Of a stretch of 64,000 nucleotides of DNA, positions 1 through 64,000 are shown piece by piece. The notes under the pieces were generated by a model, which was not told where the DNA came from, did not search any database, and saw only the letters and a program-made list of their open reading frames with translations. The translations under genes and the position numbers were made by a program. Position 1 is the first letter of the stretch; every line of letters starts with the position of its first letter. This stretch comes from Actinomyces trachealis (GTDB lineage: Bacteria > Actinomycetota > Actinomycetes > Actinomycetales > Actinomycetaceae). The stretch is from NCBI RefSeq assembly GCF_015711475.1, contig NZ_CP065027.1:2356001-2420000 (forward strand), in the 5' to 3' direction.

Positions 1-296
1 TGGGCGCCGGTGTAGGCGCGGGCGGGCACGCCGAGCTCGTTGATGGCCATGGCCAGCAGGGACATGGAGATGCGCTCACCGGCGGACAGGAGGATGTCCA
101 TCTCACGACCGGGGGCGTCGGAGGTTAGGGCGTCGGCCATGTCTAGGAGCTCGTCGGTGGTGTCACCCATGGCGGAGACCACCACGACGACGGTGTTTCC
201 GGCGTTGCGGGTAGCTACCACGCGTTTAGCGACGCGCCGCATCGCCTCGATGTCGCTAACCGACGAGCCGCCGTACTTCTGCACCACCAGTGCCAT
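1..296 (-). CDS. lysC: Aspartate kinase, N-terminal part (runs off the window)
   Basis: Aspartate kinase phosphorylates L-aspartate, the first step of the lysine, threonine, methionine and diaminopimelate pathways in the cytoplasm. Only the first 98 codons are present; the gene continues past base 1. The protein begins [13 protein letters not shown], the classic ATP-binding start of the family, and continues with [19 protein letters not shown] and [17 protein letters not shown], both typical of actinobacterial LysC. The ATG at 296 has AGAGGAG 8 bases upstream. In many Actinobacteria lysC lies downstream of dnaX and recR on the same strand, as here, although about 3.5 kb of other genes separates them. 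Confidence 0.95.
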
Positions 297-764
297 TGAT
301 TGCGCTCCTCTGGGTCGGGGCCGCTGTAGTGCCCGCTGCGTGGGCGAGCACGCGCTGAGGTTTGCACCTTGGGCACGACGGCGGCCTTTGGAGTCACGTT
401 CCTGACCGTGGCGGAGTGCGGCCGCAGCCCCGGCCACGCAGAACGCGACATCGCTACCAGCATAGGCCGCGTCTACCAGCCGGGCACGGGCAGGTCCCTA
501 TAGCGAGACGCCTACACCTGGGTGGCCGGGTAGGTCAAAACCTCTAGATCGCTAGCATCACGCTTTTAAGACCACTTGCCATAACTTTCCACGCTCTCAC
601 CCTCCGCAGATCGCCAACAGCCCCGTCATACCGCTCGAAACTCACTCAGACCCTCCAATAGCCACTTCCCCACCCTATATGCTTTATACGTAATACCTAT
701 GGATTCTTAAGTGACCCTCATTACGGTGAACTGGTCCCTGAAACCGACGAAAGGGCGATAAGTC
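297..764. other. Intergenic region upstream of lysC
   Basis: This 468 bp stretch separates lysC from the decayed gene starting at 765. Its right half (about 545-760) is clearly more AT-rich than the surroundings and probably holds promoters. I see no convincing open reading frame, RNA gene or repeat in it. Confidence 0.5.
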
Positions 765-1472
765 ATGCGCGGTTCGATTCTTTCCGCCATGACCACCGCA
801 ACGCTGGCCCTGATACCAGCACTAGGAGCGGGAGCAGTCCCCGCCACGGCCGCACCCGCGGCCAGCCACACCATCCACGTAGACACCTCCGCCCCCACAA
901 GCATGGCGGACGACTCTGCGAAGGCCCCCACAACAACACCGGCGCTGCCATGGTATTCGTCAAGGGTGACAGTATGACGGTCACCAACTCCACCTTCCGC
1001 CATTCCTCTGCAGGAGCGGCTCTGTTCCTGACTTCCACCACCAACTCCACGGTCTCCAGGACGCAGGTGCGCCTGTCAGCCGGGGTGTACTGGTCACGGC
1101 GAAGCAGGCACACAACACCCCTAAGCAGCCCCAGCGCCCGGAGGCTAGCGTGGAGCAGGGCAAGAAGGAGAACCTTGCTCCGGCCACTCCGAAGGCTCAG
1201 TCGACTGCACCAACAACGGGTTCCCCTAAGGCCTCTGGTGCACCCAGCGCATCTAGCACGCCCAGCGTCGGCTCACCGTCACAGTCAGGTCCAGGCACCA
1301 CCGCCAATAATGGACCTGAGCAGCCCAAAAAGAGCACCCCTGGGACCGTTGTCAAAACAGTGCGTTCACTCACACAGGTACCGGGGCAGGTCTCCTGAGC
1401 GTCATAGCGCTATCACTGGTGGGAACCGGTTGGTTCTTCCTCGCCCGCCGTCGTCAGACAGCTAGACACTGA
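765..1472 (+). pseudogene. Decayed cell-wall-anchored surface protein (several frameshifts)
   Basis: Pieces of one secreted protein can be followed through changing frames. From 765 there is a clear signal peptide (MRGSILSAMTTATLALIPAL, then AxA-type sites). From about 920 to 1080 a second frame reads like parallel beta-helix rungs (TVTNSTFRHSS, TTNSTVSRTQV). From 1087 a third frame gives a Ser/Thr/Pro/Lys-rich wall-spanning linker. From about 1360 to the stop at 1472 the first frame returns with HTGTGAGLLSV, a hydrophobic stretch and LARRRQ, the shape of a sortase sorting signal. At least three frame changes are needed, so no full-length product is expected. The ancestral role could have been adhesion or polysaccharide binding; that is inference. 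Confidence 0.75.
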
Positions 1473-1504
1473 GACGCACTGCGCCACGGCAAGACCAACT
1501 GAAC

Positions 1505-1548
1505 AGGTGCGTCCACCCAGATCATTCTAGGCTGCGGTGGGCGCACCT
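1505..1548. terminator. Hairpin after the decayed surface-protein gene
   Basis: AGGTGCGTCCACCC (1505-1518) pairs with CGGTGGGCGCACCT (1535-1548) at 12 of 14 positions, followed by a short T run. It lies just after the pseudogene stop and before the ABC transporter operon, consistent with a terminator on the plus strand. Confidence 0.55.
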
Positions 1549-1718
1549 TTGCCCGCAATCTGTCTCATTACGTGGCGACTGCACCTCGCCGCGCCTCGCC
1601 GTACTAGGCGGAAATCACTACTGCCCCCAGGCCTACCTGAGCAAAACCAGCACTCACCATCCCAAACCGCCGAGTCGTCCTACAGGATTGCAAGACCACA
1701 ATTTCGTAACATGGCGGA

Positions 1719-2723
1719 ATGAGCATTGAGGTCAAGGGAGTCACCAGGTTCTTCGGCTCCACCCGCGCCGTTTGGCAGATGGACATGTCTGTGCCCGCGG
1801 GCACTATCACCGGCCTGGTGGGCCCCAACGGGGCTGGCAAGACCACCCTGCTGCTGATGCTCGCTGCCCTACTAACCCCGGATACTGGCGAGATCCAGGT
1901 GGCCGGACTGAATCCGGTAACCCAGGCCCGGGACGTGCACCGCACCGTCGGCTGGATGCCAGACACCTTCGGCACCTGGGACACCCTCACCTGCAGTGAG
2001 ATCCTGCAGACCTTTGCGGCCGCACAGGGACTTGACCGGGCCACCGGCAAGGCTCGCGCTGAAGAGATGCTCTCCGCCGTCCACCTAGATGAGATGGCCC
2101 GCACTACCGCCCGCGTCCTGTCCCGCGGGCAGAAGCAGCGGCTGGGCCTGGCCCGCGCCCTGATCCACAACCCCAAGGTGCTGCTGCTGGACGAGCCCGC
2201 CGCCGGGATGGACCCCCGTTCGCGCGCCGACCTGCGCAACCTGCTGCGAGACCTGGCCGACGACGGCGTCACCGTACTGATCTCCAGCCACATCCTGGCC
2301 GAGCTGGAGCAAATGGTGGATGGCGTGGTCTTCATGTCTGAAGGCAAATCGGTCCGGCCACAGACCACCAAGGAAAAATCTGCGGAGAACGGAGAGGCCG
2401 ATAACGGCACAGACTCCGACGCCGTCGCCGTCATCCCCCCAGCCGGGGCGGTCCACAACCAGCACGACCTGTCCACCTTGGTCCACCCCCAGTGGGGCAT
2501 GAGAGCGCTCAACGCCCAGCGCCTAAACTCCTGGGCTGCCACCTTAGACATTGAGACCAACTTGGGGCCGGACGGCACCCTGCGTCTCGACGTGCCGGAG
2601 AACGTGACCGCTTCTCGGCTACTGCGGGAAGCTGTGGAGGCGGGAGTGCACGTGGTGTCCTTTGGCCCGGTTGGCGGCAGCCTGGAAGAGATCTACCTGT
2701 CAATTGAGGGAGAGCGTCGATGA
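1719..2723 (+). CDS. ABC transporter ATP-binding protein
   Basis: Cytoplasmic ATPase subunit of an ABC-2-type exporter. The 334-residue protein has Walker A GPNGAGKTT near residue 35, the signature LSRGQKQRLGLARAL near residue 130 and Walker B LLLDEPAAGMDP near residue 155, all intact, followed by the switch histidine in SSHIL. About 120 residues follow the ATPase core, with a Glu/Asp-rich linker and a small C-terminal domain ending SLEEIYLSIEG, as in exporters of the CcmA/NatA group. The stop overlaps the permease start by 4 bases (ATGA), so the two are translationally coupled. The substrate cannot be told from sequence. Confidence 0.92.
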   Translation: MSIEVKGVTRFFGSTRAVWQMDMSVPAGTITGLVGPNGAGKTTLLLMLAALLTPDTGEIQVAGLNPVTQARDVHRTVGWMPDTFGTWDTLTCSEILQTFAAAQGLDRATGKARAEEMLSAVHLDEMARTTARVLSRGQKQRLGLARALIHNPKVLLLDEPAAGMDPRSRADLRNLLRDLADDGVTVLISSHILAELEQMVDGVVFMSEGKSVRPQTTKEKSAENGEADNGTDSDAVAVIPPAGAVHNQHDLSTLVHPQWGMRALNAQRLNSWAATLDIETNLGPDGTLRLDVPENVTASRLLREAVEAGVHVVSFGPVGGSLEEIYLSIEGERR

Positions 2724-3787
2724 GCCTGTCCGCGATTCGCACCGTGGCGGTGCTAGAACTCCGCCAACGCGTCAGGTCCACCCGTTGGCGGGTCATGCTG
2801 GTGATGTGGGCGATAATCCTGATCCTGGTCACCGGAGGTCTGAGCTACCTGGCGGGGGCCTATAACGACGGCACCAACAACTATGCCCCACCCCTGTACG
2901 ACCTGATCGTGTGCTTCGTGCTGGGCATCGGCCTGGTGGTGGCGCCAACCCTGTCCGCCTCCTCAGTCAACGGCGACCGGGCTGACGCAACTTTGGCCCT
3001 GTTGCAGGCCACGGCACTGCGTTCCCGCGAGATCGTAGTGGGCAAGCTGGTGGCCGCATGGCTGGCGGTGCTGGCATTCCTGGCGATTGCCATGCCGTTC
3101 CTGGTAACCCTCATGGTCTATGGGGGTACCTCCAAGCGGGCACTGATTGGTCACGTGCTGGTGCTGGTGGTGACCCTGGGGGCGGTGTGCGCGGTGGGCC
3201 TAGGGTGTTCCGCGGCGACGGCGCGGCCTTCGGCGTCAACGGTGCTGACCTACCTGGTGGTGGCGGCGCTGGTGGTGGGCACGCCCCTGACCATAGCCGT
3301 GTCCTCCCCACTGGTGCGCAGTGAGCAGGAGCAGGTGACCTACAAGCTGGACTACGCGAACTCCACCAGCCAGCGGCAGGTGTGCCTGCCTGACCCGGAG
3401 GTGACCACCACCCGGATCATGCATGAGGACCGGATCTGGTGGGTCCTTGCAGCCAACCCCTTTGTGGCGCTGGGTGATATTTCGCTGCGGGCACCGGGGC
3501 CGGCCGCAGGGTCTACTTGGTTGAGCTGGTCGCCGTTGACGGTGACGGGCGTGACAGTGAATGACCTGCGGCGTCACGAACCGGAGCAGGTGGTGGTGAA
3601 TCCTTGCGATCCGGGGAGCGTGCAGTCGATGGAGGCGGCGACTGTGGCTGAAGCGGAGCCGCATCTGCGCTTCTGGCCCGCGACCCTGGGGATCATGCTG
3701 TTCCTGGCCCTGTGGGCCACGGTGAGCGCCTCACGGGCGCTGCGCACGCCCGTGCGCAAGCTGCACCGTGGCACCCGCATCGCCTGA
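2720..3787 (+). CDS. ABC-2-type transporter permease
   Basis: Membrane subunit paired with the ATPase just upstream; the genes overlap by 4 bases. The 355-residue protein has about six hydrophobic segments, five in the first 200 residues (for example VMLVMWAIILILVTG and LTYLVVAALVVGT) and one near the C-terminus (ATLGIMLFLALWATV). A long soluble loop separates the last two segments. This arrangement suits an ABC-2 exporter half-transporter. Together the pair forms a two-gene operon inserted between recR and lysC. The exported substrate is unknown; a drug, peptide or lipid is possible. Confidence 0.85.
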   Translation: MSLSAIRTVAVLELRQRVRSTRWRVMLVMWAIILILVTGGLSYLAGAYNDGTNNYAPPLYDLIVCFVLGIGLVVAPTLSASSVNGDRADATLALLQATALRSREIVVGKLVAAWLAVLAFLAIAMPFLVTLMVYGGTSKRALIGHVLVLVVTLGAVCAVGLGCSAATARPSASTVLTYLVVAALVVGTPLTIAVSSPLVRSEQEQVTYKLDYANSTSQRQVCLPDPEVTTTRIMHEDRIWWVLAANPFVALGDISLRAPGPAAGSTWLSWSPLTVTGVTVNDLRRHEPEQVVVNPCDPGSVQSMEAATVAEAEPHLRFWPATLGIMLFLALWATVSASRALRTPVRKLHRGTRIA

Positions 3788-3794
3788 GGCGCGC

Positions 3795-4400
3795 TCAAGC
3801 GTCTACGCGGCGGCGGCCTTCGAAGGCGCGGCCAAGGGTGACCTCGTCGGCATACTCTAGGTCGCTGCCCATGGGCAGGCCCGAGGCCAGGCGGGTCACG
3901 GGCACCTTCATGGTGGAGAGCATGCGCGTCAGGTAGGCGGCAGTGGCCTCGCCTTCGACGTCGGGGTCAGTGGCCAGGATTACCTCCTGTACGCCCGCGC
4001 CCAGGCGGGCGAAGAGCTGGCGGATGCGTAGGTCCTCAGGGCCGATGCCAGCAAGCGGGTTAATCGCACCGCCAAGCACGTGGTACAGGCCACGGTACTC
4101 GCGGGTGCGCTCCACGGCGACGACGTCCTTAGGCTCCTCCACCACACAGATCACTGCCTGGTCTCGGCGCGGGTCTCGGCAGATAGGGCACTGGGCGGAC
4201 TCAGCGATGTTGCCGCAGGTCTCACAGAAGCGAACCTTGGCTTTGACAGCATGCAAAGCCGCGACCAGACGTTCGACGTCGGCGGAGTCCATGGACAGGA
4301 TGTGGAAGGCGAGGCGCTGGGCTGATTTGGGGCCGATACTGGGAAGGTTTCCGAGCTCGTCAATGAGGTCCTGAACGGCGCCTTCGTAGACGGCGGGCAT
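3795..4400 (-). CDS. recR: Recombination protein RecR
   Basis: RecR works with RecF and RecO to load RecA at single-strand gaps. The 201-residue protein has the family's usual length and order: a helix-hairpin-helix near residue 15 ([17 protein letters not shown]), a four-cysteine zinc finger at about residues 57-72 ([16 protein letters not shown]) and a Toprim domain starting [11 protein letters not shown]. The start ATG is only 3 bases after the dnaX stop, so translation is probably coupled. The YbaB/EbfC nucleoid protein gene that often lies between dnaX and recR is absent here. Confidence 0.97.
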
Positions 4401-4403
4401 ACC

Positions 4404-7250
4404 TTAGCTGCCTTCCTGGGTCACAACGACCTCTTCTATCACGGTGGCCCCAAGCACCTGCTTTACCACCTCAATGCCGACGACGCCAGCTTCCTCTGCA
4501 TCCTCATCGTCATCACTGGGTATGTCATCTGCCAGGGAGACGGCGGGGCGGCTGGAGGCCAGGGACCGGACGCGGGACACGGCGTTGCGGGCGGCAGCCG
4601 CACGGGAGCCGGGGGCTGCCTGGTTGCCGGGCGCCTGCTTGGCGGCACCGACGGCCGGGCTGGTGGTGGGATTGAGAGTGGGATTGCTGGCGGGCCCGTT
4701 GGGGTCAGCGGCCACTGGGGCTGCGGCGCCTGGCAAGTCGACCGGGTCCATCCAGGAGACGGGGGCGAGGGGCGCGAAGCGCGGCGCCTCCTCGGGTGCG
4801 TCCTCACGGTGGACTACAGCGATGTGCGCGCGGACATTACCTCCGCTACCTCCGCTCGACTTGGCGGGCGGCAAGTCTGGCAGAGCACGAATCCGGTGCA
4901 CGCTGGCGAGTTGTTGCTCTGCGGTGGCAGGCGAGGTGGCGGTGGTACTGCTTGGGCTGTTGCTCCTCGACGCCGGAGCCGGGTGGTTGCTCCGGCTCGC
5001 GTCAGCCACTACGGGAGCAGGTTCAGCGGGGTACCAGTCGTCGGGCGGGGGCGGGGAGGCCCACTCTGACTCGTACTCGTAGAAGGGGTTGAAGCCCGGG
5101 TCGCCGACGGGGGTGGGGGTCTGCTTCTGCGCCTGGTGACCCACCTTCTGCGCCTGGTGACCCGCAGCGGGCGCAGCTTCAGCCGCCGGTGCGACTGGGC
5201 TAGCCACTCCCTGCGTTGCCTCCGCAGCCCGTTCCCCTGCGGGGTGCTGCGAAAGTACGGCTGCGTCTCGCCCGCGCGCCCGCACAGTGGTGCGGTTGGA
5301 GCCGCCGGTGTCCGATGCACCCTGAGTGCCTGCGGCAACGGGGCTGCCAGCCCGTTCAGACGGGCGTTGCCTCACAAAAGGATTCAGAGCCTGGGACCGG
5401 CCAGCGTCGGCATTTGGCTGATTAGGGCCCCCTTGGTTACCACCGGTACCACCACTGCCACCGCCGTCGCCGCCGGAGAGCACGGCCCGCACCTGCGCCT
5501 GCACGCCAAGAGCCTGGTGGAGCGCCCTGACGACCACGGGCCCATGACCGCCGCCCTCAAAGGTGCTGATGAGCCCTTGTGAGGGGAACAAGAGCGAGAA
5601 GACACCACCTTCCAGGGTGCCGGGCTGACCATAGGGACTGACCAGGGCCCAGCTCATGCGACGCTCACGTTTGATGACCTCCAACACCTCACCCCAGCGC
5701 TGACGAATCATTTCCGCCTCAGCCGCGCCACCAGCAGCACCGGGAACACCGGGAGCACCGGCGTTGGACCGCCCGACCGGAGCCGACTGCCTGCCCTGGA
5801 AGCGCGTGTTGGAGACTGCCTCGGGCGCGGGGCCTGCGGCGTCGGCTGCGCTCCTGCTGCTGGACGAGCCCTCAGTTGGTGCAGCCTGGGGCGCCTCACG
5901 CAGGAAGGGGTTGGGTTCCGCAGGCGCGATCACTGACGCCTGTGCGCTACGCGCAGGACCACCCCAACCTGGCTGCTCTCGCTGAGACTTCTTAGCTGAT
6001 CCCGACGACGCTGAGACGGACGTGCCGCCAGGCAGACCACCAGGCAGGCCGACCCCGCTCACCGTTGCGCTTGGCTGCGCCCCGCCAGTTGCAGCCTCAC
6101 CAGCTGCCGGTGCGGGCCCGCCGACCGCCGCTCCCCCGGCACCGCCCGCCATCGTCGGCACCAGGAGACGGGCCATGAGCAACTCCAGTTGCAAGCGTGG
6201 CGAGGTGGCGCCAACCATCTGCCCCAGGGCCCTGGAAGTGGCGTCAGCCGCACGGGATAGCGCCACTCCGCCCAAGGTGCGCGCCTGGACCTCCATACGG
6301 TCCAACTCATCAGCGGGCATGGAACCGAGAGCGGGCCTGGCCTCCTCCCCTGCCAGGGAAATGACCAGCAAATCCCGCAGACGCTGCAGCAGGTCCTCCA
6401 CAAAGCGACGCGGGTCATGACCGGAGGAAACCACTCGGTCCACCACCCGGAACACGCCCGCACCGTCCGCCGCCGCGATCGCATCCACACACTGGTCCAA
6501 CAGGGTGGTGTCCGTGTAGCCCAGCAGTGCGACCGCCCGCTGGTAGTCCACAGAGCCGTCGACCGCCCCGCCAATAAGCTGGTCCATGACAGAAAGCGTG
6601 TCCCGCACGGAGCCGCCGCCCGCGCGCGTCACCAGGGGGAACACCCCCGGCCCCACCTCCACGCGCTCGGCCTGGCACAGCTGGGACAGGTAGCCCTCCA
6701 GCAAGTCCGGCGGCACCAGGCGGAAGGGATAGTGGTGGGTGCGCGAGCGGATAGTGCCGATGACCTTCTCCGGCTCGGTGGTGGCAAAGATGAACTTCAC
6801 ATGCGCGGGCGGCTCCTCCACCAGCTTCAGCAAGGCGTTGAAACCCTGCGGGGTGACCATATGCGCCTCGTCCAGGATGAAGATCTTGTAGCGGTCCCGG
6901 GCGGGCGCGAAAGCCGCACGCTCACGCAGGTCCCGGGCGTCGTCCACGCCATTGTGGCTGGCGGCGTCAATCTCCACCACGTCCAGGCTGCCGGGGCCGC
7001 CCGTGGCCAGGTCCCGGCAGGAGGGGCAGCTGCCGCAGGGGGTGTCCGTGGGGGCCTGCTCACAGTTCAGGCAGCGGGCCAGGATGCGGGCCGAGGTGGT
7101 CTTGCCACAGCCGCGCGGGCCGGAGAACAAGTAGGCGTGGGTGACACGATCCCCGCGCAGGGCCGCCATCAGGGGGAAAGTCACGTGGTCCTGCCCGATC
7201 ACGTCCTGGAACGTGTCGGGACGGTAGCGACGGTAGAGCGCGGTGGTCAC
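4404..7250 (-). CDS. dnaX: DNA polymerase III subunit gamma/tau
   Basis: DnaX is the ATPase of the sliding-clamp loader. The N-terminal 370 residues are well conserved: MTTALYRRYRP at the GTG start, Walker A GPRGCGKTTSA, a four-cysteine zinc module (CLNCEQAPTDTPCGSC), DEAHM and the sensor region FATTEPEKVIGTIRSR. After about residue 380 the protein becomes a long Ala/Pro/Ser/Gly-rich linker with a small folded segment near residue 520, and an acidic tail ends it. At 948 residues it is at the long end for the family. I saw no clear slippery heptamer, so separate gamma production by frameshifting is not supported. recR follows 3 bases downstream. Confidence 0.97.
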   Translation of the reverse strand: MTTALYRRYRPDTFQDVIGQDHVTFPLMAALRGDRVTHAYLFSGPRGCGKTTSARILARCLNCEQAPTDTPCGSCPSCRDLATGGPGSLDVVEIDAASHNGVDDARDLRERAAFAPARDRYKIFILDEAHMVTPQGFNALLKLVEEPPAHVKFIFATTEPEKVIGTIRSRTHHYPFRLVPPDLLEGYLSQLCQAERVEVGPGVFPLVTRAGGGSVRDTLSVMDQLIGGAVDGSVDYQRAVALLGYTDTTLLDQCVDAIAAADGAGVFRVVDRVVSSGHDPRRFVEDLLQRLRDLLVISLAGEEARPALGSMPADELDRMEVQARTLGGVALSRAADATSRALGQMVGATSPRLQLELLMARLLVPTMAGGAGGAAVGGPAPAAGEAATGGAQPSATVSGVGLPGGLPGGTSVSASSGSAKKSQREQPGWGGPARSAQASVIAPAEPNPFLREAPQAAPTEGSSSSRSAADAAGPAPEAVSNTRFQGRQSAPVGRSNAGAPGVPGAAGGAAEAEMIRQRWGEVLEVIKRERRMSWALVSPYGQPGTLEGGVFSLLFPSQGLISTFEGGGHGPVVVRALHQALGVQAQVRAVLSGGDGGGSGGTGGNQGGPNQPNADAGRSQALNPFVRQRPSERAGSPVAAGTQGASDTGGSNRTTVRARGRDAAVLSQHPAGERAAEATQGVASPVAPAAEAAPAAGHQAQKVGHQAQKQTPTPVGDPGFNPFYEYESEWASPPPPDDWYPAEPAPVVADASRSNHPAPASRSNSPSSTTATSPATAEQQLASVHRIRALPDLPPAKSSGGSGGNVRAHIAVVHREDAPEEAPRFAPLAPVSWMDPVDLPGAAAPVAADPNGPASNPTLNPTTSPAVGAAKQAPGNQAAPGSRAAAARNAVSRVRSLASSRPAVSLADDIPSDDDEDAEEAGVVGIEVVKQVLGATVIEEVVVTQEGS

Positions 7251-7448
7251 AGTCCGACTCTAAACGGGAGCGTCGACGCGAACCAATGCCTGTAGCGGCG
7301 TAGCAGGCGGCCAAGATCAGGCGGCGCTGAACCGATTAGTGAGGATATTGGCGAAGGCCGCGAACTCCTATCACCATCTAGGGGAGCGAGGGGGCTGGTG
7401 ACGGGGCTTGGGTGAATCGGGGACTGCTGGCGCGAGCCGTAAACGTTA

Positions 7449-7535
7449 GGACCCCCCGTGCACCCGCCAGAGCCCGCTTACCCTTGCTACCTTCCGGTCC
7501 TGGGGGATTCACTGGATGACGCCGCACGAGGGGCC
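7449..7535 (-). ncRNA. ffs: 4.5S signal recognition particle RNA (small bacterial type)
   Basis: Read on the minus strand, the segment contains GGACCGGAAGGTAGCAAGGG, the conserved apical and Ffh-binding region of bacterial SRP RNA, flanked by pairing arms (a GGCCCC-containing 5' end with a GGGGTCC-containing 3' end, plus several internal helices). Position beside dnaX and a serine tRNA is the standard actinobacterial arrangement. The ends were set by the outermost pairing and may be off by a few bases. Confidence 0.92.
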
Positions 7536-7732
7536 GGGTGAAAGTGTACCCGACACCGGCCACCACCCCCACCCCCTGAATCCACACCACTGCGACCGGT
7601 CCGATCTGTCACCAAGATCAACCTCAGGGATGGCGTGACCGATGCCACCCGAGGCGAGTGGCCGAGGCGTGGGCCCTTCCGATATATTCGCGTTCCGTTG
7701 TACGTGACCGCTTGCGGGAACGTGGAGCGCCT

Positions 7733-7820
7733 GGAGGATTCGCCTAGTGGCCTATGGCGCACGCTTGGAAAGCGTGTTGGGTGCAAGCCCTCGGGGGTTC
7801 GAATCCCCCATCCTCCGCCA
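7733..7820 (+). tRNA. tRNA-Ser (anticodon GGA)
   Basis: A complete class II tRNA with acceptor arms GGAGGAT and ATCCTCC, an anticodon loop holding GGA at 7767-7769, a long variable arm and a TTCGAAT T-loop. The 3' CCA is encoded (7818-7820). It reads UCC and UCU serine codons. Confidence 0.97.
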
Positions 7821-7833
7821 CCCCGGCCGCGCC

Positions 7834-8571
7834 CTAGTGCGCAAAGCTCAGGCGGCGCACCGGCACTGCCCCGGCAGCCAGCGCCGCACCGTAGGAGTAG
7901 CCGCCCAGACCGCGCGCCTCAAGCCCGCTGAGTACCTCCCCCAGTAGCCGCGGCTTGTCCACCCCGGGCACTGGCAGGTCCACTGCTAGGTCGCTGGCGT
8001 CTGCGGCACCGTCGTGCGCCAAGATGATCGCCCCGGGCACGGCGTCCTGCATGGCCTTGGCCACCCGCTCCTTGTGACTGACGTCCTTCCAATCCCACGT
8101 GGTCCCCGACCACAGCACCGGCGCCAGACCAAGCCGCCCAGCCGCCACACGGTTGGTCACACTCTGTGCCCCGTGCGGGGGCCGGAACCACCGCACCGGC
8201 TGCCCCAGGATCTCCTGCAGTTCACTGTGCCCGCGCCGCAGCCATTCGGTGGCTTCTCCGGGGGGCAGCGTGGTCATGCGCCGGTGATCCAGGCCATGCA
8301 GCGCCACCTCGTGGCCAGCTTCCGCCACGTCCCGCACCAAGGACGGCACCTTGCGGGCGCGCGTCAGCAGCATGAAGAAGGTGGCGGTCATGTTGTGTGC
8401 CCCCAGCACCTCCACCAGCAGCTCAGTGACGCCAGGCAGGGGCCCATCGTCAAAGGTCAGCACCACGCGCTGACCACCGCCGCGCACCCGCACCACAGAA
8501 CCCAGCCGGGGCCCCAGCGCAGCATCCAGCGGCCTGCGGGCCACGCGTTTCACTGCGGTAACAGTGCTCAT
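7834..8571 (-). CDS. Polysaccharide deacetylase (NodB/CE4 family)
   Basis: A 245-residue protein with the NodB homology domain. It has the metal-binding motif LTFDDGP near residue 38, the second metal ligand pair in HGLDH near residue 93, and the conserved RPPHG segment near residue 130. Enzymes of this family remove N- or O-acetyl groups from peptidoglycan, chitin-like or capsular polysaccharides. There is no clear signal peptide, so the site of action is uncertain. Its start overlaps the stop of the glycosyltransferase gene upstream by 4 bases, so the pair probably acts in one cell-envelope glycan or glycolipid pathway. Confidence 0.88.
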   Translation of the reverse strand: MSTVTAVKRVARRPLDAALGPRLGSVVRVRGGGQRVVLTFDDGPLPGVTELLVEVLGAHNMTATFFMLLTRARKVPSLVRDVAEAGHEVALHGLDHRRMTTLPPGEATEWLRRGHSELQEILGQPVRWFRPPHGAQSVTNRVAAGRLGLAPVLWSGTTWDWKDVSHKERVAKAMQDAVPGAIILAHDGAADASDLAVDLPVPGVDKPRLLGEVLSGLEARGLGGYSYGAALAAGAVPVRRLSFAH

Positions 8572-9785
8572 TCGGCCTGCTCCTGGCTGGCAGCGGCACT
8601 GTTTCCGGCATCGTTCCCGGCATTGCTTCCGGCGTTATTTCCGGCATTGACATGGCCCACGCCACTGACGCCCCACGAGTGGGCCCCCCACGCACCATCA
8701 GCTCCCGGAACCCCGCCGACGCCGTCGATCCGCTGGCACCCCGCGTCCGGCTCAGCCGCCCCGGCCTGCCCAGCCCTGCGCACCCGCGCGGGCTCCACCT
8801 TGATCCGGGGGGCGCACACCAAGCGCCTCCCTTCACGGGAGTACTCGTTCCATGACAGGCCCAGCCCCGCCAGCGCCATCCCCGCACCACGCGACGCCAT
8901 GCGCCAACCGCGGGCGTCCTTCTTCAGGTCGTGGGTTGCGACGCCGACACAAGCCTTAACCGCCCCCGCAAGCATGCGGACTGTCCCACCGGCCACGATC
9001 TTCGCGCGCCTGCCCACTCCGGGCCGCAGGTACAAGTCCATTAGCCCGGCGCTATTGCCCTGGCTGAGCTGGCGCAGCTTCACCCAGCGGCGGGTCACGC
9101 GGTCCACGGCCACCTGGTCCACCACCACGGCGTCGCGCGCAAACACGATCCTGCCGCCGCGCGCCACGAGCATGCGGGTGAACAGAGTGTCCTCGCCACC
9201 GCTGAGCCCCAGGCTGCGCGCGAACCGCAAGGACCCCACCTGATGCAAGTCCAGCAGCAGGTTTCCGCAGGCCGCTGCGGGTCGCTCCACGCCATCGTCG
9301 AAACGACGACGCTCAAAGAAGCCCCCGGCCAGGATCCAGGGACTGGGCTCACCCAGATAGCGGGTGTCCACCCAGCCTGCCACAGCCGCAGACTTAGTCT
9401 GGCGCCAACGCTTGAGCATGGAGACCACCCAGTTGGAGCCAGGGCGACCGTCGTCATCCATAAACAGCAGGACGTCACGACCAGCAGACTGGCACTCATC
9501 CAGGGCACGGTTGCGGCCAGCGGAGATACCGGGGGTCGGCTCCACGACGCAGCGCACGCCGCCACGCCCAAGGGCCTCTACCGCGTCACGGCCGGTGCCT
9601 ACGGGGTCGTTATCTACCACCAGAACGTCCACCTCGCACCAGCGGGGCGCGGCGAGGGCCTGCGCAAGGAGCTGGCGCACGGTCTCGCGGATCTGCTCGG
9701 GACGGTGGAAGGTGAGGACCGCAACGGTGGCCTTGATACGCGGTGGCGGTTGGGTAGCCTCATCGAATTGTTCCCGGCGGTTCAT
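8568..9785 (-). CDS. Family 2 glycosyltransferase
   Basis: A 405-residue protein with a GT-A fold N-terminus: TVAVLTFHRPEQIRETV, the sugar-nucleotide aspartate in VLVVDNDP, GISAGRNRALD, and the DxD-type metal site FMDDDGRPG near residue 113. It would transfer a sugar from a nucleotide donor to an envelope acceptor. The last 25-30 residues are an Asn/Ala/Gly low-complexity tail made of NAGN-like units (NAGNNAGSNAGNDAGN), probably disordered. It is the first gene of a two-gene unit, overlapping the deacetylase by 4 bases. Confidence 0.87.
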   Translation of the reverse strand: MNRREQFDEATQPPPRIKATVAVLTFHRPEQIRETVRQLLAQALAAPRWCEVDVLVVDNDPVGTGRDAVEALGRGGVRCVVEPTPGISAGRNRALDECQSAGRDVLLFMDDDGRPGSNWVVSMLKRWRQTKSAAVAGWVDTRYLGEPSPWILAGGFFERRRFDDGVERPAAACGNLLLDLHQVGSLRFARSLGLSGGEDTLFTRMLVARGGRIVFARDAVVVDQVAVDRVTRRWVKLRQLSQGNSAGLMDLYLRPGVGRRAKIVAGGTVRMLAGAVKACVGVATHDLKKDARGWRMASRGAGMALAGLGLSWNEYSREGRRLVCAPRIKVEPARVRRAGQAGAAEPDAGCQRIDGVGGVPGADGAWGAHSWGVSGVGHVNAGNNAGSNAGNDAGNSAAASQEQAE

Positions 9786-9921
9786 AACGCAAGGCTAGCG
9801 GAGCAATGCGTCCTTGCGGTTGAGGATCGTGCTCATGACAGTTGCGGACTTGAGGCAAAGCGGAAACGGCAGTAACCAGCTTGTGTCACTGGTGACGGGT
9901 CTGCCCCGTTACCCTCTAGGT

Positions 9922-10368
9922 ATGAGTGGGCGGCGACTAGCAGCCAGAACGGCTCCGGGCCCCATGGCCGAGGGCCTAGTGCTGCGGATTGGCGAGCGCT
10001 ACCCCGTGAAAGAGCGTAACCACCGACTCACCCCACGTCTGGCGGCGGCAACGGCGGCGGCGCGTGAAGTGCTGGTGGATGTGGCGGCGCACCGGGAGAC
10101 CATCACCTACGGTGAACTCAGTGAGGCAATTGGTGGCGCGGTGCTGCCCCGCCACATGGGGCCGCTGCTATGGATGCTTGGGCACGACTGTGCCGCGCGC
10201 GGTGAGCCGAGTCTGCCCGCCCTGGTGGTCTCAGCGCGCACGGGCGAGGTGGGCACGGCGGAAACTGGCTGGGCTACCTTGGGGCGACAGGCTTGTTGGG
10301 AGTACTGGGCCCGGCAAACATTAGACGGTTCAGCGGACAGCTCAGTGGACGGTTCCGCAGACTGACCC
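9922..10368 (+). CDS. Small conserved-looking protein with an alkyltransferase-like helix-turn-helix
   Basis: I do not recognise this gene with certainty. From the ATG at 9922 it encodes about 148 residues. The middle reads ETITYGELSEAIGG, then PRHMGPLLWMLGHD, then LPALVVSARTGEVG. That order resembles the winged-helix region of O6-alkylguanine transferase-like proteins (TYGEVA, then VGRALGxNP, then a PCHRV segment), but the catalytic PCHR motif is missing. The tail contains a short repeat (LDGSADSSVDGSAD). A longer reading back to 9814 is possible but looks less protein-like. No function is assigned. Confidence 0.55.
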
Positions 10369-10423
10369 TCTGTCACGAACGCGGTCCGGGCGCGTGAAGC
10401 ACCGCATCCACTACCCTGTCCGT

Positions 10424-11035
10424 GTGACCTCTGATCCGCGCACCGCTTACCGTCGTCGGCTACAGCATCGGCAGACTACTGTCGTCGGGACCGTGCTGGT
10501 GGCTATGACCGCGATCGTCATTGGTGGCTTGATGGTGTGGACGGGCATGGTGCCGCCGCCCTATGAGCCCGGCTTCTCCACCCCGGCGCCCAACACTGAG
10601 GCGATGGTGCGCACCTGCCCCGCCGACGGCGCCGTCACCAGCATGATCGCCCAGATCCAGACCAACGTCTACAACGGCACAAACCAGGCGGGTCTGGCTG
10701 GGGGCGTGGCAGACCGCTTCCGTGACGCTGGCATGAGCGTAGCCAACACGGCCGACTGGCCTCACGGAGACTTCAATGGTGACGTGTTGATTACCGCCGG
10801 AGTCGATGGCCTAAGCAACGCCTACACAATCGCCAAGGCCTTTGACACTGACGTCTATGTGAAGGTTGACCCCACCGTGGCTGCGGGCGACGTGACCGTC
10901 AACGTGGTCCTGGGAAAGAACTACATGCAGAGCGTCAAGGCCAAGGAAGCCATTGCCGCGATCCCGCCTGGTGAGGCCATCGAGGCGCCCGCTGACTGCA
11001 AGCCTGCGGTTGCCACCGCCACGCCTACCACCTGA
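10424..11035 (+). CDS. LytR C-terminal domain membrane protein
   Basis: About 203 residues: a short basic cytoplasmic start (TAYRRRLQHRQ), one transmembrane helix (VVGTVLVAMTAIVIGGLMVW) and an extracytoplasmic domain beginning around VYNGTNQAGLAGGVADRFRD and continuing to VTVNVVLGKNYMQ. This is the LytR_C fold found alone or at the end of LytR-CpsA-Psr proteins that attach polymers to peptidoglycan. It lacks the catalytic LCP domain. The GTG at 10424 fits a start before DPRTAYRRR; a GTG at 10394 would add ten residues. Confidence 0.8.
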   Translation: MTSDPRTAYRRRLQHRQTTVVGTVLVAMTAIVIGGLMVWTGMVPPPYEPGFSTPAPNTEAMVRTCPADGAVTSMIAQIQTNVYNGTNQAGLAGGVADRFRDAGMSVANTADWPHGDFNGDVLITAGVDGLSNAYTIAKAFDTDVYVKVDPTVAAGDVTVNVVLGKNYMQSVKAKEAIAAIPPGEAIEAPADCKPAVATATPTT

Positions 11036-11102
11036 GCCGCAGCGCCCACCTCGCTGACGGCCCCCAGAACCCCACCAACACCAAACGGTGTCAGGAGTCA
11101 GC

Positions 11103-12518
11103 TCAGTGCTCCGCCCCGGTCACTACCTTGCGGTGCCGCTCACGGTAGGAGGGGCTCTCCAGGTCTGCACCTGCGGGGGCGGAGGCCGGGGAGGCTTCCT
11201 CCAGGTTGGTGCCGCGCAGGTTCGAGATCCAACGCATCAGGTGGTAGACCACGATTGCTGCCAGGGAACCTAGGGCGATACCAGTGAAGGTCATCTCACC
11301 CCACACCAGCGTGTAGTCGGCGATGGCCACCACCATGGAAACGGCGGCGGTATTCAGGTTCACCGGGTCCGCAAAGTCCACCCGGTTCTGCACCCAGATG
11401 CGCACACCCAACATGCCGATCATGCCGTACAGGATGGTGGCGGCACCGCCCAGCACACCAGGGGGGATGGTGGCGATGATCTGTCCGAACTTCGGCAGCA
11501 TGGACAGGCCTAGGGCAGCCAGCGCGGCGACGACGTAGGCGGCTGTGGAGTACACACGGGTGGCCGCCATGACGCCGATGTTCTCGGCGTAGGTGGTGGT
11601 GCCCGAGCCACCTCCGGCACCGGCAACCATGGTGGACAGGCCGTCAGCGAAGAGCGCACGGCCGGTGACGTCGTCAAGGTTCTGTCCGGTCATGGCCGCC
11701 ACAGACTTCACGTGGCCGATATTCTCCGCGATCAGCACCAATACCACCGGCACGAATAGGCCCAGCAGGGTCACGTCAAAACTGGGGACGCGGAATGTGG
11801 GGGCACCCACCCAGTCGGCGGAGGAAATCGCGGAGAAGTCCACCTCGCCGCGCACGCAGGCGGTGGCGTAGCCAATCAGCACACCGATCAGGATGGACAG
11901 ACGCCCGATAATGCCTTTGAACAGGACGGTGATCAGCAGGATGGACACGATAGTGACCACGGCGGTCACAGGCGCGGACTTGACGTTGAACCAAGCGGCA
12001 GGTGCCAGGTTGAAGCCGATCAGAGAGACGACCGCGCCGGTGACCACCGGCGGCATGAGGGCGTCGATCCAGTGGGTGCCCGCGAAGTGCACGATCACAC
12101 CGATCAAGGCCAGGGAGGCACCTGCGGCGATCACACCCCCCTGGGCCAGGGAGGCCTTGGCGGCGTCGATGGGGCCACCGCCGTCGGCCACGTAGCCGGT
12201 GACGGCGCCGATCGGGGCGATCAGGGCAAAGGACGAGCCTAGGTAGGAGGGCAGGCGGCCGGCGGTAACCAGCAGGAAGAGGAGGGTGCCGAAGCCCGTG
12301 AAGAACAGGGTGGTGGCGGGGTCGAAGCCGGTCAGCAGGGGCACCAGGAAGGTGGCGCCGAACATGGCCACCACGTGTTGCACGCCAATGCCGATGGTGC
12401 GCGGCCAGGTCAGGCGTTCGTCAGGGTTGACAACCTCACCGGGGGCGATGGAGCGGCCGTCGCCATGCAGGCTCCAGCCTTTCCAACCGGTGCGCTTGGG
12501 GGTGGTGGAGGTGGGCAC
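11103..12518 (-). CDS. Uracil/xanthine permease (NCS2/NAT family)
   Basis: A cytoplasmic-membrane nucleobase importer with 12-14 hydrophobic segments, for example ALIAPIGAVTGYV and VVTGAVVSLIGFNLAP. It has the family-defining segment GSGTTTYAENIGVMAATRVYS. The annotated start is the GTG at 12518, which has AGGAGA 5-6 bases upstream; the longer reading to 12806 adds unlike-looking sequence. The product is 471 residues. Uracil is the likely substrate because the uracil salvage gene upp is also in this window, but xanthine cannot be excluded. Confidence 0.9.
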   Translation of the reverse strand: MPTSTTPKRTGWKGWSLHGDGRSIAPGEVVNPDERLTWPRTIGIGVQHVVAMFGATFLVPLLTGFDPATTLFFTGFGTLLFLLVTAGRLPSYLGSSFALIAPIGAVTGYVADGGGPIDAAKASLAQGGVIAAGASLALIGVIVHFAGTHWIDALMPPVVTGAVVSLIGFNLAPAAWFNVKSAPVTAVVTIVSILLITVLFKGIIGRLSILIGVLIGYATACVRGEVDFSAISSADWVGAPTFRVPSFDVTLLGLFVPVVLVLIAENIGHVKSVAAMTGQNLDDVTGRALFADGLSTMVAGAGGGSGTTTYAENIGVMAATRVYSTAAYVVAALAALGLSMLPKFGQIIATIPPGVLGGAATILYGMIGMLGVRIWVQNRVDFADPVNLNTAAVSMVVAIADYTLVWGEMTFTGIALGSLAAIVVYHLMRWISNLRGTNLEEASPASAPAGADLESPSYRERHRKVVTGAEH

Positions 12519-12621
12519 AAGGTCTCCTGTCGCGGTGGGGATGGGGGCGACGCCAGGTGGCTGGTGGCCTAGTGGCCGCTTCCCATAACGCCGACGTCTC
12601 GCGGCAGGACCTTGAGGAGAA

Positions 12622-12640
12622 CCTGGCAGAACCTGCCAGG
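12622..12640 (-). promoter_or_regulatory. Compact hairpin in the leader of the uracil permease gene
   Basis: CCTGGCAG and CTGCCAGG form a perfect 8 bp stem with a 3-base loop, about 105 bases upstream of the permease start on its own strand. It could be part of an attenuator or an mRNA control element. No specific regulator motif is certain. Confidence 0.35.
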
Positions 12641-12812
12641 CCACCAGTCTAGCTGCGGCTCCTTCACCGCCCCGCAACAATTGGTGCAGTGGGACGGAGA
12701 TGGCATGCGCATCATGGAAAGTGCTGCATCCAGCGCCAACTCGTCCACCGCCCGCCGCCACTTCATCCGCCGGGAGGATGGGAGTGCTCCGCCCCCAAGG
12801 CATCATGGAGGC

Positions 12813-13148
12813 ATGACGACGACGCCCACCGCCCCGGCCCCACAGGTCGCACCGGCGGATGAGCCCTTCCCGGGCACGGAGACCCTGGACCCGGCCGCCG
12901 TCTTCGCTGGCCCCGGCTACACCCCGCCCCCATTGCGCACCGACCCGGTGTGCCTGGTCGCCATGGTGGTCACGCTCTTCTCTGCGGCGCCCTTCGTAGG
13001 ACTGATCGCGGTCGGACTGGGGTGGTGGGGGCTACGGCGTCTGCGTGACACCTGGGCCACCGGCGAGACCATGGCGTGGGCCGCCGTAGTGATCGGCTTG
13101 GTCACCTCCGTGGTATGGGCCTGGGGCTGGGCACTCATCAAACTCTGA
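12813..13148 (+). CDS. Small DUF4190-like membrane protein
   Basis: A 111-residue protein with a Pro/Ala/Thr-rich cytoplasmic start and two membrane segments (LVAMVVTLFSAAPFVGLIAV and WAAVVIGLVTSVVWAWGWAL) joined by a short basic loop (LRRLRDTWATGE). This two-helix layout is that of DUF4190-type actinobacterial membrane proteins, which have no firm function. The ATG at 12813 follows GGAGG very closely, so the exact start is uncertain. It diverges from the uracil permease gene. Confidence 0.65.
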   Translation: MTTTPTAPAPQVAPADEPFPGTETLDPAAVFAGPGYTPPPLRTDPVCLVAMVVTLFSAAPFVGLIAVGLGWWGLRRLRDTWATGETMAWAAVVIGLVTSVVWAWGWALIKL

Positions 13149-13226
13149 GGCCAACGCCCCGCCAGCCCCGCACAAAGCCCTGAAGAAATCAGGCAGTTGT
13201 CAGTCCTATTCCGTAAGGTCAGTTAT

Positions 13227-13964
13227 ATGAAGCCCTTCATCATGGTGTCCACCCGCCCCGAGCAGGAGGCGGCGGAGGCGGAGTTCGAATCCTTCCTGGC
13301 ACAGGGCGGGCTGCCCCGTGAGGAACTCCAGCACGTGCAGATCGCCGAGCTGGACGCCCTGGCCTCCCTGCACCCCGAGGACGTCTCCGGCGTCATCATC
13401 GGTGGCAGCCCCTATGATGCCTCCACCCCAGACGGCTCCAAGACCCGCACTCAGCTGCGCGTGGAGGAGGAGGTCCGCGAGATTCTGGCGCAGGGACTGA
13501 AGGACTCCGTCCCGGTGCTGGCCACGGGCTTCGGGTTGGAGGTGCTGGCCACCTACCTGGGCACCACCATGAGCCCCGCGTTTGGAGAGGAGCTGGGCAC
13601 CACCGAACTCTTCCTGACCGAGGAGGGCCGCCAGGACCCGCTGCTCAAAGGCCTGCCCCAGGCTTTCACCGTGCTGGTGGGCCACCATGAGGGGGCCGTC
13701 AGTATCCCCGCGCACGCCACCCTCCTGGCTTCCTCCCCCGATTGCCCCGTGCAGATGATCCGCGTGGGCCGCGCCGTCTACGGCACCCAGTTCAACCCGG
13801 AACTGGACGTCCAGCTCTTCGCGCAGCGCGCCTCCGTATACGCCGACGCCGGCTACGGCCACCCGGACCTGCCGGGGGATCTGGTCGAGGCGTCCCGCAC
13901 CACCACCGAGCACCTGACGGGACGCATCATCCGTAACTTCGTTGAATACTTCGCTCGCGACTGA
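13227..13964 (+). CDS. Glutamine amidotransferase-like protein lacking the catalytic residues
   Basis: A 245-residue class I amidotransferase-fold protein. The segment that normally holds the catalytic cysteine (G-x-C-x-G) reads PVLATGFGLEVLA near residue 100, so glycine replaces cysteine. The usual QFHPE carries asparagine instead of histidine (GTQFNPELD near residue 188). HHEGAVSIP and the overall spacing still fit the family. Without Cys and His, glutamine hydrolysis is not expected; a binding or regulatory role is inferred. The ATG at 13227 has GTAAGG upstream. The sirtuin gene begins 14 bases after the stop, so the two are probably co-transcribed. Confidence 0.82.
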   Translation: MKPFIMVSTRPEQEAAEAEFESFLAQGGLPREELQHVQIAELDALASLHPEDVSGVIIGGSPYDASTPDGSKTRTQLRVEEEVREILAQGLKDSVPVLATGFGLEVLATYLGTTMSPAFGEELGTTELFLTEEGRQDPLLKGLPQAFTVLVGHHEGAVSIPAHATLLASSPDCPVQMIRVGRAVYGTQFNPELDVQLFAQRASVYADAGYGHPDLPGDLVEASRTTTEHLTGRIIRNFVEYFARD

Positions 13965-13978
13965 GGGGCCGAGCCACC

Positions 13979-14842
13979 ATGAACGAGCCTGCACCGACGT
14001 CGTCGCCAGCTACCCCGGCTGGTGCGACTGCGGTCGCCCAGGCCCTGGCAGACCTGCTGAAGGGCGCGCGCACACTGGTGGTCACGGGCGCAGGCATCTC
14101 CACTGACGCCGGGATACCCGACTACCGTGGTGTGGGCACCACCCCGGTTTGTCCGGTGGACTACGGGCAGTTCGTCTCTGATCCGCTCTGGTACCGGTGG
14201 GTTTGGGCGCGCAATCACGCCACCTGGCGTCTGCTGGACCCGCTCACCCCGACGCCGGGGCACATGGCCCTAGCGCGTCTGGAAGAAATGGGACTGGTGA
14301 TGGGCGTGGCCACGCAGAACGTGGACCGGCTGCACGCGCGCGCCGGGCAGGGCACGGTCTGGGAGCTGCATGGCGCCTATGACCGCGTGGTCTGTCTGGA
14401 GTGCGGGGCCGTGACCAGCCGCGCCGTCCTGGATGAGCGCCTGAGCGCCGCCAACCCGGGCTACCCGCGTGAGACCGACCCGCGCCGCGTGGAAATCACC
14501 CCGGAGGCGGACCGCGCCGCCGCCACCGCCTGCGACTTCCAGGTAGTGTTCTGCCAGAACTGTGGTGGCCTGCTCAAACCGGACATTGTGTTCTTTGGCG
14601 AGGGCCTGCCCCCAGCCATGGAGCTGGCGATGGAGGCTGCTGGGCGCTGTGACGTGGTGCTGGTGGCTGGCACCAGTCTGGCGGTTCTCACGGGGTTGTG
14701 GATCGTGCGTCAGGCGGTGGCCCAGGGCGCTCAGCTGGCCGTCGTAAACCGTGGGGTCACAGCGGTAGATGAGGCGGCTGACCTGCGCATCGAGGGCGGT
14801 ACCAGCCAGGTGCTGGCGGCGACGGCGGGGCTGCTGGGCTGA
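13979..14842 (+). CDS. Sir2-family NAD-dependent protein deacylase
   Basis: A 287-residue sirtuin with all core motifs: NAD-binding TGAGISTDAGIPDYRG near residue 38, TQNVDRLH with the catalytic histidine region in LHGAYDRVVC, a zinc site made of CLECG and CQNCG, then LKPDIVFFGEGLP and VLVAGTSLAV. It removes acyl groups from lysine residues using NAD+. The Arg-x-x-Tyr pair diagnostic of CobB-type desuccinylases is not obvious, so acyl preference is left open. It follows the amidotransferase-like gene closely on the same strand. Confidence 0.93.
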   Translation: MNEPAPTSSPATPAGATAVAQALADLLKGARTLVVTGAGISTDAGIPDYRGVGTTPVCPVDYGQFVSDPLWYRWVWARNHATWRLLDPLTPTPGHMALARLEEMGLVMGVATQNVDRLHARAGQGTVWELHGAYDRVVCLECGAVTSRAVLDERLSAANPGYPRETDPRRVEITPEADRAAATACDFQVVFCQNCGGLLKPDIVFFGEGLPPAMELAMEAAGRCDVVLVAGTSLAVLTGLWIVRQAVAQGAQLAVVNRGVTAVDEAADLRIEGGTSQVLAATAGLLG

Positions 14843-14929
14843 GGCGGCGCTCCCTGGCGACGTCGCTAACCAAGCTAATCAAGCTGCTGGCTTGGCGGGG
14901 GAGGCTGCGTTGCGCGCCGACCTGGGCTG

Positions 14930-15754
14930 TCAGGCCTGCGGCTCCTTGAGGCAGTCGATCATGGTTTCGATGGCGGCCAGTACCAGGGCGGTTGGCTCCG
15001 CGACGGCGTCGGAGCGCTCGGGGCGGGGGTTAGCCCGCTTGCCGCGCGTAGCGCCACCGCTGCTGACCTGGGAGTCCACGATCGCGAGCCCGGCCACCCG
15101 CGCGCCGCGCGAGCACAGGAGCATGGCCTCGGCCACAGAGTCGGTGAGGGCGGCGTCCGCACCCAGGCTGGAAAGCATGCGGGCCTCCAGCAGGGTGGGC
15201 AAGGTGGGTCCGGGAACCAGGGCCACGCCGGTGGGCGCACCCATGCCCTTGATCTCTGAGATGGCCTTGAGGCAGCCATCGTCCCAGCCGGTGCGCACGC
15301 GCCCCCTGGAGGTGAATAAGGGGGAGCCGGTGAGGTTGACGTGGTCGGCCACTGGCAGCACCTCACCCACGCGCGGCTCCCCCAGGGAGGTGGCGCGGCC
15401 TACGAGCAGGGCACCGCGCACCCGTGCGGAGGCGGCTAGGCGCGCCAGGGCGAGGATGCGGTGCGAGGACTTGCCTTCAAAGATGGCGCTGCGGCCGCGG
15501 GCCACCAGGATGCCCATGCCGTCGCGCTCGTAGCTGCGTAGGTCGTCAGCCTGGCCACGTACCCCGGGCACGGCCACGCCGGGCAGGAAGGAGAGGCGAG
15601 CGCGGGTGAGGGGACGCCCCCATTCGGCGTCGAGTTCGGTGAGGAAGGCGGGTTCAGCGACTACCAGCAGGTCGTGGCTGGCACGTCCGGTGGCTAGAAG
15701 GATCGAGGCCCCGTCGGGGTCGTCCTCCCAGACGGTCCGGGACTGCGCCGTCAT
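14930..15754 (-). CDS. Divergent purine-nucleoside phosphorylase-like protein
   Basis: A 274-residue protein whose second half follows the purine nucleoside phosphorylase/MTAP pattern: HVNLTGSPLFT (family NLTGxSPL), then GVALVPGPTLPTLLEARML and GADAALTDSVAEAMLLCSRG (family GPxFET-AEIRM and GAD-MSTVPE). The phosphate and purine sites differ from the consensus at several positions, so activity on purine nucleosides is probable rather than certain. The ATG at 15754 has AGAGGTGAAG upstream and is preferred over upstream codons. The gene is convergent with the sirtuin gene. Confidence 0.7.
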   Translation of the reverse strand: MTAQSRTVWEDDPDGASILLATGRASHDLLVVAEPAFLTELDAEWGRPLTRARLSFLPGVAVPGVRGQADDLRSYERDGMGILVARGRSAIFEGKSSHRILALARLAASARVRGALLVGRATSLGEPRVGEVLPVADHVNLTGSPLFTSRGRVRTGWDDGCLKAISEIKGMGAPTGVALVPGPTLPTLLEARMLSSLGADAALTDSVAEAMLLCSRGARVAGLAIVDSQVSSGGATRGKRANPRPERSDAVAEPTALVLAAIETMIDCLKEPQA

Positions 15755-15873
15755 TACTTCACCTCTCGAACTGTGGCCGCCCACCGTTTCCTGGGTGGGT
15801 TTCGCGTGGCAGGCGCGGGGTCGTGGTGGTGCGCCAGAGTCTGGGTTGCCCCTGCTTGTCAAAAGACTATCGT

Positions 15874-16176
15874 CTAGTTGGCGCTGTTATGGGAACGTGG
15901 CTCGCCGGTAATCAACTCGTTATCAGTGATTTTGGGGGCGACGGCGCTGCCTGTGCGGCTCACCCGCGCGCTGCCCGGTTGTGGCTCTCCGGCGTGGAAG
16001 ACCTCCTCGACGGTCCGCCCGAAATAGCGGGCGATGGCGATGGCTAGGGGCAGGGAGGGGTCGTATTTCCCTTTCTCGATGGAGTTCACGGACTGGCGTG
16101 ACACGCCAAGCGCTTCACCTAGCTGGGCCTGGGTGAGGCCTTTGGTCTCACGCAGCTCGCGTACAGAGTTGTCCAT
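15874..16176 (-). CDS. Small XRE-family transcriptional regulator
   Basis: A 100-residue protein with a helix-turn-helix at residues 5-58: VRELRETKGLTQAQLGEAL, then GVSRQSVNSIEKGKYDPSL and the ARYFGRTVEEVF helix. It belongs to the small YozG-like group of XRE regulators. The remaining 35 residues are low in conserved features. The ATG at 16176 has AGGCGG upstream. An inverted repeat lies 35-75 bases upstream in the likely promoter, which suggests autoregulation. It is transcribed away from the paralogous gene pair that starts at 16353. Confidence 0.88.
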   Translation of the reverse strand: MDNSVRELRETKGLTQAQLGEALGVSRQSVNSIEKGKYDPSLPLAIAIARYFGRTVEEVFHAGEPQPGSARVSRTGSAVAPKITDNELITGEPRSHNSAN

Positions 16177-16210
16177 TAAACCGCCTTGTCGTTGGAGCCT
16201 GTTGGGTTTC

Positions 16211-16251
16211 CTTGACATGGCTAGTCTGCTGACATTGACAGGTATGTCAAG
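16211..16251 (-). promoter_or_regulatory. Candidate autoregulatory operator and promoter of the XRE gene
   Basis: CTTGACAT (16211-16218) and ATGTCAAG (16244-16251) are perfect 8 bp inverted repeats. A third copy of TGACAT lies between them (16230-16235) and forms a closer inverted repeat with 16244-16249. On the minus strand the right arm contains TTGACA, a consensus -35 box. The arrangement fits repressor sites covering the promoter, and possibly also the divergent genes. Confidence 0.5.
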
Positions 16252-16352
16252 TGTCCTTACCAAAGATCGTCTGTTGTACCTAACGCCCGCTGCCGAGCCC
16301 GCCCACCATTTCCATACCGAGCTCGGGGCGGCGGCGGGCATACGCTCAGGGC

Positions 16353-16796
16353 ATGCCGACGCTGACCGCCTACCTCGCGCACGCCCCCATCGATATCGTC
16401 CTGCCCCTGGTCCAGGGCGTCTTCACCAAGGCTGGCTGGCGCGTCGCCACCGTCGAGTCCGCCGGTGAGGCCCGTGCGCCTATCCGCCTCACCGCTGAGC
16501 GCGGCAGCCGCGTCAAGACCTTCCTGCTGGCGGGCGGCGCAGGCGACGACTTCCACCTGCGCCAGGAGTTGACGCTCAGCTCTCAGGTTGAGGCCGCCTC
16601 AGACCTTTCCCTGCTGGGGACGACGTCGTCGCCCACCAGCAGTGCCACGCGCATTGACTATCCCACCGCTGGCGCCCGCGCCATCAACCGGGGCGGCGTC
16701 TACGGCGCCGACCGCGAGATGCGTGCGCACGACGAGCTTGTCCAGCAGATCGTCACCGCGCTGCGCGAGGCTGACATCGAGGTCGGACACCTATAG
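16353..16796 (+). CDS. Unknown protein, paralogue of the next gene (copy A)
   Basis: A 147-residue protein I do not recognise. It begins MPTLTAYLAHAPIDIVLPLV and has no signal peptide or membrane segment. Three stretches match the downstream gene: F-x-K/Q-x-GWRV near residue 27, RGSRVKTFLLAGGAGDDF near residue 53, and a C-terminal stretch from GARAINRGGVYG through a polar helix (HDELVQQIVTALREADI). The two look like an old tandem duplication. The divergent XRE regulator gene is 176 bases upstream. Confidence 0.7.
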   Translation: MPTLTAYLAHAPIDIVLPLVQGVFTKAGWRVATVESAGEARAPIRLTAERGSRVKTFLLAGGAGDDFHLRQELTLSSQVEAASDLSLLGTTSSPTSSATRIDYPTAGARAINRGGVYGADREMRAHDELVQQIVTALREADIEVGHL

Positions 16797-16890
16797 GCGC
16801 TGTCTATTCCGTCACAGTGCGGCCCCCCGGCACCGCAGAAGGGTAACTCTCCCCCGCGCCAAAACAAAGATGCCCCTTTATCCTCCTGTC

Positions 16891-17259
16891 ATGGTTTCCA
16901 AGGCTTTGTTCCTAAGCATTCCTTACGAGGACGCGCGCAACCGCGTCGCCCAGTTCTTCACCCAGTCCGGCTGGCGCGTGACCCCGGACCAGAACGGCAA
17001 CTTCCGCGTGGAGCGCGGCAACCGCACCAAAACCTTCTGGCTAGGCGCCTTCGCGGCGGACGACATGTACGTGAGCCATTACGTGGATTTCTCCGCCAAC
17101 CACCAGGGCGGCACCAACGTCATCTACTCCACCACCACCGGCTCCGGCATCATGGGCGGGGTCATCGGCGTGAACAGGTCCAGCAAGATCCACACCACGA
17201 CCTGGCCACTGCTGGCCAATGCCCTGCACGCGCAGGGGGTCCTGCTCGGCGCCCAGTAG
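16891..17259 (+). CDS. Unknown protein, paralogue of the previous gene (copy B)
   Basis: A 122-residue protein starting MVSKALFLSIPYEDARNR. It shares FTQSGWRV, RGNRTKTFWLGAFAADD, GSGIMGGVIGVNRS and a C-terminal helix (PLLANALHAQGV) with the gene before it. The spacing of these blocks is the same apart from a shorter middle, so they are tandem paralogues. A glycine-rich GIMGGVIG stretch could be a small hydrophobic hairpin. An in-frame ATG at 16870 would add seven residues; neither start has a clear ribosome-binding site. Function unknown. Confidence 0.7.
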   Translation: MVSKALFLSIPYEDARNRVAQFFTQSGWRVTPDQNGNFRVERGNRTKTFWLGAFAADDMYVSHYVDFSANHQGGTNVIYSTTTGSGIMGGVIGVNRSSKIHTTTWPLLANALHAQGVLLGAQ

Positions 17260-17321
17260 AGCTGCTGCTGGCTCGGTGCGCATCAGTAGGCTGGTCGTCA
17301 TGGGGCGGGCATGATGGGCCG

Positions 17322-20165
17322 GTGCGCAATCCCGACGCCGTAGCCCGCCTGCTCGACGCTCCCCCAGACCTCCCGGTCGTTGCCGCCCTGCCACAGCTGC
17401 GCGCACTGCTGCTCGGCTATGACGCACAGCCCGAGACGGCTGACGATGTCCTTCGCGGCGCAGCCACGGTGGTAACGGCGCCACCGGGAACCGGCAAGAC
17501 AACACTCGTCCCACCGCTAGTGGCCGACGTGCTGCGGGAACGGGCAGAGTTGGACGCGACGAGTGCCGACTGCGCCTCGCCCTACCCCGACAAGGTGATC
17601 GTCACCCAGCCGAGACGGATCGCGGCGCGGGCCGCCGCCCGGCGCCTGGCCTCACTGCTGGGAGAACCAGTGGGGCAAACGGTTGGCTACGCCGTGCACG
17701 GCGAGCGCCGCGCTGGATCCGGCACGCGCATCGAGGTGGTGACAGCGGGCCTGCTGCTGCGTCGCCTGCAGGCCGACCCGACTCTGGAGGGTGTGGGCGC
17801 GGTGGTGCTCGACGAGGTGCACGAACGCTCCTTGGACTCGGACCTGCTGCTGGCGCTGCTGCTCGACGCGCGTGCAGCCCTGCGCGAGGACCTGACGCTG
17901 GTGGCCATGTCCGCGACCCTGGACGCCGAGCGGCTGCGCACCTTGCTTGGTGACGGCGACGCCCCGGCGCCACTGGTGGAGGTGTGCGCGCGCACGCACC
18001 CGGTGACCGAGCACTGGTGCCCACCCCCGGATGCGACCCCACGCCTGGGCCCGCGCGGGGTGCCGCGCGAGTTCCTGACCCATGTCATGGCCACAGTGCT
18101 GCGGGCCCTAGACGAGCCGGTGCCCAAGGTGCCCGGCCAGGTGGCGGATGGGTCGGCGGGCAGTGCCGACGTGCTGGTCTTCCTGCCTGGTGCGCGCGAG
18201 GTTGACGCGGTGGTCACCAGTCTGCGTGAGGCGCTGCCAGGCCTGGCGGGCGACGCCAAGGTGGACGTCCTGCCACTGCACGGGCGCCTGCCCTCCAAGC
18301 AGCAGGACGCCGCGCTGGCACCCAGTGCGCCGGGGCGGCGGCGCGTCGTCGTCGCCACGAATGTGGCTGAGTCCTCGCTGACGGTGCCGGGGGTGCGCGT
18401 GGTGGTGGACTCGACACTGGCGCGCGAGCCCCGGCTGGATGTGGCGCGCGGGATCAGTGGCCTGGTGACGGTGGGGGTGTCGCGGGCGGCGGGCACGCAG
18501 CGCGCGGGGCGGGCGGGGCGCGAGGGGCCGGGCGCGGTGCTTCGCTGCTGCTCGCAGGTGGACTGGGCGCGGGCCGCCCTGGCGCCGACGCCGGAGATCC
18601 TATCCGCAGACCTGACGCGCGCAGCCTTGGAGCTGGCGTCCTGGGGCACGCCCAGTGGGGAAGGGCTGACGTGGCTCGATGCGCCCCCGACGGCGGCCTT
18701 CACGGCGGCACGAGAGGTGCTGCGGGGCCTGGGGCTTTGTGACGACGACGGCGCCGTGACGCCACTGGGCAGGGCGGTCGTGGCGGTCCCAACCGAGGTG
18801 CGCGAGGCCAGGGCGCTGCTAGCGGCCGCACCTGTGCTGGGCACGCGGCGGGCGGCGGAGGCTACAGCCCTGCTGGGCAGCGACCTGCGCGCGCCAGGCG
18901 GGGACCTCACGGCACTCGCGCGGCAGGTGCGGTCAGGTGGGTCCAGGTCTAGGGGCGCTGGGACCGGCCCCACCTCAGGCACCTGGCAGGCGGAAGCTGC
19001 GCGGCTGGAGCGGGCCGTGCGAGCGGCGGGCGACGTCGTCGGCGAACTCGCGGCGGAAGCAAGCAGCAGAACACCTGGGGCAACTGGGGCAGCCGAGACG
19101 CCGGGGACGCTGGCGGACGCCGTCGCCCTGGTGGCCGGGTTGGCGCACCCGGAGTGGGTGGCGCGGCGGCGCGGGGAGGCGCCGCGTGCGGGCGCGGAGG
19201 CCCACTACCTGACGGTGGCAGGCGTGGGCGTGCGACTGCCTGCGGGGGCGCCGCTGGCGGGGTCGCGCTGGCTGGCAGTGGCGGAGCTGGACCGGACTCC
19301 GGGCGGCACTGGGCGGGGTGCGGACGCGCTGGTGCGGGCGGCGGCGCCCTTGGAGGAGGCCGAGGCCCTGCGGCTGGCGGTGCCGTGGCTGGTTGAGCAG
19401 GAGCGGACAGTGTGGGATGAGGGGCGGCTGCGCGCTGAGCGGGTGCGGCGGCTCGGAGCGATCACGCTGGGGTCGGTGCCAGGTGGGGTGCCGGAACCCA
19501 AAGCGGTGTCGGTCGCTGTGGTGGCGGCGTGTGAGGCGGAGGCAGCAGCTGGACGGGCGGCCTTGGGACTGCTGCCCTGGGACCAGGAGGCCGCGACCTT
19601 GCGGGCGCGCCTGGCGCTGCTGCACCGTGTGCTGGGAGAACCGTGGCCTGCAGTTGACGATGCTGCACTGTTGGCGCGGGCCAGCGAGTGGCTGGCGCCT
19701 GCGGTGGAAGCTATGGCTCGCACCGGTGGCGGGCGGCGCTTTGACCTGGGGCGGCTGGATGTGGTGGGGGCGCTGCGGGCGCTGTTGCCGTGGTCGGCGG
19801 CGTCGAGGTTGGCGGAACTGGTTCCCGAGCGGCTGGAAGTGCCTTCAGGCTCGGCGGTGCGGCTGGATTATGTGGGCGAGCAGGGTGAGATGCTGGAGCG
19901 GCCGGTGCTGGCGGTGCGGGTGCAGGAGTGCTTCGGCTGGGCGGCGACGCCGTCGGTGGTGGAGGGGCGGGTGCCGGTGCTGCTGCACCTGCTGTCCCCG
20001 GCGCGGCGGCCCGTGGCCGTCACCGACGACCTGCGGTCGTTCTGGGAGGGGCCGTACCGGCAGGTGCGCGCGGAGCTGCGGGGGCGCTACCCAAAGCACT
20101 CCTGGCCCGAGGACCCCTGGACGGCCCCCGCCCTGCGCGGCACCAAGAAGCGGGGTGAACGTTGA
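17322..20165 (+). CDS. hrpB: ATP-dependent helicase HrpB
   Basis: A DEAH-box (DExH) helicase of 947 residues. It has motif I PPGTGKTTLVPPL near residue 52, QPRRIAARAAARRLA, the DEVHERSLDSDLLL box near residue 165, SATLDAERL, ATNVAESSLTVPGV and QRAGRAGREGPG. The C-terminus carries the HrpB-specific domain (LLSPARRPVAVTDDL, then GRYPKHSWPEDPW). Residues of about 540-600 form an Arg/Ser/Gly/Ala-rich insert that makes it longer than the roughly 820-residue E. coli protein. Its RNA substrate is unknown in any bacterium; a role in mRNA processing is usually suggested. The start is a GTG. Confidence 0.93.
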   Translation: MRNPDAVARLLDAPPDLPVVAALPQLRALLLGYDAQPETADDVLRGAATVVTAPPGTGKTTLVPPLVADVLRERAELDATSADCASPYPDKVIVTQPRRIAARAAARRLASLLGEPVGQTVGYAVHGERRAGSGTRIEVVTAGLLLRRLQADPTLEGVGAVVLDEVHERSLDSDLLLALLLDARAALREDLTLVAMSATLDAERLRTLLGDGDAPAPLVEVCARTHPVTEHWCPPPDATPRLGPRGVPREFLTHVMATVLRALDEPVPKVPGQVADGSAGSADVLVFLPGAREVDAVVTSLREALPGLAGDAKVDVLPLHGRLPSKQQDAALAPSAPGRRRVVVATNVAESSLTVPGVRVVVDSTLAREPRLDVARGISGLVTVGVSRAAGTQRAGRAGREGPGAVLRCCSQVDWARAALAPTPEILSADLTRAALELASWGTPSGEGLTWLDAPPTAAFTAAREVLRGLGLCDDDGAVTPLGRAVVAVPTEVREARALLAAAPVLGTRRAAEATALLGSDLRAPGGDLTALARQVRSGGSRSRGAGTGPTSGTWQAEAARLERAVRAAGDVVGELAAEASSRTPGATGAAETPGTLADAVALVAGLAHPEWVARRRGEAPRAGAEAHYLTVAGVGVRLPAGAPLAGSRWLAVAELDRTPGGTGRGADALVRAAAPLEEAEALRLAVPWLVEQERTVWDEGRLRAERVRRLGAITLGSVPGGVPEPKAVSVAVVAACEAEAAAGRAALGLLPWDQEAATLRARLALLHRVLGEPWPAVDDAALLARASEWLAPAVEAMARTGGGRRFDLGRLDVVGALRALLPWSAASRLAELVPERLEVPSGSAVRLDYVGEQGEMLERPVLAVRVQECFGWAATPSVVEGRVPVLLHLLSPARRPVAVTDDLRSFWEGPYRQVRAELRGRYPKHSWPEDPWTAPALRGTKKRGER

Positions 20166-20630
20166 AACGTGCAAACCTCGAAACAGTGATTGCTGATCAA
20201 TCCTGGTTTCGGTGTTGCGAGCGCATGGTACTAGGCGGGTCCCCTTACTGCGGGTTGGGTGGAAGTAAACACCGGTGCGCCTGTGCCGACTGCTCCAGCA
20301 CGCACTCAAAGTACTGCATTTCCCGACACCCAGCCCCCGCCCACAGCTCCTAGCCGCCGGTGACGCACCTCGCCGGTGGTCATGGCCGGGTCTCCTGTCA
20401 TCGTGCACTCCGAGTGCTTGCCCATCGCCATGTACCCACCATGTACCCATGGAGGGAAGCCGCGTAGGAGGGTGGCGAGTTGTCGTGTGAGAGTTATCGG
20501 CGCGAACGTGTGTGCGTGATCGCGGTTTTTCGTTGAAATAGCGGGGGGAAAGTCAGAGTTAATCGGTGGCCTGTACGGTTGCCGCCGCCCCCACCTCAAC
20601 GTTCCACGTGGGTTCCACACGCTACATGCG
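20166..20630. other. Intergenic region with no supported gene
   Basis: About 465 bp between hrpB and the tRNA-Ser(CGA) terminator. Short open frames exist but none has protein-like composition or a credible start. It contains a small direct repeat (CATGTACCCA, twice near 20430-20450) and a segment near 20527 that resembles the terminator region at 20650 (TTCGTTGAAATAGCGGGG against TTCGCTGAAATGGCGGGG). This may be a relic of a duplication. Confidence 0.45.
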
Positions 20631-20673
20631 AAAGCCCCACCACTCCGACTCTTCGCTGAAATGGCGGGGCTTC
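20631..20673 (-). terminator. Terminator of tRNA-Ser(CGA)
   Basis: On the minus strand AAGCCCCGCCA pairs with TGGTGGGGCTT across a 19-base loop, starting a few bases after the encoded CCA of the tRNA. The stem is 10 pairs plus a G-T pair. Confidence 0.6.
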
Positions 20674-20676
20674 CTG

Positions 20677-20765
20677 TGGCGGTAGCGCTGGGATTCGAAC
20701 CCAGGGTGGCTATGAACCACACAGACTTTCGAGATCTGCACCTTCGGCCGCTCGGACACGCTACC
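20677..20765 (-). tRNA. tRNA-Ser (anticodon CGA)
   Basis: A class II tRNA with acceptor arms GGTAGCG and CGCTACC, anticodon CGA (complement of 20729-20731) in the loop CTCGAAA, a long variable arm and an encoded CCA. It reads the UCG serine codon. Confidence 0.97.
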
Positions 20766-20879
20766 TCGGCCATCGAGATTACACGGCACCCAGCATGCCA
20801 CCCAATCGCAGCCCAATGCGAAGTCGCTCACGCGCACAGCACTCGCTCCCACGCCACCCGAGCACGCTTACGGGACACC

Positions 20880-21338
20880 TCACCGTCTCAACTCAAAGAA
20901 CCCCCGCAGCAGCTCCTCACACTCCCCCGCACACACCCCCGCCAGCACCTCCACCTGGTGGTTCGCACGCGAATCACGCAACACGTCACGCACGCTCCCG
21001 CACGCCCCGGTGCGCGGCTCCCAGGCACCAAAAACCACTCGCGCCACCCTAGCCAGCACCACCGCCCCCGCACACATGGTGCACGGCTCCAGGTTCACCA
21101 CCAGGGTGCATCCGTCCAGGTGTGAGTCACCTAGCGCTGCCCCTGCCGCACGCAGCACCCGAATCTCGGCGTGCGCCGTCGGGTCGTGCTCTGCCTCGCG
21201 GGCATTTGCCGCCTCCGCCAAGACGACGCCGTCTGACCCCAGCATCACCGCCCCCACCGGAATCTCGCCCGCGTCTCCAGCAGCAGCCGCGAGCGCCAAC
21301 GCCCGCCTCATAACGACGTCGTAGCGCGCCGCAACCAA
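20880..21338 (-). CDS. tadA: tRNA-specific adenosine deaminase
   Basis: TadA converts A34 to inosine in tRNA-Arg(ACG); that tRNA is encoded in this window. The protein has the zinc/catalytic motifs HAEIRVLRAAG and EPCTMCAGA with the usual spacing, preceded by EIPVGAVM. It ends near ELLRGFFELRR as in other family members. The TTG at 21338 has GGAGG 8 bases upstream and gives about 152 residues, the usual length; in-frame starts up to 21422 are possible but would give an unusual leader. The start is therefore tentative. Confidence 0.9.
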   Translation of the reverse strand: MVAARYDVVMRRALALAAAAGDAGEIPVGAVMLGSDGVVLAEAANAREAEHDPTAHAEIRVLRAAGAALGDSHLDGCTLVVNLEPCTMCAGAVVLARVARVVFGAWEPRTGACGSVRDVLRDSRANHQVEVLAGVCAGECEELLRGFFELRR

Positions 21339-21505
21339 CCCGGATACCTCCGCCGCCCTCCCGGAACCCACCTGTCCACTGCTCACGCACCCAGCCTGCC
21401 CGCCGTGACCCAGCATCCACAAGCAGCCGCATAGCTCACCTTGCGAAGCCGCGAACTTCCTGAGAGGCTCTAGAAAACCTATGACATGAAGAATAGAGGA
21501 GATTC

Positions 21506-23716
21506 ATGACGGAGAAACCTATTGAAGTTCTCCCTCCCCAAAGCCCCGCAAATACCGCTGCCTCCCAAGCAGCAGCCAACACCCCACCGGCCCAGGCCCC
21601 AAGTCCGGCCCTCTCAAACCACAACCCGACGCAGGAGGGCCTGAACCTGCCGGTGTTCCTAGTGTCTGCTGCCGTCATCCTAGCGGTCGCGATCGGCGCG
21701 ATCCTCGCCCCGAACACCATCCAGGCGATTTTTGACCACGCGGTGGCCTGGACCGGCCGCTGGTTCGGCTCCTTCTACATCCTGCTGATCACGGTGGTGC
21801 TGGTGTTCGTGGTTATCCTGGCCATGTCGCGCTTCGGCCGGATTCGGCTAGGACCAGACAACTCCACCCCGGACTTCTCCACCTTCTCATGGGCGGCCAT
21901 GCTCTTCGCGGCAGGCGTAGGCACCGGCATCATGTTCTACGCGGTAGCTGAGCCCGTCTCCCAGTACCTGAGCCCACCCACCGGCCCCGGCCAGACCCCC
22001 CAGGCTGCCCGCCAGGCCGTGGTCCTGACCCTCTTCCACTATGGCATCTCCGGCTGGGGCCTGTACTCACTGGTCGGCATGGCCCTGGGATACATGGCCT
22101 ACCGCCATCACCAGCCCCTGACCGTCCGATCCACCCTGCGTCCCCTGCTCGGCGACCGGGTAAACGGCCCGCTGGGCGACGCCGTCGACGCGGCCGCACT
22201 GATCGGCGGGGTCTTTGGTATCGCCGCCTCACTGGGCGTAGGTGTGGTGCAGCTGAATGTGGCTCTAGGGATCCTGTTCCATGTGCCGCATGGCACCGCC
22301 GCGCAGATCGGCTTGATCTCGCTCAGTGTCCTGATGGCCATCGTCTCCGCCGTCTCCGGCGTGGACCGGGGGGTACGTGTTCTGTCCAACGTGAACGTGC
22401 TGCTGGCCGTAGGCCTGGCCCTGTGGGTGCTGCTCACCGGCAAGACCGCCTTCCTGCTGGACGCGCTGGTGGCCAATATCGGGGACTTCATCACCCAGTT
22501 CCCACAGCTGACCTTGGAAACCTACCCCTACAACCACCCCACCGAGTGGCTGTCCTCCTGGACCCTGTTCTTCTGGGCCTGGTGGATCACCTGGGCAGCT
22601 TTCGTGGGCATGTTCCTGGCTCGGATCTCACGAGGCCGTACTATCCGGGAGTTCGTGACGGGCTCCCTGGTCCTACCCTTCAGCTACGTGCTCATGTGGG
22701 TGTCGCTGTTCGGCAACTCGGCCCTGGACCTGATCCGCTCCGGACAGGCACCGACCCTCGCGGAAGCCACCACCAAGGCCCCTGAGCAGGGGCTGTATGA
22801 GTTGCTGGGCCGCCTGCCGGGTGGACCGGCCCTGATCGCACTGGCCCTGTTCGTGGGCATCCTGTTCTATGTGACCAGCGCCGACTCAGGCGCACTAGTC
22901 ATGGCGAACCTGTGCAGCCGCGCCCGCCAGGAACGCCGGGACGCCGCCGCTTGGCTACGGGTCTTCTGGGCGACAGTCACCGGCATACTAACTATCGCGA
23001 TGCTAGTAGCTGGCGGTATCCCCATCCTGCAGCAGGCCACCATTGTCATGGCCCTACCCTTCTCCCTAGCGGTGATCGCCGTAATGGCGGGCTTGTGGAA
23101 GGCACTGCGCGCCGAGCTGCAGCATGAGGATGCCCGCCAGATCGCCAACCGCAACCGCCTGCTCGCGGCCTCGGGCTCTGCTGCCGCAGCTTCACGCTCA
23201 TCCTGGCGGGACCGCCTCTCGCACACCTTCGACCTGGTTAGTCCGGCCCGCGCCCAGCGCGCCCTGGAGCGTCGCGTGGTCCCAGCCCTAGAGGCGGTGG
23301 CCATAGAACTCCGCAAGGAGGACCTCACCGCCGAGGTGCTGGTGGAGGGTCCCGAGGCGCAGGATCCGGACGACGAGCGCCAGTTCCTGGGACGGGCCTC
23401 TCTGGTGGTCACCAGCCCCGACGTCGTCGAGTACGCGGCACAGGAGGGACGAACCGTCACTGAGCGCGTGGAGCGGGCCAGCGGCACGCGAGTATTCCGT
23501 TACGTGGTGCGGCTGGTTGAGGTGCCAGCGCCTGCCTACGGCGCCGTCGTCCATGAGGCTGACGACGTCTCCGTGCGCCTGGAGGTGCGGCCACGCTCCG
23601 GCGGGCAAGGCTACGACGTCATGGACTGGTCTGCAGACCAGGTAGCGCACGACGTACTAGACCACTATGAGCGGTGGCTGGAGTACTTGGCCAGCACGAG
23701 CGTGGTCAGCGGATAA
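21506..23716 (+). CDS. BCCT-family betaine/choline/carnitine transporter
   Basis: A 736-residue sodium- or proton-coupled uptake system for compatible solutes such as glycine betaine or choline. The membrane core (about residues 45-540, 12 helices) contains the family signature WAWWITWAAFVGMFLARISRGRTIREF and TSADSGALVMANL. A long cytoplasmic tail of about 190 residues follows, with charged segments; in BetP and BetT such tails sense osmotic stress. The ATG at 21506 has GAGGAG upstream. Substrate preference is not decided by the sequence seen here. It stands alone on its strand. Confidence 0.93.
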   Translation: MTEKPIEVLPPQSPANTAASQAAANTPPAQAPSPALSNHNPTQEGLNLPVFLVSAAVILAVAIGAILAPNTIQAIFDHAVAWTGRWFGSFYILLITVVLVFVVILAMSRFGRIRLGPDNSTPDFSTFSWAAMLFAAGVGTGIMFYAVAEPVSQYLSPPTGPGQTPQAARQAVVLTLFHYGISGWGLYSLVGMALGYMAYRHHQPLTVRSTLRPLLGDRVNGPLGDAVDAAALIGGVFGIAASLGVGVVQLNVALGILFHVPHGTAAQIGLISLSVLMAIVSAVSGVDRGVRVLSNVNVLLAVGLALWVLLTGKTAFLLDALVANIGDFITQFPQLTLETYPYNHPTEWLSSWTLFFWAWWITWAAFVGMFLARISRGRTIREFVTGSLVLPFSYVLMWVSLFGNSALDLIRSGQAPTLAEATTKAPEQGLYELLGRLPGGPALIALALFVGILFYVTSADSGALVMANLCSRARQERRDAAAWLRVFWATVTGILTIAMLVAGGIPILQQATIVMALPFSLAVIAVMAGLWKALRAELQHEDARQIANRNRLLAASGSAAAASRSSWRDRLSHTFDLVSPARAQRALERRVVPALEAVAIELRKEDLTAEVLVEGPEAQDPDDERQFLGRASLVVTSPDVVEYAAQEGRTVTERVERASGTRVFRYVVRLVEVPAPAYGAVVHEADDVSVRLEVRPRSGGQGYDVMDWSADQVAHDVLDHYERWLEYLASTSVVSG

Positions 23717-23802
23717 CCCCGGTCACCGCAGGTTCCGACGCCGCCGCGGCTGGGAGTACGGACTGCCACCCAGTCGCGGCTGCGACGCCGTAGGCTGGTC
23801 CC

Positions 23803-24441
23803 ATGCGCCTGCATGTTGCCTCCCACCCGCTGATCGACCACAAGCTCTCAGTCCTGCGTGATGAGAAGACCCCCTCAGCGGTCTTCCGTCAGCTCGTTGA
23901 CGAGCTCGTCACCCTGCTGGCCTACGAGGCCACGCGGGAGGTGCGCACCGAGGAGGTGAACATCAAGACCCCGGTGGCGGTGGCTCACTGCCGTCGCCTG
24001 GCGGATCCACGCCCCATCCTGGTGCCGATCCTGCGCGCTGGCCTGGGGATGCTGGAGGGGATGACCCGCCTGCTGCCCACAGCGGAGGTCGGCTTCCTAG
24101 GCATGAAGCGTGACGAGGACACCCTGGAGGTGGAAACCTACGCCAACCGCCTGCCGGATGATCTCTCCGGCCGCCAGTGCTTCATTGTGGACCCCATGCT
24201 CGCCACTGGGCACACCCTGGTGGCAGCCATCGAGTACCTGCTGCAACGGGGGGCGCGGGACGTGACCGCCCTGTGCCTGATCGCGGCGCCGGAGGGTCTC
24301 AAAACCCTGGAGGAGGCCATTGGTGAGCGCGTCAACGTCACCATCGTGACGGCGCACGTGGACGAGTGCCTCAACGAGCACGCCTATATCGTTCCCGGTC
24401 TGGGTGACGCCGGAGACCGCCTCTACGGCATCGTCGACTGA
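23803..24441 (+). CDS. upp: Uracil phosphoribosyltransferase
   Basis: Upp makes UMP from uracil and PRPP in pyrimidine salvage. The 212-residue protein has the standard length and motifs: [27 protein letters not shown], the PRPP loop [10 protein letters not shown] near residue 130 and a C-terminal uracil-binding region [15 protein letters not shown]. The product of the NCS2 permease gene at 11103-12518 is a likely supplier of its substrate. Confidence 0.97.
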
Positions 24442-24498
24442 GCGCGCAGGACAGCACCTAAAGCGCCAGTTCACACCGAGTGCCGTTGCACCCAGGGC

Positions 24499-27408
24499 TC
24501 AACGCTCGAAGAACACCGTCACGGTGCGGGCTGGCACGTAAAAGGTCCCCGTCTGGGCGTTGAACCAGCTCTCCCGCACGCGCTCATCAAAGCCCTGCGC
24601 CTGCACGGGGCTGAGTTGGAAACGCCGCCCCAGCAGCGCATCCACCCGACGCTCCACCGGTTCCGGCGTGGCGTTGATGGCCACCAGCACGCCGTCCAGG
24701 GCGGGGTCCACGTCCCCGTCACCAGCGCCGTCGTCAACCACCATCACCACCACGCCTGGGGTGGCGCCCGGCCCCGCGCAAGGGAAGGAGACGCGCTCGT
24801 GAATCAAGGCGGCAGAGCCGAGCGTCAGCAATGGGGTGGAGCGGCGCAAACGCAACAGGTCCAGCGCCCCCTCCCGGGCAGCGGTGATATCAGCCGAGGT
24901 GGGGCGTAATTCCGGCCTGGCAAGCAGCTCAGCTTGCACCAACCAGCGGTCAAAATTGCGCCAGGCGGCAGGTAGGCCACGGCCCCAGCCGTTGTCCGTG
25001 CCGGTCCAGTCGATCGCGTTGAACCAGTCCCCAGAGTCGTAGGAGTCGCGGTCCAGGGACTTGGAGCGCAGCAGTTCACAGCCCGCCCCCCACAACACCG
25101 GGGACTGGGACAGTGTCACGCAGGCCAGGGCTACGGTGTTCATCCGCACCCGTTCGCTCATGGGCATGCCCACTGGAAGTTTGTAAGCCAGCAGGTCGAA
25201 GAGCGTGTTGTCGTCGTGGGAGGAGACATAGGCCAGCGAGTCGATCGGTTCGGCCCCATAGGCCGCCACCCCGCCGCAGTAGCCAAGCTCAGCCGCCCGC
25301 CGCCAGTGGCCGTCGGCGTCGATGAGGCAGTAGTCGGCCAGGTTCCCAGCCAGGCCCGCACGCAGCAGGTCAGCACGCCACCCTAAGTCCCGGCGGGTGA
25401 CGACGGCGGGGCGCTCGTCATGCCCATTCGGGGCGGTCAGCTCACCGGTGCCGAAGCCCTGGTGGGCGCGTGGGTCGGCGTCAAAGATGAAGCCACCGTG
25501 CACGGCGTCACGCAGGCGGTCGTTGAAGGTGGCTAGGTGTAGGCCGTTGACCTGGCCCTGGATGGCTTGGGTGAAGCGGGCGTTGTCCTGCACCTCCCCC
25601 ATGTTCCAGCCTTCGCCGTACAGGAAGACCTCGTGACCAACAGTGTCCTGCACCTCGGCTAGGGCCTCACGCAGGCGGCGCATGGTGTCCACGGAGTGGT
25701 AGCCCATGAGGTCGAAGCGCAGCCCGTCCACCCGGTAGTCCCGCACCCAGGCGACGGCGGCGTCAATCATGAGGCGCTCCGCCATCGCGTGCTCGGTGGC
25801 CACGTTGGCGCCTGAGGCGGAAGTACAGACGGCGCCGTTGGTGTCCAGGCGGTGATAGTAGCCGGGCACAATCCGATCCAGCACGCTGTGCGGGTCCTGC
25901 CCGGAGGCGGCGGTGTGGTTGTAAACCTGGTCCAGCACCACCTGTAAGCCCAGGGCGTGGATGGCGCCGATGGCCTCCCGCAGCTCGGCTACACGTGCGC
26001 CACCGTCCTGGTGCCCGGGTGTGGCGTAGGAGCCCTCGGGAGCCATCCAGTGCCAGGGGTCGTAGCCCCAGTTGTAGGAGTCGCGGCGCCGGATGCGGCC
26101 GATCTCTGCCTGAGGTCGGTGCGTGGCGGGTGAGGTGAAGTCGGGGATGTGAGCGCTGAACTGCTCAGCGCGGTCCTCGGGCACGGTGGTGAAGTCGAAG
26201 ACGGGCAGCAGGTGGAGCGTGTCCACGCCCGCCTCAGCCAGGCGCCGCAGGTGGCGGGTACCGGTGGAGTCCACGCTGAAGGCCCGGTAGGTGCCCCGCA
26301 GCTCGGCGGGGACGGTCTGGTCTGCGGCGGAGAAGTCCCGCAAGTGCAGTTCGTAGATGACACGGGCGGCGTCTTTGGCGACGGCGGGGGCGCAGGTGGT
26401 GGCCCAGATCTCGGGGACGAGCGTGGGGGGCTTGGCTGCGGGCTGGTCGGTGGTGCCGACGGTGGGGGCGGTGAGCGCACGGTCTGCGTCACCTCCCCGC
26501 GTCCCGGCAGTGCCGTTGAGGTCCACAGCCACGGAGCGGCGCGAGTCGGTGGTCAGGGCGCGTGAATAGGGGTCGGTGACGCGGTTGACGCCAGTACGGC
26601 CCGTGGCGGGGATGTGCAACTCCAGTTCCCACAGGTACTGGCAGCCAGCGTTTGCGGCCCCGGCTCCCACGGACCAGACGCCGTCGTCGCCACGGGTGGC
26701 GGGGGTGCGCGTCGGCGCTCCGGGGGCCAGGGGCACAGAGCCGGTAGGGTCGCCAGTTTCCCAGGTCAGGAGGGTGGCGGTGCGGGCGGTGGGGGCCCAC
26801 AGGTAGAAGGCGGGGCGGCCGTCGTGGAAGGTGACGCCTAGCGGGCGGGTGCGGTCGGCAGCAGCGCCGTAGAAGTGGTCGAGCAGAGCCCACAGCTGCA
26901 CGCCGGTGAGCATGTGCTGGCTGCCGCCGGGCAGGGGCTGGTGGCTGCGTACAACGACGGCGACTTGGCCGGTCAGGACACTGCGAACGTCGTCAGCGTC
27001 GAAGCGGGGGGTGCCGTCGGCGTCGGTGAGGCTGAGAGCCAGGTAGCCCTGTAGGTGAGGGTGGCGGGCAAGCTGCTCGGCGGGTAGATCACCAAGGATG
27101 CGCAGGGGAGTCTCGGCCTCTTGGTAGGACAGGTCAGAGATGCCAGCGCTAAGACGCAGGCCCCCCTCAGGGGACGTCAGCAGGGAGAGGGTGAGGTCGG
27201 TGGCGGCAGCAACCTGGTCCGCAGAGGCCTCGGCGAGGTGGGTAGGGAGGTACTTGCGGGGCCAGGCGATCAAGTCGGGTTCCAACCAGATGGCGCGGGC
27301 ATGCCGCAGGGGCCTGGGCAGGGGTGTGGGGCCTCCCGCACTGCCGGGATACCGGGTGCTGCGGGAGGTGCTGCGCTGGGGGAAGGATTGGGTCAGGGCT
27401 CCGGGCAT
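24499..27408 (-). CDS. Intracellular type I pullulanase (GH13)
   Basis: Hydrolyses alpha-1,6 branch points in glycogen or limit dextrins. From the ATG at 27408 (AGGCGG upstream) the product is 969 residues with no signal peptide, so it is cytoplasmic. Order of parts: an N-terminal N2-like domain, a CBM48-like domain (GRPAFYLWAPTARTATLLTW), the pullulanase signature YNWGYDPWHWMAPEGSYAT, catalytic aspartate in VDGLRFDLMGYHS, catalytic glutamate in LYGEGWNMGEV, the third acid in YVSSHDDNTLFD, and a C-terminal beta domain. It is the only one of the three pullulanases here without a secretion signal and would act on imported maltodextrins or stored glycogen. Confidence 0.93.
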   Translation of the reverse strand: MPGALTQSFPQRSTSRSTRYPGSAGGPTPLPRPLRHARAIWLEPDLIAWPRKYLPTHLAEASADQVAAATDLTLSLLTSPEGGLRLSAGISDLSYQEAETPLRILGDLPAEQLARHPHLQGYLALSLTDADGTPRFDADDVRSVLTGQVAVVVRSHQPLPGGSQHMLTGVQLWALLDHFYGAAADRTRPLGVTFHDGRPAFYLWAPTARTATLLTWETGDPTGSVPLAPGAPTRTPATRGDDGVWSVGAGAANAGCQYLWELELHIPATGRTGVNRVTDPYSRALTTDSRRSVAVDLNGTAGTRGGDADRALTAPTVGTTDQPAAKPPTLVPEIWATTCAPAVAKDAARVIYELHLRDFSAADQTVPAELRGTYRAFSVDSTGTRHLRRLAEAGVDTLHLLPVFDFTTVPEDRAEQFSAHIPDFTSPATHRPQAEIGRIRRRDSYNWGYDPWHWMAPEGSYATPGHQDGGARVAELREAIGAIHALGLQVVLDQVYNHTAASGQDPHSVLDRIVPGYYHRLDTNGAVCTSASGANVATEHAMAERLMIDAAVAWVRDYRVDGLRFDLMGYHSVDTMRRLREALAEVQDTVGHEVFLYGEGWNMGEVQDNARFTQAIQGQVNGLHLATFNDRLRDAVHGGFIFDADPRAHQGFGTGELTAPNGHDERPAVVTRRDLGWRADLLRAGLAGNLADYCLIDADGHWRRAAELGYCGGVAAYGAEPIDSLAYVSSHDDNTLFDLLAYKLPVGMPMSERVRMNTVALACVTLSQSPVLWGAGCELLRSKSLDRDSYDSGDWFNAIDWTGTDNGWGRGLPAAWRNFDRWLVQAELLARPELRPTSADITAAREGALDLLRLRRSTPLLTLGSAALIHERVSFPCAGPGATPGVVVMVVDDGAGDGDVDPALDGVLVAINATPEPVERRVDALLGRRFQLSPVQAQGFDERVRESWFNAQTGTFYVPARTVTVFFER

Positions 27409-27507
27409 GGTCCGCCTCTCTGCTTGACTCCCCAACTCTGGCATGCCCAGGTGAGAGAAGCCATAGACGAGAGGTCCCGGGTTCTTGTTTCCCACCCCGA
27501 TTATGCG

Positions 27508-27551
27508 TTTCGGCTCGACTGGTGCGGGAAACAGCACCAGTCGAGCCGAAA
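27508..27551 (-). terminator. Strong hairpin between two pullulanase genes
   Basis: TTTCGGCTCGACTGGTGC and its exact complement (27534-27551) form a perfect 18 bp stem with an 8-base loop. It lies 25 bases after the stop of the secreted amylopullulanase gene and upstream of the intracellular pullulanase gene, both on the minus strand. Confidence 0.85.
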
Positions 27552-27575
27552 TGTCACTCTCCGAAGAGAATCACC

Positions 27576-30500
27576 TCACTCCGCCACGACGATCTGGTCC
27601 GGACTACCGTCCCGGACCATCAGCTTCGCTGTCGCAGTGATGCCAGGCACCTTGATCTTCTCGGTGGCGGTGGAGGTCAGCCGCAGCTGCTTGAGCACCG
27701 TGGTGCCTCGACGCAGCGCCAGCGTGTCCTTACCGTCACCATCCCAGTCACCCACCAGCACCTCATCAGAAGCACGTCCGATGGAAATCGAGGCGTACAC
27801 CGGCGCATCAATCCGGTTCTCCACATAGAACACCACACGGGTGCCCACACGCACCGCCCAGTTGACATCACCGTCACCATCCCAGTCACCCACCAGCAAC
27901 GTGCCGGTCTTACCGCTCTCAACAGCAGAGACATAGGCAGGCTTGGCACCGTCAGGCGTGACCTGCTCCGGCTCCTGCTTCTCCACGAAGACGGCGGCCG
28001 TGCGGGCTGGCACGGTGAAGGTACCGCTGGCGGCGTCAAAGCCGGAGCCTTTAACCACCTCGTCCGCGCCCCCAGCCTGCACGGCGTGCAGGGCGAAGGC
28101 GCCACCCTCGGTGCCAGCCACCTTCTGGGTGACCTGCCGGTCATTGAGGTTCATGACCACGACGACGCGCTTGGTGGCGGCATCCACGTCTGCGCCCTTG
28201 GTGTCATCCACAACCATCGTGATAACGCCGGGGCTGGCCTGGGACTGGCCCGGGTTCACAAAACTGACCTTCTCCTTGACCAGCTCTGCCGTCCCGAGGG
28301 TCAGCAGAGGCGTGGTGGAGCGGATCTTTAGCAGGTCCAGTGCCTGGGCGTGGGCCTGCTGAATCTGCTCGCTGGTGGGTTTGAGCGCGGGGTTTGCCAG
28401 CAGCGGCCGCTGGGCGGCCCAGTGCTCCTGCTGATTCTTGCCCGCCACCGGCAGGCCCTTGCCGAAGCCGTTGTCCTGCATGGACCAGTCGATCGCGTTG
28501 AACCAGTCCCCAGAGTTGTAAGAGTCCACGTCCAAGGACTTGGAACGCAGGATGTCTGTGCCCGCGTGCCAGAAGGACGGGGACTGGCCCAAGGCCGTCG
28601 TCGCCAGTGACAGGGTGTTTAGCCGGATGCGCTGGTCCATGGGGGTGTCCACTGGCAGGTGGCGCACTGCGGTGTCGAACAGCGTCTCCTTGTCATGGGC
28701 ATCCACGTAGTTGACGCTCTCCTGCGGCTGGCTGGCGTAGCCAGCCTTGCCAGAGCCGTAGCCGACCTGCCCGCCGGTCCAGTGGTTGGCACCGTCAGTG
28801 AACTCGTAGTCCTTGAGGTTGCCGGTCAGGCCCACCTCGATCAGCTCCTTGGAGCTGGCGTCCTGGGGGCGGCCGGACAGCAGACCCCGGTGGACGCCGT
28901 CGCGCAGGCGATCATTGAAGGTACCAATGCCGGTGCCGTCCAACTGGCCCTGGGTAGCCTGGGTGAACAGCGCGTTGTTGGCGACCTCCCCGAAGTTCCA
29001 GCCCTCCCCGTACAGGTAGATGGCCCGGCCGTCCACGCCGTCAGCCTCCACGGTCAGCTGGTCCAGGGCGGCGCGCAGGCGCTGCATGGTGCCCGCCGAG
29101 TGGTGACCCATCAGGTCAAAGCGGAAGCCGTCCACCTTGTACTGCTTAGCCCACCACAGCACCGAGTCGATCATGAGCTGTTCGGTCATGAGGTTCTCGG
29201 TGGCGGTGTTGGAGCAGCAGGTAGAGGTCTCCACCGCTCCCTTGGCGTTGAGGCGCTGGTAGTAGCTGGGCACCACCCGGTCCAGGACGCTCTTGGAGTC
29301 CTGCCCGGCGGCGAAGGTGTGGTTGTAGACCTGGTCCAGAACCACCTGGTAGCCGGTGGCGTGCAGCGCCCCCACCATCTGGCGCATCTCATAGGTGCGC
29401 TTGCCACCCTCTTGGTTGCCTGCGGTGGCATAGGAGCCCTCCGGGGCCATCCAGTGGTAGGGGTCGTAACCCCAGTTGAAACCATCCTGGGTGTCGACGG
29501 CGGTCACGGCGGCCTGCTGCGCCTCGTCGGCTGGACCGGCTTGGGGCACCTCAGGGTTGCGCTGATCGGCCCGATTCTCCGGGATGGAGGCGATGTCGTT
29601 GACCGGCAGCAGGTGGATGGTGTTCATGCCCGCCTGGGCGAGCTTGCGCAAGTGCTTCATGCCTGCGGAATCCGCGTGGGTGAAGGCTTTGTAGGTGCCG
29701 CGCTCCGCCTCGGGGACGGTCTGGTCCGCGATGGAGAAGTCCCGCACATGCAGCTCGTAGATGCTGCGGGCAGAGTCATTGCGGATGGCGGGGCCGCGCG
29801 CGCTCTTCCACTGTTGGGGGGCGAGTTCGGCGCTGTTCAGGTCCACGGCGACGGAACGCTGGGAGTCCAGGGTCAGGGCCACCGAGTAGGGGTCAGTGAC
29901 GTCATTGGTCTCGATCTTGCCGGTGGTGGGGGCGTAGACCTTGACCCGCCACAGGTACTGAGAGCCGGTGGTTACGACGCCACCGACGTTGGTGACACTC
30001 CAGCGGCCATCTGCCTGGCGGGTTGCTGGCAGGACAGTGGGCTCACCAGCGCCGTCGGGGCCCCAGCTCAGCAGGGAAACCTCCTGGGCGGTGGGTGCCC
30101 ACAGGGCGAAGGCGGGGAGGCCCGCAGCGAAACTGACACCTTTAGGTGCCTGGGCGGCCTGCTGGGCATAGAGCGCGTCCAGGACGGGGGCCAGCTGCAC
30201 ACCGGTCGCAGCAGTGACCTTGCCGTCCTTCACCTGGGTGACGGTGAGCTGGCTGGCCAGGGCTTTCTCCACTCCGGCCCGGTCCAGGGCCCCGCCGGTG
30301 CTCAGAGCGATGTAGCCCTTGAGGTTGGGGCGGGCGCTGGTGGCGGCTGCGGGCAGGTCCCCGGTGACGGTTAGGTCGGTGCGGGTGAGGTTACCTGCGA
30401 GCTGGCCGACGGTCAGGGTGGTGCTGGCGTCTGCGGAGCTGTACAGCTGGTAGCTCAGGCCCGCGTTGCCTGCTGCCACGGCCTGGTCACGGCTGACACC

Positions 30501-32834
30501 CTCCGGTAGGAGGGAGACAGGCCAGGCCAGGGTCTGCTCGTCCACCCAGTAGGCGCGCAGCTCCCCGCTGCCGGGAGCCACGCCCTCCACGTTGATGTCC
30601 AGCAGGTGTGTGCTGCGGTGGTAGGTGAAGGTGACGGTCTTGCCTGCGGGCACGGTGAACTCGTAGTTGTCGCCGTCTGGCTTCCCACCGACGCCGTAGT
30701 TCTCGGTCCAGCTGCCGCCGTGAGCGACCTTCACCTGGTAGCTGCCCTGGGTGAGGGCGGGTGAGGTGTAGGTCCAAGTGTCGGGGTCTCCGGGTACTTG
30801 GGTCATGCGGGTGGCGGCGCAGCCAGGCTCCCAGTTGCCGCCCTTGCCCAGGGTGTCAGGGCAGGAGGCCTGGGTCTGGAAGGTGCCTGCCAGGGTGATG
30901 ACCTCCGTGGCCGGGGGCTCGGGGGCCGGTGGCTCTTCCACCAGGTCGGCGGCGCAGGGGCTGGTGGTGGAGGCGGTGGCGACACCGTCCTTGACGTTGA
31001 TGTAACGGGCGGTGGCGGGCCAGGTGAAGTCCTTGCCTTCAGTGTTCTTGTACCAGTTCTGGCCTTCACGGTTGAACAGGCCGGTGACGTCCTTGCCGTC
31101 GTTCTTAACGTCGGCGTAGAAGGAGCCGGTGCAGGCGGAGGCTGTCATGGCCTGGCCGGGTGGGTTGGTCCAGGTGCCATCAACGGCGTAGTGGATATTG
31201 GCTGAGTTCCAGTTGGTGCCTTCCAGGTAGATGCGCATGCTGCTGACGGGGGCGGGGTCAGCGGCCTTGAGCAGGGAGTTGGCGGCGACGTCGATGGCCA
31301 CAGCGCCCTGCGCCGGGATAGTCAGGTTGGCTTTGCTGTTCTTGACCTCGATGGTAGTGCCCACACAGGCGCCGTCACGTACACCGCCACTGACGACGTC
31401 GCAGTAGGTGCCGTCGGGCAGGCCGATGGCTAGCTCGCGGCTGCGGGCCTCACCGTAGTTGTTCAGGGCAATGAAGCCGCGATCCCCACGGTTGAAGGCG
31501 ATCAGGCGGTTGGAGTCGTCAAACCAGTTGCGCAGGGGCGCTCCGGCGACGGCGTTGCGGAAACCGACCATGCCGGTGACCGGCTGCCAGGAGTGCACGC
31601 AGGTGAAGACGCCGTCACCGTAGCCGACGCCATCCTCGGTCTGGCAGCGGGGGGTGAGGACCTTGCCTTGGCTGTCCTGGGGGGCGCCTTGGTCACGTGC
31701 CGTCTGGTCGTCCTTGTTGAAGCGGTAGCCTGAGTAGACGTTCACGTCACCGTAGGGGTGGGCCAGCATGAAGATGTTGCCCAGCGTGTAGACGCCATTC
31801 CAGTGGTAGGTCATGGTGGAGCCGCCGTCGCGCTCGGTGTCCCAGTTGTCCACGAAGACGTGGGCCCGCTCGGCGGGGAGCATCTGCTCACCTTCGGTTA
31901 GGTGCTTGAGCTCCGCCAGGCGCCCGGCGAAGGCGTCGCGCAGGCGGTGGCCGTAGTCGAACTCGTCAACCTTGCCGATAGTCGTGTACTCGGTGTCGGA
32001 GACGGCCTCCCCGGCGTGCCCGATAACCTCCTGCTGGATGTATACGTCCCGCTTGGTTAGCTTGGCTGTGATGGCAGCCATGTCCTCGGCAGAGATGTGC
32101 TTGACGGCGTCGATGCGTAGGGCGTCGACCCCCAGGTCCACGGTCAGGTAGTTGAGGTAGTCGGCGATGCGCTGGCGCACGGACTCCTTGCCGGTGTTGA
32201 GGTCCGCCAGGCCCACTAGGTCGCAGTTCTGGACGTTGTCCTTGTTGCCGTAGTCGCTGATGTTCTGGCGGCAGGCGTGGAAGTCGTCGTCAGCCTCATA
32301 GATGCCGGGGTAGCGGTGCCACTCAAAGGGGGTCCCCAGGACGCCTTTGCCACCCCGGGTCTTGTCCATGTCGCGTCCGGTCATGTGGTTGATGACGGAG
32401 TCAGCCATGACCTTCACGCCCGCCTGGTGGCAGGCGCTGACCATTTCCTTGAACTCGGTCTCAGTGCCGAGCTTGTTGCCAATCTTGTAGGAGACGGTCT
32501 GGTAGCTGGTCCACCACTCGGAGCCGGTGATGTTCTCCTGGGGTGGGGAGACCTGCACGTAGGCGTAGCCGGCGGGGCCAAGCACCTGGGTGCACTGGGT
32601 GGCGACGTCCTTCCAGGGCCACTGGAACAGGGTGGCGGTCACATCGCCGGGACGGGAGGCCCCAGGGGCGGCTGGGGCGGCTACCGCTGCTGCGGCCGGG
32701 GCTGGGGCGGGTTGGGCCTGCGCGGTGGGGGCGGCTACGGCACCCAGCAGGCTTAGACATAGGGCCAGTACGCAGCTGACGGCATGTGCACGTCTGCGTG
32801 ACCCGTTTGGGGGTATGGGAGTGGGCAAGGGCAT
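27576..32834 (-). CDS. Secreted alpha-amylase/pullulanase with C-terminal DWDGDG module
   Basis: A 1,752-residue two-headed starch-degrading enzyme. Parts in order: signal peptide (1-41); GH13 alpha-amylase (about 60-430) with aspartate in GVDALRIDAVKH near 240, glutamate in IQQEVIGH near 268 and aspartate in VDNWDTERD near 330, with Trp where many amylases have His; a CBM26-like starch-binding domain (about 515-615); an X25-type domain; then a complete GH13 pullulanase with FNWGYDPYHWMAPEG, FDLMGHHS near 1240, YGEGWNFGEV near 1276 and VDAHDKETLFD near 1380. The last 110 residues hold two GDWDGDG units. No LPXTG follows. The ATG at 32834 has GAGGAGG upstream. Confidence 0.93.
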   Translation of the reverse strand: MPLPTPIPPNGSRRRAHAVSCVLALCLSLLGAVAAPTAQAQPAPAPAAAAVAAPAAPGASRPGDVTATLFQWPWKDVATQCTQVLGPAGYAYVQVSPPQENITGSEWWTSYQTVSYKIGNKLGTETEFKEMVSACHQAGVKVMADSVINHMTGRDMDKTRGGKGVLGTPFEWHRYPGIYEADDDFHACRQNISDYGNKDNVQNCDLVGLADLNTGKESVRQRIADYLNYLTVDLGVDALRIDAVKHISAEDMAAITAKLTKRDVYIQQEVIGHAGEAVSDTEYTTIGKVDEFDYGHRLRDAFAGRLAELKHLTEGEQMLPAERAHVFVDNWDTERDGGSTMTYHWNGVYTLGNIFMLAHPYGDVNVYSGYRFNKDDQTARDQGAPQDSQGKVLTPRCQTEDGVGYGDGVFTCVHSWQPVTGMVGFRNAVAGAPLRNWFDDSNRLIAFNRGDRGFIALNNYGEARSRELAIGLPDGTYCDVVSGGVRDGACVGTTIEVKNSKANLTIPAQGAVAIDVAANSLLKAADPAPVSSMRIYLEGTNWNSANIHYAVDGTWTNPPGQAMTASACTGSFYADVKNDGKDVTGLFNREGQNWYKNTEGKDFTWPATARYINVKDGVATASTTSPCAADLVEEPPAPEPPATEVITLAGTFQTQASCPDTLGKGGNWEPGCAATRMTQVPGDPDTWTYTSPALTQGSYQVKVAHGGSWTENYGVGGKPDGDNYEFTVPAGKTVTFTYHRSTHLLDINVEGVAPGSGELRAYWVDEQTLAWPVSLLPEGVSRDQAVAAGNAGLSYQLYSSADASTTLTVGQLAGNLTRTDLTVTGDLPAAATSARPNLKGYIALSTGGALDRAGVEKALASQLTVTQVKDGKVTAATGVQLAPVLDALYAQQAAQAPKGVSFAAGLPAFALWAPTAQEVSLLSWGPDGAGEPTVLPATRQADGRWSVTNVGGVVTTGSQYLWRVKVYAPTTGKIETNDVTDPYSVALTLDSQRSVAVDLNSAELAPQQWKSARGPAIRNDSARSIYELHVRDFSIADQTVPEAERGTYKAFTHADSAGMKHLRKLAQAGMNTIHLLPVNDIASIPENRADQRNPEVPQAGPADEAQQAAVTAVDTQDGFNWGYDPYHWMAPEGSYATAGNQEGGKRTYEMRQMVGALHATGYQVVLDQVYNHTFAAGQDSKSVLDRVVPSYYQRLNAKGAVETSTCCSNTATENLMTEQLMIDSVLWWAKQYKVDGFRFDLMGHHSAGTMQRLRAALDQLTVEADGVDGRAIYLYGEGWNFGEVANNALFTQATQGQLDGTGIGTFNDRLRDGVHRGLLSGRPQDASSKELIEVGLTGNLKDYEFTDGANHWTGGQVGYGSGKAGYASQPQESVNYVDAHDKETLFDTAVRHLPVDTPMDQRIRLNTLSLATTALGQSPSFWHAGTDILRSKSLDVDSYNSGDWFNAIDWSMQDNGFGKGLPVAGKNQQEHWAAQRPLLANPALKPTSEQIQQAHAQALDLLKIRSTTPLLTLGTAELVKEKVSFVNPGQSQASPGVITMVVDDTKGADVDAATKRVVVVMNLNDRQVTQKVAGTEGGAFALHAVQAGGADEVVKGSGFDAASGTFTVPARTAAVFVEKQEPEQVTPDGAKPAYVSAVESGKTGTLLVGDWDGDGDVNWAVRVGTRVVFYVENRIDAPVYASISIGRASDEVLVGDWDGDGKDTLALRRGTTVLKQLRLTSTATEKIKVPGITATAKLMVRDGSPDQIVVAE

Positions 32835-32886
32835 AGTTCCTCCTCGAACTACCTTGTGCAGCCCCGTCAGGGGTAACGGGAGCGCC

Positions 32887-32940
32887 TACAACGTAACGCT
32901 CTGCAACGTCGCCTGCAACGAAATGTAACGCGTTACAACC
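32887..32940 (-). promoter_or_regulatory. Candidate operator cluster of the secreted amylopullulanase gene
   Basis: TGTAACGCGTTACA (32924-32937) is a perfect 14 bp palindrome with central CG, the usual shape of LacI-family sites. It is embedded in a ladder of TACAACG/TGCAACG units at 32887, 32902, 32914 and 32934, which read CGTTGCA on the coding strand. It lies 55-105 bases upstream of the start codon. Confidence 0.5.
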
Positions 32941-33002
32941 GTATGATTGTGCGCCCAGAAACACTGACCATCAGTCGCCTATAAGCCTTGCCAACAGATG
33001 CG

Positions 33003-33039
33003 CCGCGGCGCGAGCAGAGCTACCCTGCTCGCGCCGCGG
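33003..33039 (-). terminator. Terminator after the LPVTG-anchored amylopullulanase gene
   Basis: CCGCGGCGCGAGCAG (33003-33017) pairs perfectly with CTGCTCGCGCCGCGG (33025-33039) across a 7-base loop, 35 bases after the stop codon of the gene at 33074 on the same strand. No T run follows. Confidence 0.75.
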
Positions 33040-33073
33040 TACTGCAAGCAGCCCACAAGCTGCCTGCCCGGGC

Positions 33074-36000
33074 TCAGGCCCGACGCCGCCGTCGCACCGC
33101 CAACGTCCCGGCCGTCACCAGCGTTCCAGCCACCACCAGCAGGCCGACTGCATTCGCACCCGTGACCGGTAGCCCCTTACCCGGCTTGCCGGAGGCGCTG
33201 GGAGGCAACGGGGTCCCGGTGGGCGTGGGCTGTGGGCTAACACCCGGTTGCCCACCGTCGTGCGGACCGGGCTGGGGCTGCGGGGCCACCTGCCCATCCT
33301 TCTGGACCTCCACGAAGACGGCGGTCGTGCGCGCAGGCACACTCACGGTCCCGGTGGCCGGGTCGAAAGTGGCGGACTTGACCACCTCGTCCACACCCTC
33401 CAGCTGCACGGTGTGCAACGTGAAGTAACGGCCCACCAGCTCCGGCAGGGCCTGGGTGGTCTGCGTAGCGGAGGCGTTGACCACCGTCAGCACGCCCGCC
33501 AGCTTCGGGTCGACGTCGCCGGTGGCAGAACGCTCACCGGTAGGCCGATCATCCACCAGCATGTTGATGACGCCGGGCTGGGCGTAGCGCCCAGAGCCGG
33601 GGAAGGTCACCTTGGACTTGACCAGCTCGGCCGAGCCCAGGGAGAACAACGGCGTGGACTTGCGGATGCGCAGCAGGTCCAGGGCCTGAGCCTTGGAGGC
33701 CGCGATATCCGCCGGGCCGGGCTTAAGGGCCGGGTCGGACAGCAAGGGCCGCATCAGATCCCACTTGGCCTTGTTCGGGCCCGCCACCGGCAGCCCCTTG
33801 CCGAAGCCGTTGTCTTGGCCGCTCCAATCGATCGCATTGAAGTAGTCCCCAGAGTTGTAGGAATCCCGGTCCAGGGACTTGGAGCGCAGGATCTCGGTGC
33901 CCGCCGCCCAGAAGGCCGGGGACTGGCCCAGCGCCACCGTGGACAGGCTCACCGTATTCATACGCACCCGGTCGGCCATGGAGGTGCTCACCGGCAGCTT
34001 GTAGACGCCCAGGTCGTAGAGGGTCTCGTTATCGTGGGCGTCCACGTAGTTGACTGACTCCTGGGGGCTGGAGGCGTAGCCCGCGCTCTGTCCGTTGTAG
34101 TCGAGCTCGGAGCCCTTCTTCACGGAGCCGTCAGCCGTGAGCAGCTCGTAGTCCTTGAGGTTGCCTGCCATGCCCAGCTTGACCAGGTCCGTGTTGTGCA
34201 GCAGGCTCGCCCGCTCTTCCTCCTCGGTGCGGCCAGACAGGCCGGAGGGGTCGGTGTACTGGCCAGTGCCGAAGCCCTGGTTGACGCGGTGGTCGGAGTC
34301 AAAGGGGCCGCCACCGTGTACGCCGTCGCGCAGCCGGTCGTTGAAGGCGCCAATACCGGTGCCGTCCAACTGGCCCTGGCGGGCCTGCGGGAACAAGGCG
34401 TCGTCCTTGACCTCCCCGAAGTTCCAGCCCTCCCCGTACAGGTAGATGGCCCGGCCGTCCACGCCGTCAGCCTCCACGGTCAGCTGGTCCAGGGCGGCGC
34501 GCAGGCGCTGCATGGTGCCCACCGAGTGGTGCCCCATCAGGTCAAAGCGGAAGCCGTCCACCTTGTACTGCTTAGCCCACAGGACCACCGAGTCCACCAT
34601 GAGCCGCTCCATGAGGGCGTTCTCGGTGGCGGTGTTGGAGCAGCAGGTGGAGGTCTCCACCGCTCCCTTGGCGTTGAGGCGCTGGTAGTAGCCGGGCACC
34701 ACCCGGTCCAACACTGCGGTGGGTGCCTGCCCGGAGGTGGTGGTGTGGTTGTAGACCTGGTCCAGGACCACCTGTAGGCCGGTGGCGTGCAGCGCCCCCA
34801 CCATCTGGCGGAACTGGTAGGTGCGGTCCCCACCGTCCTGGTGCCCGTCGGTGGCGTAGGAGCCCTCCGGGGCGGAGTAGTGGTAGGGGTCGTAGCCCCA
34901 GTTGTAGGCGTCCGTGTCCGCGGTGGAGGCTACCGCCGCCTGCTGGGCCTCGTCGGCGGGCCCCGCCTGGGGCACCGCAGCGGTCTGCTGCTGGCTGCGG
35001 TCCTCCCGCACCGTGGCGATGTCGAAGGTGGGTAGCAGGTGCACGGTGTTGACCCCCGCCTCCGCCAAGGCCTTCAGGTGCTGCATGCCCTGGGAGTCAC
35101 TGCGGGTGAAGGCCAGGTAGGTGCCCCGCTCCGCCTGGGGGACGCTCTGGTCCCCGGCGGAGAAGTCCCGCACGTGCAGCTCGTAGATGCTGCGGGCGGC
35201 GTCGTTGATGACGGCGGGGGCCTGGGTGCTGCGCCACTGCTCGGGGGCCAGGCCGGGGTGGGCCAGGTCCACGGCCACCGAGCGGGTGGAGTCGACGGTC
35301 AGGGCCACCGAGTAGGGGTCAGTGACGGTGTTGACCTCGACCTTGCCGGTGGTGGGGGCGTAGACCTTGACTTCCCACAGGTACTGGCTGCCTGCGGTGA
35401 TCTTGCCGTCAGTGTTGGCCACGGTCCAGCGGCCGTCCTGGCCGCGCACGGCCTCGTGGCGCACGGCGTCACCGGCGGCCAGGGGGGCGGAGCCGGTGGC
35501 CTGTCCCGTGTCCCAGGTCAGCAGGGTGACGGCCTGGGCGGTGGGGGCCCACAGGGCGAAGTCCGGGCGCTCCCCGTTCCAGGTGACCCCCAGGGGCGCC
35601 TGACCTGCGGCCTGGGCGTACAGGGAGTCGAGCACGGGCGCGGTCTGCACACCGGTGACGGCCTGGACCTTGGCGTCCTTGGACTGGGTGACCAGCAGCT
35701 GGCCACTGAGGGCTTTCTCCACGGCCACCCGGTCTAGGGCTCCCCCAGTGCTCAAGGCGAGGTAGCCCAACAGGTTCGGGTGAGCTTTGATGGCCGCCTC
35801 CGGCAATTCGCCGGTGACGGTTAGGTCCGTGCCAGTGACCTCACCGGTGACCCCCTCCGGGGTGGCGACGGCGCTGGCGTCGGTGGAGGAGAACAGCTTC
35901 CAGCTCAGTCCGGCGTTGCCGGAGGCCAGCGCCTGCTCGCGGGTGACGCCCGCTGGCAGCAGGGAGACCGGCCAGGCCAGGGTCTGCTCGTCCACCCAGT

Positions 36001-39000
36001 AGGCGCTCTGCTCACCGGCGCCAGGCAGCGGCGGGTCAGCCACCTCAATCTTGAGCAGGTGGGTGGCCAGCGTGTAGGTGAAGACAACCTCCTTGCCACC
36101 GGTGGCGGAGAAGGAGTAGTTCTCGCCGCCCTTGACGCCGTCGATCCCGTAGTTCTCGTCCCAGGACTGGTTGTGCGCCACCTTGACCTCGTAAGAGCCG
36201 GAGGGGATCTGGTCAGTGCGGAAGATCCAGGTGCCGTCACCGTTGGGGGTCATGACGCTGGCCAGGCAGGCGGGCTGCCAGTTGCCGTCACCCTGGGTGC
36301 AGCCCAGGGCCTTCTGGAAGGAGCCGGGCAGGGTGATGACCGGGTCAGTGGCGTTGTTCCACACGCGGTGGCTGCGGGCGTCATAGAAGAAGGTGACTTT
36401 TCCGCCCGGGGAGCGGTAGCGGATGTTGTCGCCGCCCGCGACGCCATTTGCGCCGTAGTTCTCGTCCCAGGAGCCGCCGATAGCAACCTTGTAGTCCCAC
36501 TCCCCGGCGGGAATCTCAAAGGTGCCGGTGTAGAGCTTGGACTCGGGGTCCTGGGTGAGTCGAGCCTGCTTGCAGTCCGGGGCCCAGTCGGTGCCGCAGC
36601 CCATCTCGGTGTTGTGGGTGCCGGGGATGGTCACTTCCAGGCCGTCGATGGGGGCGGCCGGTGGGGCCGGTGGGGCCACGCCGGTGAGGTCTGCGCCCAC
36701 GACAGCCGTGGTGGAGGTGGCTGCCTTGCCGCCTGCGGCGTCCACGGTCACGGCCCGCAGCTCTAGGACGGTGCCGGTGGCCAGGGCGGACAGGTCCGCG
36801 AAGACGCGCGGGGTGTCATCCTCGGCGGTGCCGATGGTGGTCCACTGGTTGGTGCCCAGGGGACGGTAGGAGAAGGTGGTCTCCGCCCAGCGGTGGGCGG
36901 TGGTGGTGGCGGCGATCTCTGCGGTGGGGCCGGAGAGGTTGGCGCCCGCCGGGGTGGTGAAGGTGACCTCCGGGCTGCCTGCGGCCACCTGCCGGTCAGC
37001 CTTGAGGACCACCGCAGACAGGGCCGGGACCGTGAGGGTCACGGAGCCTGCGGCGTCGGCGCTCAGGGGCTCAGTCTGGCCGTAGAGCGCAGTGTAGGTG
37101 GCGCCGGGGGTCAGGGTGTTGAAGGTGGCGGTGGCGGCCTCGGTGGAGTTGTTCAGGGCCACCAGGTACTCGGTCTTCTCGGTGCGATCCACGCGGGCCA
37201 GGGCATAGACCCCGGCGTCGTCGTGGGCGTATAGCTCCACCTGGCTGCCGGAGGCCAGGGCCTGGTGGCTGGCACGCAACTTAGCCAGGGCGGAGATGTG
37301 CTGGTAGAGCGGGGTGGTGGTGGAGTAGCGCTCAGTGGCGCCCGCGTTACTGCCGTCCACCAGGGGCTGGTTAGCGTAGGCGGCCACCTGGGTGGCAAAC
37401 ATGTCCTGGCGGGCGGCCTTGTCACCGCCGGTGCCCGCGAAACCCTGCTCGTCACCGTAGTAGACGACCGGCTGGCCGCGGGTCAGGTACATGAGCGAGT
37501 GGGCCAGCTGGTCACGCTGCAGGTTCTCAGCGGAGCCGACCCCGCCCGCCAGCAGGTAGCCGATACGGCCCATGTCGTGGTTGCCCAGGAAAGTGGGCTG
37601 GGCGTACACGGAGGAGTGATCGGTGGTGTAGTAGTCGTCCGTGCTGAACAGCTTGCTCAGGTTATTGGCGGGGCGCCCCTTAGCGAAGCCCAGGGCGCTG
37701 GCCTGGAAGGCGAAGTCCAAGGTGGCGTCCATGCCGGTGTGGCGCGAGTAGGGGCTGGTCTTGGTGGCGTCGGCGTCATAGACCTCACCGAAGGTGAAAA
37801 AGCCGGGCTTCTTGGTGGCGGCGTGGGCGTCAATGGCGGCAGTCCACTTCTGCCAGAACTCGAAGTTCACGTGCTTGGCGGTGTCGATGCGGAAGCCGTC
37901 CACCCCAAAGTCAATCCAGGCCTTGTAGACCTCCTCGAAGGTCTGCTCCACCTTGGGGTTCTCGGTCATGAGGTCGTCCAGGCCCACAAAGTCGCCCATG
38001 GTCACGGACTCGCCCGCCCAGGTGGAGTCGCCCCGGTTGTGGTACAGGGTGACGTCGTTGAGGGCTGCGGGGATGACCTGGCCGCGGCGCACCGGGGTGT
38101 AGGGGAAGGAGGTGGCGGCGTCCAGGGTGGGGAAGGGCTCGGTGTTGGCCAGGGCGGAGATGTCCACCACCTGGCCAGAAGCGTCCTTGTAGGGCTTGGT
38201 GGCGGTGTCTACGTAGGTGTAGGTCTTTTCCTGGTAGTCGATCAGGTCCGCGGTGTGGTTGGTGACAATGTCCAGGTAGAGGCGCATGCCCCGGGCGTGC
38301 AGGGCGTCACGCAGCTCAGCCAGAGCGGTGTTGCCACCCAGGTGCGGGTCGATGCTAGTGAAGTCGGTGATCCAGTAGCCGTGGTAGCCAGCGGACTGGT
38401 TCTCCCCCTCGCCCTGTACCGGCTGGTTGGTGAAGGAGGGGGTCAGCCAGACGGCAGTGGTGCCCAAGGACTGGATGTAGTCCAGCTTGTTGATGATCCC
38501 GCGCAGGTCACCCCCGTGGTAGTAGCCCTCGTTAGCGGGGTCAAAGCCGGTGACGGCGGCCCCGCCGGTGAGGCCGCCCTGGTCGTTGCTGGGGTCACCG
38601 TTGGCGAAGCGGTCGGTGAGCACAAAGTAGAAGTGCTCGTTCATACCCTGGCGCACGGGGGCGGCCACCAGGGCGTCGTCGGCAGCGGTGTAGGCGCCGG
38701 TGGGCTCGGCGGCGCGCAAGCCCAGGCGGTGGCTGGCCTGGTCCCAGGTGAAGGTGAGCTTGGCGGGGCCCGCCAGGGTGAGGGGGATGTTCTCCCCACC
38801 TGCAGCGCCGTTCTTGCCGTAGGACAGGTCCCAGGTGCCGTTGAGGGCCACCTTGATCTCGTAGGATCCGGCGGGCACGGAGGCGGTGTAGCTGTAGACG
38901 CCGTCGCCGTCGGGGTCGGTCATGACGGTGGTGGTGCAGGCGGGGGCCCAGTCCTCCGCGCAGCCCAGCTCGTTTTGCAGGCTGCCGACCAGCGTCACTG

Positions 39001-39163
39001 AGGTAGGAGTGTCCTCGGCGACGGCGGGGCTGGTGGTGGTTACGGTGGTTGTCGCGGCGCCGGTCAAGGCCATAGCCAGGCTGCCTAGCAGAGCGCTTAA
39101 GCGAGCGAGTGAGCGGCGTGGTCTGTTGCAGCGCCTGCTGGTAGATGCTTGCAGGTGTTCCAT
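33074..39163 (-). CDS. Cell-wall-anchored alpha-amylase/pullulanase (LPVTG)
   Basis: About 2,029 residues. Parts in order: signal peptide (1 to about 50); X25-like module; GH13 alpha-amylase/neopullulanase domain with aspartate in VDGFRIDTAKH near 426, glutamate in FFTFGEVYD near 458 and aspartate in FLGNHDMGRI near 529; an Fn3-like segment; two more X25 modules (about 840-1040); a GH13 pullulanase with YNWGYDPYHYSAPEG, FDLMGHHS near 1539, YGEGWNFGEV near 1578 and VDAHDNETLYD near 1709; a C-terminal domain; and a Pro-rich spacer. LPVTG near 1998, a hydrophobic helix and RRRRRA complete a sortase signal. The ATG at 39163 is preferred over GTG 39202. Confidence 0.94.
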   Translation of the reverse strand: MEHLQASTSRRCNRPRRSLARLSALLGSLAMALTGAATTTVTTTSPAVAEDTPTSVTLVGSLQNELGCAEDWAPACTTTVMTDPDGDGVYSYTASVPAGSYEIKVALNGTWDLSYGKNGAAGGENIPLTLAGPAKLTFTWDQASHRLGLRAAEPTGAYTAADDALVAAPVRQGMNEHFYFVLTDRFANGDPSNDQGGLTGGAAVTGFDPANEGYYHGGDLRGIINKLDYIQSLGTTAVWLTPSFTNQPVQGEGENQSAGYHGYWITDFTSIDPHLGGNTALAELRDALHARGMRLYLDIVTNHTADLIDYQEKTYTYVDTATKPYKDASGQVVDISALANTEPFPTLDAATSFPYTPVRRGQVIPAALNDVTLYHNRGDSTWAGESVTMGDFVGLDDLMTENPKVEQTFEEVYKAWIDFGVDGFRIDTAKHVNFEFWQKWTAAIDAHAATKKPGFFTFGEVYDADATKTSPYSRHTGMDATLDFAFQASALGFAKGRPANNLSKLFSTDDYYTTDHSSVYAQPTFLGNHDMGRIGYLLAGGVGSAENLQRDQLAHSLMYLTRGQPVVYYGDEQGFAGTGGDKAARQDMFATQVAAYANQPLVDGSNAGATERYSTTTPLYQHISALAKLRASHQALASGSQVELYAHDDAGVYALARVDRTEKTEYLVALNNSTEAATATFNTLTPGATYTALYGQTEPLSADAAGSVTLTVPALSAVVLKADRQVAAGSPEVTFTTPAGANLSGPTAEIAATTTAHRWAETTFSYRPLGTNQWTTIGTAEDDTPRVFADLSALATGTVLELRAVTVDAAGGKAATSTTAVVGADLTGVAPPAPPAAPIDGLEVTIPGTHNTEMGCGTDWAPDCKQARLTQDPESKLYTGTFEIPAGEWDYKVAIGGSWDENYGANGVAGGDNIRYRSPGGKVTFFYDARSHRVWNNATDPVITLPGSFQKALGCTQGDGNWQPACLASVMTPNGDGTWIFRTDQIPSGSYEVKVAHNQSWDENYGIDGVKGGENYSFSATGGKEVVFTYTLATHLLKIEVADPPLPGAGEQSAYWVDEQTLAWPVSLLPAGVTREQALASGNAGLSWKLFSSTDASAVATPEGVTGEVTGTDLTVTGELPEAAIKAHPNLLGYLALSTGGALDRVAVEKALSGQLLVTQSKDAKVQAVTGVQTAPVLDSLYAQAAGQAPLGVTWNGERPDFALWAPTAQAVTLLTWDTGQATGSAPLAAGDAVRHEAVRGQDGRWTVANTDGKITAGSQYLWEVKVYAPTTGKVEVNTVTDPYSVALTVDSTRSVAVDLAHPGLAPEQWRSTQAPAVINDAARSIYELHVRDFSAGDQSVPQAERGTYLAFTRSDSQGMQHLKALAEAGVNTVHLLPTFDIATVREDRSQQQTAAVPQAGPADEAQQAAVASTADTDAYNWGYDPYHYSAPEGSYATDGHQDGGDRTYQFRQMVGALHATGLQVVLDQVYNHTTTSGQAPTAVLDRVVPGYYQRLNAKGAVETSTCCSNTATENALMERLMVDSVVLWAKQYKVDGFRFDLMGHHSVGTMQRLRAALDQLTVEADGVDGRAIYLYGEGWNFGEVKDDALFPQARQGQLDGTGIGAFNDRLRDGVHGGGPFDSDHRVNQGFGTGQYTDPSGLSGRTEEEERASLLHNTDLVKLGMAGNLKDYELLTADGSVKKGSELDYNGQSAGYASSPQESVNYVDAHDNETLYDLGVYKLPVSTSMADRVRMNTVSLSTVALGQSPAFWAAGTEILRSKSLDRDSYNSGDYFNAIDWSGQDNGFGKGLPVAGPNKAKWDLMRPLLSDPALKPGPADIAASKAQALDLLRIRKSTPLFSLGSAELVKSKVTFPGSGRYAQPGVINMLVDDRPTGERSATGDVDPKLAGVLTVVNASATQTTQALPELVGRYFTLHTVQLEGVDEVVKSATFDPATGTVSVPARTTAVFVEVQKDGQVAPQPQPGPHDGGQPGVSPQPTPTGTPLPPSASGKPGKGLPVTGANAVGLLVVAGTLVTAGTLAVRRRRRA

Positions 39164-39204
39164 GTGCCTTATGACTCCTTTGTCATGCTGCGAGAACCTC
39201 ACAC

Positions 39205-39328
39205 AACGCGTAGCTGCCTGGGGAAAGGGCCGTGCTACGCGAAATGTGGGAATGTGAGACTGATCGAGGCTACGGGACTTCGGCAGGTATTACAAGAGCT
39301 TGCAGTTTTTTGCAGGCTGGGCTGCAAG
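39205..39328 (-). promoter_or_regulatory. Candidate regulatory region of the anchored amylopullulanase gene
   Basis: The region holds an inverted repeat CGCGTAGC (39208-39215) and GCTACGCG (39234-39241), partly overlapping AACGCGT, the core of the palindrome at 32924. Further upstream TTGCAG at 39300 and 39310 (10 bp apart) faces CTGCAA at 39322. TTGCAG also occurs twice, 12 bp apart, on the coding strand in the leader of the other secreted amylopullulanase gene. Confidence 0.4.
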
Positions 39329-39348
39329 GGGTGCTGCCGCCCCGCCGT

Positions 39349-41160
39349 TCAGTGGCTGGTCCAGGCCTCCCACAGCTGGTGGTACTCGCCCTGGGCGGCC
39401 ACCAGCTCGGCGTGCGTGCCCACCTCCACGATCCGTCCGTCGATCACCACGGCCACCCGGTCGGCGGCTGCAGCAGTGTCCAGGCGGTGGACGATCGCCA
39501 CCACGGTGCGCCCCGCCAGCACGGCGTCCAGGGCCCGTTCCGCCGAGCGGGCCACCGCCGGGTCCAGCAGGCTGGTGGCCTCGTCCAGCACCAGGGTGCC
39601 GGGGTCTAGCAGCACGATGCGGGCCAGCGCCACCTGCTGGGCCTGGCCCGGGTCCAGGGGCACGCCACCAGACCCAACCAGCGTCTCCAGCCCGTCCGAC
39701 AGCCCCGCCACCCAAGACAGTGCACCCACCGCATCCAGTGCCGCGTTGAGCTGCTCGTCCGTGGCTGTGGCGCAGGCCACCCGCAGGTTGTCGGCCAGGG
39801 TGCCCGCAAAAACGTGGTGCTCCTGGGTCACCAGGGCCACCTGCCGGTGCAGTGCCGCCTCGGTCAGGGAGGTCAGATCCACGCCCCGGGCGTCTGCCGC
39901 CTGACCAACACTCACCAGGCCGTCGGCACCGGAACTGTCCGCGGGGACACCGCCCACGGTCACCCGCCCCGCCGTCGGCGGATGCACCCCGGCCAGCAGC
40001 CGCCCCAGGGTGGACTTGCCCGAGCCGGAAGGGCCCACCACCGCCAGGCGCTCCCCCGGCACCAGCTCCAGGTCCACCTGGTGGAGCACATCGTGGCCCT
40101 CCCGGTAGGCGTAGGAGACCCCGCGCAGGCGCGGCGGCTCCGGCAGGGCGTGCGCGCAGGTGGGCTGCCGATCCGGCTCCACCAGCTCCACCCCCACCAC
40201 GCGGGCCAGCGCCGTCGAGGCGGTCTGCAAAGAGTCCATCCAGAAGGTCAGCTCGTGCACCGGCCCGCGCAGGGTCACCGAGTACAGGGCCACCGCAGTG
40301 ACCGCCCCCAGAGTGACCTGGCCCTGCCTGTGCAGCCAGGCACCCCACACCAGGGTCGCCAGCAGCGGCAGGCCGGATGCCACCTCCAAGGCCCCCAGCA
40401 GCAGGCAGCGCAGCCACATGGTGTAGCGCTCCGCCTGCCAGACCTCCGCCATCCAGCGGTCCGTCACCTGGTTGCGACGGCGACCCAAGTCCTGGGCGTC
40501 CACGGTCTCCGCCTGCTCGCCGGTCTCCGAGATCGCACCGTTGACCTCCGCCCACAGGGCATTCATGGCCTGGTAGGCGGGCACGGCGCGGCGCAGGTAC
40601 CAGCGCGCCACCGGCACCGCCAGGGCCGCCGTCAGCATGCCCAGCCCCAGCAGCGGTGAGGTGAGCAGCGCGGCCACCACCACCGAGCCGATAGTCAGGG
40701 CGATCACGATCACCTGGCTGATCCCCCGCTGCACCACCCGGCGGATAGCGTCCAGGTCGTGGCTGGTGCGCCCCAACAGGTCCCCGGTGCCAGCGGCCTC
40801 CACCACGCTCAACGGCAGGTGTATGACTGTGTGGACCAGCCGCTCACGCATCTGTGAGAACAACCGCTCCCCCAAGACCCGCGCCTGGTACTCCCCCAAC
40901 CCGGTCAGTGCGGCGTTGCCTGCCGCCAGGACCACCACCAGGACGATCAGAACCCGCAGCTGCTCGGCGGCGCCCGCCCCTGCGGTGGATACGGCGTCAA
41001 CCATGGTGCCCAGCAGGCGGGGGATCCCCACCGCGGTCACTGCAGCCGCCAGCTGCACCAGCGTCACCACGACGACGGCGCGCCGGTGCTCCGCCAGCAG
41101 GGCCCGGAAACGACGGCGAACGGCGGGGCCGTCAGCCACCGGCAGTCTCTTGGTGCTCAT
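39349..41160 (-). CDS. ABC exporter half-transporter with intact Walker motifs and altered signature
   Basis: A 603-residue fused membrane-plus-ATPase protein of the multidrug/peptide exporter type. About six membrane helices precede the ATPase domain. Walker [17 protein letters not shown] near residue 380, Walker [13 protein letters not shown] near 525 and the switch histidine in VHRLDTA near 557 are intact. The signature motif is changed from LSGGQ to LDPGQ near 503. Its start overlaps the stop of its partner by 4 bases. The two would form a heterodimer with one working ATP site, built from this subunit's Walker motifs and the partner's signature. Substrate unknown. Confidence 0.92.
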
Positions 41161-43202
41161 GCCTGCCCTCCTTCACGCGGTGCGGCGGCATGGTCCGGTG
41201 CGGCCTGGTCCGTTGCGGCGGTCTGGCTGGTATCGGCCTCGCGGCCCACCACTGCGGTGTAGGCCGCCAAGACCGACAGCTGGTGGTGGGTGCCGCGCGC
41301 CAGCTCGCGGGGCGGCCCGTCCCCGCCCGGCTCCAGGAGCACCACCTCGTCGCAGCGCCCCAGCAGCAGCGGGGAGGTGGAGACCAGCACCGTCGTCAGC
41401 CCTTCCCGCTCCGCGCGCAGCCGCTGTGCCACCAGGTCCTCCGTGTGCGAGTCCAAGGCGCTGGTGGGTTCCACCAGCACCAGCACCGGGCTGCGGCGGG
41501 CCACCGCGCGGGCCAGGGCCAGGCGCTGACGCTGGCCCCCGGACAGGTTGCGGGCCTTCTCCGTGAGCTGCCCTTCCAGACCTCCCAAGGAGTCCAGCAC
41601 ATCCCCGGCGGCGGCCACGTGCAGCGCGCGCTGCGCCGTCTGCCGCTGGCTGTCAGTGAACTCCACCGGCAGCTGCCCCGCCTCGTCGCGCACCGCCCCG
41701 CAGTACTGGGGGATCAGTGTGGCCAGCTCCCGCTGCGGGGCGAGCGGCACCGCCTCCCCCAGCACCTCCGCGGCCAGCGGCCCGGCGAAGCCCTCGGCGT
41801 GTGCCCCGGAGACCAGCACCGTGGAACGCACCTCCGGCAAGGGCACGTGGCGCAGGTCCGTGCCGCCCAGGGTGACCGCCGCCTCGTCGTCGGGGCGGCC
41901 CAGGCGCTCCGCCAGGGCGGCGGAGGCCGCGGGCTGGGCACAGACCAGGGCGGTCATCAGGCCGCCGCGCAGACGCACCCCCGTGGTGGCGTCCAGCAAG
42001 TCACCGCGCGGGTCTAGGTGGGCGCCGGGCCGCACGGCGTCGTCAGACACCAGGGGTTCCACGGCGGCCACCTGCGTGGCTTTCTTGGCGCCCACCCAGG
42101 CGCGGGTCATGAACTGCATCAGGTCAGCGAAGGCCCCCAGCGGCCAGATCAGGAAGGTGGTGTAGCCGTAGAAGGCCACGAACTCACCCACGCTTATGCG
42201 CCCGCTCAGCGCCGCCTGGGCGGTGGCCCCCACCACCACGGCGGTCAGCAGCATCGGGGCGCCGCTGCGGATCGCGGCCAGGGCGGCCGTGGTATGCGCC
42301 ACCTGGAAGCCCGCGTCGCGCACCCGGGCGGACTGCTGGGCGTAGCGCTGGGAGTAGATGTCCTCCCCGCCGATCCCACGCAGCACCCGCAGACCGGCGA
42401 CGACGTCGGTGGTGATGGTGGTGAGCCGCCCCTGCTCCTCACGCTGGGTGGACATGCGACGGTTCAGGGGCCGGACCAGGGCCCCCACCCCCAGAAGCAC
42501 CAGCGGCAGGCCCAGTAGCACCAGCACCCCCAAGGCCGGGTCCAGGCGAACCATCAGGACGCCGACGACCACGGTGGAGACCAGGGAGCCGGTGACGTTG
42601 ATGATGAAGTACAGCAGCGCGCCCAGCCAGTCCGAGTCCGAGACCGCGGTGGAGACGACGTCGCCGCTGGGGATCTTCCTGGTGACGGCGCGCGGGTAGC
42701 GGCCCAGGCGGTGGGCCACCCCGCGGGCGGTGGGCTGCCAGCCCTGGTTCCAGGAGCCCATCCCCAGCACCTCGCCGGAGGTACTGGCCAGCACGCCCAG
42801 GACCATCAGCCCGACCAGAGCGGCTAGGCCCGGCCACAGCCGGGGGCTCAGGCCGTGGGCCAGGCCATTGTCCACCAGCCAACCCAGCAGCGGTGGGACG
42901 AAGGCTGCCACCAGGTAGCCCAAGGAACTCATCAGGGCCCCGGCCAGCAGCGTCGGGGCGGAGGCGCGCAGCAGGGCCCGCAACCAGGCGTGGGGGCGGT
43001 TGGCGAAGGCGGCGGTCAGGGCCGGGGCGGGCTGCTCAGGCACCAGCAGGAAGCCGGGCCAACGGCTGGGCATCCACGTCAGGGGCACGGGGGTGCGGGC
43101 GGCCATGGGGGCGGCCATGGAGTCCCTGACGGCGGCGCTGGCGCCCTCCTGTGGGGGCACGGGCGGCGTCTTGGGCGCACTTGTTCCGGAGGTGACGGGC
43201 AT
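41157..43202 (-). CDS. ABC exporter half-transporter with degenerate ATPase site
   Basis: A 681-residue partner of the next gene. The membrane domain is normal (about six helices from residue 75). In the ATPase domain the Walker A region reads ALVCAQPAASA near residue 421 with no GKS/T, Walker B reads VLVLVEPTSALD near 576 with valine in place of the magnesium-binding aspartate, and the switch histidine is lost (VSTSPLLLG). The signature LSGGQRQRLALARAV near 553 is perfect. This complements the partner exactly. The ATG at 43202 has AAGGA upstream. As the first gene of the pair it sits downstream of a 410 bp gene-free stretch. Confidence 0.92.
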   Translation of the reverse strand: MPVTSGTSAPKTPPVPPQEGASAAVRDSMAAPMAARTPVPLTWMPSRWPGFLLVPEQPAPALTAAFANRPHAWLRALLRASAPTLLAGALMSSLGYLVAAFVPPLLGWLVDNGLAHGLSPRLWPGLAALVGLMVLGVLASTSGEVLGMGSWNQGWQPTARGVAHRLGRYPRAVTRKIPSGDVVSTAVSDSDWLGALLYFIINVTGSLVSTVVVGVLMVRLDPALGVLVLLGLPLVLLGVGALVRPLNRRMSTQREEQGRLTTITTDVVAGLRVLRGIGGEDIYSQRYAQQSARVRDAGFQVAHTTAALAAIRSGAPMLLTAVVVGATAQAALSGRISVGEFVAFYGYTTFLIWPLGAFADLMQFMTRAWVGAKKATQVAAVEPLVSDDAVRPGAHLDPRGDLLDATTGVRLRGGLMTALVCAQPAASAALAERLGRPDDEAAVTLGGTDLRHVPLPEVRSTVLVSGAHAEGFAGPLAAEVLGEAVPLAPQRELATLIPQYCGAVRDEAGQLPVEFTDSQRQTAQRALHVAAAGDVLDSLGGLEGQLTEKARNLSGGQRQRLALARAVARRSPVLVLVEPTSALDSHTEDLVAQRLRAEREGLTTVLVSTSPLLLGRCDEVVLLEPGGDGPPRELARGTHHQLSVLAAYTAVVGREADTSQTAATDQAAPDHAAAPREGGQA

Positions 43203-43612
43203 CGTGGTCCTTACTGGTCTTGGTTTGTCCGCACCCGGGCGCGAGCAGGGCTCAGCTGGCGGGGGTGCGCTTAGGTCACGCCGTCGGCCTTAGCGGCAGC
43301 GAGGGCGTTAGCGGCAGTTCGGGCGTGCCGGAGCGCTTTCAGACAAAGACAAGCATGGTGCGCATGGGGGTCAGGCTAGGGTGCTAGCGCGCTTGATTGC
43401 AAGAGAGGCCCGATCCGGAGAGCCTCACCTGGGGCAAGGACTAATCCATACACTCGTCACGCCGTGCTGCACCCCCAACAAGATCTGGGGCCACTGGCGC
43501 ACAGTTCCTAACTTAAACGGTTAGGCGGCTTCTCAAGACCGTAATGGTTCACGCCACACAGCATCTATATCTATGGTCTAGCGTTCATCAGCTTACGGGC
43601 ACCAGGGCGCCC
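43203..43612. other. Gene-free stretch upstream of the ABC exporter
   Basis: About 410 bp with no supported gene. It contains TTAGCGGCAG twice, 18 bp apart (near 43290 and 43308), and becomes more AT-rich from about 43440 to 43600. Promoters for the exporter operon probably lie in the left part. Confidence 0.45.
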
Positions 43613-43850
43613 TTACGGTAGCCGGAGGCCGACTGGATACCCACGACGGCGCGCCCGTTCGAAGGCCGCCTCACCTTCGGTGCGCTTGGGGATCAGGCCC
43701 AGGGCGTAGCCGCAGGTGTGGTGCGGTTTGACGATGACGGAGGTGTCGTAGACCAGGTGGCGGGCCTTGACCTCACGGACGGTCTCAATGACCACCTCCA
43801 CGGGGATGTCCTGGGGATGACGGCCTGGGCACCGCGGCGGACCGCACGGC
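43613..43850 (-). pseudogene. C-terminal gene fragment of unknown origin
   Basis: The minus-strand frame ending at the stop at 43613 reads as real protein for about 70 residues (VEVVIETVREVKARHLVYD, then VIVKPHHTCGYALGLI and EAAFERARRRGYPVGLRLP). It needs a frame change near 43820 to continue upstream (GAQAVIP), and the tRNA-Arg gene follows soon after, so there is no room for an intact gene. I do not recognise the family. Confidence 0.45.
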
Positions 43851-43928
43851 GGCGGCGATAACCCTGCGGCGATGAGGCAAAATTGGAAAACGCCCCGCTT
43901 CCGACTGTTGCAGCCGATAGCGGGGCGT

Positions 43929-44004
43929 TGGTGCGCCAGGAGGGACTCGAACCCCCAACCTTCTGATCCGTAGTCAGATGCTCTATCCATTGAGCCACTG
44001 GCGC
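43929..44004 (-). tRNA. tRNA-Arg (anticodon ACG)
   Basis: A 76-base class I tRNA with acceptor arms GCGCCAG and CTGGCGC, anticodon ACG in the loop CTACGGA, a TTCGAGT T-loop and an encoded CCA. A34 is the substrate of TadA, whose gene is at 20880-21338; the edited tRNA reads CGU, CGC and CGA. Confidence 0.97.
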
Positions 44005-44135
44005 ATGTCGTTTCCGACGCGGAAGACTTTACCCGCGTACACGTTTCCCACCAAACCGCCGGGTCGTGAACCGTGGCACAAACCCGCCCAGGCTCGTCCT
44101 CCGGCCTCCCGGAGGGGCCATCGCCTCGCCCGCCT

Positions 44136-45030
44136 CTAGCCGCGGAAGTCAACGCCGCGCAGCTCCACCGGGTGCTCGGGGACCTGCACCCGCACGCTGG
44201 TGATCGTCGTGGCCGTGACACGCTCAGGCAGCTCCAGGCGGACCGTGCCGAGCTGGTACACGCCGTTGTCCACCTGCGTGGCCCGGTTCCACAAGGCCGG
44301 GTCCGTGGTCGCAACCACCTGCACGTACTCGCCGCCATCGGCCAGCCCGAGCGTTACGGTCAGTGCGGAGCCCGGCCCGGGGTAGGTGCCAGAGGGCGAG
44401 ACGTGCAGGGACATACCCCGTGCCCCGCTGACCTCGGCGGGGGCGGTCAGCTCCTGGACGAACCGGCCGACGACCTCCCGCAACATCTGTTTCTGGTCGT
44501 AGGGCGCGTTGGTGTCGGCGCCGATGAACAGCCCCCGCCCAGGTCCGGGACGATCACGGTGTAGCCCGCAGCAGCCAGGGCCTCCCCCAGGTGGCCTATG
44601 CCGTGGTCGTAGCGGTTCTCTGCCACGCCCTCTGGGCAGGGGTAGGCCAGGGTGCCGTCGGCACAGTTGGGGGCGCGCAGGTGCGAGATCACCACCAGGG
44701 GGTGACGGCGTCAACCTCCTTGGGGTGATGATCTGGCCGCGCGCCGGGGCAGCGTAGCTGCCAGCGGTCACGTTGCCGAGGTCGATGTCGATGACGCTGG
44801 ATCTGCCGGAATCGTTGCGATCACGTAGGCCGGTTCTCTGGCTGGTGGCGCTGTGCGCGCATCGAGGCAGCCGTACCCCAGGGACATCAACAAAAAGTCC
44901 GGGTACGCCGCTAAGCGACCTTGACCCACCAGCCGCGTGCGCGCAGCACTAATCAGGCCCCACATCAAGGTGCGGTGCAGAAGTAGACGCCGGAGTACCT
45001 GTGAGGTTATTAGGGCCCGGCGTTCGCACT
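44136..45030 (-). pseudogene. Frameshifted alpha/beta-hydrolase-like gene
   Basis: Minus-strand pieces in different frames form one protein. The first piece (from about 45030) reads LMWGLISAARTRLVGQG and YPDFLLMSLGYGCLDA. After a frame change near 44815 come SVIDIDLGNVTAGSYAAP and ARGQIITP, then another change gives VVISHLRAPNCADGTLAYPC, AENRYDHGIGHLGEALAAAG and YTVIVPDLG. A last change near 44540 gives FIGADTNAPYDQKQML through to the stop at 44136. The hydrolase-like core (VVISHL, then GxGHLGEALAAAGY and VIVPDLG) resembles dienelactone hydrolase/lipase proteins. At least three shifts are needed, so it is inactive unless sequencing errors are involved. Confidence 0.65.
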
Positions 45031-45229
45031 GTCTAGAGGTCTTCCTCGGGTGTGGGGGTGGTGCCTGCGGGCGGTATAAGTACCCCCTCATCACACGGCG
45101 CTGCATCACTGCCCAATGGGCATGGGCGGGTCCTCTCAAGAAGGTGTTCGCACAGGTTCCGACTGGCCCTGTTCCCACTGGGACCCCACACCCCCCACCA
45201 GGGGCGCTTCTCGTTGTGATTCCAACGTT

Positions 45230-45319
45230 TGGCGGAGACGGGGAGATTCGAACTCCCGAGGGGTTTTATCCCCAACCTTCTTAGCAGGAAGGCGCACTAG
45301 GCCACTATGCGACGTCTCC
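45230..45319 (-). tRNA. tRNA-Ser (anticodon GCT)
   Basis: A class II tRNA with acceptor arms GGAGACG and CGTCTCC, anticodon GCT in the loop CTGCTAA, a long variable arm (GGTTGGGGATAAAACCCC region) and an encoded CCA. It reads AGC and AGU serine codons. Confidence 0.97.
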
Positions 45320-45467
45320 ATAGTGCTGCTGTGAGCACGGGAAGCCTACCGGCCTAGCCGCCCCACGGCAAAACGCAGCGTACTGCGTCCCCGGACACAC
45401 TGTGCCGCAGAGCCGTCCCAGCAACTTGCCGCACCGGGACCGGCCTGCGGCACCGCCGTCAAGACGG

Positions 45468-47024
45468 CTACAAGGCGATACCCAGCACCGGCACACCCAG
45501 CAGCATGACAGCCAAGGTGATAAGCACCACCCCAACCAGGTTTAGCCACACACCTGCCCGGATCATCGCGCCAATCTCCACGTAGCCCGAACCGTAGGCG
45601 ATGGCGTTGGGGGGCGTAGCCACCGGCAGCATGAAGGCGCAGGTGGCGGCCAGGGCCACCGGCACCACCAGCAGCAACGGGTCCGCCCCAATCCCCACGG
45701 CCACCCCACCCATGACGGGCAGGAAGGCGGCGGCGGTGGCGGTGTTGGAGGTCAGCTCAGTCAGGAAGATCACCAGGCCCCCTACCGCCGCAACCACCAG
45801 CACCACCGGCAGGGCGGACAGGGACTTGGCTCCCTCGCCGATCCACAGGCTCAGCCCCTGCTTGGAAAACTCGGAGGACAGGGCCAGGCCCCCACCGAAC
45901 AGCAGCAGCACGTCCCAGGGCAGGTCCTTGGCGGTCTCCCAGTCCAGCAGGCGCACACCGTGGTGGCCGGGGGCAGGCAGGATGAACAGCAGCAGCGCCA
46001 CCACCATGGCGATGGTCTCGTCCTTGACGCCGGAGCCGGGCAGGAGCGTGGGCAGCAGGGACCAAGACAAGGCGGCCCCCACGAAGATGATCCCCACGGC
46101 CACCTCTCCGCTGGACCACCGGCCCAGCGCCCGCAGCTCGTTGCGGATCAGTTCCTTGCCGCCCGGGATCTCGTCCAGCTCGGGTTTGAACAGCACGTAG
46201 GTCAGCAGCCACCAGGCCAGCAACATGAAGACGACGGCCAGAGGCACCCCCACCAGCATCCACTGGCCGAAGCCGATGGTGATGTCGTGGTTCTCCTTGA
46301 GGTAGGCGACCAGCAGCGTGTTGGGCGGAGTGCCGATGATCGTACCCAGCGAGCCGATGGAGGCGGCGTAGGCGATGCCCAGCATCAGCCCGGTGGCGAA
46401 GTTGTTCTGCTTGCCGCCACCTTTGATGAGCTGTCCCGTCAGCATGAGGATCGAGGTGCCGATAGGCAGCATCATGACGGCGGTGGCGGTGTTGGAGACC
46501 CACATGGACAGGAAGCCTGTAGCCACCATGAAGCCGAGCACCAGTCTCCGGGGCTTGACCCCGACCGCCAGGACCGTGAGTAGGGCGATGCGCCGGTGCA
46601 GGTTCCAGCGCTGCATGGCCAGGGCCAGCATGAACCCGCCCATGAACAGGAAGATCGTGCCGGAGGCGTAGGGGGCGGCGGTGTTCTTGAAACTGTCCAC
46701 CTGCAGCAGCGGGAACATGACCAGGGGTACCAGGGCGGTGGCGGCCAGGGGGATGGCCTCGGTCATCCACCAGGCGCCCATGAGGATCGCGGCGGCGGCG
46801 GTCAGGCGCAGGCCGTGCTCGGTCATGCCTTTGGCCTTCTCGGGCCCGGCGGCGGCCACGACCTGGTCTATGGCGTCGGCGGGCAGCAGGTAGTAGGCGC
46901 AAACTGCCAGTAGCAGACCGCCCAGCAGACCCACCAGGCGGCGGCTGCGCACGGCGCCTCCAGGTGGGGTGGCTTCGTTGCCGATGGAATGGCTGGTTGA
47001 CTCGTGCGTTACGGGTGTGCTCAT
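45468..47024 (-). CDS. DASS-family (SLC13) dicarboxylate/anion symporter
   Basis: A 518-residue sodium-coupled importer of dicarboxylates or related anions. It has 11-13 hydrophobic segments, the first SNT-type motif VSNTATAVMMLPIG near residue 170 and the second in ELTSNTATAAAFLPV near residue 423, the paired helix-hairpin signatures that bind sodium and substrate. FIFLF-like helices and GTPPNTLLVAYL complete the fold. The ATG at 47024 starts MSTPVTHES, a polar leader before the first helix. The gene is flanked by tRNA-Ser genes. Succinate, malate or citrate are possible substrates; none is proved by sequence. Confidence 0.92.
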   Translation of the reverse strand: MSTPVTHESTSHSIGNEATPPGGAVRSRRLVGLLGGLLLAVCAYYLLPADAIDQVVAAAGPEKAKGMTEHGLRLTAAAAILMGAWWMTEAIPLAATALVPLVMFPLLQVDSFKNTAAPYASGTIFLFMGGFMLALAMQRWNLHRRIALLTVLAVGVKPRRLVLGFMVATGFLSMWVSNTATAVMMLPIGTSILMLTGQLIKGGGKQNNFATGLMLGIAYAASIGSLGTIIGTPPNTLLVAYLKENHDITIGFGQWMLVGVPLAVVFMLLAWWLLTYVLFKPELDEIPGGKELIRNELRALGRWSSGEVAVGIIFVGAALSWSLLPTLLPGSGVKDETIAMVVALLLFILPAPGHHGVRLLDWETAKDLPWDVLLLFGGGLALSSEFSKQGLSLWIGEGAKSLSALPVVLVVAAVGGLVIFLTELTSNTATAAAFLPVMGGVAVGIGADPLLLVVPVALAATCAFMLPVATPPNAIAYGSGYVEIGAMIRAGVWLNLVGVVLITLAVMLLGVPVLGIAL

Positions 47025-47092
47025 CCGGGGACCTCGCGACGTCGTTGGCGGCTGGTTAGGGCCCTTCGCTCACCGGCACGCACCTGGGGGCG

Positions 47093-47118
47093 GACCTAAG
47101 ACCTATAGGACCTAGGTC
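47093..47118 (-). promoter_or_regulatory. GACCTA repeat cluster upstream of the DASS gene
   Basis: GACCTA occurs at 47093, 47100 and 47109, the last inside the perfect 10 bp palindrome GACCTAGGTC. The cluster is 69-94 bases upstream of the symporter start, a typical place for regulator binding. Confidence 0.4.
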
Positions 47119-47256
47119 ACAGTATGTGGCACAGGTTGCCGTTTCGCCAGTGTTTGAGTGAATCGACGGCGGAGCGGAGCAGCAGCGCGTCAGGCCGCCG
47201 TCGTCGTAGCGGCAGCCGAGTTATCCACGAGGCGTATCGGTCTCGCCAGAGAAGAG

Positions 47257-47342
47257 CGGAGAGAGGGGGATTCGAACCCCCGGTGCGCTAGGCGCACAAC
47301 GGTTTTCAAGACCGTCACATTCGGCCGCTCTGTCATCTCTCC
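47257..47342 (-). tRNA. tRNA-Ser (anticodon TGA), CCA not encoded
   Basis: A class II tRNA with acceptor arms GGAGAGA and TCTCTCC, anticodon TGA in the loop CTTGAAA, a long variable arm and a TTCGAAT T-loop. The discriminator G is followed by CTC, so CCA must be added after transcription, unlike the other four tRNAs here. It reads UCA and, by wobble, UCG codons. Confidence 0.96.
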
Positions 47343-47477
47343 ATTGCCGTCAGGTCACCCCAGCGGCGAACAGTCCCGCACAATACCAGCACCCGGGCCA
47401 TGACACCGATCCCCGGCGCTATCGCCAGCCCAGCTACGCCAACGCCGACGCCAATGCACCGTGCAGGCACCCGCACC

Positions 47478-48833
47478 TCAGCGACCAAAAATGCCCCGAC
47501 GTCGGAGCCGCACCTCCCCCTTGCGGGCAACGATCGACCCGGGCGAAGGCGCGTCCAGCTGCCGCTCGGCAATGGCCTGGGGGATACAGGGCCACACTGG
47601 CAGGCGCGGCATGAGCGTCATCTGCAAGGCGTGGTAGATGTCCGGGTGCCCCTTCCAGGTGCGGCTTGAGGGCTGGTTGTCCTGCCCTAGCTCGTGCCAC
47701 CAACGGCCGGGCTCGGCGATCAGGTACTCCTCGGCGTAGTCCAGCCAAGCGCGGTAGCAGTGCTCAAAATGCTCCAGCTCGATCTCCCCGCGCCCGTCGG
47801 ACAGCGCCGCCCAGCGCAGGGCCGCCGCCGCAGAGACGCCCTCGCACACCACCCAGTGCATACGCTCGTGGACCACCGGTTTGCCAGCAAAGTCTGTCGT
47901 GTAGACGAAGCCTGGCCCGCCGTCAACGCGCCAACCGTCGGCGCGCGCCCGGTCAAACATGGCCTCAGCGGCCTCCAGCATCCAATCGGGTGACTCCAGA
48001 CGACGCCCGCGCAGCGCCATCATGGCTTGGACGGTCAGGCGCGCCCACTCAAGGCCGTGGCCAGGGGTGGCACCGTAGGGGCGGAAAGGGTCGGCTGGCT
48101 TATCCCGGTTGTAGTCCAGGTCTGGTTCCCAGTGGGAGTTGTAGTGCTCAGGCAGGCGCCAGCTGTTGGCGCGAGCCTGCTGGTTGACGGCGAAGTCAAT
48201 GATCCGCAGAGCGCGCTTCAACCAGGTGACATCCCCGGTGACGTCAGCCGTGGCTAGGAAGGCCTCCACCGTGTGCATGGCGGCGTTGATGCCACGGTAG
48301 TCCTCCGCCTGGGAAAAGTCGTGGTTGTAGGACTCCACCGGCAGGCCGCGATCCTCGTCCCAGAAGTACTGCTCAAAGACCTTCCGCGCCTCCACCAGCA
48401 GGTCGTGCCCACCGGGACGTCCGGCCGCCGTGGCCGTAGCCGCCGCCAGAAGCACGAAGGCGTGCTGGTAGCACTCCTTACGGGCCTTCTCCTGGGCTGG
48501 CACGCCAGCGCCGTCAAGCCCCGGCTCCAACTGCACCGCAGAGTGCCAGCCACCATGCACCTTGTCCCGCAGGACGTTGCGCAGGCTACGCACGCCGTGG
48601 TCAGAATAGCGCCGTGCCCCGGGGACCCCCAGGAGCACGCCAAGAGAGTAGGCGTAGGTCATACGACTGGTGATCCAGGCCTCTACCGGGTGGGAGGGGT
48701 CAACCATTCCGTCCTCCCCGATCCAACCAAAGCCAGCGGGCACTTTTGCGGCGCGAGCGAAGCGCAGCAGCGCATGCGTCTCCTCCCCCAGCCAGCGGTT
48801 GTGCTCGGGAGCGCCAAACCATCCCAGTCCCAT
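47478..48833 (-). CDS. AGE-family sugar 2-epimerase/isomerase
   Basis: A 451-residue (alpha/alpha)6-barrel protein of the N-acylglucosamine 2-epimerase superfamily, the group that includes YihS and mannose isomerases. Recognisable blocks are ITSRMTYAYSLGVLLG, KECYQHAFVLLAAAT, YRGINAAMHTVEAFLAT, ATPGHGLEWARLTVQ and GRWWHELG, giving the ring of catalytic histidines. In this N-glycan locus the likely job is to convert free mannose to fructose or glucose; a GlcNAc/ManNAc role is the alternative. The ATG at 48833 has AAGGAGG 4 bases upstream and is preferred over the open frame reaching 49058. It is the last gene of the locus, set off by a strong hairpin. Confidence 0.88.
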   Translation of the reverse strand: MGLGWFGAPEHNRWLGEETHALLRFARAAKVPAGFGWIGEDGMVDPSHPVEAWITSRMTYAYSLGVLLGVPGARRYSDHGVRSLRNVLRDKVHGGWHSAVQLEPGLDGAGVPAQEKARKECYQHAFVLLAAATATAAGRPGGHDLLVEARKVFEQYFWDEDRGLPVESYNHDFSQAEDYRGINAAMHTVEAFLATADVTGDVTWLKRALRIIDFAVNQQARANSWRLPEHYNSHWEPDLDYNRDKPADPFRPYGATPGHGLEWARLTVQAMMALRGRRLESPDWMLEAAEAMFDRARADGWRVDGGPGFVYTTDFAGKPVVHERMHWVVCEGVSAAAALRWAALSDGRGEIELEHFEHCYRAWLDYAEEYLIAEPGRWWHELGQDNQPSSRTWKGHPDIYHALQMTLMPRLPVWPCIPQAIAERQLDAPSPGSIVARKGEVRLRRRGIFGR

Positions 48834-48959
48834 GAGTCCTCCTTGACTCGGAAATGACCTACCCGGTCGGGTGCAGCCGCACCGGTGTTGTGAACTTAGC
48901 AAATGGAGGGGGGCGCTGGGGCCTGACGCCAACCGCCCGGGCCTCCAGCAGTGATTACA

Positions 48960-49003
48960 GGTGTGAGGCTGCCGCCCCCCAGCCGGGGCGGCAGCCTCAC
49001 ACC
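48960..49003 (-). terminator. Strong terminator after the GH85 gene
   Basis: GGTGTGAGGCTGCCGCCCC and its exact complement (48985-49003) form a 19 bp stem with a 6-base loop, 6 bases after the GH85 stop codon. Confidence 0.85.
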
Positions 49004-49008
49004 ATTTC

Positions 49009-52000
49009 TCAGGGAGCCACCACCAGGACGTCCTTGCCGTCCAGGTGCTTGACCACAAGCTTGGCCTTGGCGTCCACGCTACCCACGGTGGTGGCGGAAG
49101 AGGTCAAGGTCTTCTGGTAGAGCACGCGGCTACTGCGCCGCAGGGCTAGGGTGGCGCGCCCGTCGCCGTCCCAATCACCCACATAGACCTCGTCATTGCT
49201 GCGCCCCAGGCTGATGGAGGCGTAGACGGGCGCGTCCAGGGTGTTGTGGGCATAGAAGACCACGCGGCTACCCACACGCACGGCCCAGTTCGCCTGGCCG
49301 TCGCCGTCCCAGTCGCCCGTCAGCACGGTGCCCTTCCCCTCGGCTTTCACCTTGGACACGTATGCGGGCATGGTGCCCTGTGGCTGTCCTGGCCCGCCGG
49401 GCTCGGTGGTGGGGCTTGCGGTTGGGGTGGGGCTGGGGTCTGGCTCCGGGTCGGAGGGGTCCTCGATGGTGCCAGGCACGCAGGTCTGCTCGGGCACCTC
49501 CGCAGGCGCCTTCACGCTCGTGGCCTCTCCTGCCTGCACCGTGACCACGGTTGGCTCGGAGGTGTTCCCGGCGTAGTCCGTCAAGCGCAGTTCGAACACC
49601 CCGTCTCCACTCTTGAGGTGGGCGGAGATATCGAAAGGCTCCTGTAGGCGTTCGTTGGTGGCGTCGACACCGAGGCCCCCCTCACCACGAGTGGCGGCGA
49701 ATACTTCCGTGCCCGCTGCCGTAGTGACGGAGATGCGGTGCCAGTCTGCGGGGCTGGGCGAGCTAAGGCGCATCCGGGAGCCTTGCACCTTCACGTCAGT
49801 GGCTGGCAGGGGCCGCGCCCAGGTGTCTGGGAGTTTGCTGCGCAGTGCCAGAACCTGGCCGCCAGCCAGGGGCTGGCTACCCTTGAGGGGCTCAACGCTA
49901 AGGTCGTAATCGCGCCCCTCACGGAAGGGTACGGTCAGCCTCGCGTGCACGCGGCCATCCTGTCCGGTGCTAAGTTCGGAGCCAGTGAGCACGCGGGTCC
50001 AGGACAGGGCCTGGGGGGCGCAACCGGTATGTACCAGGTTGAGTGTGGCCCGGTAGCCGTCCGCACCGGGCGCCGCCGTGAAGGACAGGTCCAGGTCCTG
50101 ACTCCCGGGCGTGGTGGCCTCTAGGGGCGCTACCTGGATGTTGCCGGGGCCAGCTGCCGGGTCGATGACCGACTCTGCTGCCGCTGAGCGCTGCCCGTCT
50201 TTGCCTACGGCCACCAGCCGCAGGGTGACGGGCCCGTGGCCCAGGTTCAGCTTCTTGATATAGCTGCGGGAGGCGTAGGTGGCTCCCAGAGCGGTCACGG
50301 TGCCGTCCGCCTGGGCGGCGGAGAGTTCGTAGTAGCTGACCTGCCCGAAGGGCGCCGCCTGCCAGGTGACGCTCGCCTGCCCGTCGGCGTAGGCGTGCTC
50401 CACATTGAAGCCGGTGGGGGCGGCGGGGGCGGCGCCGCCGTCGGTGACCGCCAAACTCCCCAGGTTCACCTGGACGTCGCCCTCACCCTCCAGCAGGACC
50501 GCCAGCGTGGAGATGCTGCCTCCCGCTCGGCCAGACAGGTCAGCGGTGTAGGTGGTCCAGCCCTTGGCGTCGGTGCCAGTAGCGGTCAGGTCCACGGCCT
50601 GGACCTGGCTGGGGTTGGCCTTGTCCACGACGCCGAGCCGCAGCCGGGGGCTGCCGGTGACGTTGCGGGCCACCAGCTGTGCGCGGGTACCTGCGCCCAC
50701 GGACAGGTCGGTGCGGAACAGGCGCATAGTGGCCTGCCCGTGAAGCTGGCCGTGGATGGCCAGGGAGGAGCCGCCGTCGTAGGCACCCACCGGTTTGAAG
50801 GGGGCCGGGAGACTCTCACCGGTGGTGGAGCGGCGCTCCTCCAGGGTGCCGTAGTCGTAGTCAGCGGTCAGGTCTGGCTGGGCGGTGGTGCCGTCGGCCT
50901 GGGTGATCCACCACTGCCAGGACGGCAGGATGGACTGCTCGTTGATGTTGCCCCACTGCTCGCTGGAGCTGAGGGCCCCTTGGGTCCAGCGGGCCATTCC
51001 GTGGCCGGTGTTGAAGCTGGAGTGGAAACTGCTGCCGCCGATCACGGAACGGGCGGGGGTGAAGTCCGCCACGCCCACCCAGCCGCTGGCATTAGACACG
51101 CCGACGTCGGGGCGGCTGTGGTCCGGTTTCATGCCAGTGTTCAGCACGTCCTCGGTGACGCCGGAGAAGTACATGCGCTCACGCTCGTGGATCATCCACT
51201 GGAATCCGGGCGTCTGCATGAGGGGCCGCTGGTAGCCGGGGACTTTGACGTCGTCGTCTAGGGCCCGCTGGTAGTAGTCCGAGGGCGTGAACAGGGCCAG
51301 GGAAGCACGGGGGCTCTTGGTGCCGGGGGCGTAGAGGTTGGGGATGGAGCGGGCCGAGCCGTGTGAGCCGGAGAACTTGGCCTGGTTGGCCTCTACCCCA
51401 AAGAACACCTCCTGGTAGGGGTCCACGCCGTGGTTCTTGGCATATTCCACTGACCGGTCCACGGACCAGCCCCAGTTATAGTTGACGAACACCGAGTTGT
51501 GGATGCGCCCGTGTTCCTCGTCTTTGAGCCACGCGGCCTTGGCGGCGTTGAAGTTGGAGTTGGTGTCGTACCACTGGGTCCACAGGCCCTGGCTGCTGAG
51601 GTAGGCCATGAAGGGCTTGAACTCGGAGTCGTCCCCGTGCTCCTCCTGGTTCAGGAAGAAGCCGTCAAAGCCGTAGTAGTGGGCCATTTCCACCAGCTTG
51701 TTGGCGATCACGTAGCCCTGGGAGGCAGGGTCCTTGTCGAACATCTCCTTGAAGGTCAGGCCGGGGCGGAAAGAGGGGTCGAAGTAGATGGTGCCGATGG
51801 ATTTCACGCCGTTGCGGTGGGCGGCGTTGGTGTAGGCGGGGTTGGGGATGTTGACGATGCCGAACTCGAAGCCGCGGTTGCGCCAGTCGGAGTTGTTGGG
51901 GTCGTAGAGGGAGTCTGGGGTGGAGGCGGTGGCGGCCCCGTGCCAGGGGGAGTAGTAGTCCGTGTACTGCCAGAACCCCAGGGTGTTCTCGGTGAAGTCG

Positions 52001-52350
52001 TTGTTGGCGGTGGCGGTGTTGAAGAAGGCGTTGCCGTAGTCGCCCTGCATGAGCATGACCTGGGCCTTGCCGTCCAGGCCGGGGTTGGCCTGGGTCTGGG
52101 CGGGGGCCTGGATCCGGGGCTGCAGGGGGACTTCTGCACGCAGGTCGGCGGCGAAGGGGTCGGACTGGGGTGACCAGTCGCGGATGTCCTGGACCCGGTA
52201 GCCCGCAAAGCGGGGCTGGGCTGAGCCCAGGGCCTGGTCTCCCACAGGCGGGTAGGAATCAGCCGCTAATGCGGTTGACGTGATGCCAGCCACGCCGATT
52301 GTGAGCGCCAGTGCAGCGCCGGTAAACCTCTTCCAACGTCTAGTTTTCAT
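49009..52350 (-). CDS. Secreted GH85 endo-beta-N-acetylglucosaminidase
   Basis: Cuts between the two core GlcNAc residues of N-glycans. From the ATG at 52350 (GGAG upstream) the product is 1,113 residues. A signal peptide (KRFTGAALALTIGVAGITST then ALA) precedes a GH85 domain with FGIVNIPNPAYTNAAHRNGV, GTIYFDPSF and the catalytic Asn/Glu pair in GFDGFFLNQEEHGD near residue 229, then FVNYNWGW and FFGVEANQ. A beta-sandwich carbohydrate-binding domain (about 525-670), an Fn3-like domain and further Ig-like domains follow, then a Pro/Thr linker. The last 110 residues hold two GDWDGDG units almost identical in layout to those of the secreted amylopullulanase. There is no LPXTG. Confidence 0.93.
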   Translation of the reverse strand: MKTRRWKRFTGAALALTIGVAGITSTALAADSYPPVGDQALGSAQPRFAGYRVQDIRDWSPQSDPFAADLRAEVPLQPRIQAPAQTQANPGLDGKAQVMLMQGDYGNAFFNTATANNDFTENTLGFWQYTDYYSPWHGAATASTPDSLYDPNNSDWRNRGFEFGIVNIPNPAYTNAAHRNGVKSIGTIYFDPSFRPGLTFKEMFDKDPASQGYVIANKLVEMAHYYGFDGFFLNQEEHGDDSEFKPFMAYLSSQGLWTQWYDTNSNFNAAKAAWLKDEEHGRIHNSVFVNYNWGWSVDRSVEYAKNHGVDPYQEVFFGVEANQAKFSGSHGSARSIPNLYAPGTKSPRASLALFTPSDYYQRALDDDVKVPGYQRPLMQTPGFQWMIHERERMYFSGVTEDVLNTGMKPDHSRPDVGVSNASGWVGVADFTPARSVIGGSSFHSSFNTGHGMARWTQGALSSSEQWGNINEQSILPSWQWWITQADGTTAQPDLTADYDYGTLEERRSTTGESLPAPFKPVGAYDGGSSLAIHGQLHGQATMRLFRTDLSVGAGTRAQLVARNVTGSPRLRLGVVDKANPSQVQAVDLTATGTDAKGWTTYTADLSGRAGGSISTLAVLLEGEGDVQVNLGSLAVTDGGAAPAAPTGFNVEHAYADGQASVTWQAAPFGQVSYYELSAAQADGTVTALGATYASRSYIKKLNLGHGPVTLRLVAVGKDGQRSAAAESVIDPAAGPGNIQVAPLEATTPGSQDLDLSFTAAPGADGYRATLNLVHTGCAPQALSWTRVLTGSELSTGQDGRVHARLTVPFREGRDYDLSVEPLKGSQPLAGGQVLALRSKLPDTWARPLPATDVKVQGSRMRLSSPSPADWHRISVTTAAGTEVFAATRGEGGLGVDATNERLQEPFDISAHLKSGDGVFELRLTDYAGNTSEPTVVTVQAGEATSVKAPAEVPEQTCVPGTIEDPSDPEPDPSPTPTASPTTEPGGPGQPQGTMPAYVSKVKAEGKGTVLTGDWDGDGQANWAVRVGSRVVFYAHNTLDAPVYASISLGRSNDEVYVGDWDGDGRATLALRRSSRVLYQKTLTSSATTVGSVDAKAKLVVKHLDGKDVLVVAP

Positions 52351-52407
52351 CTCAGCTCCATCGCTGCAGATAGGGGAATGGGGTGCACACACAGCACCGG
52401 GATGGTG

Positions 52408-52421
52408 CTGAAGGGGTTTAG
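52408..52421 (-). promoter_or_regulatory. Weaker candidate LacI operator upstream of GH85
   Basis: CTAAACCCCTTCAG (minus strand) matches the site between the mannosidase and lacI genes at 11 of 14 positions. It lies 58-71 bases upstream of the GH85 start. The central CG is replaced by CC, so it would be a weak site. Confidence 0.3.
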
Positions 52422-52481
52422 TGACTCCATCTTGGCAAGTCCAAGCTGAGTTGTCTATAGCAAATGTGACTTGGGGACGGT

Positions 52482-54077
52482 TCAGATGGCGGCGCCTAGC
52501 CGCTCCTCCCGCTCCCGCCACAGCGCGAAAGGCACCGCAGTCTCTGGCCGCCACAGGCGACTACCCATGGCGCGCAGCCGCGGCCTGACGCCCTCAGCAA
52601 CCTCCGCCTCGGTCTGCGCCTCCGGCACGTCGCACCACACACTGAACAGAGCACCCAGGTTCCAGGGGTCCTGCCCCTCCTGCCAACTCTGCGGCCGCCC
52701 ATCCATGAGTCTCGGGAAGACCCCGGGGCGCCACTCGTAGGCGCTCTGGACACTGGGCCTGTCCCAATAGGCGCGGCCCGGCGTGGTCAGAACATAGTAG
52801 AAGACCGAATCGTTGAAGTTGATGACCCGGTGCCCGGTCTGCACAAAGCGCTCAACCGGCGCAAAGCCCTGATGCCAGGCCGTCCAGTAGGTGATGACGA
52901 CGTCGCTGTTTAGGCCCACGCTGGTGCCGGGCAGGTACAGGGCGTCGTTCCAGGCGCGCACTTGGCGCACCCCGAGGCTGCGCAGGCGGGCGACTACCGT
53001 GCCCAGGTAGTGCAGGTAGCCGTCCAGCACGGTGGCCTGCGGGCCCACCTGCTCCTGCGCGTAGGCAGCCAGCTGGGGGAAGTCTCGGGCCAGGCGCTCA
53101 TGCTGCTCCTTGTCCCAGGCAGGGCCCCCCATAGGGAAGACCTCGTCTCCACCCAGGTGCCAGACCTGGGTGCCGAACAGGGGCACCAACTCGTCGAGTA
53201 GGTCAGTGACCAGGGCGCGGGCTTGTGGCCGGGAGTAGTCCAGCAGCAGCCGCCCTGCTTCCGTGTCTGAGGCCCGCAGCTCCGGGTGGGCCTCCAGGGC
53301 GCAACGCATGTGGCCGGGCACATCCAGGGCCGGTACCACACGCACGCGGTACCTGGCCGCCTCGGCCAACAGTGCACGCAGCTCGTCCTGGCTTAGGTGC
53401 TCCTGGCTGACCACCTCGGGGTGGCTGCGGGACTCCAAGCGGAAGCCTTCGTTGTCCGAGAAGTGGAGCTGGAACTCGTTGAGCTTGCACCAGGCCAGCT
53501 CCCGCACCTGCTGGTGGAGCCAGGCCGGGCTGAAGTACTTCCTGCCGACGTCCACATGCAGGCCCCGCACAGGTTTCGCAGGCTCGTCCACCACGGTGCA
53601 AGCCTGGATGCCGCCGCTGAGCACCAAGCTCTGTAGCAGAGTACGGGTGCCGTAGAAGACGCCGGTGGCGGTGGTGGCGGTGATATTCGCCTGCTGCGCC
53701 GTCGTCTCTAAGCGGTAGGCCTCCGGGGAGGTGGCGCCGCCTAGGGCTTCCACCAGCCGCAGCACCACGTCTCCAGGCTGCGGCTCAACCCCGACGGCGA
53801 CCTGCCGTGACGCGGGATCGCCCTGGTATTGAGCATCCCGCACCCGGGGGCCATCCTCCTGGAACCCGTGTGTCGGCAGCCTCGCCAGCTCGGCGGCCAG
53901 GAGTTCAGCATCGGCTAGCAGGCCGACTGCCTGCGCAGGCTCGGCGATCACCACGCGCGTGCCAGCGGTCGGCCGAAAGGGTGCACCCCCATGCTCAATG
54001 ACCTGTTTGAGCGGGGGCAGTACCCCGTGGATTCCCTCACCCTGCACGGAGGTGACGTTCTGCTGGTTCTCGCTCAT
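52482..54077 (-). CDS. Intracellular GH20 beta-N-acetylhexosaminidase
   Basis: Removes terminal beta-linked GlcNAc or GalNAc using substrate-assisted catalysis. The 531-residue protein (start MSENQQNVTS) has an N-terminal GH20b-like domain and a TIM barrel with GLHVDVGRKYF, LNEFQLHFSDNEGFRLES, VPALDVPGHM and the catalytic Asp-Glu pair WHLGGDEVFP near residue 308. There is no signal peptide, so it works inside the cell on imported glycans, trimming antennary GlcNAc or the reducing-end product. A longer frame to 54137 exists, but the internal ATG gives the family-like start. It lies between the ABC permease and GH85 genes on the same strand. Confidence 0.92.
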   Translation of the reverse strand: MSENQQNVTSVQGEGIHGVLPPLKQVIEHGGAPFRPTAGTRVVIAEPAQAVGLLADAELLAAELARLPTHGFQEDGPRVRDAQYQGDPASRQVAVGVEPQPGDVVLRLVEALGGATSPEAYRLETTAQQANITATTATGVFYGTRTLLQSLVLSGGIQACTVVDEPAKPVRGLHVDVGRKYFSPAWLHQQVRELAWCKLNEFQLHFSDNEGFRLESRSHPEVVSQEHLSQDELRALLAEAARYRVRVVPALDVPGHMRCALEAHPELRASDTEAGRLLLDYSRPQARALVTDLLDELVPLFGTQVWHLGGDEVFPMGGPAWDKEQHERLARDFPQLAAYAQEQVGPQATVLDGYLHYLGTVVARLRSLGVRQVRAWNDALYLPGTSVGLNSDVVITYWTAWHQGFAPVERFVQTGHRVINFNDSVFYYVLTTPGRAYWDRPSVQSAYEWRPGVFPRLMDGRPQSWQEGQDPWNLGALFSVWCDVPEAQTEAEVAEGVRPRLRAMGSRLWRPETAVPFALWREREERLGAAI

Positions 54078-54196
54078 ATCCTGCGCTGACCTTTCTGCTT
54101 GCCGGGACGGGGCTGGGCGAAACAAGCGTCTGCGCATCGGTGGACGCTAAGAAGTTGGCCGTTGACGCGATTGCGGCGATGCCTGCGAGGTTGAGC

Positions 54197-54214
54197 GGTA
54201 ACGCTAGCGCTACC
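54197..54214. promoter_or_regulatory. Near-perfect 18 bp palindrome before the GH20 gene
   Basis: GGTAACGCTAGCGCTACC equals its reverse complement at 16 of 18 positions. It lies in the 156-base gap between the permease stop and the GH20 start and could be a regulator site for a separate GH20 promoter. Confidence 0.35.
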
Positions 54215-54233
54215 AGTCCCGCACCGAAGACAC

Positions 54234-55187
54234 TCAGCCCTTGACGCCGCCCTCCTGGACGCCTTTGAAGAACTGCTTCTGGGCCAGGGCGAACAGGATG
54301 ATGATGGGGACCAGAGCGATCACGGTGCCCGCCGCCACCACCCGCGGGTTGGTGCCGAAGTTCGACTGCAGGTACTGCATTCCCACGGTCAGCGTGTACT
54401 TCTCCGGGTCTGAGAGCACCACCAGGGGCCACAGGAAGTCGTCCCAGGCACCGATGAAGGAGAACAGGGCCACCACGCTCACCATGCCCCGGATATTGGG
54501 CCACACGATGTGGCGGATGCGCTGCCAGGTGCTGGCGCCGTCAATCTCAGCAGCTTCCAAGATGTCGCGGGGGATCATGGAGCAGGCAGTGGCCACCAGC
54601 AGCACGTTGATCGCCCCGATCGCCCCGGGCAGGAACACACCAAAGAGGGTGTTGGCTAACCCCAGGGACTTGATAGTCAGGTACTGGCTGGTCAGGGTGA
54701 CCTCACCGGGCAGCAGCATGGTGGACAGCAGCATCGCCATGATGACCCGCTTACCTTTGAAGCGCAGCACCCCCAGGGCGTAGCCGCCGCAGACAGCGAA
54801 GACCACCTGGCTGGCCACCGTACCCAGGCCCAGCAGCAGGGAGTGCCCGGCGTACTTGAGGATCGGGATGGTGTTGGCGACGGTCTGGTAGTGGGCGGTG
54901 GTGGGCTCAGCGGGGATCAACTGGGGCGGGAAGGCGTAGACGTCCTCGGCGGCGCCCTTGAAAGAGGTGGACAGCTCCCACAGGAAGGGGAAGACGGCGA
55001 TCACCGCCAAGATGATGAGGATCAGGTAGCGCATGACTGCACCAGCGGGCGTGGGCTTGAGGAAGTCACACTCACCTTTGCGCCGCCAGAAGCGGTCCCG
55101 GTAGGGCTTGGCCAGGGGGGGCGACGCCGTAGCCGACGCACCCATCTGCTTACCCGTGCTAGCGGGCATGCTGGCGGTGGTGCTCAC
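54234..55187 (-). CDS. Carbohydrate ABC transporter permease (MalG-like)
   Basis: One of two membrane subunits of a CUT1-type sugar importer. The 317-residue protein has a polar N-terminus of about 45 residues, six membrane segments and the cytoplasmic EAA loop EAAEIDGASTWQRIRHIVWP near residue 210, which contacts the ATPase. Its start overlaps the stop of the MalF-like gene by 4 bases. The ATPase subunit is not encoded in the locus, which is common for CUT1 systems that share an MsiK-type ATPase. From its neighbours the likely cargo is an N-glycan-derived oligosaccharide. Confidence 0.93.
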   Translation of the reverse strand: MSTTASMPASTGKQMGASATASPPLAKPYRDRFWRRKGECDFLKPTPAGAVMRYLILIILAVIAVFPFLWELSTSFKGAAEDVYAFPPQLIPAEPTTAHYQTVANTIPILKYAGHSLLLGLGTVASQVVFAVCGGYALGVLRFKGKRVIMAMLLSTMLLPGEVTLTSQYLTIKSLGLANTLFGVFLPGAIGAINVLLVATACSMIPRDILEAAEIDGASTWQRIRHIVWPNIRGMVSVVALFSFIGAWDDFLWPLVVLSDPEKYTLTVGMQYLQSNFGTNPRVVAAGTVIALVPIIILFALAQKQFFKGVQEGGVKG

Positions 55188-56149
55188 TGCTCCGCCTCCT
55201 TCCGGCTAGCGACAACCATCGCGTTGCGACGCAGGGCAGCCCGGTGGGCGCGCCGCTTGCGTAGGGAGTCCCGCAGAGCCGACGGCGACGTGCCGGAGTT
55301 GAGCATGGCGGTCAGGGCCAGGGGTCCGAGAGTGAGGAAAAAGAGCATGACGCTCAGCGCCGAGGTGTAGCCGAGCTGGCCGTTTAGACCTGATCCTTTC
55401 TGCTTAATGAGCATGACCAGGCTCATCGCTTGCCCACCCGGACCTCCTGAGCCGTTGGTCAGCACGTAGATCTCGGAGAAAATTCGCATGGCAGAGGTGG
55501 CGATTAACGCGGAGACCAGCAGCATGGCGCCGCGCACACCAGGCACAGTGATGGACCAGAAGCGGCGGATCGGCCCGGCGCCGTCGATTGCGGCCGCCTC
55601 ATGAAGGTCGCGGCCAACGTTCCCCAGGGCAGCCAGGTAGACCACCATGTAGTACCCCATACCCTTCCAGACGGTCAGGAGAATGGAGCACACCAGGATC
55701 CACCAGCGGTTGGTGAGGAAGCTGATGCCAGTACCGCCAAAGAACTCGATGGCCTGGTTTACGGTGCCGCGCGAGTCGAACATCCAGGACCAGATGATGC
55801 CCACAACCACCACCGAGGCAATTACTGGGAAGTAGTACACCGTGCGGAAAGCGGATATGCCCGGCAGGTGCTTGGAGACGAGCAACGCGATCAGCAGCGG
55901 GATGAGGGTCAGCAGGGGGATGCAGGCGACCACATAGACCAGGCAGGTCACCAGGGCGTAGCCCACCTGCGGGTCAGAGGCGATGGCGGCGTAGTTCTCC
56001 AAGCCGACGAAGCTGGGCTCACGTAGAGGACGAGCGTTCGTGAAGGACAAGATGATGGTGTTGAGGAACGGCCAGAGAGAGAACACCAGCACCCAGATCG
56101 TCGCGGGAAGGACGAGCAGGTAGGGGGTGATCCGCTTAGGTCGGCGCAT
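55184..56149 (-). CDS. Carbohydrate ABC transporter permease (MalF-like)
   Basis: The other membrane subunit, 321 residues, starting MRRPKRITPYLLVLPATIWVL. It has six membrane segments and the EAA loop HEAAAIDGAGPIRRFWSITVPG near residue 185. The C-terminus is basic (RKRRAHRAALRR). It sits between the solute-binding lipoprotein gene and the MalG-like gene in the standard CUT1 order, with a 4-base overlap downstream. Confidence 0.93.
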   Translation of the reverse strand: MRRPKRITPYLLVLPATIWVLVFSLWPFLNTIILSFTNARPLREPSFVGLENYAAIASDPQVGYALVTCLVYVVACIPLLTLIPLLIALLVSKHLPGISAFRTVYYFPVIASVVVVGIIWSWMFDSRGTVNQAIEFFGGTGISFLTNRWWILVCSILLTVWKGMGYYMVVYLAALGNVGRDLHEAAAIDGAGPIRRFWSITVPGVRGAMLLVSALIATSAMRIFSEIYVLTNGSGGPGGQAMSLVMLIKQKGSGLNGQLGYTSALSVMLFFLTLGPLALTAMLNSGTSPSALRDSLRKRRAHRAALRRNAMVVASRKEAEQ

Positions 56150-56185
56150 AAGAGCCTCCAGATCAGATCGGGCATAAGGGAAAGT

Positions 56186-56227
56186 GAGGCGGTGGCGGCC
56201 CAGCTAGAGGAAAGCCGCCACCGCCTC
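56186..56227 (-). terminator. Intercistronic hairpin after the binding-protein gene
   Basis: GAGGCGGTGGCGGC (56186-56199) pairs perfectly with 56214-56227 across a 14-base loop, between the binding-protein stop and the first permease. Such hairpins commonly lower downstream transcription or stabilise the binding-protein message. Confidence 0.6.
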
Positions 56228-56245
56228 AGATGGTGCGTGCAAGGC

Positions 56246-57532
56246 TCAGGCCGAGAGGGCCTTGTTGCAGTAGTCCACGGCGGCATCCAGGGCTGCTTTA
56301 GCGGTGATCTGCCCCTTGATTGCCAGGGCGATCTGCTGCTGGACGTAGGTCTTCATGTCGTTGGAGTACTGGATAGGGGCCGAGATCTCCGCCTTGGGCA
56401 TGGCTGCCGCGGCCAGGGCCACCGCCTGCTTCATTAGCTCGTTGTGAAGGTCTCCTGAGAAGGTCTCCGGGTGCGCGTTGCCTTCGGCGGTGCCAGGCAT
56501 GAAGCCCTGGGCGATCTTGACAAAGCTGATCTGGTTCTCGTTGTTGGTGACGAACTGGGCGAAGGCGAGAGCTAGCTCAGGGTTCTTGGACTCCTTGGCT
56601 ACGGAGATACCCTGGGTGAACAGGGGTGCGGTCTCAAAGCGCGGGCTACAGACGACATGTGGCAGGACTCCGGGAGCGTCGTTCTCCAACTGGGAGACGA
56701 AGGAGCTGGTGGCCGTGGTGTAACCGGCCTTCTCCTGGGTGAACATCTTGGCGTTGTCTGCGGTGTCGTTGTTAAGGGCCTCGTCAGGCATGCCGCCGTT
56801 CTTGTAGAAGCCCGCGAACTTATCCACGATCGCGGCTGCGGCATCCGTGTTGAAGACGAACTTTCCGTCCTTGAAGATCTCCACCCCTCCGTTCTTGAAG
56901 TCCGTGACCCCAGGCATATAGGAGACAAGCTTGACGCCTTTAGCAGCAGCCGTCTCCACCCAGGTGTAGTACTCCTCGATGGTGGTTGGCGGCTTGGTGG
57001 CGTCCAGGCCGGCTTTCGCGAGCAGCTCCGTGTTCCACCAGCACACATCTGTGCCCAGATACCAGGGGTAGCCGAAGGTCCCCTCGATGCCCTCAAAGGT
57101 GTAGGCGTCCAGGCCACCAGAGACATAGGTGGGAAGAATCGCCGAGTTGGCCTTCTTCAGGTCAACTAGCTTGCTGACCTGAGCGAGCTGATAGGCGAAA
57201 TCATTGGGCAGGTTGACCACATCCGGTAGCTCTCCGGAGTTGGCCTGCTGGAGAATCTTCTCCTCGTAGCCGTCACCAGGCTGGTCGATCCACTTAATGG
57301 TGGTCCCGGGGTTAGCGTCCTGGAAAGACTTGACCAGAGCCTCGAAGTAGGGCGTGAACTTCTCGTTCTTCAGTGACCAGGTCTGGAAGGTGATCTCACC
57401 GGAGAGCTTGCCTCCTGCCGCAGTGCTCTTGGTGCCACCCCCAGACTCTCCAGTGGAGCCGGTGCAGGCTGCCAGAGTGGCAGCGGTCGCAGCGGACAGG
57501 CCGATTAGGAGCGAACGGCGTGTCGGGTTCAT
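56246..57532 (-). CDS. Sugar-binding lipoprotein of the ABC importer
   Basis: Family 1 extracellular solute-binding protein, 428 residues. The start MNPTRRSLLIGLSAATAATL leads into a lipobox (LAAC near residue 22), so it is anchored to the outer face of the membrane by a lipid. The mature part has the family's two-lobe pattern (TFQTWSLKNEKFTPYFEAL, ANPGTTIKWIDQPGDGYEEK, FGYPWYLGTDVCWWNTELL). The ATG at 57532 is chosen because the signal peptide starts there. A candidate LacI operator lies 55-68 bases upstream, so this gene probably has its own regulated promoter heading the transporter genes. Confidence 0.93.
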   Translation of the reverse strand: MNPTRRSLLIGLSAATAATLAACTGSTGESGGGTKSTAAGGKLSGEITFQTWSLKNEKFTPYFEALVKSFQDANPGTTIKWIDQPGDGYEEKILQQANSGELPDVVNLPNDFAYQLAQVSKLVDLKKANSAILPTYVSGGLDAYTFEGIEGTFGYPWYLGTDVCWWNTELLAKAGLDATKPPTTIEEYYTWVETAAAKGVKLVSYMPGVTDFKNGGVEIFKDGKFVFNTDAAAAIVDKFAGFYKNGGMPDEALNNDTADNAKMFTQEKAGYTTATSSFVSQLENDAPGVLPHVVCSPRFETAPLFTQGISVAKESKNPELALAFAQFVTNNENQISFVKIAQGFMPGTAEGNAHPETFSGDLHNELMKQAVALAAAAMPKAEISAPIQYSNDMKTYVQQQIALAIKGQITAKAALDAAVDYCNKALSA

Positions 57533-57586
57533 GAAGGGTCCCTTCGTCATTGGAGGAAACTGGGTGGGGTGTCCACTAATCAAATA

Positions 57587-57600
57587 CTACAACGGTTTAG
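57587..57600 (-). promoter_or_regulatory. Candidate LacI-family operator upstream of the binding-protein gene
   Basis: CTAAACCGTTGTAG (minus strand) is an imperfect 14 bp palindrome with central CG. It shares CTAAACCG and the terminal TAG with the site beside the lacI gene. It is 55 bases upstream of the binding-protein start. Confidence 0.55.
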
Positions 57601-57710
57601 TGCGTGAGGGGTAGATCAGGCCCATGACAAACTGCGCCACCCCGTCACCGCTTCCCAGGCGCCAGCCACACACCAGAGACACCAGGAGAGCCGCACCCCG
57701 GCCACGGAAC

Positions 57711-58889
57711 CTACTTCAAGTCCGGAATCCTGAGCGCGGGCGGCTCCCCTGCCGCTGCCTGCCGCAGCCACTGGTCGAAAAGCTCACTCTTGGGGCCGCT
57801 CAGTGATCGGCGCCTAGGTGAGGCACTGGGCAGGGCAAAGCAGTCACGCCCCACCGCACCCCCGCCTGACCCCTGCCGCACCTGAGCCACTGCCTCCTGC
57901 AGGGCCCGTCCCACTGGCTTCAAGGCGCCGTCCGCCGCAAAAAGCCCCAGGGAATGCTCAAGCCCCGGGAAGTCGGCGAGCTCCCGGTCAACATCGTGGG
58001 AGCACCACCAGGTGATGCCTTCCAGCTCCGGCACCGGGCCAGTGGCTGCCTCAACCAAGGAGGCGATCGTCTGATGCACAAAGTCTGGGGCGTCAGCTGC
58101 CTCTACCCAGGTTGCGGGAGCACCCACCTCCTGCAACCAGATGGGCCTGCCAGGCCCACCCCAGGCGCGAGCCAATTCCACCAGGTAGCGGGCAAACAGG
58201 TGCAGGGCCGGGTGCCGCCTGCCGTAGCGGGGCCCCACCTGCATGAAGACCCAGGAGTGGACGGTCGTCTGGTCCCCCAGGGATACCGCGTGCACGGGCT
58301 CAAACGGATGAGTGTCGTCAAACCAGAGGTCGTCGTCGTAAGAGTGGGTGAGCACCGCCTCCGGCCAAGCGCTGCGCGCCTCAGCCAACAGCGTCTCCAA
58401 CCAGGCACCCGCTTGCGCGGAGCTGAGTTCCGAACGGCCAGGGTGACGCTGGGCGGCGAACTGGATGAACTCATTGCCTAGGCTCAGCCCCTCCGCCCCC
58501 GCATGCTTGGCCAGCTCAGCAGCCAAGGTGCGCACCAGCGCGCGCTGTCCAGAGACGACCTCCGGGTCGGTAAACAGGTTGCGCTGGTGCCAGGTGGTAA
58601 CCCAGGACGGCAGGAAATCAAAAGAGGACAGGTGGCCTTGGAGGGCGTCCACCGTGACCGTCAGCCCGACCGCCGCAGCGGCGTCAACCACTGCCAGCAC
58701 GTCATCCACCGCCCGGGTGCGGATAAGAGTGCGATTGGGCTGTAGCAGCGGCCACAGAGGGAAGATCCGCACATGGTCAAGGCCCAACTCTGCGATGGCG
58801 GCCATGTCCTCCGCCACCAGCCCCAGGTCCAGGTCCAGCCAGGAATGGAACCAACCCACCCGGGGCGTGTAATTGACGCCAAAGCGCAT
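57711..58889 (-). CDS. GH5_18-type beta-mannosidase (core Man-beta-1,4-GlcNAc)
   Basis: From the ATG at 58889 (AGGCGG upstream) a 392-residue protein without a signal peptide. The TIM barrel has MRFGVNYTPRVGWFHSWLD, LDHVRIFPLWPLLQPNRTL, the acid/base glutamate in LSLGNEF near residue 140 and the nucleophile glutamate in WLQEVGAP near residue 253. The opening blocks are those I associate with the bifidobacterial GH5_18 enzymes that split Man-beta-1,4-GlcNAc from N-glycan cores. Its start lies one base after the alpha-mannosidase stop, so the two are translated together. The subfamily call is by memory of motifs, not a search. Confidence 0.82.
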   Translation of the reverse strand: MRFGVNYTPRVGWFHSWLDLDLGLVAEDMAAIAELGLDHVRIFPLWPLLQPNRTLIRTRAVDDVLAVVDAAAAVGLTVTVDALQGHLSSFDFLPSWVTTWHQRNLFTDPEVVSGQRALVRTLAAELAKHAGAEGLSLGNEFIQFAAQRHPGRSELSSAQAGAWLETLLAEARSAWPEAVLTHSYDDDLWFDDTHPFEPVHAVSLGDQTTVHSWVFMQVGPRYGRRHPALHLFARYLVELARAWGGPGRPIWLQEVGAPATWVEAADAPDFVHQTIASLVEAATGPVPELEGITWWCSHDVDRELADFPGLEHSLGLFAADGALKPVGRALQEAVAQVRQGSGGGAVGRDCFALPSASPRRRSLSGPKSELFDQWLRQAAAGEPPALRIPDLK

Positions 58890-58890
58890 T

Positions 58891-61800
58891 TCAAGCCGCC
58901 TGCCTACCACGACGGCGCAGCCGGATAGTGGCCACCCCGAAGGGGTGCAGCTCAAAGGACCAAGTCCCAGCCTCACCAGTTGGCTGCACCTGCACCCCCA
59001 GCTCGGTGCTGGGACGTCCGTGCAGGTCCGCGCCTACGGCATCGGTCAACTCCGGAGCCCGCAGGGTGACGCGGCGCCTGGCCCCGTCTGGCTCATAGAC
59101 ACGCACCAGAACAGCAGCCTCCTGCCCCGCCGTAGGGGCAGCCAGGTGTAAGGACTCCACCACTGCGCCGTCGACCCGCACCAGCGGGGCGAGCGCCGCC
59201 TCCAAACGGGCGTCGACGGCGGTCCCCGCAGGCAGGCTCAGCTGTTGGACGGGCAAGTCCAGGCGGTAGGCGGCCGCCCGGACCGTGCTTACCGTCTCCC
59301 CACCAGTAATGGCGAAGCAGCGCTCATGCTCACACCGATCAGCCTGAGGGTCAGGGTAGCGGGGGGCACGCAGCAAAGTGGCGCGCACCAAGGTCCAGGT
59401 GCCGCCGCCCACACGCGGGTGACGGGTGAGGTCCCAGCCGTAGGTGCCGGAGTTCGCCACACCAACACCATGCCCACTCTCCCCGACGTGCAACCACTTG
59501 TGAGCGCAGACCTCAAAGCGGTAGGCGTCCCAGGAGGTGTTCTCATGCGTGGGGCGCCGCAGGTAGCCGTACTGGGAGCCGTAGGCGGCGTCAGCCGCGT
59601 GCACATCCACAGGGAAGGCCAGCTTGAGGACTTTCTCTGTCTCGTGCCAGGAAACCCAGACACGCAGATCCAACTGGGCCAAGCCCGGCTCCAGACTCCA
59701 GGTTAACTCCGCCTGGGACTGACCAAAGCTGACGGTCACCACTGCCCGGGCCCCGGTGGCATCCGCCTGGACCTCCTGGAGCTGGCCCGGCAGATCCTGA
59801 AGCGAAGCACGGTAGAAAGGGTCCAAGTCCCAGGCATCCCACTCATTGGGGAAGTCGTTGGCAAGCTGCAGCAGGCCGAGCCGGGTACCTGGCGGCACCA
59901 CCTCCTGCCCCTGGATCAGTAGGGAGGTGATCGCGCCAGCCTGGTCCAGGTGCACGGACACCTGGTCGTTGCTGAGCAGCGCACCGCCCTCCTGCCGCGT
60001 AGCCCGGCAGAGCCTCTGGGTGCTAGTAGCTGAAGTGGGCAGCAAGGCAGCCCCCAGGGGCGGGACCTCGACGTCGGCAACCTGGCGGCAGACCGGGGCG
60101 GTGTTGAAGACCAGTCGGCCACCGTCAGCACCGGCGACGCCGTCGGCGCTGGGGGCACCGGTGGTGGGGCCACCCAGGGTAACGGTGGGCGAGGCGGCGG
60201 AGAGTGGAACCGCCCCGCCCACCGTCGTCTTAGGGGTGTTGGCGGGATGCGGGCAGGCCAGTGGTACCCCAGCGGCCAGGGCCTGCTGTGCGACGGCAGT
60301 CAACGCCTCGCAGCTGGCAATGACCTGGGAGAACTCAGCCTCAGCATCCTCGTGGACCCAGGCAATCGATGAACCAGGCAGGATGTCGTGGAACTGGCAC
60401 AGCAGGGTGGTGCGCCACAGCTGACGCAACTGAGCAAAGGGGTAGGCGTCATCAGTCAGCAGGCCGCGCGCCCAAGCGGTGGTGCACCAAGTTTCCGCCT
60501 CACGCAGAGCCGCCTCCGCACGACGGTTGCCGCGCTTGGTGCCAGCCTGGGTGGTGAGGGTGCCCCGGTGCTTCTCCAGGTACAGCTCTCCCACCCACAC
60601 GGGAGCGTCGGGATACTCCTGGCGGGCACGGGCAAAGAACTCCTGTGGAGTCATGTGTTGGGTGCGAGGCATCCCCGCTAGGTCCGTGACCCGCTCTATG
60701 CGCTCCACCATCTCGCGGGTGGGGCCGCCCCCGCCGTCGCCGTAGCCGTAAAGGAACAGCTCCGTGCTGGCACGGCCCTTGTCCTTAAAGTTGGTCTCTG
60801 CGTGGCGCAGCTGCTCGGCGCTGACCTCTGCGCCATAAGTGTCGGCAGGCGGGAAATGAGTGAAGATCCGGGTGCCATCAATACCTTCCCACCACAGGGT
60901 GTGGTGGGGGAAGACGTCCACCTGGTTCCAAGAGAGCTTCTGGGTCAAGAAGTTGTCGTATCCCGCCAGGTGGGCGATCTGGGGCAGGGAGCCGGAGTAG
61001 CCAAAGGAGTCCGGCAGCCAGATCTCGTGGCACTCCACGCCTAGCTCCTCCCGGAAGAAGGCGGTGCCTTCGGTGAGCTGTCGTGCCAGTGACTCCCCGG
61101 AAGGCAGCACGGCGTCGGGCTCCACCCAGGAGCCCCCCACGGGCACGATACGTCCGGCTGCCACCTGCGCTTTGACGCGGGCAAATACCTCTGGTTCGTC
61201 CTCCTTAAGCCAGGCCAGGTGCTGGGCGGCTGGCAGAGCGAAGACCATCGGGGAACCGTCCTCCAACAGCCGCAGCACGTTGGACATGGTGCGTACCACC
61301 TTGCGCCGCGTTTCGCGGATGGGCCACAGCCAGGCGGAGTCAATGTGGGCATGCCCCACAGCACCCAGGGTGATGGTGTCGGGGGCGGCGGGCACCGTCA
61401 GCAGCGGGGCCAGCAGGGTGCGGACCCGGGCGGCAGAGCCCGGCACGTCCGTCAGATCCAACTGGTCCAAGGCGGCACTGGTCTCCAGGAGCACCTTCCA
61501 GCCGCGTGGGGAGTCCTCTGGGAGGGTACGGGCCAGGCCTAGCAGCACGTCGACGTCGGCGGCCAGGGCTCGCACCTGGTCGTGGACCTGCACCAGCTCC
61601 GCGGTGATGAAGGTGTGGATCGGCTGGTGGCTCTGGGTGCTGCGGGAGCCCTCAGCGGTGGGCAGGAAGGGGTGGACGTCCAGGAGTAGCGGGTTGGAGG
61701 CAGCCTCCAGGTAGAGTTCGAGCCCACCTTCCGCGTTAAGGAGGGAGGGGGGCACGGGCACCCAGCGGTTGCGGGGGTTGACCGCTTTGAGGACCTCGCC

Positions 61801-62169
61801 GTCGGGGGTGCGGACCAACCCCTCGCATTGAAATCCCGGGGAATGGTCGGCCCAGCCGAGGTCCAGGTCCAGCTCCAGGTGGCTGCTGCGCAGCTCTGCG
61901 GGCACACCCACCCGCAGGCGGAACCAGGTGGTGCCCCAGGCCGGTCCCCAGCGCAGAGGCAGGGTGCAGGGGGTGTACTCAGCCTGTACCGCCTGGTTGA
62001 AAGGCACAGGCTCACCGGCGCCCGCGACCCCGGCTACGGGACCATCCGCCTGGGTAACCTCCCAGTATTCGAGATTGAGCGGCCGCACGGTGCTGCTGGC
62101 AGCAGGTTGGAGGCGTTCCACCAGGATCCGGTCAATGTGCTTAAGAAGCATGGGGCGGTTGGCGTGCAC
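58891..62169 (-). CDS. Intracellular GH38 alpha-mannosidase
   Basis: Removes alpha-linked mannose from imported N-glycan fragments. The 1,092-residue protein has the GH38 metal and catalytic motifs: AHIDSAWLWPIRET near residue 276, WVEPDAVLPSGES, the nucleophile aspartate in WLPDSFGYSGSLPQI near residue 386 and YGYGDGGGGPTREM. Mid and C-terminal beta domains follow. There is no signal peptide. The GTG at 62169 has AGGAGG 6 bases upstream and is favoured over the ATG at 62151. The gene diverges from lacI across about 165 bases that contain a candidate operator, and the beta-mannosidase gene follows directly. Confidence 0.94.
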   Translation of the reverse strand: MHANRPMLLKHIDRILVERLQPAASSTVRPLNLEYWEVTQADGPVAGVAGAGEPVPFNQAVQAEYTPCTLPLRWGPAWGTTWFRLRVGVPAELRSSHLELDLDLGWADHSPGFQCEGLVRTPDGEVLKAVNPRNRWVPVPPSLLNAEGGLELYLEAASNPLLLDVHPFLPTAEGSRSTQSHQPIHTFITAELVQVHDQVRALAADVDVLLGLARTLPEDSPRGWKVLLETSAALDQLDLTDVPGSAARVRTLLAPLLTVPAAPDTITLGAVGHAHIDSAWLWPIRETRRKVVRTMSNVLRLLEDGSPMVFALPAAQHLAWLKEDEPEVFARVKAQVAAGRIVPVGGSWVEPDAVLPSGESLARQLTEGTAFFREELGVECHEIWLPDSFGYSGSLPQIAHLAGYDNFLTQKLSWNQVDVFPHHTLWWEGIDGTRIFTHFPPADTYGAEVSAEQLRHAETNFKDKGRASTELFLYGYGDGGGGPTREMVERIERVTDLAGMPRTQHMTPQEFFARARQEYPDAPVWVGELYLEKHRGTLTTQAGTKRGNRRAEAALREAETWCTTAWARGLLTDDAYPFAQLRQLWRTTLLCQFHDILPGSSIAWVHEDAEAEFSQVIASCEALTAVAQQALAAGVPLACPHPANTPKTTVGGAVPLSAASPTVTLGGPTTGAPSADGVAGADGGRLVFNTAPVCRQVADVEVPPLGAALLPTSATSTQRLCRATRQEGGALLSNDQVSVHLDQAGAITSLLIQGQEVVPPGTRLGLLQLANDFPNEWDAWDLDPFYRASLQDLPGQLQEVQADATGARAVVTVSFGQSQAELTWSLEPGLAQLDLRVWVSWHETEKVLKLAFPVDVHAADAAYGSQYGYLRRPTHENTSWDAYRFEVCAHKWLHVGESGHGVGVANSGTYGWDLTRHPRVGGGTWTLVRATLLRAPRYPDPQADRCEHERCFAITGGETVSTVRAAAYRLDLPVQQLSLPAGTAVDARLEAALAPLVRVDGAVVESLHLAAPTAGQEAAVLVRVYEPDGARRRVTLRAPELTDAVGADLHGRPSTELGVQVQPTGEAGTWSFELHPFGVATIRLRRRGRQAA

Positions 62170-62260
62170 AGAGTGCCTCCTGGGTGCTCGAACCGGCAGC
62201 TGGGCTTAGTGCCGACCACTGCGCCAGCCCTGCGGCGCCTCCTTACGCCACCCGAGGAGA

Positions 62261-62316
62261 CTAAACCGCATTAGAAGGGTGGTCAAGCCGAAACGACGGA
62301 CCTACCCAATCGTTTC
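62261..62316. promoter_or_regulatory. Divergent control region between the GH38 and lacI genes
   Basis: Two sites are visible. CTAAACCGCATTAG (62261-62274) resembles the sites upstream of the binding-protein and GH85 genes. GAAACGA (62290-62296) and TCGTTTC (62310-62316) are a perfect 7 bp inverted repeat close to the lacI start. Together they could control the mannosidase operon and lacI itself. Confidence 0.5.
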
Positions 62317-62335
62317 AGTCATGCATACTTGGCGC

Positions 62336-63358
62336 ATGGACCGCCCCACCATCCGGGACATCGCCAACGTCGCTGGTGTCTCCCCCTCGGCCGTTTCCTT
62401 CGCGCTAAACGACCGCCCTGGAGTGTCAGAGAACACCCGCCAACGCATCCTCGCGGTCGCCAACGAGATGGGCTGGACCCCGAACGCCGCCGCCCGCGCC
62501 CTGTCCGTCTCCCGAGCGGGCACGGTGGGACTGGTGCTAGCCAGGCCCAGCCAGTCTGTGGCAGCTGAGCGCTTCTTCTTCGAGCTGATCATCGGTATGC
62601 AGGCCGCCCTGGCTAGCGCGGACCTGGCCCTGGTCTTCCAGATCGTTGACGACGTCGAGCAGGAGGTGGCCGCTTACCGCTCCCTTTGGCGCCAACACCG
62701 GGTGGACGGCGCCATCGTGGTGGACCCGCGCCACGGGGACCCCCGCCTGCAGGTGCTCGCCGAGCTGCGCATGCCCTATGTGCTCGTGGGCGAGGAGGAC
62801 CCCAACGGGATGCCGTCAGTAATCGGTGACGAGGACGGGATGATGGAACTGGTGGTAAACCACTTAGCCGCCAAAGGCGCCAGCCGCCTGGCCTACGTGT
62901 CCGCCCGCACTCCCCTGCTGCACACCGAGCGGCGCGGCCGGGCCCTGACCCGGATGGGGCGTGAGTACGACCTGGAGGTCATGCTCTCCAGCGCCATGGA
63001 CTACACCGAGCGTTCGGGCGCCCAGGCCACCACGGAGCTGCTCTCCTCCAAGCGCCGCCCCGACTCCATCATCTACGACAACGAGGTCCTCGCACTGGGC
63101 GGCGCCACCACGGCCCGTGAGCTGGGAGCGCGCCTGGGTGAGGACCTAGCAGTGGTGTCCATGGAGGACTCCCCACTGTGCCGCCTGCTCACCCCCGCAA
63201 TCAGCGCGGTGCACCGTGAACCAGGGACCATGGGGAACCTGGCGGCCCAACTACTCGTGGAGCACCTGGGGGGAGCCCCTGCGCGCAGCGTCCAGGCTCC
63301 TACGCCAGAACTCGTGGCCCGCAGATCCTCCACCCTCAGCCAGGGCGCCAGCGCCTGA
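62336..63358 (+). CDS. LacI-family transcriptional regulator of the N-glycan locus
   Basis: A 340-residue regulator with a typical helix-turn-helix and hinge (TIRDIANVAGVSPSAVSFAL, then GWTPNAAARAL) at residues 4-55, followed by a periplasmic-binding-protein-like sensor domain (VGLVLARPSQSV, VDGAIVVDPR, then DSIIYDNEVLALGGATTA). The N-terminal start at 62336 is preferred; an ATG at 62321 adds five residues. It is divergent from the mannosidase operon, so a repressor of that operon released by a mannose- or GlcNAc-containing sugar is the simplest inference. The DNA targets are probably the CTAAACCG sites. Confidence 0.92.
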   Translation: MDRPTIRDIANVAGVSPSAVSFALNDRPGVSENTRQRILAVANEMGWTPNAAARALSVSRAGTVGLVLARPSQSVAAERFFFELIIGMQAALASADLALVFQIVDDVEQEVAAYRSLWRQHRVDGAIVVDPRHGDPRLQVLAELRMPYVLVGEEDPNGMPSVIGDEDGMMELVVNHLAAKGASRLAYVSARTPLLHTERRGRALTRMGREYDLEVMLSSAMDYTERSGAQATTELLSSKRRPDSIIYDNEVLALGGATTARELGARLGEDLAVVSMEDSPLCRLLTPAISAVHREPGTMGNLAAQLLVEHLGGAPARSVQAPTPELVARRSSTLSQGASA

Positions 63359-63380
63359 GAATCACCTGCTAGCCGCGCCC

Positions 63381-64000
63381 CTAGTGCGTGGGCCAGCTTT
63401 CCTCAGCCTCTTTCAGCGCCGCCTCCGCCGTCTTGCCGCCACCGGCCCAGCCCACTAGCGCCTCCCACAGGCTGGCGGTACCGACGCTGGAGGGCATGGA
63501 GTCAGAGGCGTCAAAGCGGATGGCCACCTGCCGGGACTGCAGTTTCTTGGTGGCGCGCCGCCCCACTGCGGAGGAGACATCCTCAGGGCGAACGGCCCGG
63601 TTACCGGCGGTCACGCCGCCCAGGGCCACCCGGCGGCGTACCCAGTCGGCGCTGGTCAAGTACCGCATGACGGCGGTGACGGCTTCAGCGTGCCCGGAAC
63701 CGGTGGGCTCCTGGAGGGCGCCGGAGGGGTCCTGGGTGTCAAAGGGCGTGGCCACGCGCACCAGGTAGTCGCCGCCGACCAGCACCGGGTCATCCGGCGC
63801 GGTCACGGGGAAAGGAAAGGCATCCAGAGACTTGGGGGCAATCTGGGCACCAACCTCCGCCTCCTGCGCTGACCGGACCGTGGTGCCCTCAGGCAGTAGG
63901 GTTTCGTAGGCGCTGGATGCGTGCAGCATCAGGCAGGAGCCCTGTGCCAGCTGCTGCCCGGCGAGTTCCACGGTGGTGTTGAGCGCCCCCTGCCGGTTGC
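63381..64000 (-). CDS. Solute-binding protein of another ABC transporter (C-terminal part)
   Basis: The last 206 codons of a family 1 sugar-binding protein; the start lies beyond the window. Family blocks are visible: APKSLDAFPFPVTAPDDPVL, VGGDYLVRVATPF, EAVTAVMRYLTSADWV and VALGGVTAGNRAVRPEDV, and the end AALKEAEESW is typical. It is convergent with lacI and is distinct from the binding protein at 56246. It may start a second sugar-import locus. Confidence 0.85.
   Translation of the reverse strand, partial: NRQGALNTTVELAGQQLAQGSCLMLHASSAYETLLPEGTTVRSAQEAEVGAQIAPKSLDAFPFPVTAPDDPVLVGGDYLVRVATPFDTQDPSGALQEPTGSGHAEAVTAVMRYLTSADWVRRRVALGGVTAGNRAVRPEDVSSAVGRRATKKLQSRQVAIRFDASDSMPSSVGTASLWEALVGWAGGGKTAEAALKEAEESWPTH

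Follow-up and report, generated by a model that had tools for sequence, protein, structure and literature searches.

The locus occupies positions 47478 to 63358 of the window, the 64,000-nucleotide stretch of the Actinomyces trachealis genome that was analyzed. It comprises eight genes on the minus strand and one divergently oriented gene for a LacI-family regulator. All nine, proposed in an earlier note made from the sequence alone, were recovered at or near the positions given there, and each of them has a match in the family or structure libraries. Several of the listed open reading frames seem to start too far upstream; the starts used below for GH5_18, SBP, GH20, GH85 and AGE are those judged likelier by eye.

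The regulator gene (62336..63358, plus strand) matches the Pfam families LacI with 54 bits and Peripla_BP_3 with 83 bits; its open reading frame begins at 62279, the start at 62336 being likelier by eye. Between this gene and its divergent neighbor lies a predicted LacI operator, O1 (GACTAAACCGCATTAGAA, 62259..62276). The neighbor encodes a GH38 alpha-mannosidase (58891..62169, minus strand; Pfam Glyco_hydro_38N, 296 bits), which carries the motifs HAHID, DSFGY and HDILPG, matches the PDB entry 7ufs with 720 bits and the Ams1 entries with 446-508 bits, and is the sole GH38 match in the genome. The next gene (57711..58889, minus strand) starts one base past the GH38 stop. It has no match in Pfam, and no useful name was obtained from NCBIfam and Pfam, the family being identified by a PDB sequence search. 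The top match is 6gvb (423 bits), a characterized mannosidase of Cutibacterium acnes, followed by the entries named ScGH5_18, BlGH5_18 and BlMan5B with 330-392 bits. As its GNE and QEV motifs align with the catalytic Glu140 and Glu259 of CaMan5_18, the protein is placed in GH5_18 by subfamily sequence and both catalytic glutamates, and it is predicted to be an exo-beta-1,4-mannosidase hydrolyzing Man-beta-1,4-GlcNAc.

The second predicted operator, O2 (57585..57602), lies upstream of the gene for a solute-binding lipoprotein (SBP; 56246..57532, minus strand, start at 57532 or 57550; Pfam SBP_bac_8, 106 bits). Its best PDB match, 6wpm, is associated with published work on a sugar-binding protein from a marine Synechococcus, and no substrate was inferred from it; none of the PDB matches is named NgtS. 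Two ABC permease genes follow, A (55184..56149) and B (54234..55187), both on the minus strand, which overlap by four bases and match Pfam BPD_transp_1 with 41 and 59 bits, respectively. The importer ATPase is absent from the locus, and an ATPase of the UgpC type is encoded elsewhere in the genome. The GH20 gene (52482..54077, minus strand; Pfam Glyco_hydro_20, 127 bits) encodes a predicted beta-N-acetylhexosaminidase with the motifs RGLHVD, HFSDNEGFR and GGDE, to which an A. bovis protein is 70% identical. Since its top PDB matches are lacto-N-biosidases, this function was considered, and it was set aside on motif grounds: the protein keeps H-x-S-D-x-x-G as HFSDNEGFR, where the aligned lacto-N-biosidases 8hvb, 9fyn and 4h04 differ or show a gap. 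We infer that this motif decides the specificity. Cleavage by GH85 leaves no chitobiose, so that any substrate named for GH20 is tentative, which counts against the pathway proposed below.

The third and weak operator, O3 (52406..52423), precedes the gene for a GH85 endo-beta-N-acetylglucosaminidase (49009..52350, minus strand). Its GH85 domain scores 161 bits against a Pfam cut-off of 22.2 bits and is accompanied by a GH85_C match of 30 bits. The N-x-E motif, which has a catalytic role in GH85, is present as LNQE and aligns with INQE of Endo-D (2w91). In the PDB the protein matches 3gdb (spr0440) with 136 bits, 2w91 with 129 bits and 2vtf, which we take to be Endo-A, with 122 bits. GH85 proteins named C. 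acnes, with 47% identity, are among the matches listed, and a search of plasmids with GH85 returned four records, each below 60% identity. The C-terminal module of the enzyme (49012..49371, minus strand) contains two GDWDGDG repeats; such modules were found 12 times in the genome, this one counted, and nine of these belong to proteins whose glycosidase-type domains exceed the Pfam cut-off. The last gene encodes an AGE-family isomerase (47478..48833, minus strand; Pfam GlcNAc_2-epim, 335 bits), perhaps converting mannose to fructose. It matches 2afa (369 bits), the sulfoquinovose isomerase 7ag4 (361 bits) and YihS (2rgk, 357 bits). With 432 bits to the NCBIfam D-mannose isomerase NF051846 it stays under the cut-off of 600 bits, so that by sequence it appears related to D-mannose isomerase and YihS/sulfoquinovose isomerase and was not filed as a member of NF051846. 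For nagA, only a sub-cutoff match was found (187 vs 226 bits), a further point against the proposed pathway.

The proposal that only GH85 and the lipoprotein carry export signals held up when judged by eye and by hydropathy. The N-terminus of GH85 resembles a signal peptide and the SBP has the lipobox LAAC, whereas no export signal was seen in GH38, GH5_18 and GH20. Among 19-residue windows, none exceeds 1.6 in GH38, GH20 and AGE, three do in GH5_18 (highest at residue 64) and two in GH85 (highest at residue 12), and the SBP reaches its maximum of 1.5 at residue 13. The families assigned earlier to the GH5 and GH85 proteins also stand, the former being nearest to the C. acnes mannosidase and the latter scoring over the Pfam cut-off for GH85 and matching Endo-D. 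Scans for promoters (0 found, 0.9 expected) and terminators (7 found, 7.6 expected) did not rise above chance.

Operators were predicted with a matrix built from sites of other species only (maximum 30.3 bits), with which the 18-mers of the window were scored. O1, an exact match to CTAAANCGNNTTAG, is the best of them with 24.6 bits, followed by O2 (20.0 bits) and O3 (13.4 bits), and the next site reaches only 7.7 bits. The three precede GH38, SBP and GH85, respectively, and they keep ranks one to three when the three Actinomyces sites are omitted from the matrix. Regulation of the locus by its LacI protein via O1-O3 is predicted.

The comparison set consisted of the best 80 related loci. The most similar ones come from Actinomyces and further Actinomycetaceae, and Bifidobacterium is not represented. 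GH5_18 is accompanied by GH38, SBP, both permeases and LacI in 55 of the 80, GH85 is present in 27, and a LacI match of at least 190 bits was found in 70. The operator occurs with at most one mismatch in 57 of 68 LacI-divergent regions and in none of 20 shuffled sets; the remaining 11 regions show two to three mismatches. In A. weissii and A. bovis the gene order from GH38 to AGE is the same, and the order of genes, earlier described as differing from that in Bifidobacterium, is accordingly not unique. Corresponding positions in A. weissii and A. bovis hold counterparts of O2 (19.8 and 20.0 bits, respectively) and of O3 (15.7 and 10.5 bits); in A. bovis the O3 counterpart is outscored by a site of 12.6 bits located barely within the GH85 match. 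Among 18 GH85 loci of relatives, a site of at least 19.9 bits is found within 500 bp upstream of GH85 in 11, and one of only 10.1-15.7 bits in four. The other three have no site within this distance: in L115 a site lies further up, before the SBP gene (13.1 bits), in L123 before AGE (20.9 bits), and in L110 no site exceeds 8.2 bits anywhere in the stretch.

The gene families support the reading as an N-glycan locus well, and the operators add regulatory support. The cluster very probably serves to cut sugar chains from animal glycoproteins, import and digest them, and we hold it to be highly probable that release, import and intracellular digestion are united under LacI control. Sialic acid, galactose and antennary GlcNAc would probably be trimmed first by enzymes encoded elsewhere, before GH85, outside the cell, would cut the GlcNAc-beta-1,4-GlcNAc bond of the glycoproteins. 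The lipoprotein and both permeases would import Man(n)GlcNAc, powered by the UgpC-type ATPase. Inside the cell, GH20 may take off any remaining beta-linked GlcNAc, GH38 would strip the alpha-mannoses, GH5_18 would split Man-beta-1,4-GlcNAc, and AGE might isomerize the mannose. As long as no inducer derived from the glycan is present, repression via ACTAAAnCGnnTTAGT-like operators would cover three putative transcription units, GH38-GH5_18, SBP-permeases-GH20 and GH85-AGE. Of this picture, the sequence itself shows the identities of the genes, their motifs, the synteny and the conservation of the operator, from which the substrate range, import, repression, inducer, borders of the units, AGE reaction and sequence of steps are deduced.

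It could be argued that the likeness of the operators is a general feature of LacI-family sites and that the LacI protein of the locus does not control the three units jointly. Similar sites do occur elsewhere: a control set of 117,423 positions from the rest of the genome contains two sites of at least 12 bits. One lies inside the open reading frame L138:17936-19384, and the other (13.5 bits) precedes the probable start of a GH20 gene at C1:1619478 by about 170 bp. A link to this gene is unsupported, as 120 kb of A. weissii sequence, the syntenic place included, contain no match to it. A genome-wide pattern scan allowing one mismatch also matched at 348067, 596237, 627558 and 2501121; judging the open reading frames by eye, no recognizable N-glycan gene lies behind any of these, the one at C1:627558 resembling a sugar isomerase. 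However, the three best sites in 64 kb all stand before genes of the locus, and both A. weissii and A. bovis show counterparts of O2 and O3. Moreover, in eight of the 18 relatives GH38 and GH5_18 are absent from the 19.9 kb surrounding GH85, and in each of these eight the highest-scoring site of the stretch is found upstream of GH85; it is strong in six (at least 19.9 bits) and weak in two (10.1 and 11.3 bits). We thus consider a merely general likeness very unlikely.

Regarding the target, the earlier note had offered high-mannose or pre-trimmed glycans, having seen no sialidase, galactosidase, fucosidase or importer ATPase. This absence applies to the locus and fails for the genome, which besides the ATPase codes for proteins resembling sialidases and for GH35, GH29 and two additional GH20 enzymes, whereas GH92 and GH125 were not detected in it; the case for high-mannose glycans is weakened by this complement. 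A high-mannose specialist, whose GH85 frees untrimmed Man5-Man9 that is imported whole, would fit the gene content of the locus and the model for Bifidobacterium longum, in which, according to PMC10154615, nothing is trimmed before GH18 or GH85 acts and GH85 specificities vary. But B. longum is reported to have three GH38 and one GH125 (PMC10154615), against a single GH38 here, and the higher score of GH85 to 2w91 than to 2vtf may be a very weak hint in the same direction. A high-mannose specialist is hence judged unlikely, and pre-trimmed cores are favored, a whole-genome reading replacing the earlier guess. A fungal, plant or insect glycoprotein as target appears less probable still. Going by the titles of their records, 27 loci in the set of 80 belong to Streptomyces and eight to Kitasatospora, which are mostly soil bacteria, but the nearest complete loci are those of A. 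weissii and A. bovis, both animal-associated, and the sialidase-like proteins together with a GH101 in the genome would, by the activities of these families, point to animal glycoconjugates.

A single repressor appears to control the locus, with an operator that is common to related clusters in many actinobacteria. It is likely, from the sequences compared, that a putative LacI orthologue acts with the operator ACTAAAnCGnnTTAGT in an N-glycan regulon conserved among actinobacteria as different as Streptomyces and species of skin and mouth. In Actinomycetaceae, the group in which unlinked GH85 genes were sampled, this regulon would recruit a GH85 through the operator even at a distance from the cluster, and it would take the place of the NagR-type control suggested for bifidobacteria. 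The motif is concrete and testable and can locate unlinked N-glycan genes across actinobacteria. In the literature covered, the main text of openly accessible papers, no operator or LacI regulator was found for such N-glycan genes. Look-ups in PMC4746261, PMC4052901 and PMC9599254 gave none either, although the second does name ManR, a LacI-family regulator linked to mannose and mannosides.

The locus, a near-complete pathway of release, import and digestion in one place in Actinomyces, is of an already described kind, the GH38/GH5_18 N-glycan-processing type of C. acnes. It is counted as such because a C. acnes locus with GH38, GH5_18, GH20 and transporter genes has been described (PMC6160142) and because a similar gene set recurs in 55 of the 80 loci compared; the shared operator and the genome-level complement of glycosidases and ATPase are added here. 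The parallel to Bifidobacterium drawn earlier needs correction, the closest described locus found being the N-glycan-processing locus 1 of C. acnes (PMC6160142). Both have GH38 adjoining GH5_18, an intracellular GH20, an SBP, permeases and a regulator, and core breakdown is predicted to be cytoplasmic in C. acnes as well, with GH33 and GH35 carrying export signals elsewhere in its genome (PMC6160142). In contrast, the locus of C. acnes 266 holds GH18, an ATP-binding gene is named in the figure legend, and the secreted genes are dispersed, GH85 being only touched on, as fragments or full-length (PMC6160142), whereas GH85 and the AGE isomerase lie inside the Actinomyces locus.

In Streptococcus pneumoniae, a secreted GH85 (EndoD), import of Man3-5GlcNAc by NgtS-P1-P2 without a local ATPase gene, an intracellular GH38 and trimming outside the cell by sialidase, galactosidase and hexosaminidase are similar (PMC5215778). 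Its genes, however, lie at three places, GH92 and GH125 are used, no GH5_18 appears in the part of the gene table covered, and GH85 is LPXTG-anchored (PMC5215778) where the Actinomyces enzyme has the GDWDGDG module. Likened from published descriptions, B. longum shares GH85 or GH18, GH38, GH5_18 and a dedicated uptake system, mnaABC (PMC11758915, PMC10154615, PMC9599254), and differs in the GH125 and additional GH38 enzymes reported for it. In B. infantis the NagR paralogue NglR potentially controls a complex N-glycan cluster (PMC9599254), whereas the regulator of the Actinomyces locus belongs to the LacI family.

All nine genes that the earlier note had read as an N-glycan locus are present at positions 47478-63358 of the window. 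Pfam identifies the AGE-family isomerase (AGE), GH85, GH20, the two ABC permeases, the solute-binding lipoprotein (SBP), GH38 and the divergently transcribed LacI regulator. GH38 scores 720 bits against 7ufs and 446-508 bits against Ams1 entries, and it retains the motifs HAHID, DSFGY and HDILPG, which have a known role in GH38 enzymes. GH85 has an N-x-E motif in common with Endo-D 2w91. The GH5_18 protein was recognized by its match (423 bits) to the characterized mannosidase of Cutibacterium acnes, and its GNE and QEV motifs align with the catalytic residues Glu140 and Glu259 of CaMan5_18 (PMC6160142). The stop of GH38 and the start of GH5_18 are one base apart, and the two permease genes overlap by four bases. 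By eye and hydropathy scan, export signals are confined to GH85 (signal-peptide-like start) and the SBP (lipobox), as had been proposed, and none was seen in the other enzymes of the locus.

In relatives, a palindrome that closely resembles CTAAAnCGnnTTAG is located between LacI and its divergent gene. Compared with the consensus, 68 such regions contain 33 exact sites, 24 with one mismatch, seven with two and four with three, while none of 20 sets of dinucleotide shuffles reached one mismatch or fewer. Since the consensus came from these same 68 regions, the window is the better test. A matrix built from 57 sites, all from other species, ranks three predicted operators highest among the 18-mers of the 64 kb: O1 upstream of GH38 (62259-62276, 24.6 bits), O2 upstream of the SBP gene (57585-57602, 20.0 bits) and O3 upstream of GH85 (52406-52423, 13.4 bits), followed by a fourth 18-mer at 7.7 bits. 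This ranking is unchanged without the three Actinomyces sites (L002-L004) in the matrix. With two mismatches allowed, the pattern matches the window nine times versus 2.4 expected, palindromes being counted twice. Two sites of at least 12 bits were found among 117,423 other positions of the same genome, so that O3 by itself would not convince. Counterparts of O2 and O3 exist in A. weissii and A. bovis; in A. bovis, the O3 counterpart (10.5 bits) is weaker than a site of 12.6 bits that falls barely within the GH85 match. On contig C1 of this genome, an operator-like site of 13.5 bits (C1:1622656-1622673) precedes the likely start of a further large GH20 gene by some 170 bp; this gene has no copy in the compared A. 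weissii stretch.

The 500 bp upstream of GH85 were also searched in 18 loci of relatives. The best site reaches at least 19.9 bits in 11 of them and 10.1-15.7 bits in four, and three (L110, L115, L123) have none. In L115, GH85 lies downstream of the permeases and the SBP gene is preceded by a site of 13.1 bits, and in L123 GH85 lies downstream of AGE, which has a 20.9-bit site before it; the L110 stretch has no LacI match and nothing above 8.2 bits. In 200 trials per locus, base-shuffled upstream regions never reached the observed score for L106 or any of the 11 loci with at least 19.9 bits, and did so once for L107, twice for L121 and five times for L122, compared to 194, 197 and 61 times for the three loci lacking a site. 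Within the fetched 19.9 kb, eight loci (L111, L113, L114, L116, L117, L118, L121, L122) have no GH38 or GH5_18 match, and in all eight the highest score anywhere in the stretch belongs to a site upstream of GH85, with at least 19.9 bits in six, 11.3 bits in L121 and 10.1 bits in L122. The genome of L113 may have the GH38 cluster elsewhere, since L113 and L005 are treated as belonging to a single A. phocae contig. Some matrix sites stem from the same genera, so this test lacks independence by lineage.

Related loci were found via GH5_18. Among the best 80 of 348, judged at bit-score thresholds chosen for this analysis, GH38 occurs in 69, LacI in 70, the SBP in 60 and permeases A and B in 60 and 61, with all five together in 55; GH85 (27), AGE (7) and GH20 (4) occur anywhere in the stretch. 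These counts are lower bounds, as contig ends cut some loci. Actinobaculum suis (L021) has GH85, GH20 and AGE in a different arrangement. In a sample of 200 genomes of the family, GH85 is carried by the genome studied here and by 18 more, two of which, assigned to A. weissii and A. bovis, retain the complete gene order GH38 to AGE. A DASS-type transporter gene (45468-47024, minus strand; Pfam Na_sulph_symp, 255 bits) adjoins AGE in all three Actinomyces species.

GH85 leaves one GlcNAc on the protein, so an intracellular GH20 is not required for chitobiose; leftover antennary or bisecting GlcNAc is suggested as its substrate. The nearest PDB entries to AGE are 2afa, 7ag4 (sulfoquinovose isomerase) and 2rgk (YihS) with 357-369 bits, and it reaches 432 of 600 bits against the mannose isomerase model. 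From its context, AGE would convert mannose to fructose.

Further functions are encoded elsewhere in the genome. A UgpC-type ATPase (C1:194002-195120) scores 467 bits against a cut-off of 432, with a second match of 366 bits at C1:135496. MsiK-type ATPases serve such transporters, and we infer that the UgpC-type ATPase powers the transporter of the locus. Genes for a sialidase-like protein, a GH35 beta-galactosidase and a GH20 lie inside 13 kb (C1:261023-273782), a single opposite-strand ORF separating the first two. A second, shorter BNR_2 protein, a further large GH20, GH29, an NAGidase (PF07555) and GH101 were also found, the secretion of these glycosidases being judged by eye. GH38 occurs once, GH92 and GH125 were not detected in the genome, and a nagA-like gene scored under its cut-off.

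A C-terminal module of about 117 residues with two GDWDGDG repeats, for which Pfam gave no match in GH85, is present 12 times in the genome and may serve surface retention. In the window it is found on GH85 (49012-49371) and at 27585-27941, both on the minus strand, with further copies in C1, some of them almost identical. Its carriers are GH85, an amylopullulanase, all three enzymes of the 13-kb cluster, a second GH20, GH29, the PF07555 NAGidase, GH101, a GDSL lipase, a weak GH16-like protein and a 108-residue frame. Three big pullulanase or amylopullulanase genes (1012, 1752 and 2042 amino acids) stand in tandem at 24499-39202 on the minus strand; the 1752-residue protein ends with the module and the 2042-residue one with an LPVTG-like sorting signal.

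A GH38/GH5_18/GH20 N-glycan locus was already put forward for C. acnes, and the GH38/GH5_18 pair is named in Bifidobacterium, Dermabacter and Arcanobacterium in PMC6160142; the locus described here therefore belongs to a known type. PMC4052901 lists ManR, a LacI-family regulator for mannosides. Neither the predicted operator nor its occurrence at GH85 genes outside the cluster was found in the open-licence literature searched. In the pneumococcal model, as outlined in PMC5215778, extracellular exo-glycosidases bare a core, which is freed by EndoD and taken up through an ABC transporter that has no ATPase gene nearby. A. trachealis resembles this model in its putative extracellular exo-glycosidases and in the predicted release by GH85 and import without a local ATPase gene.
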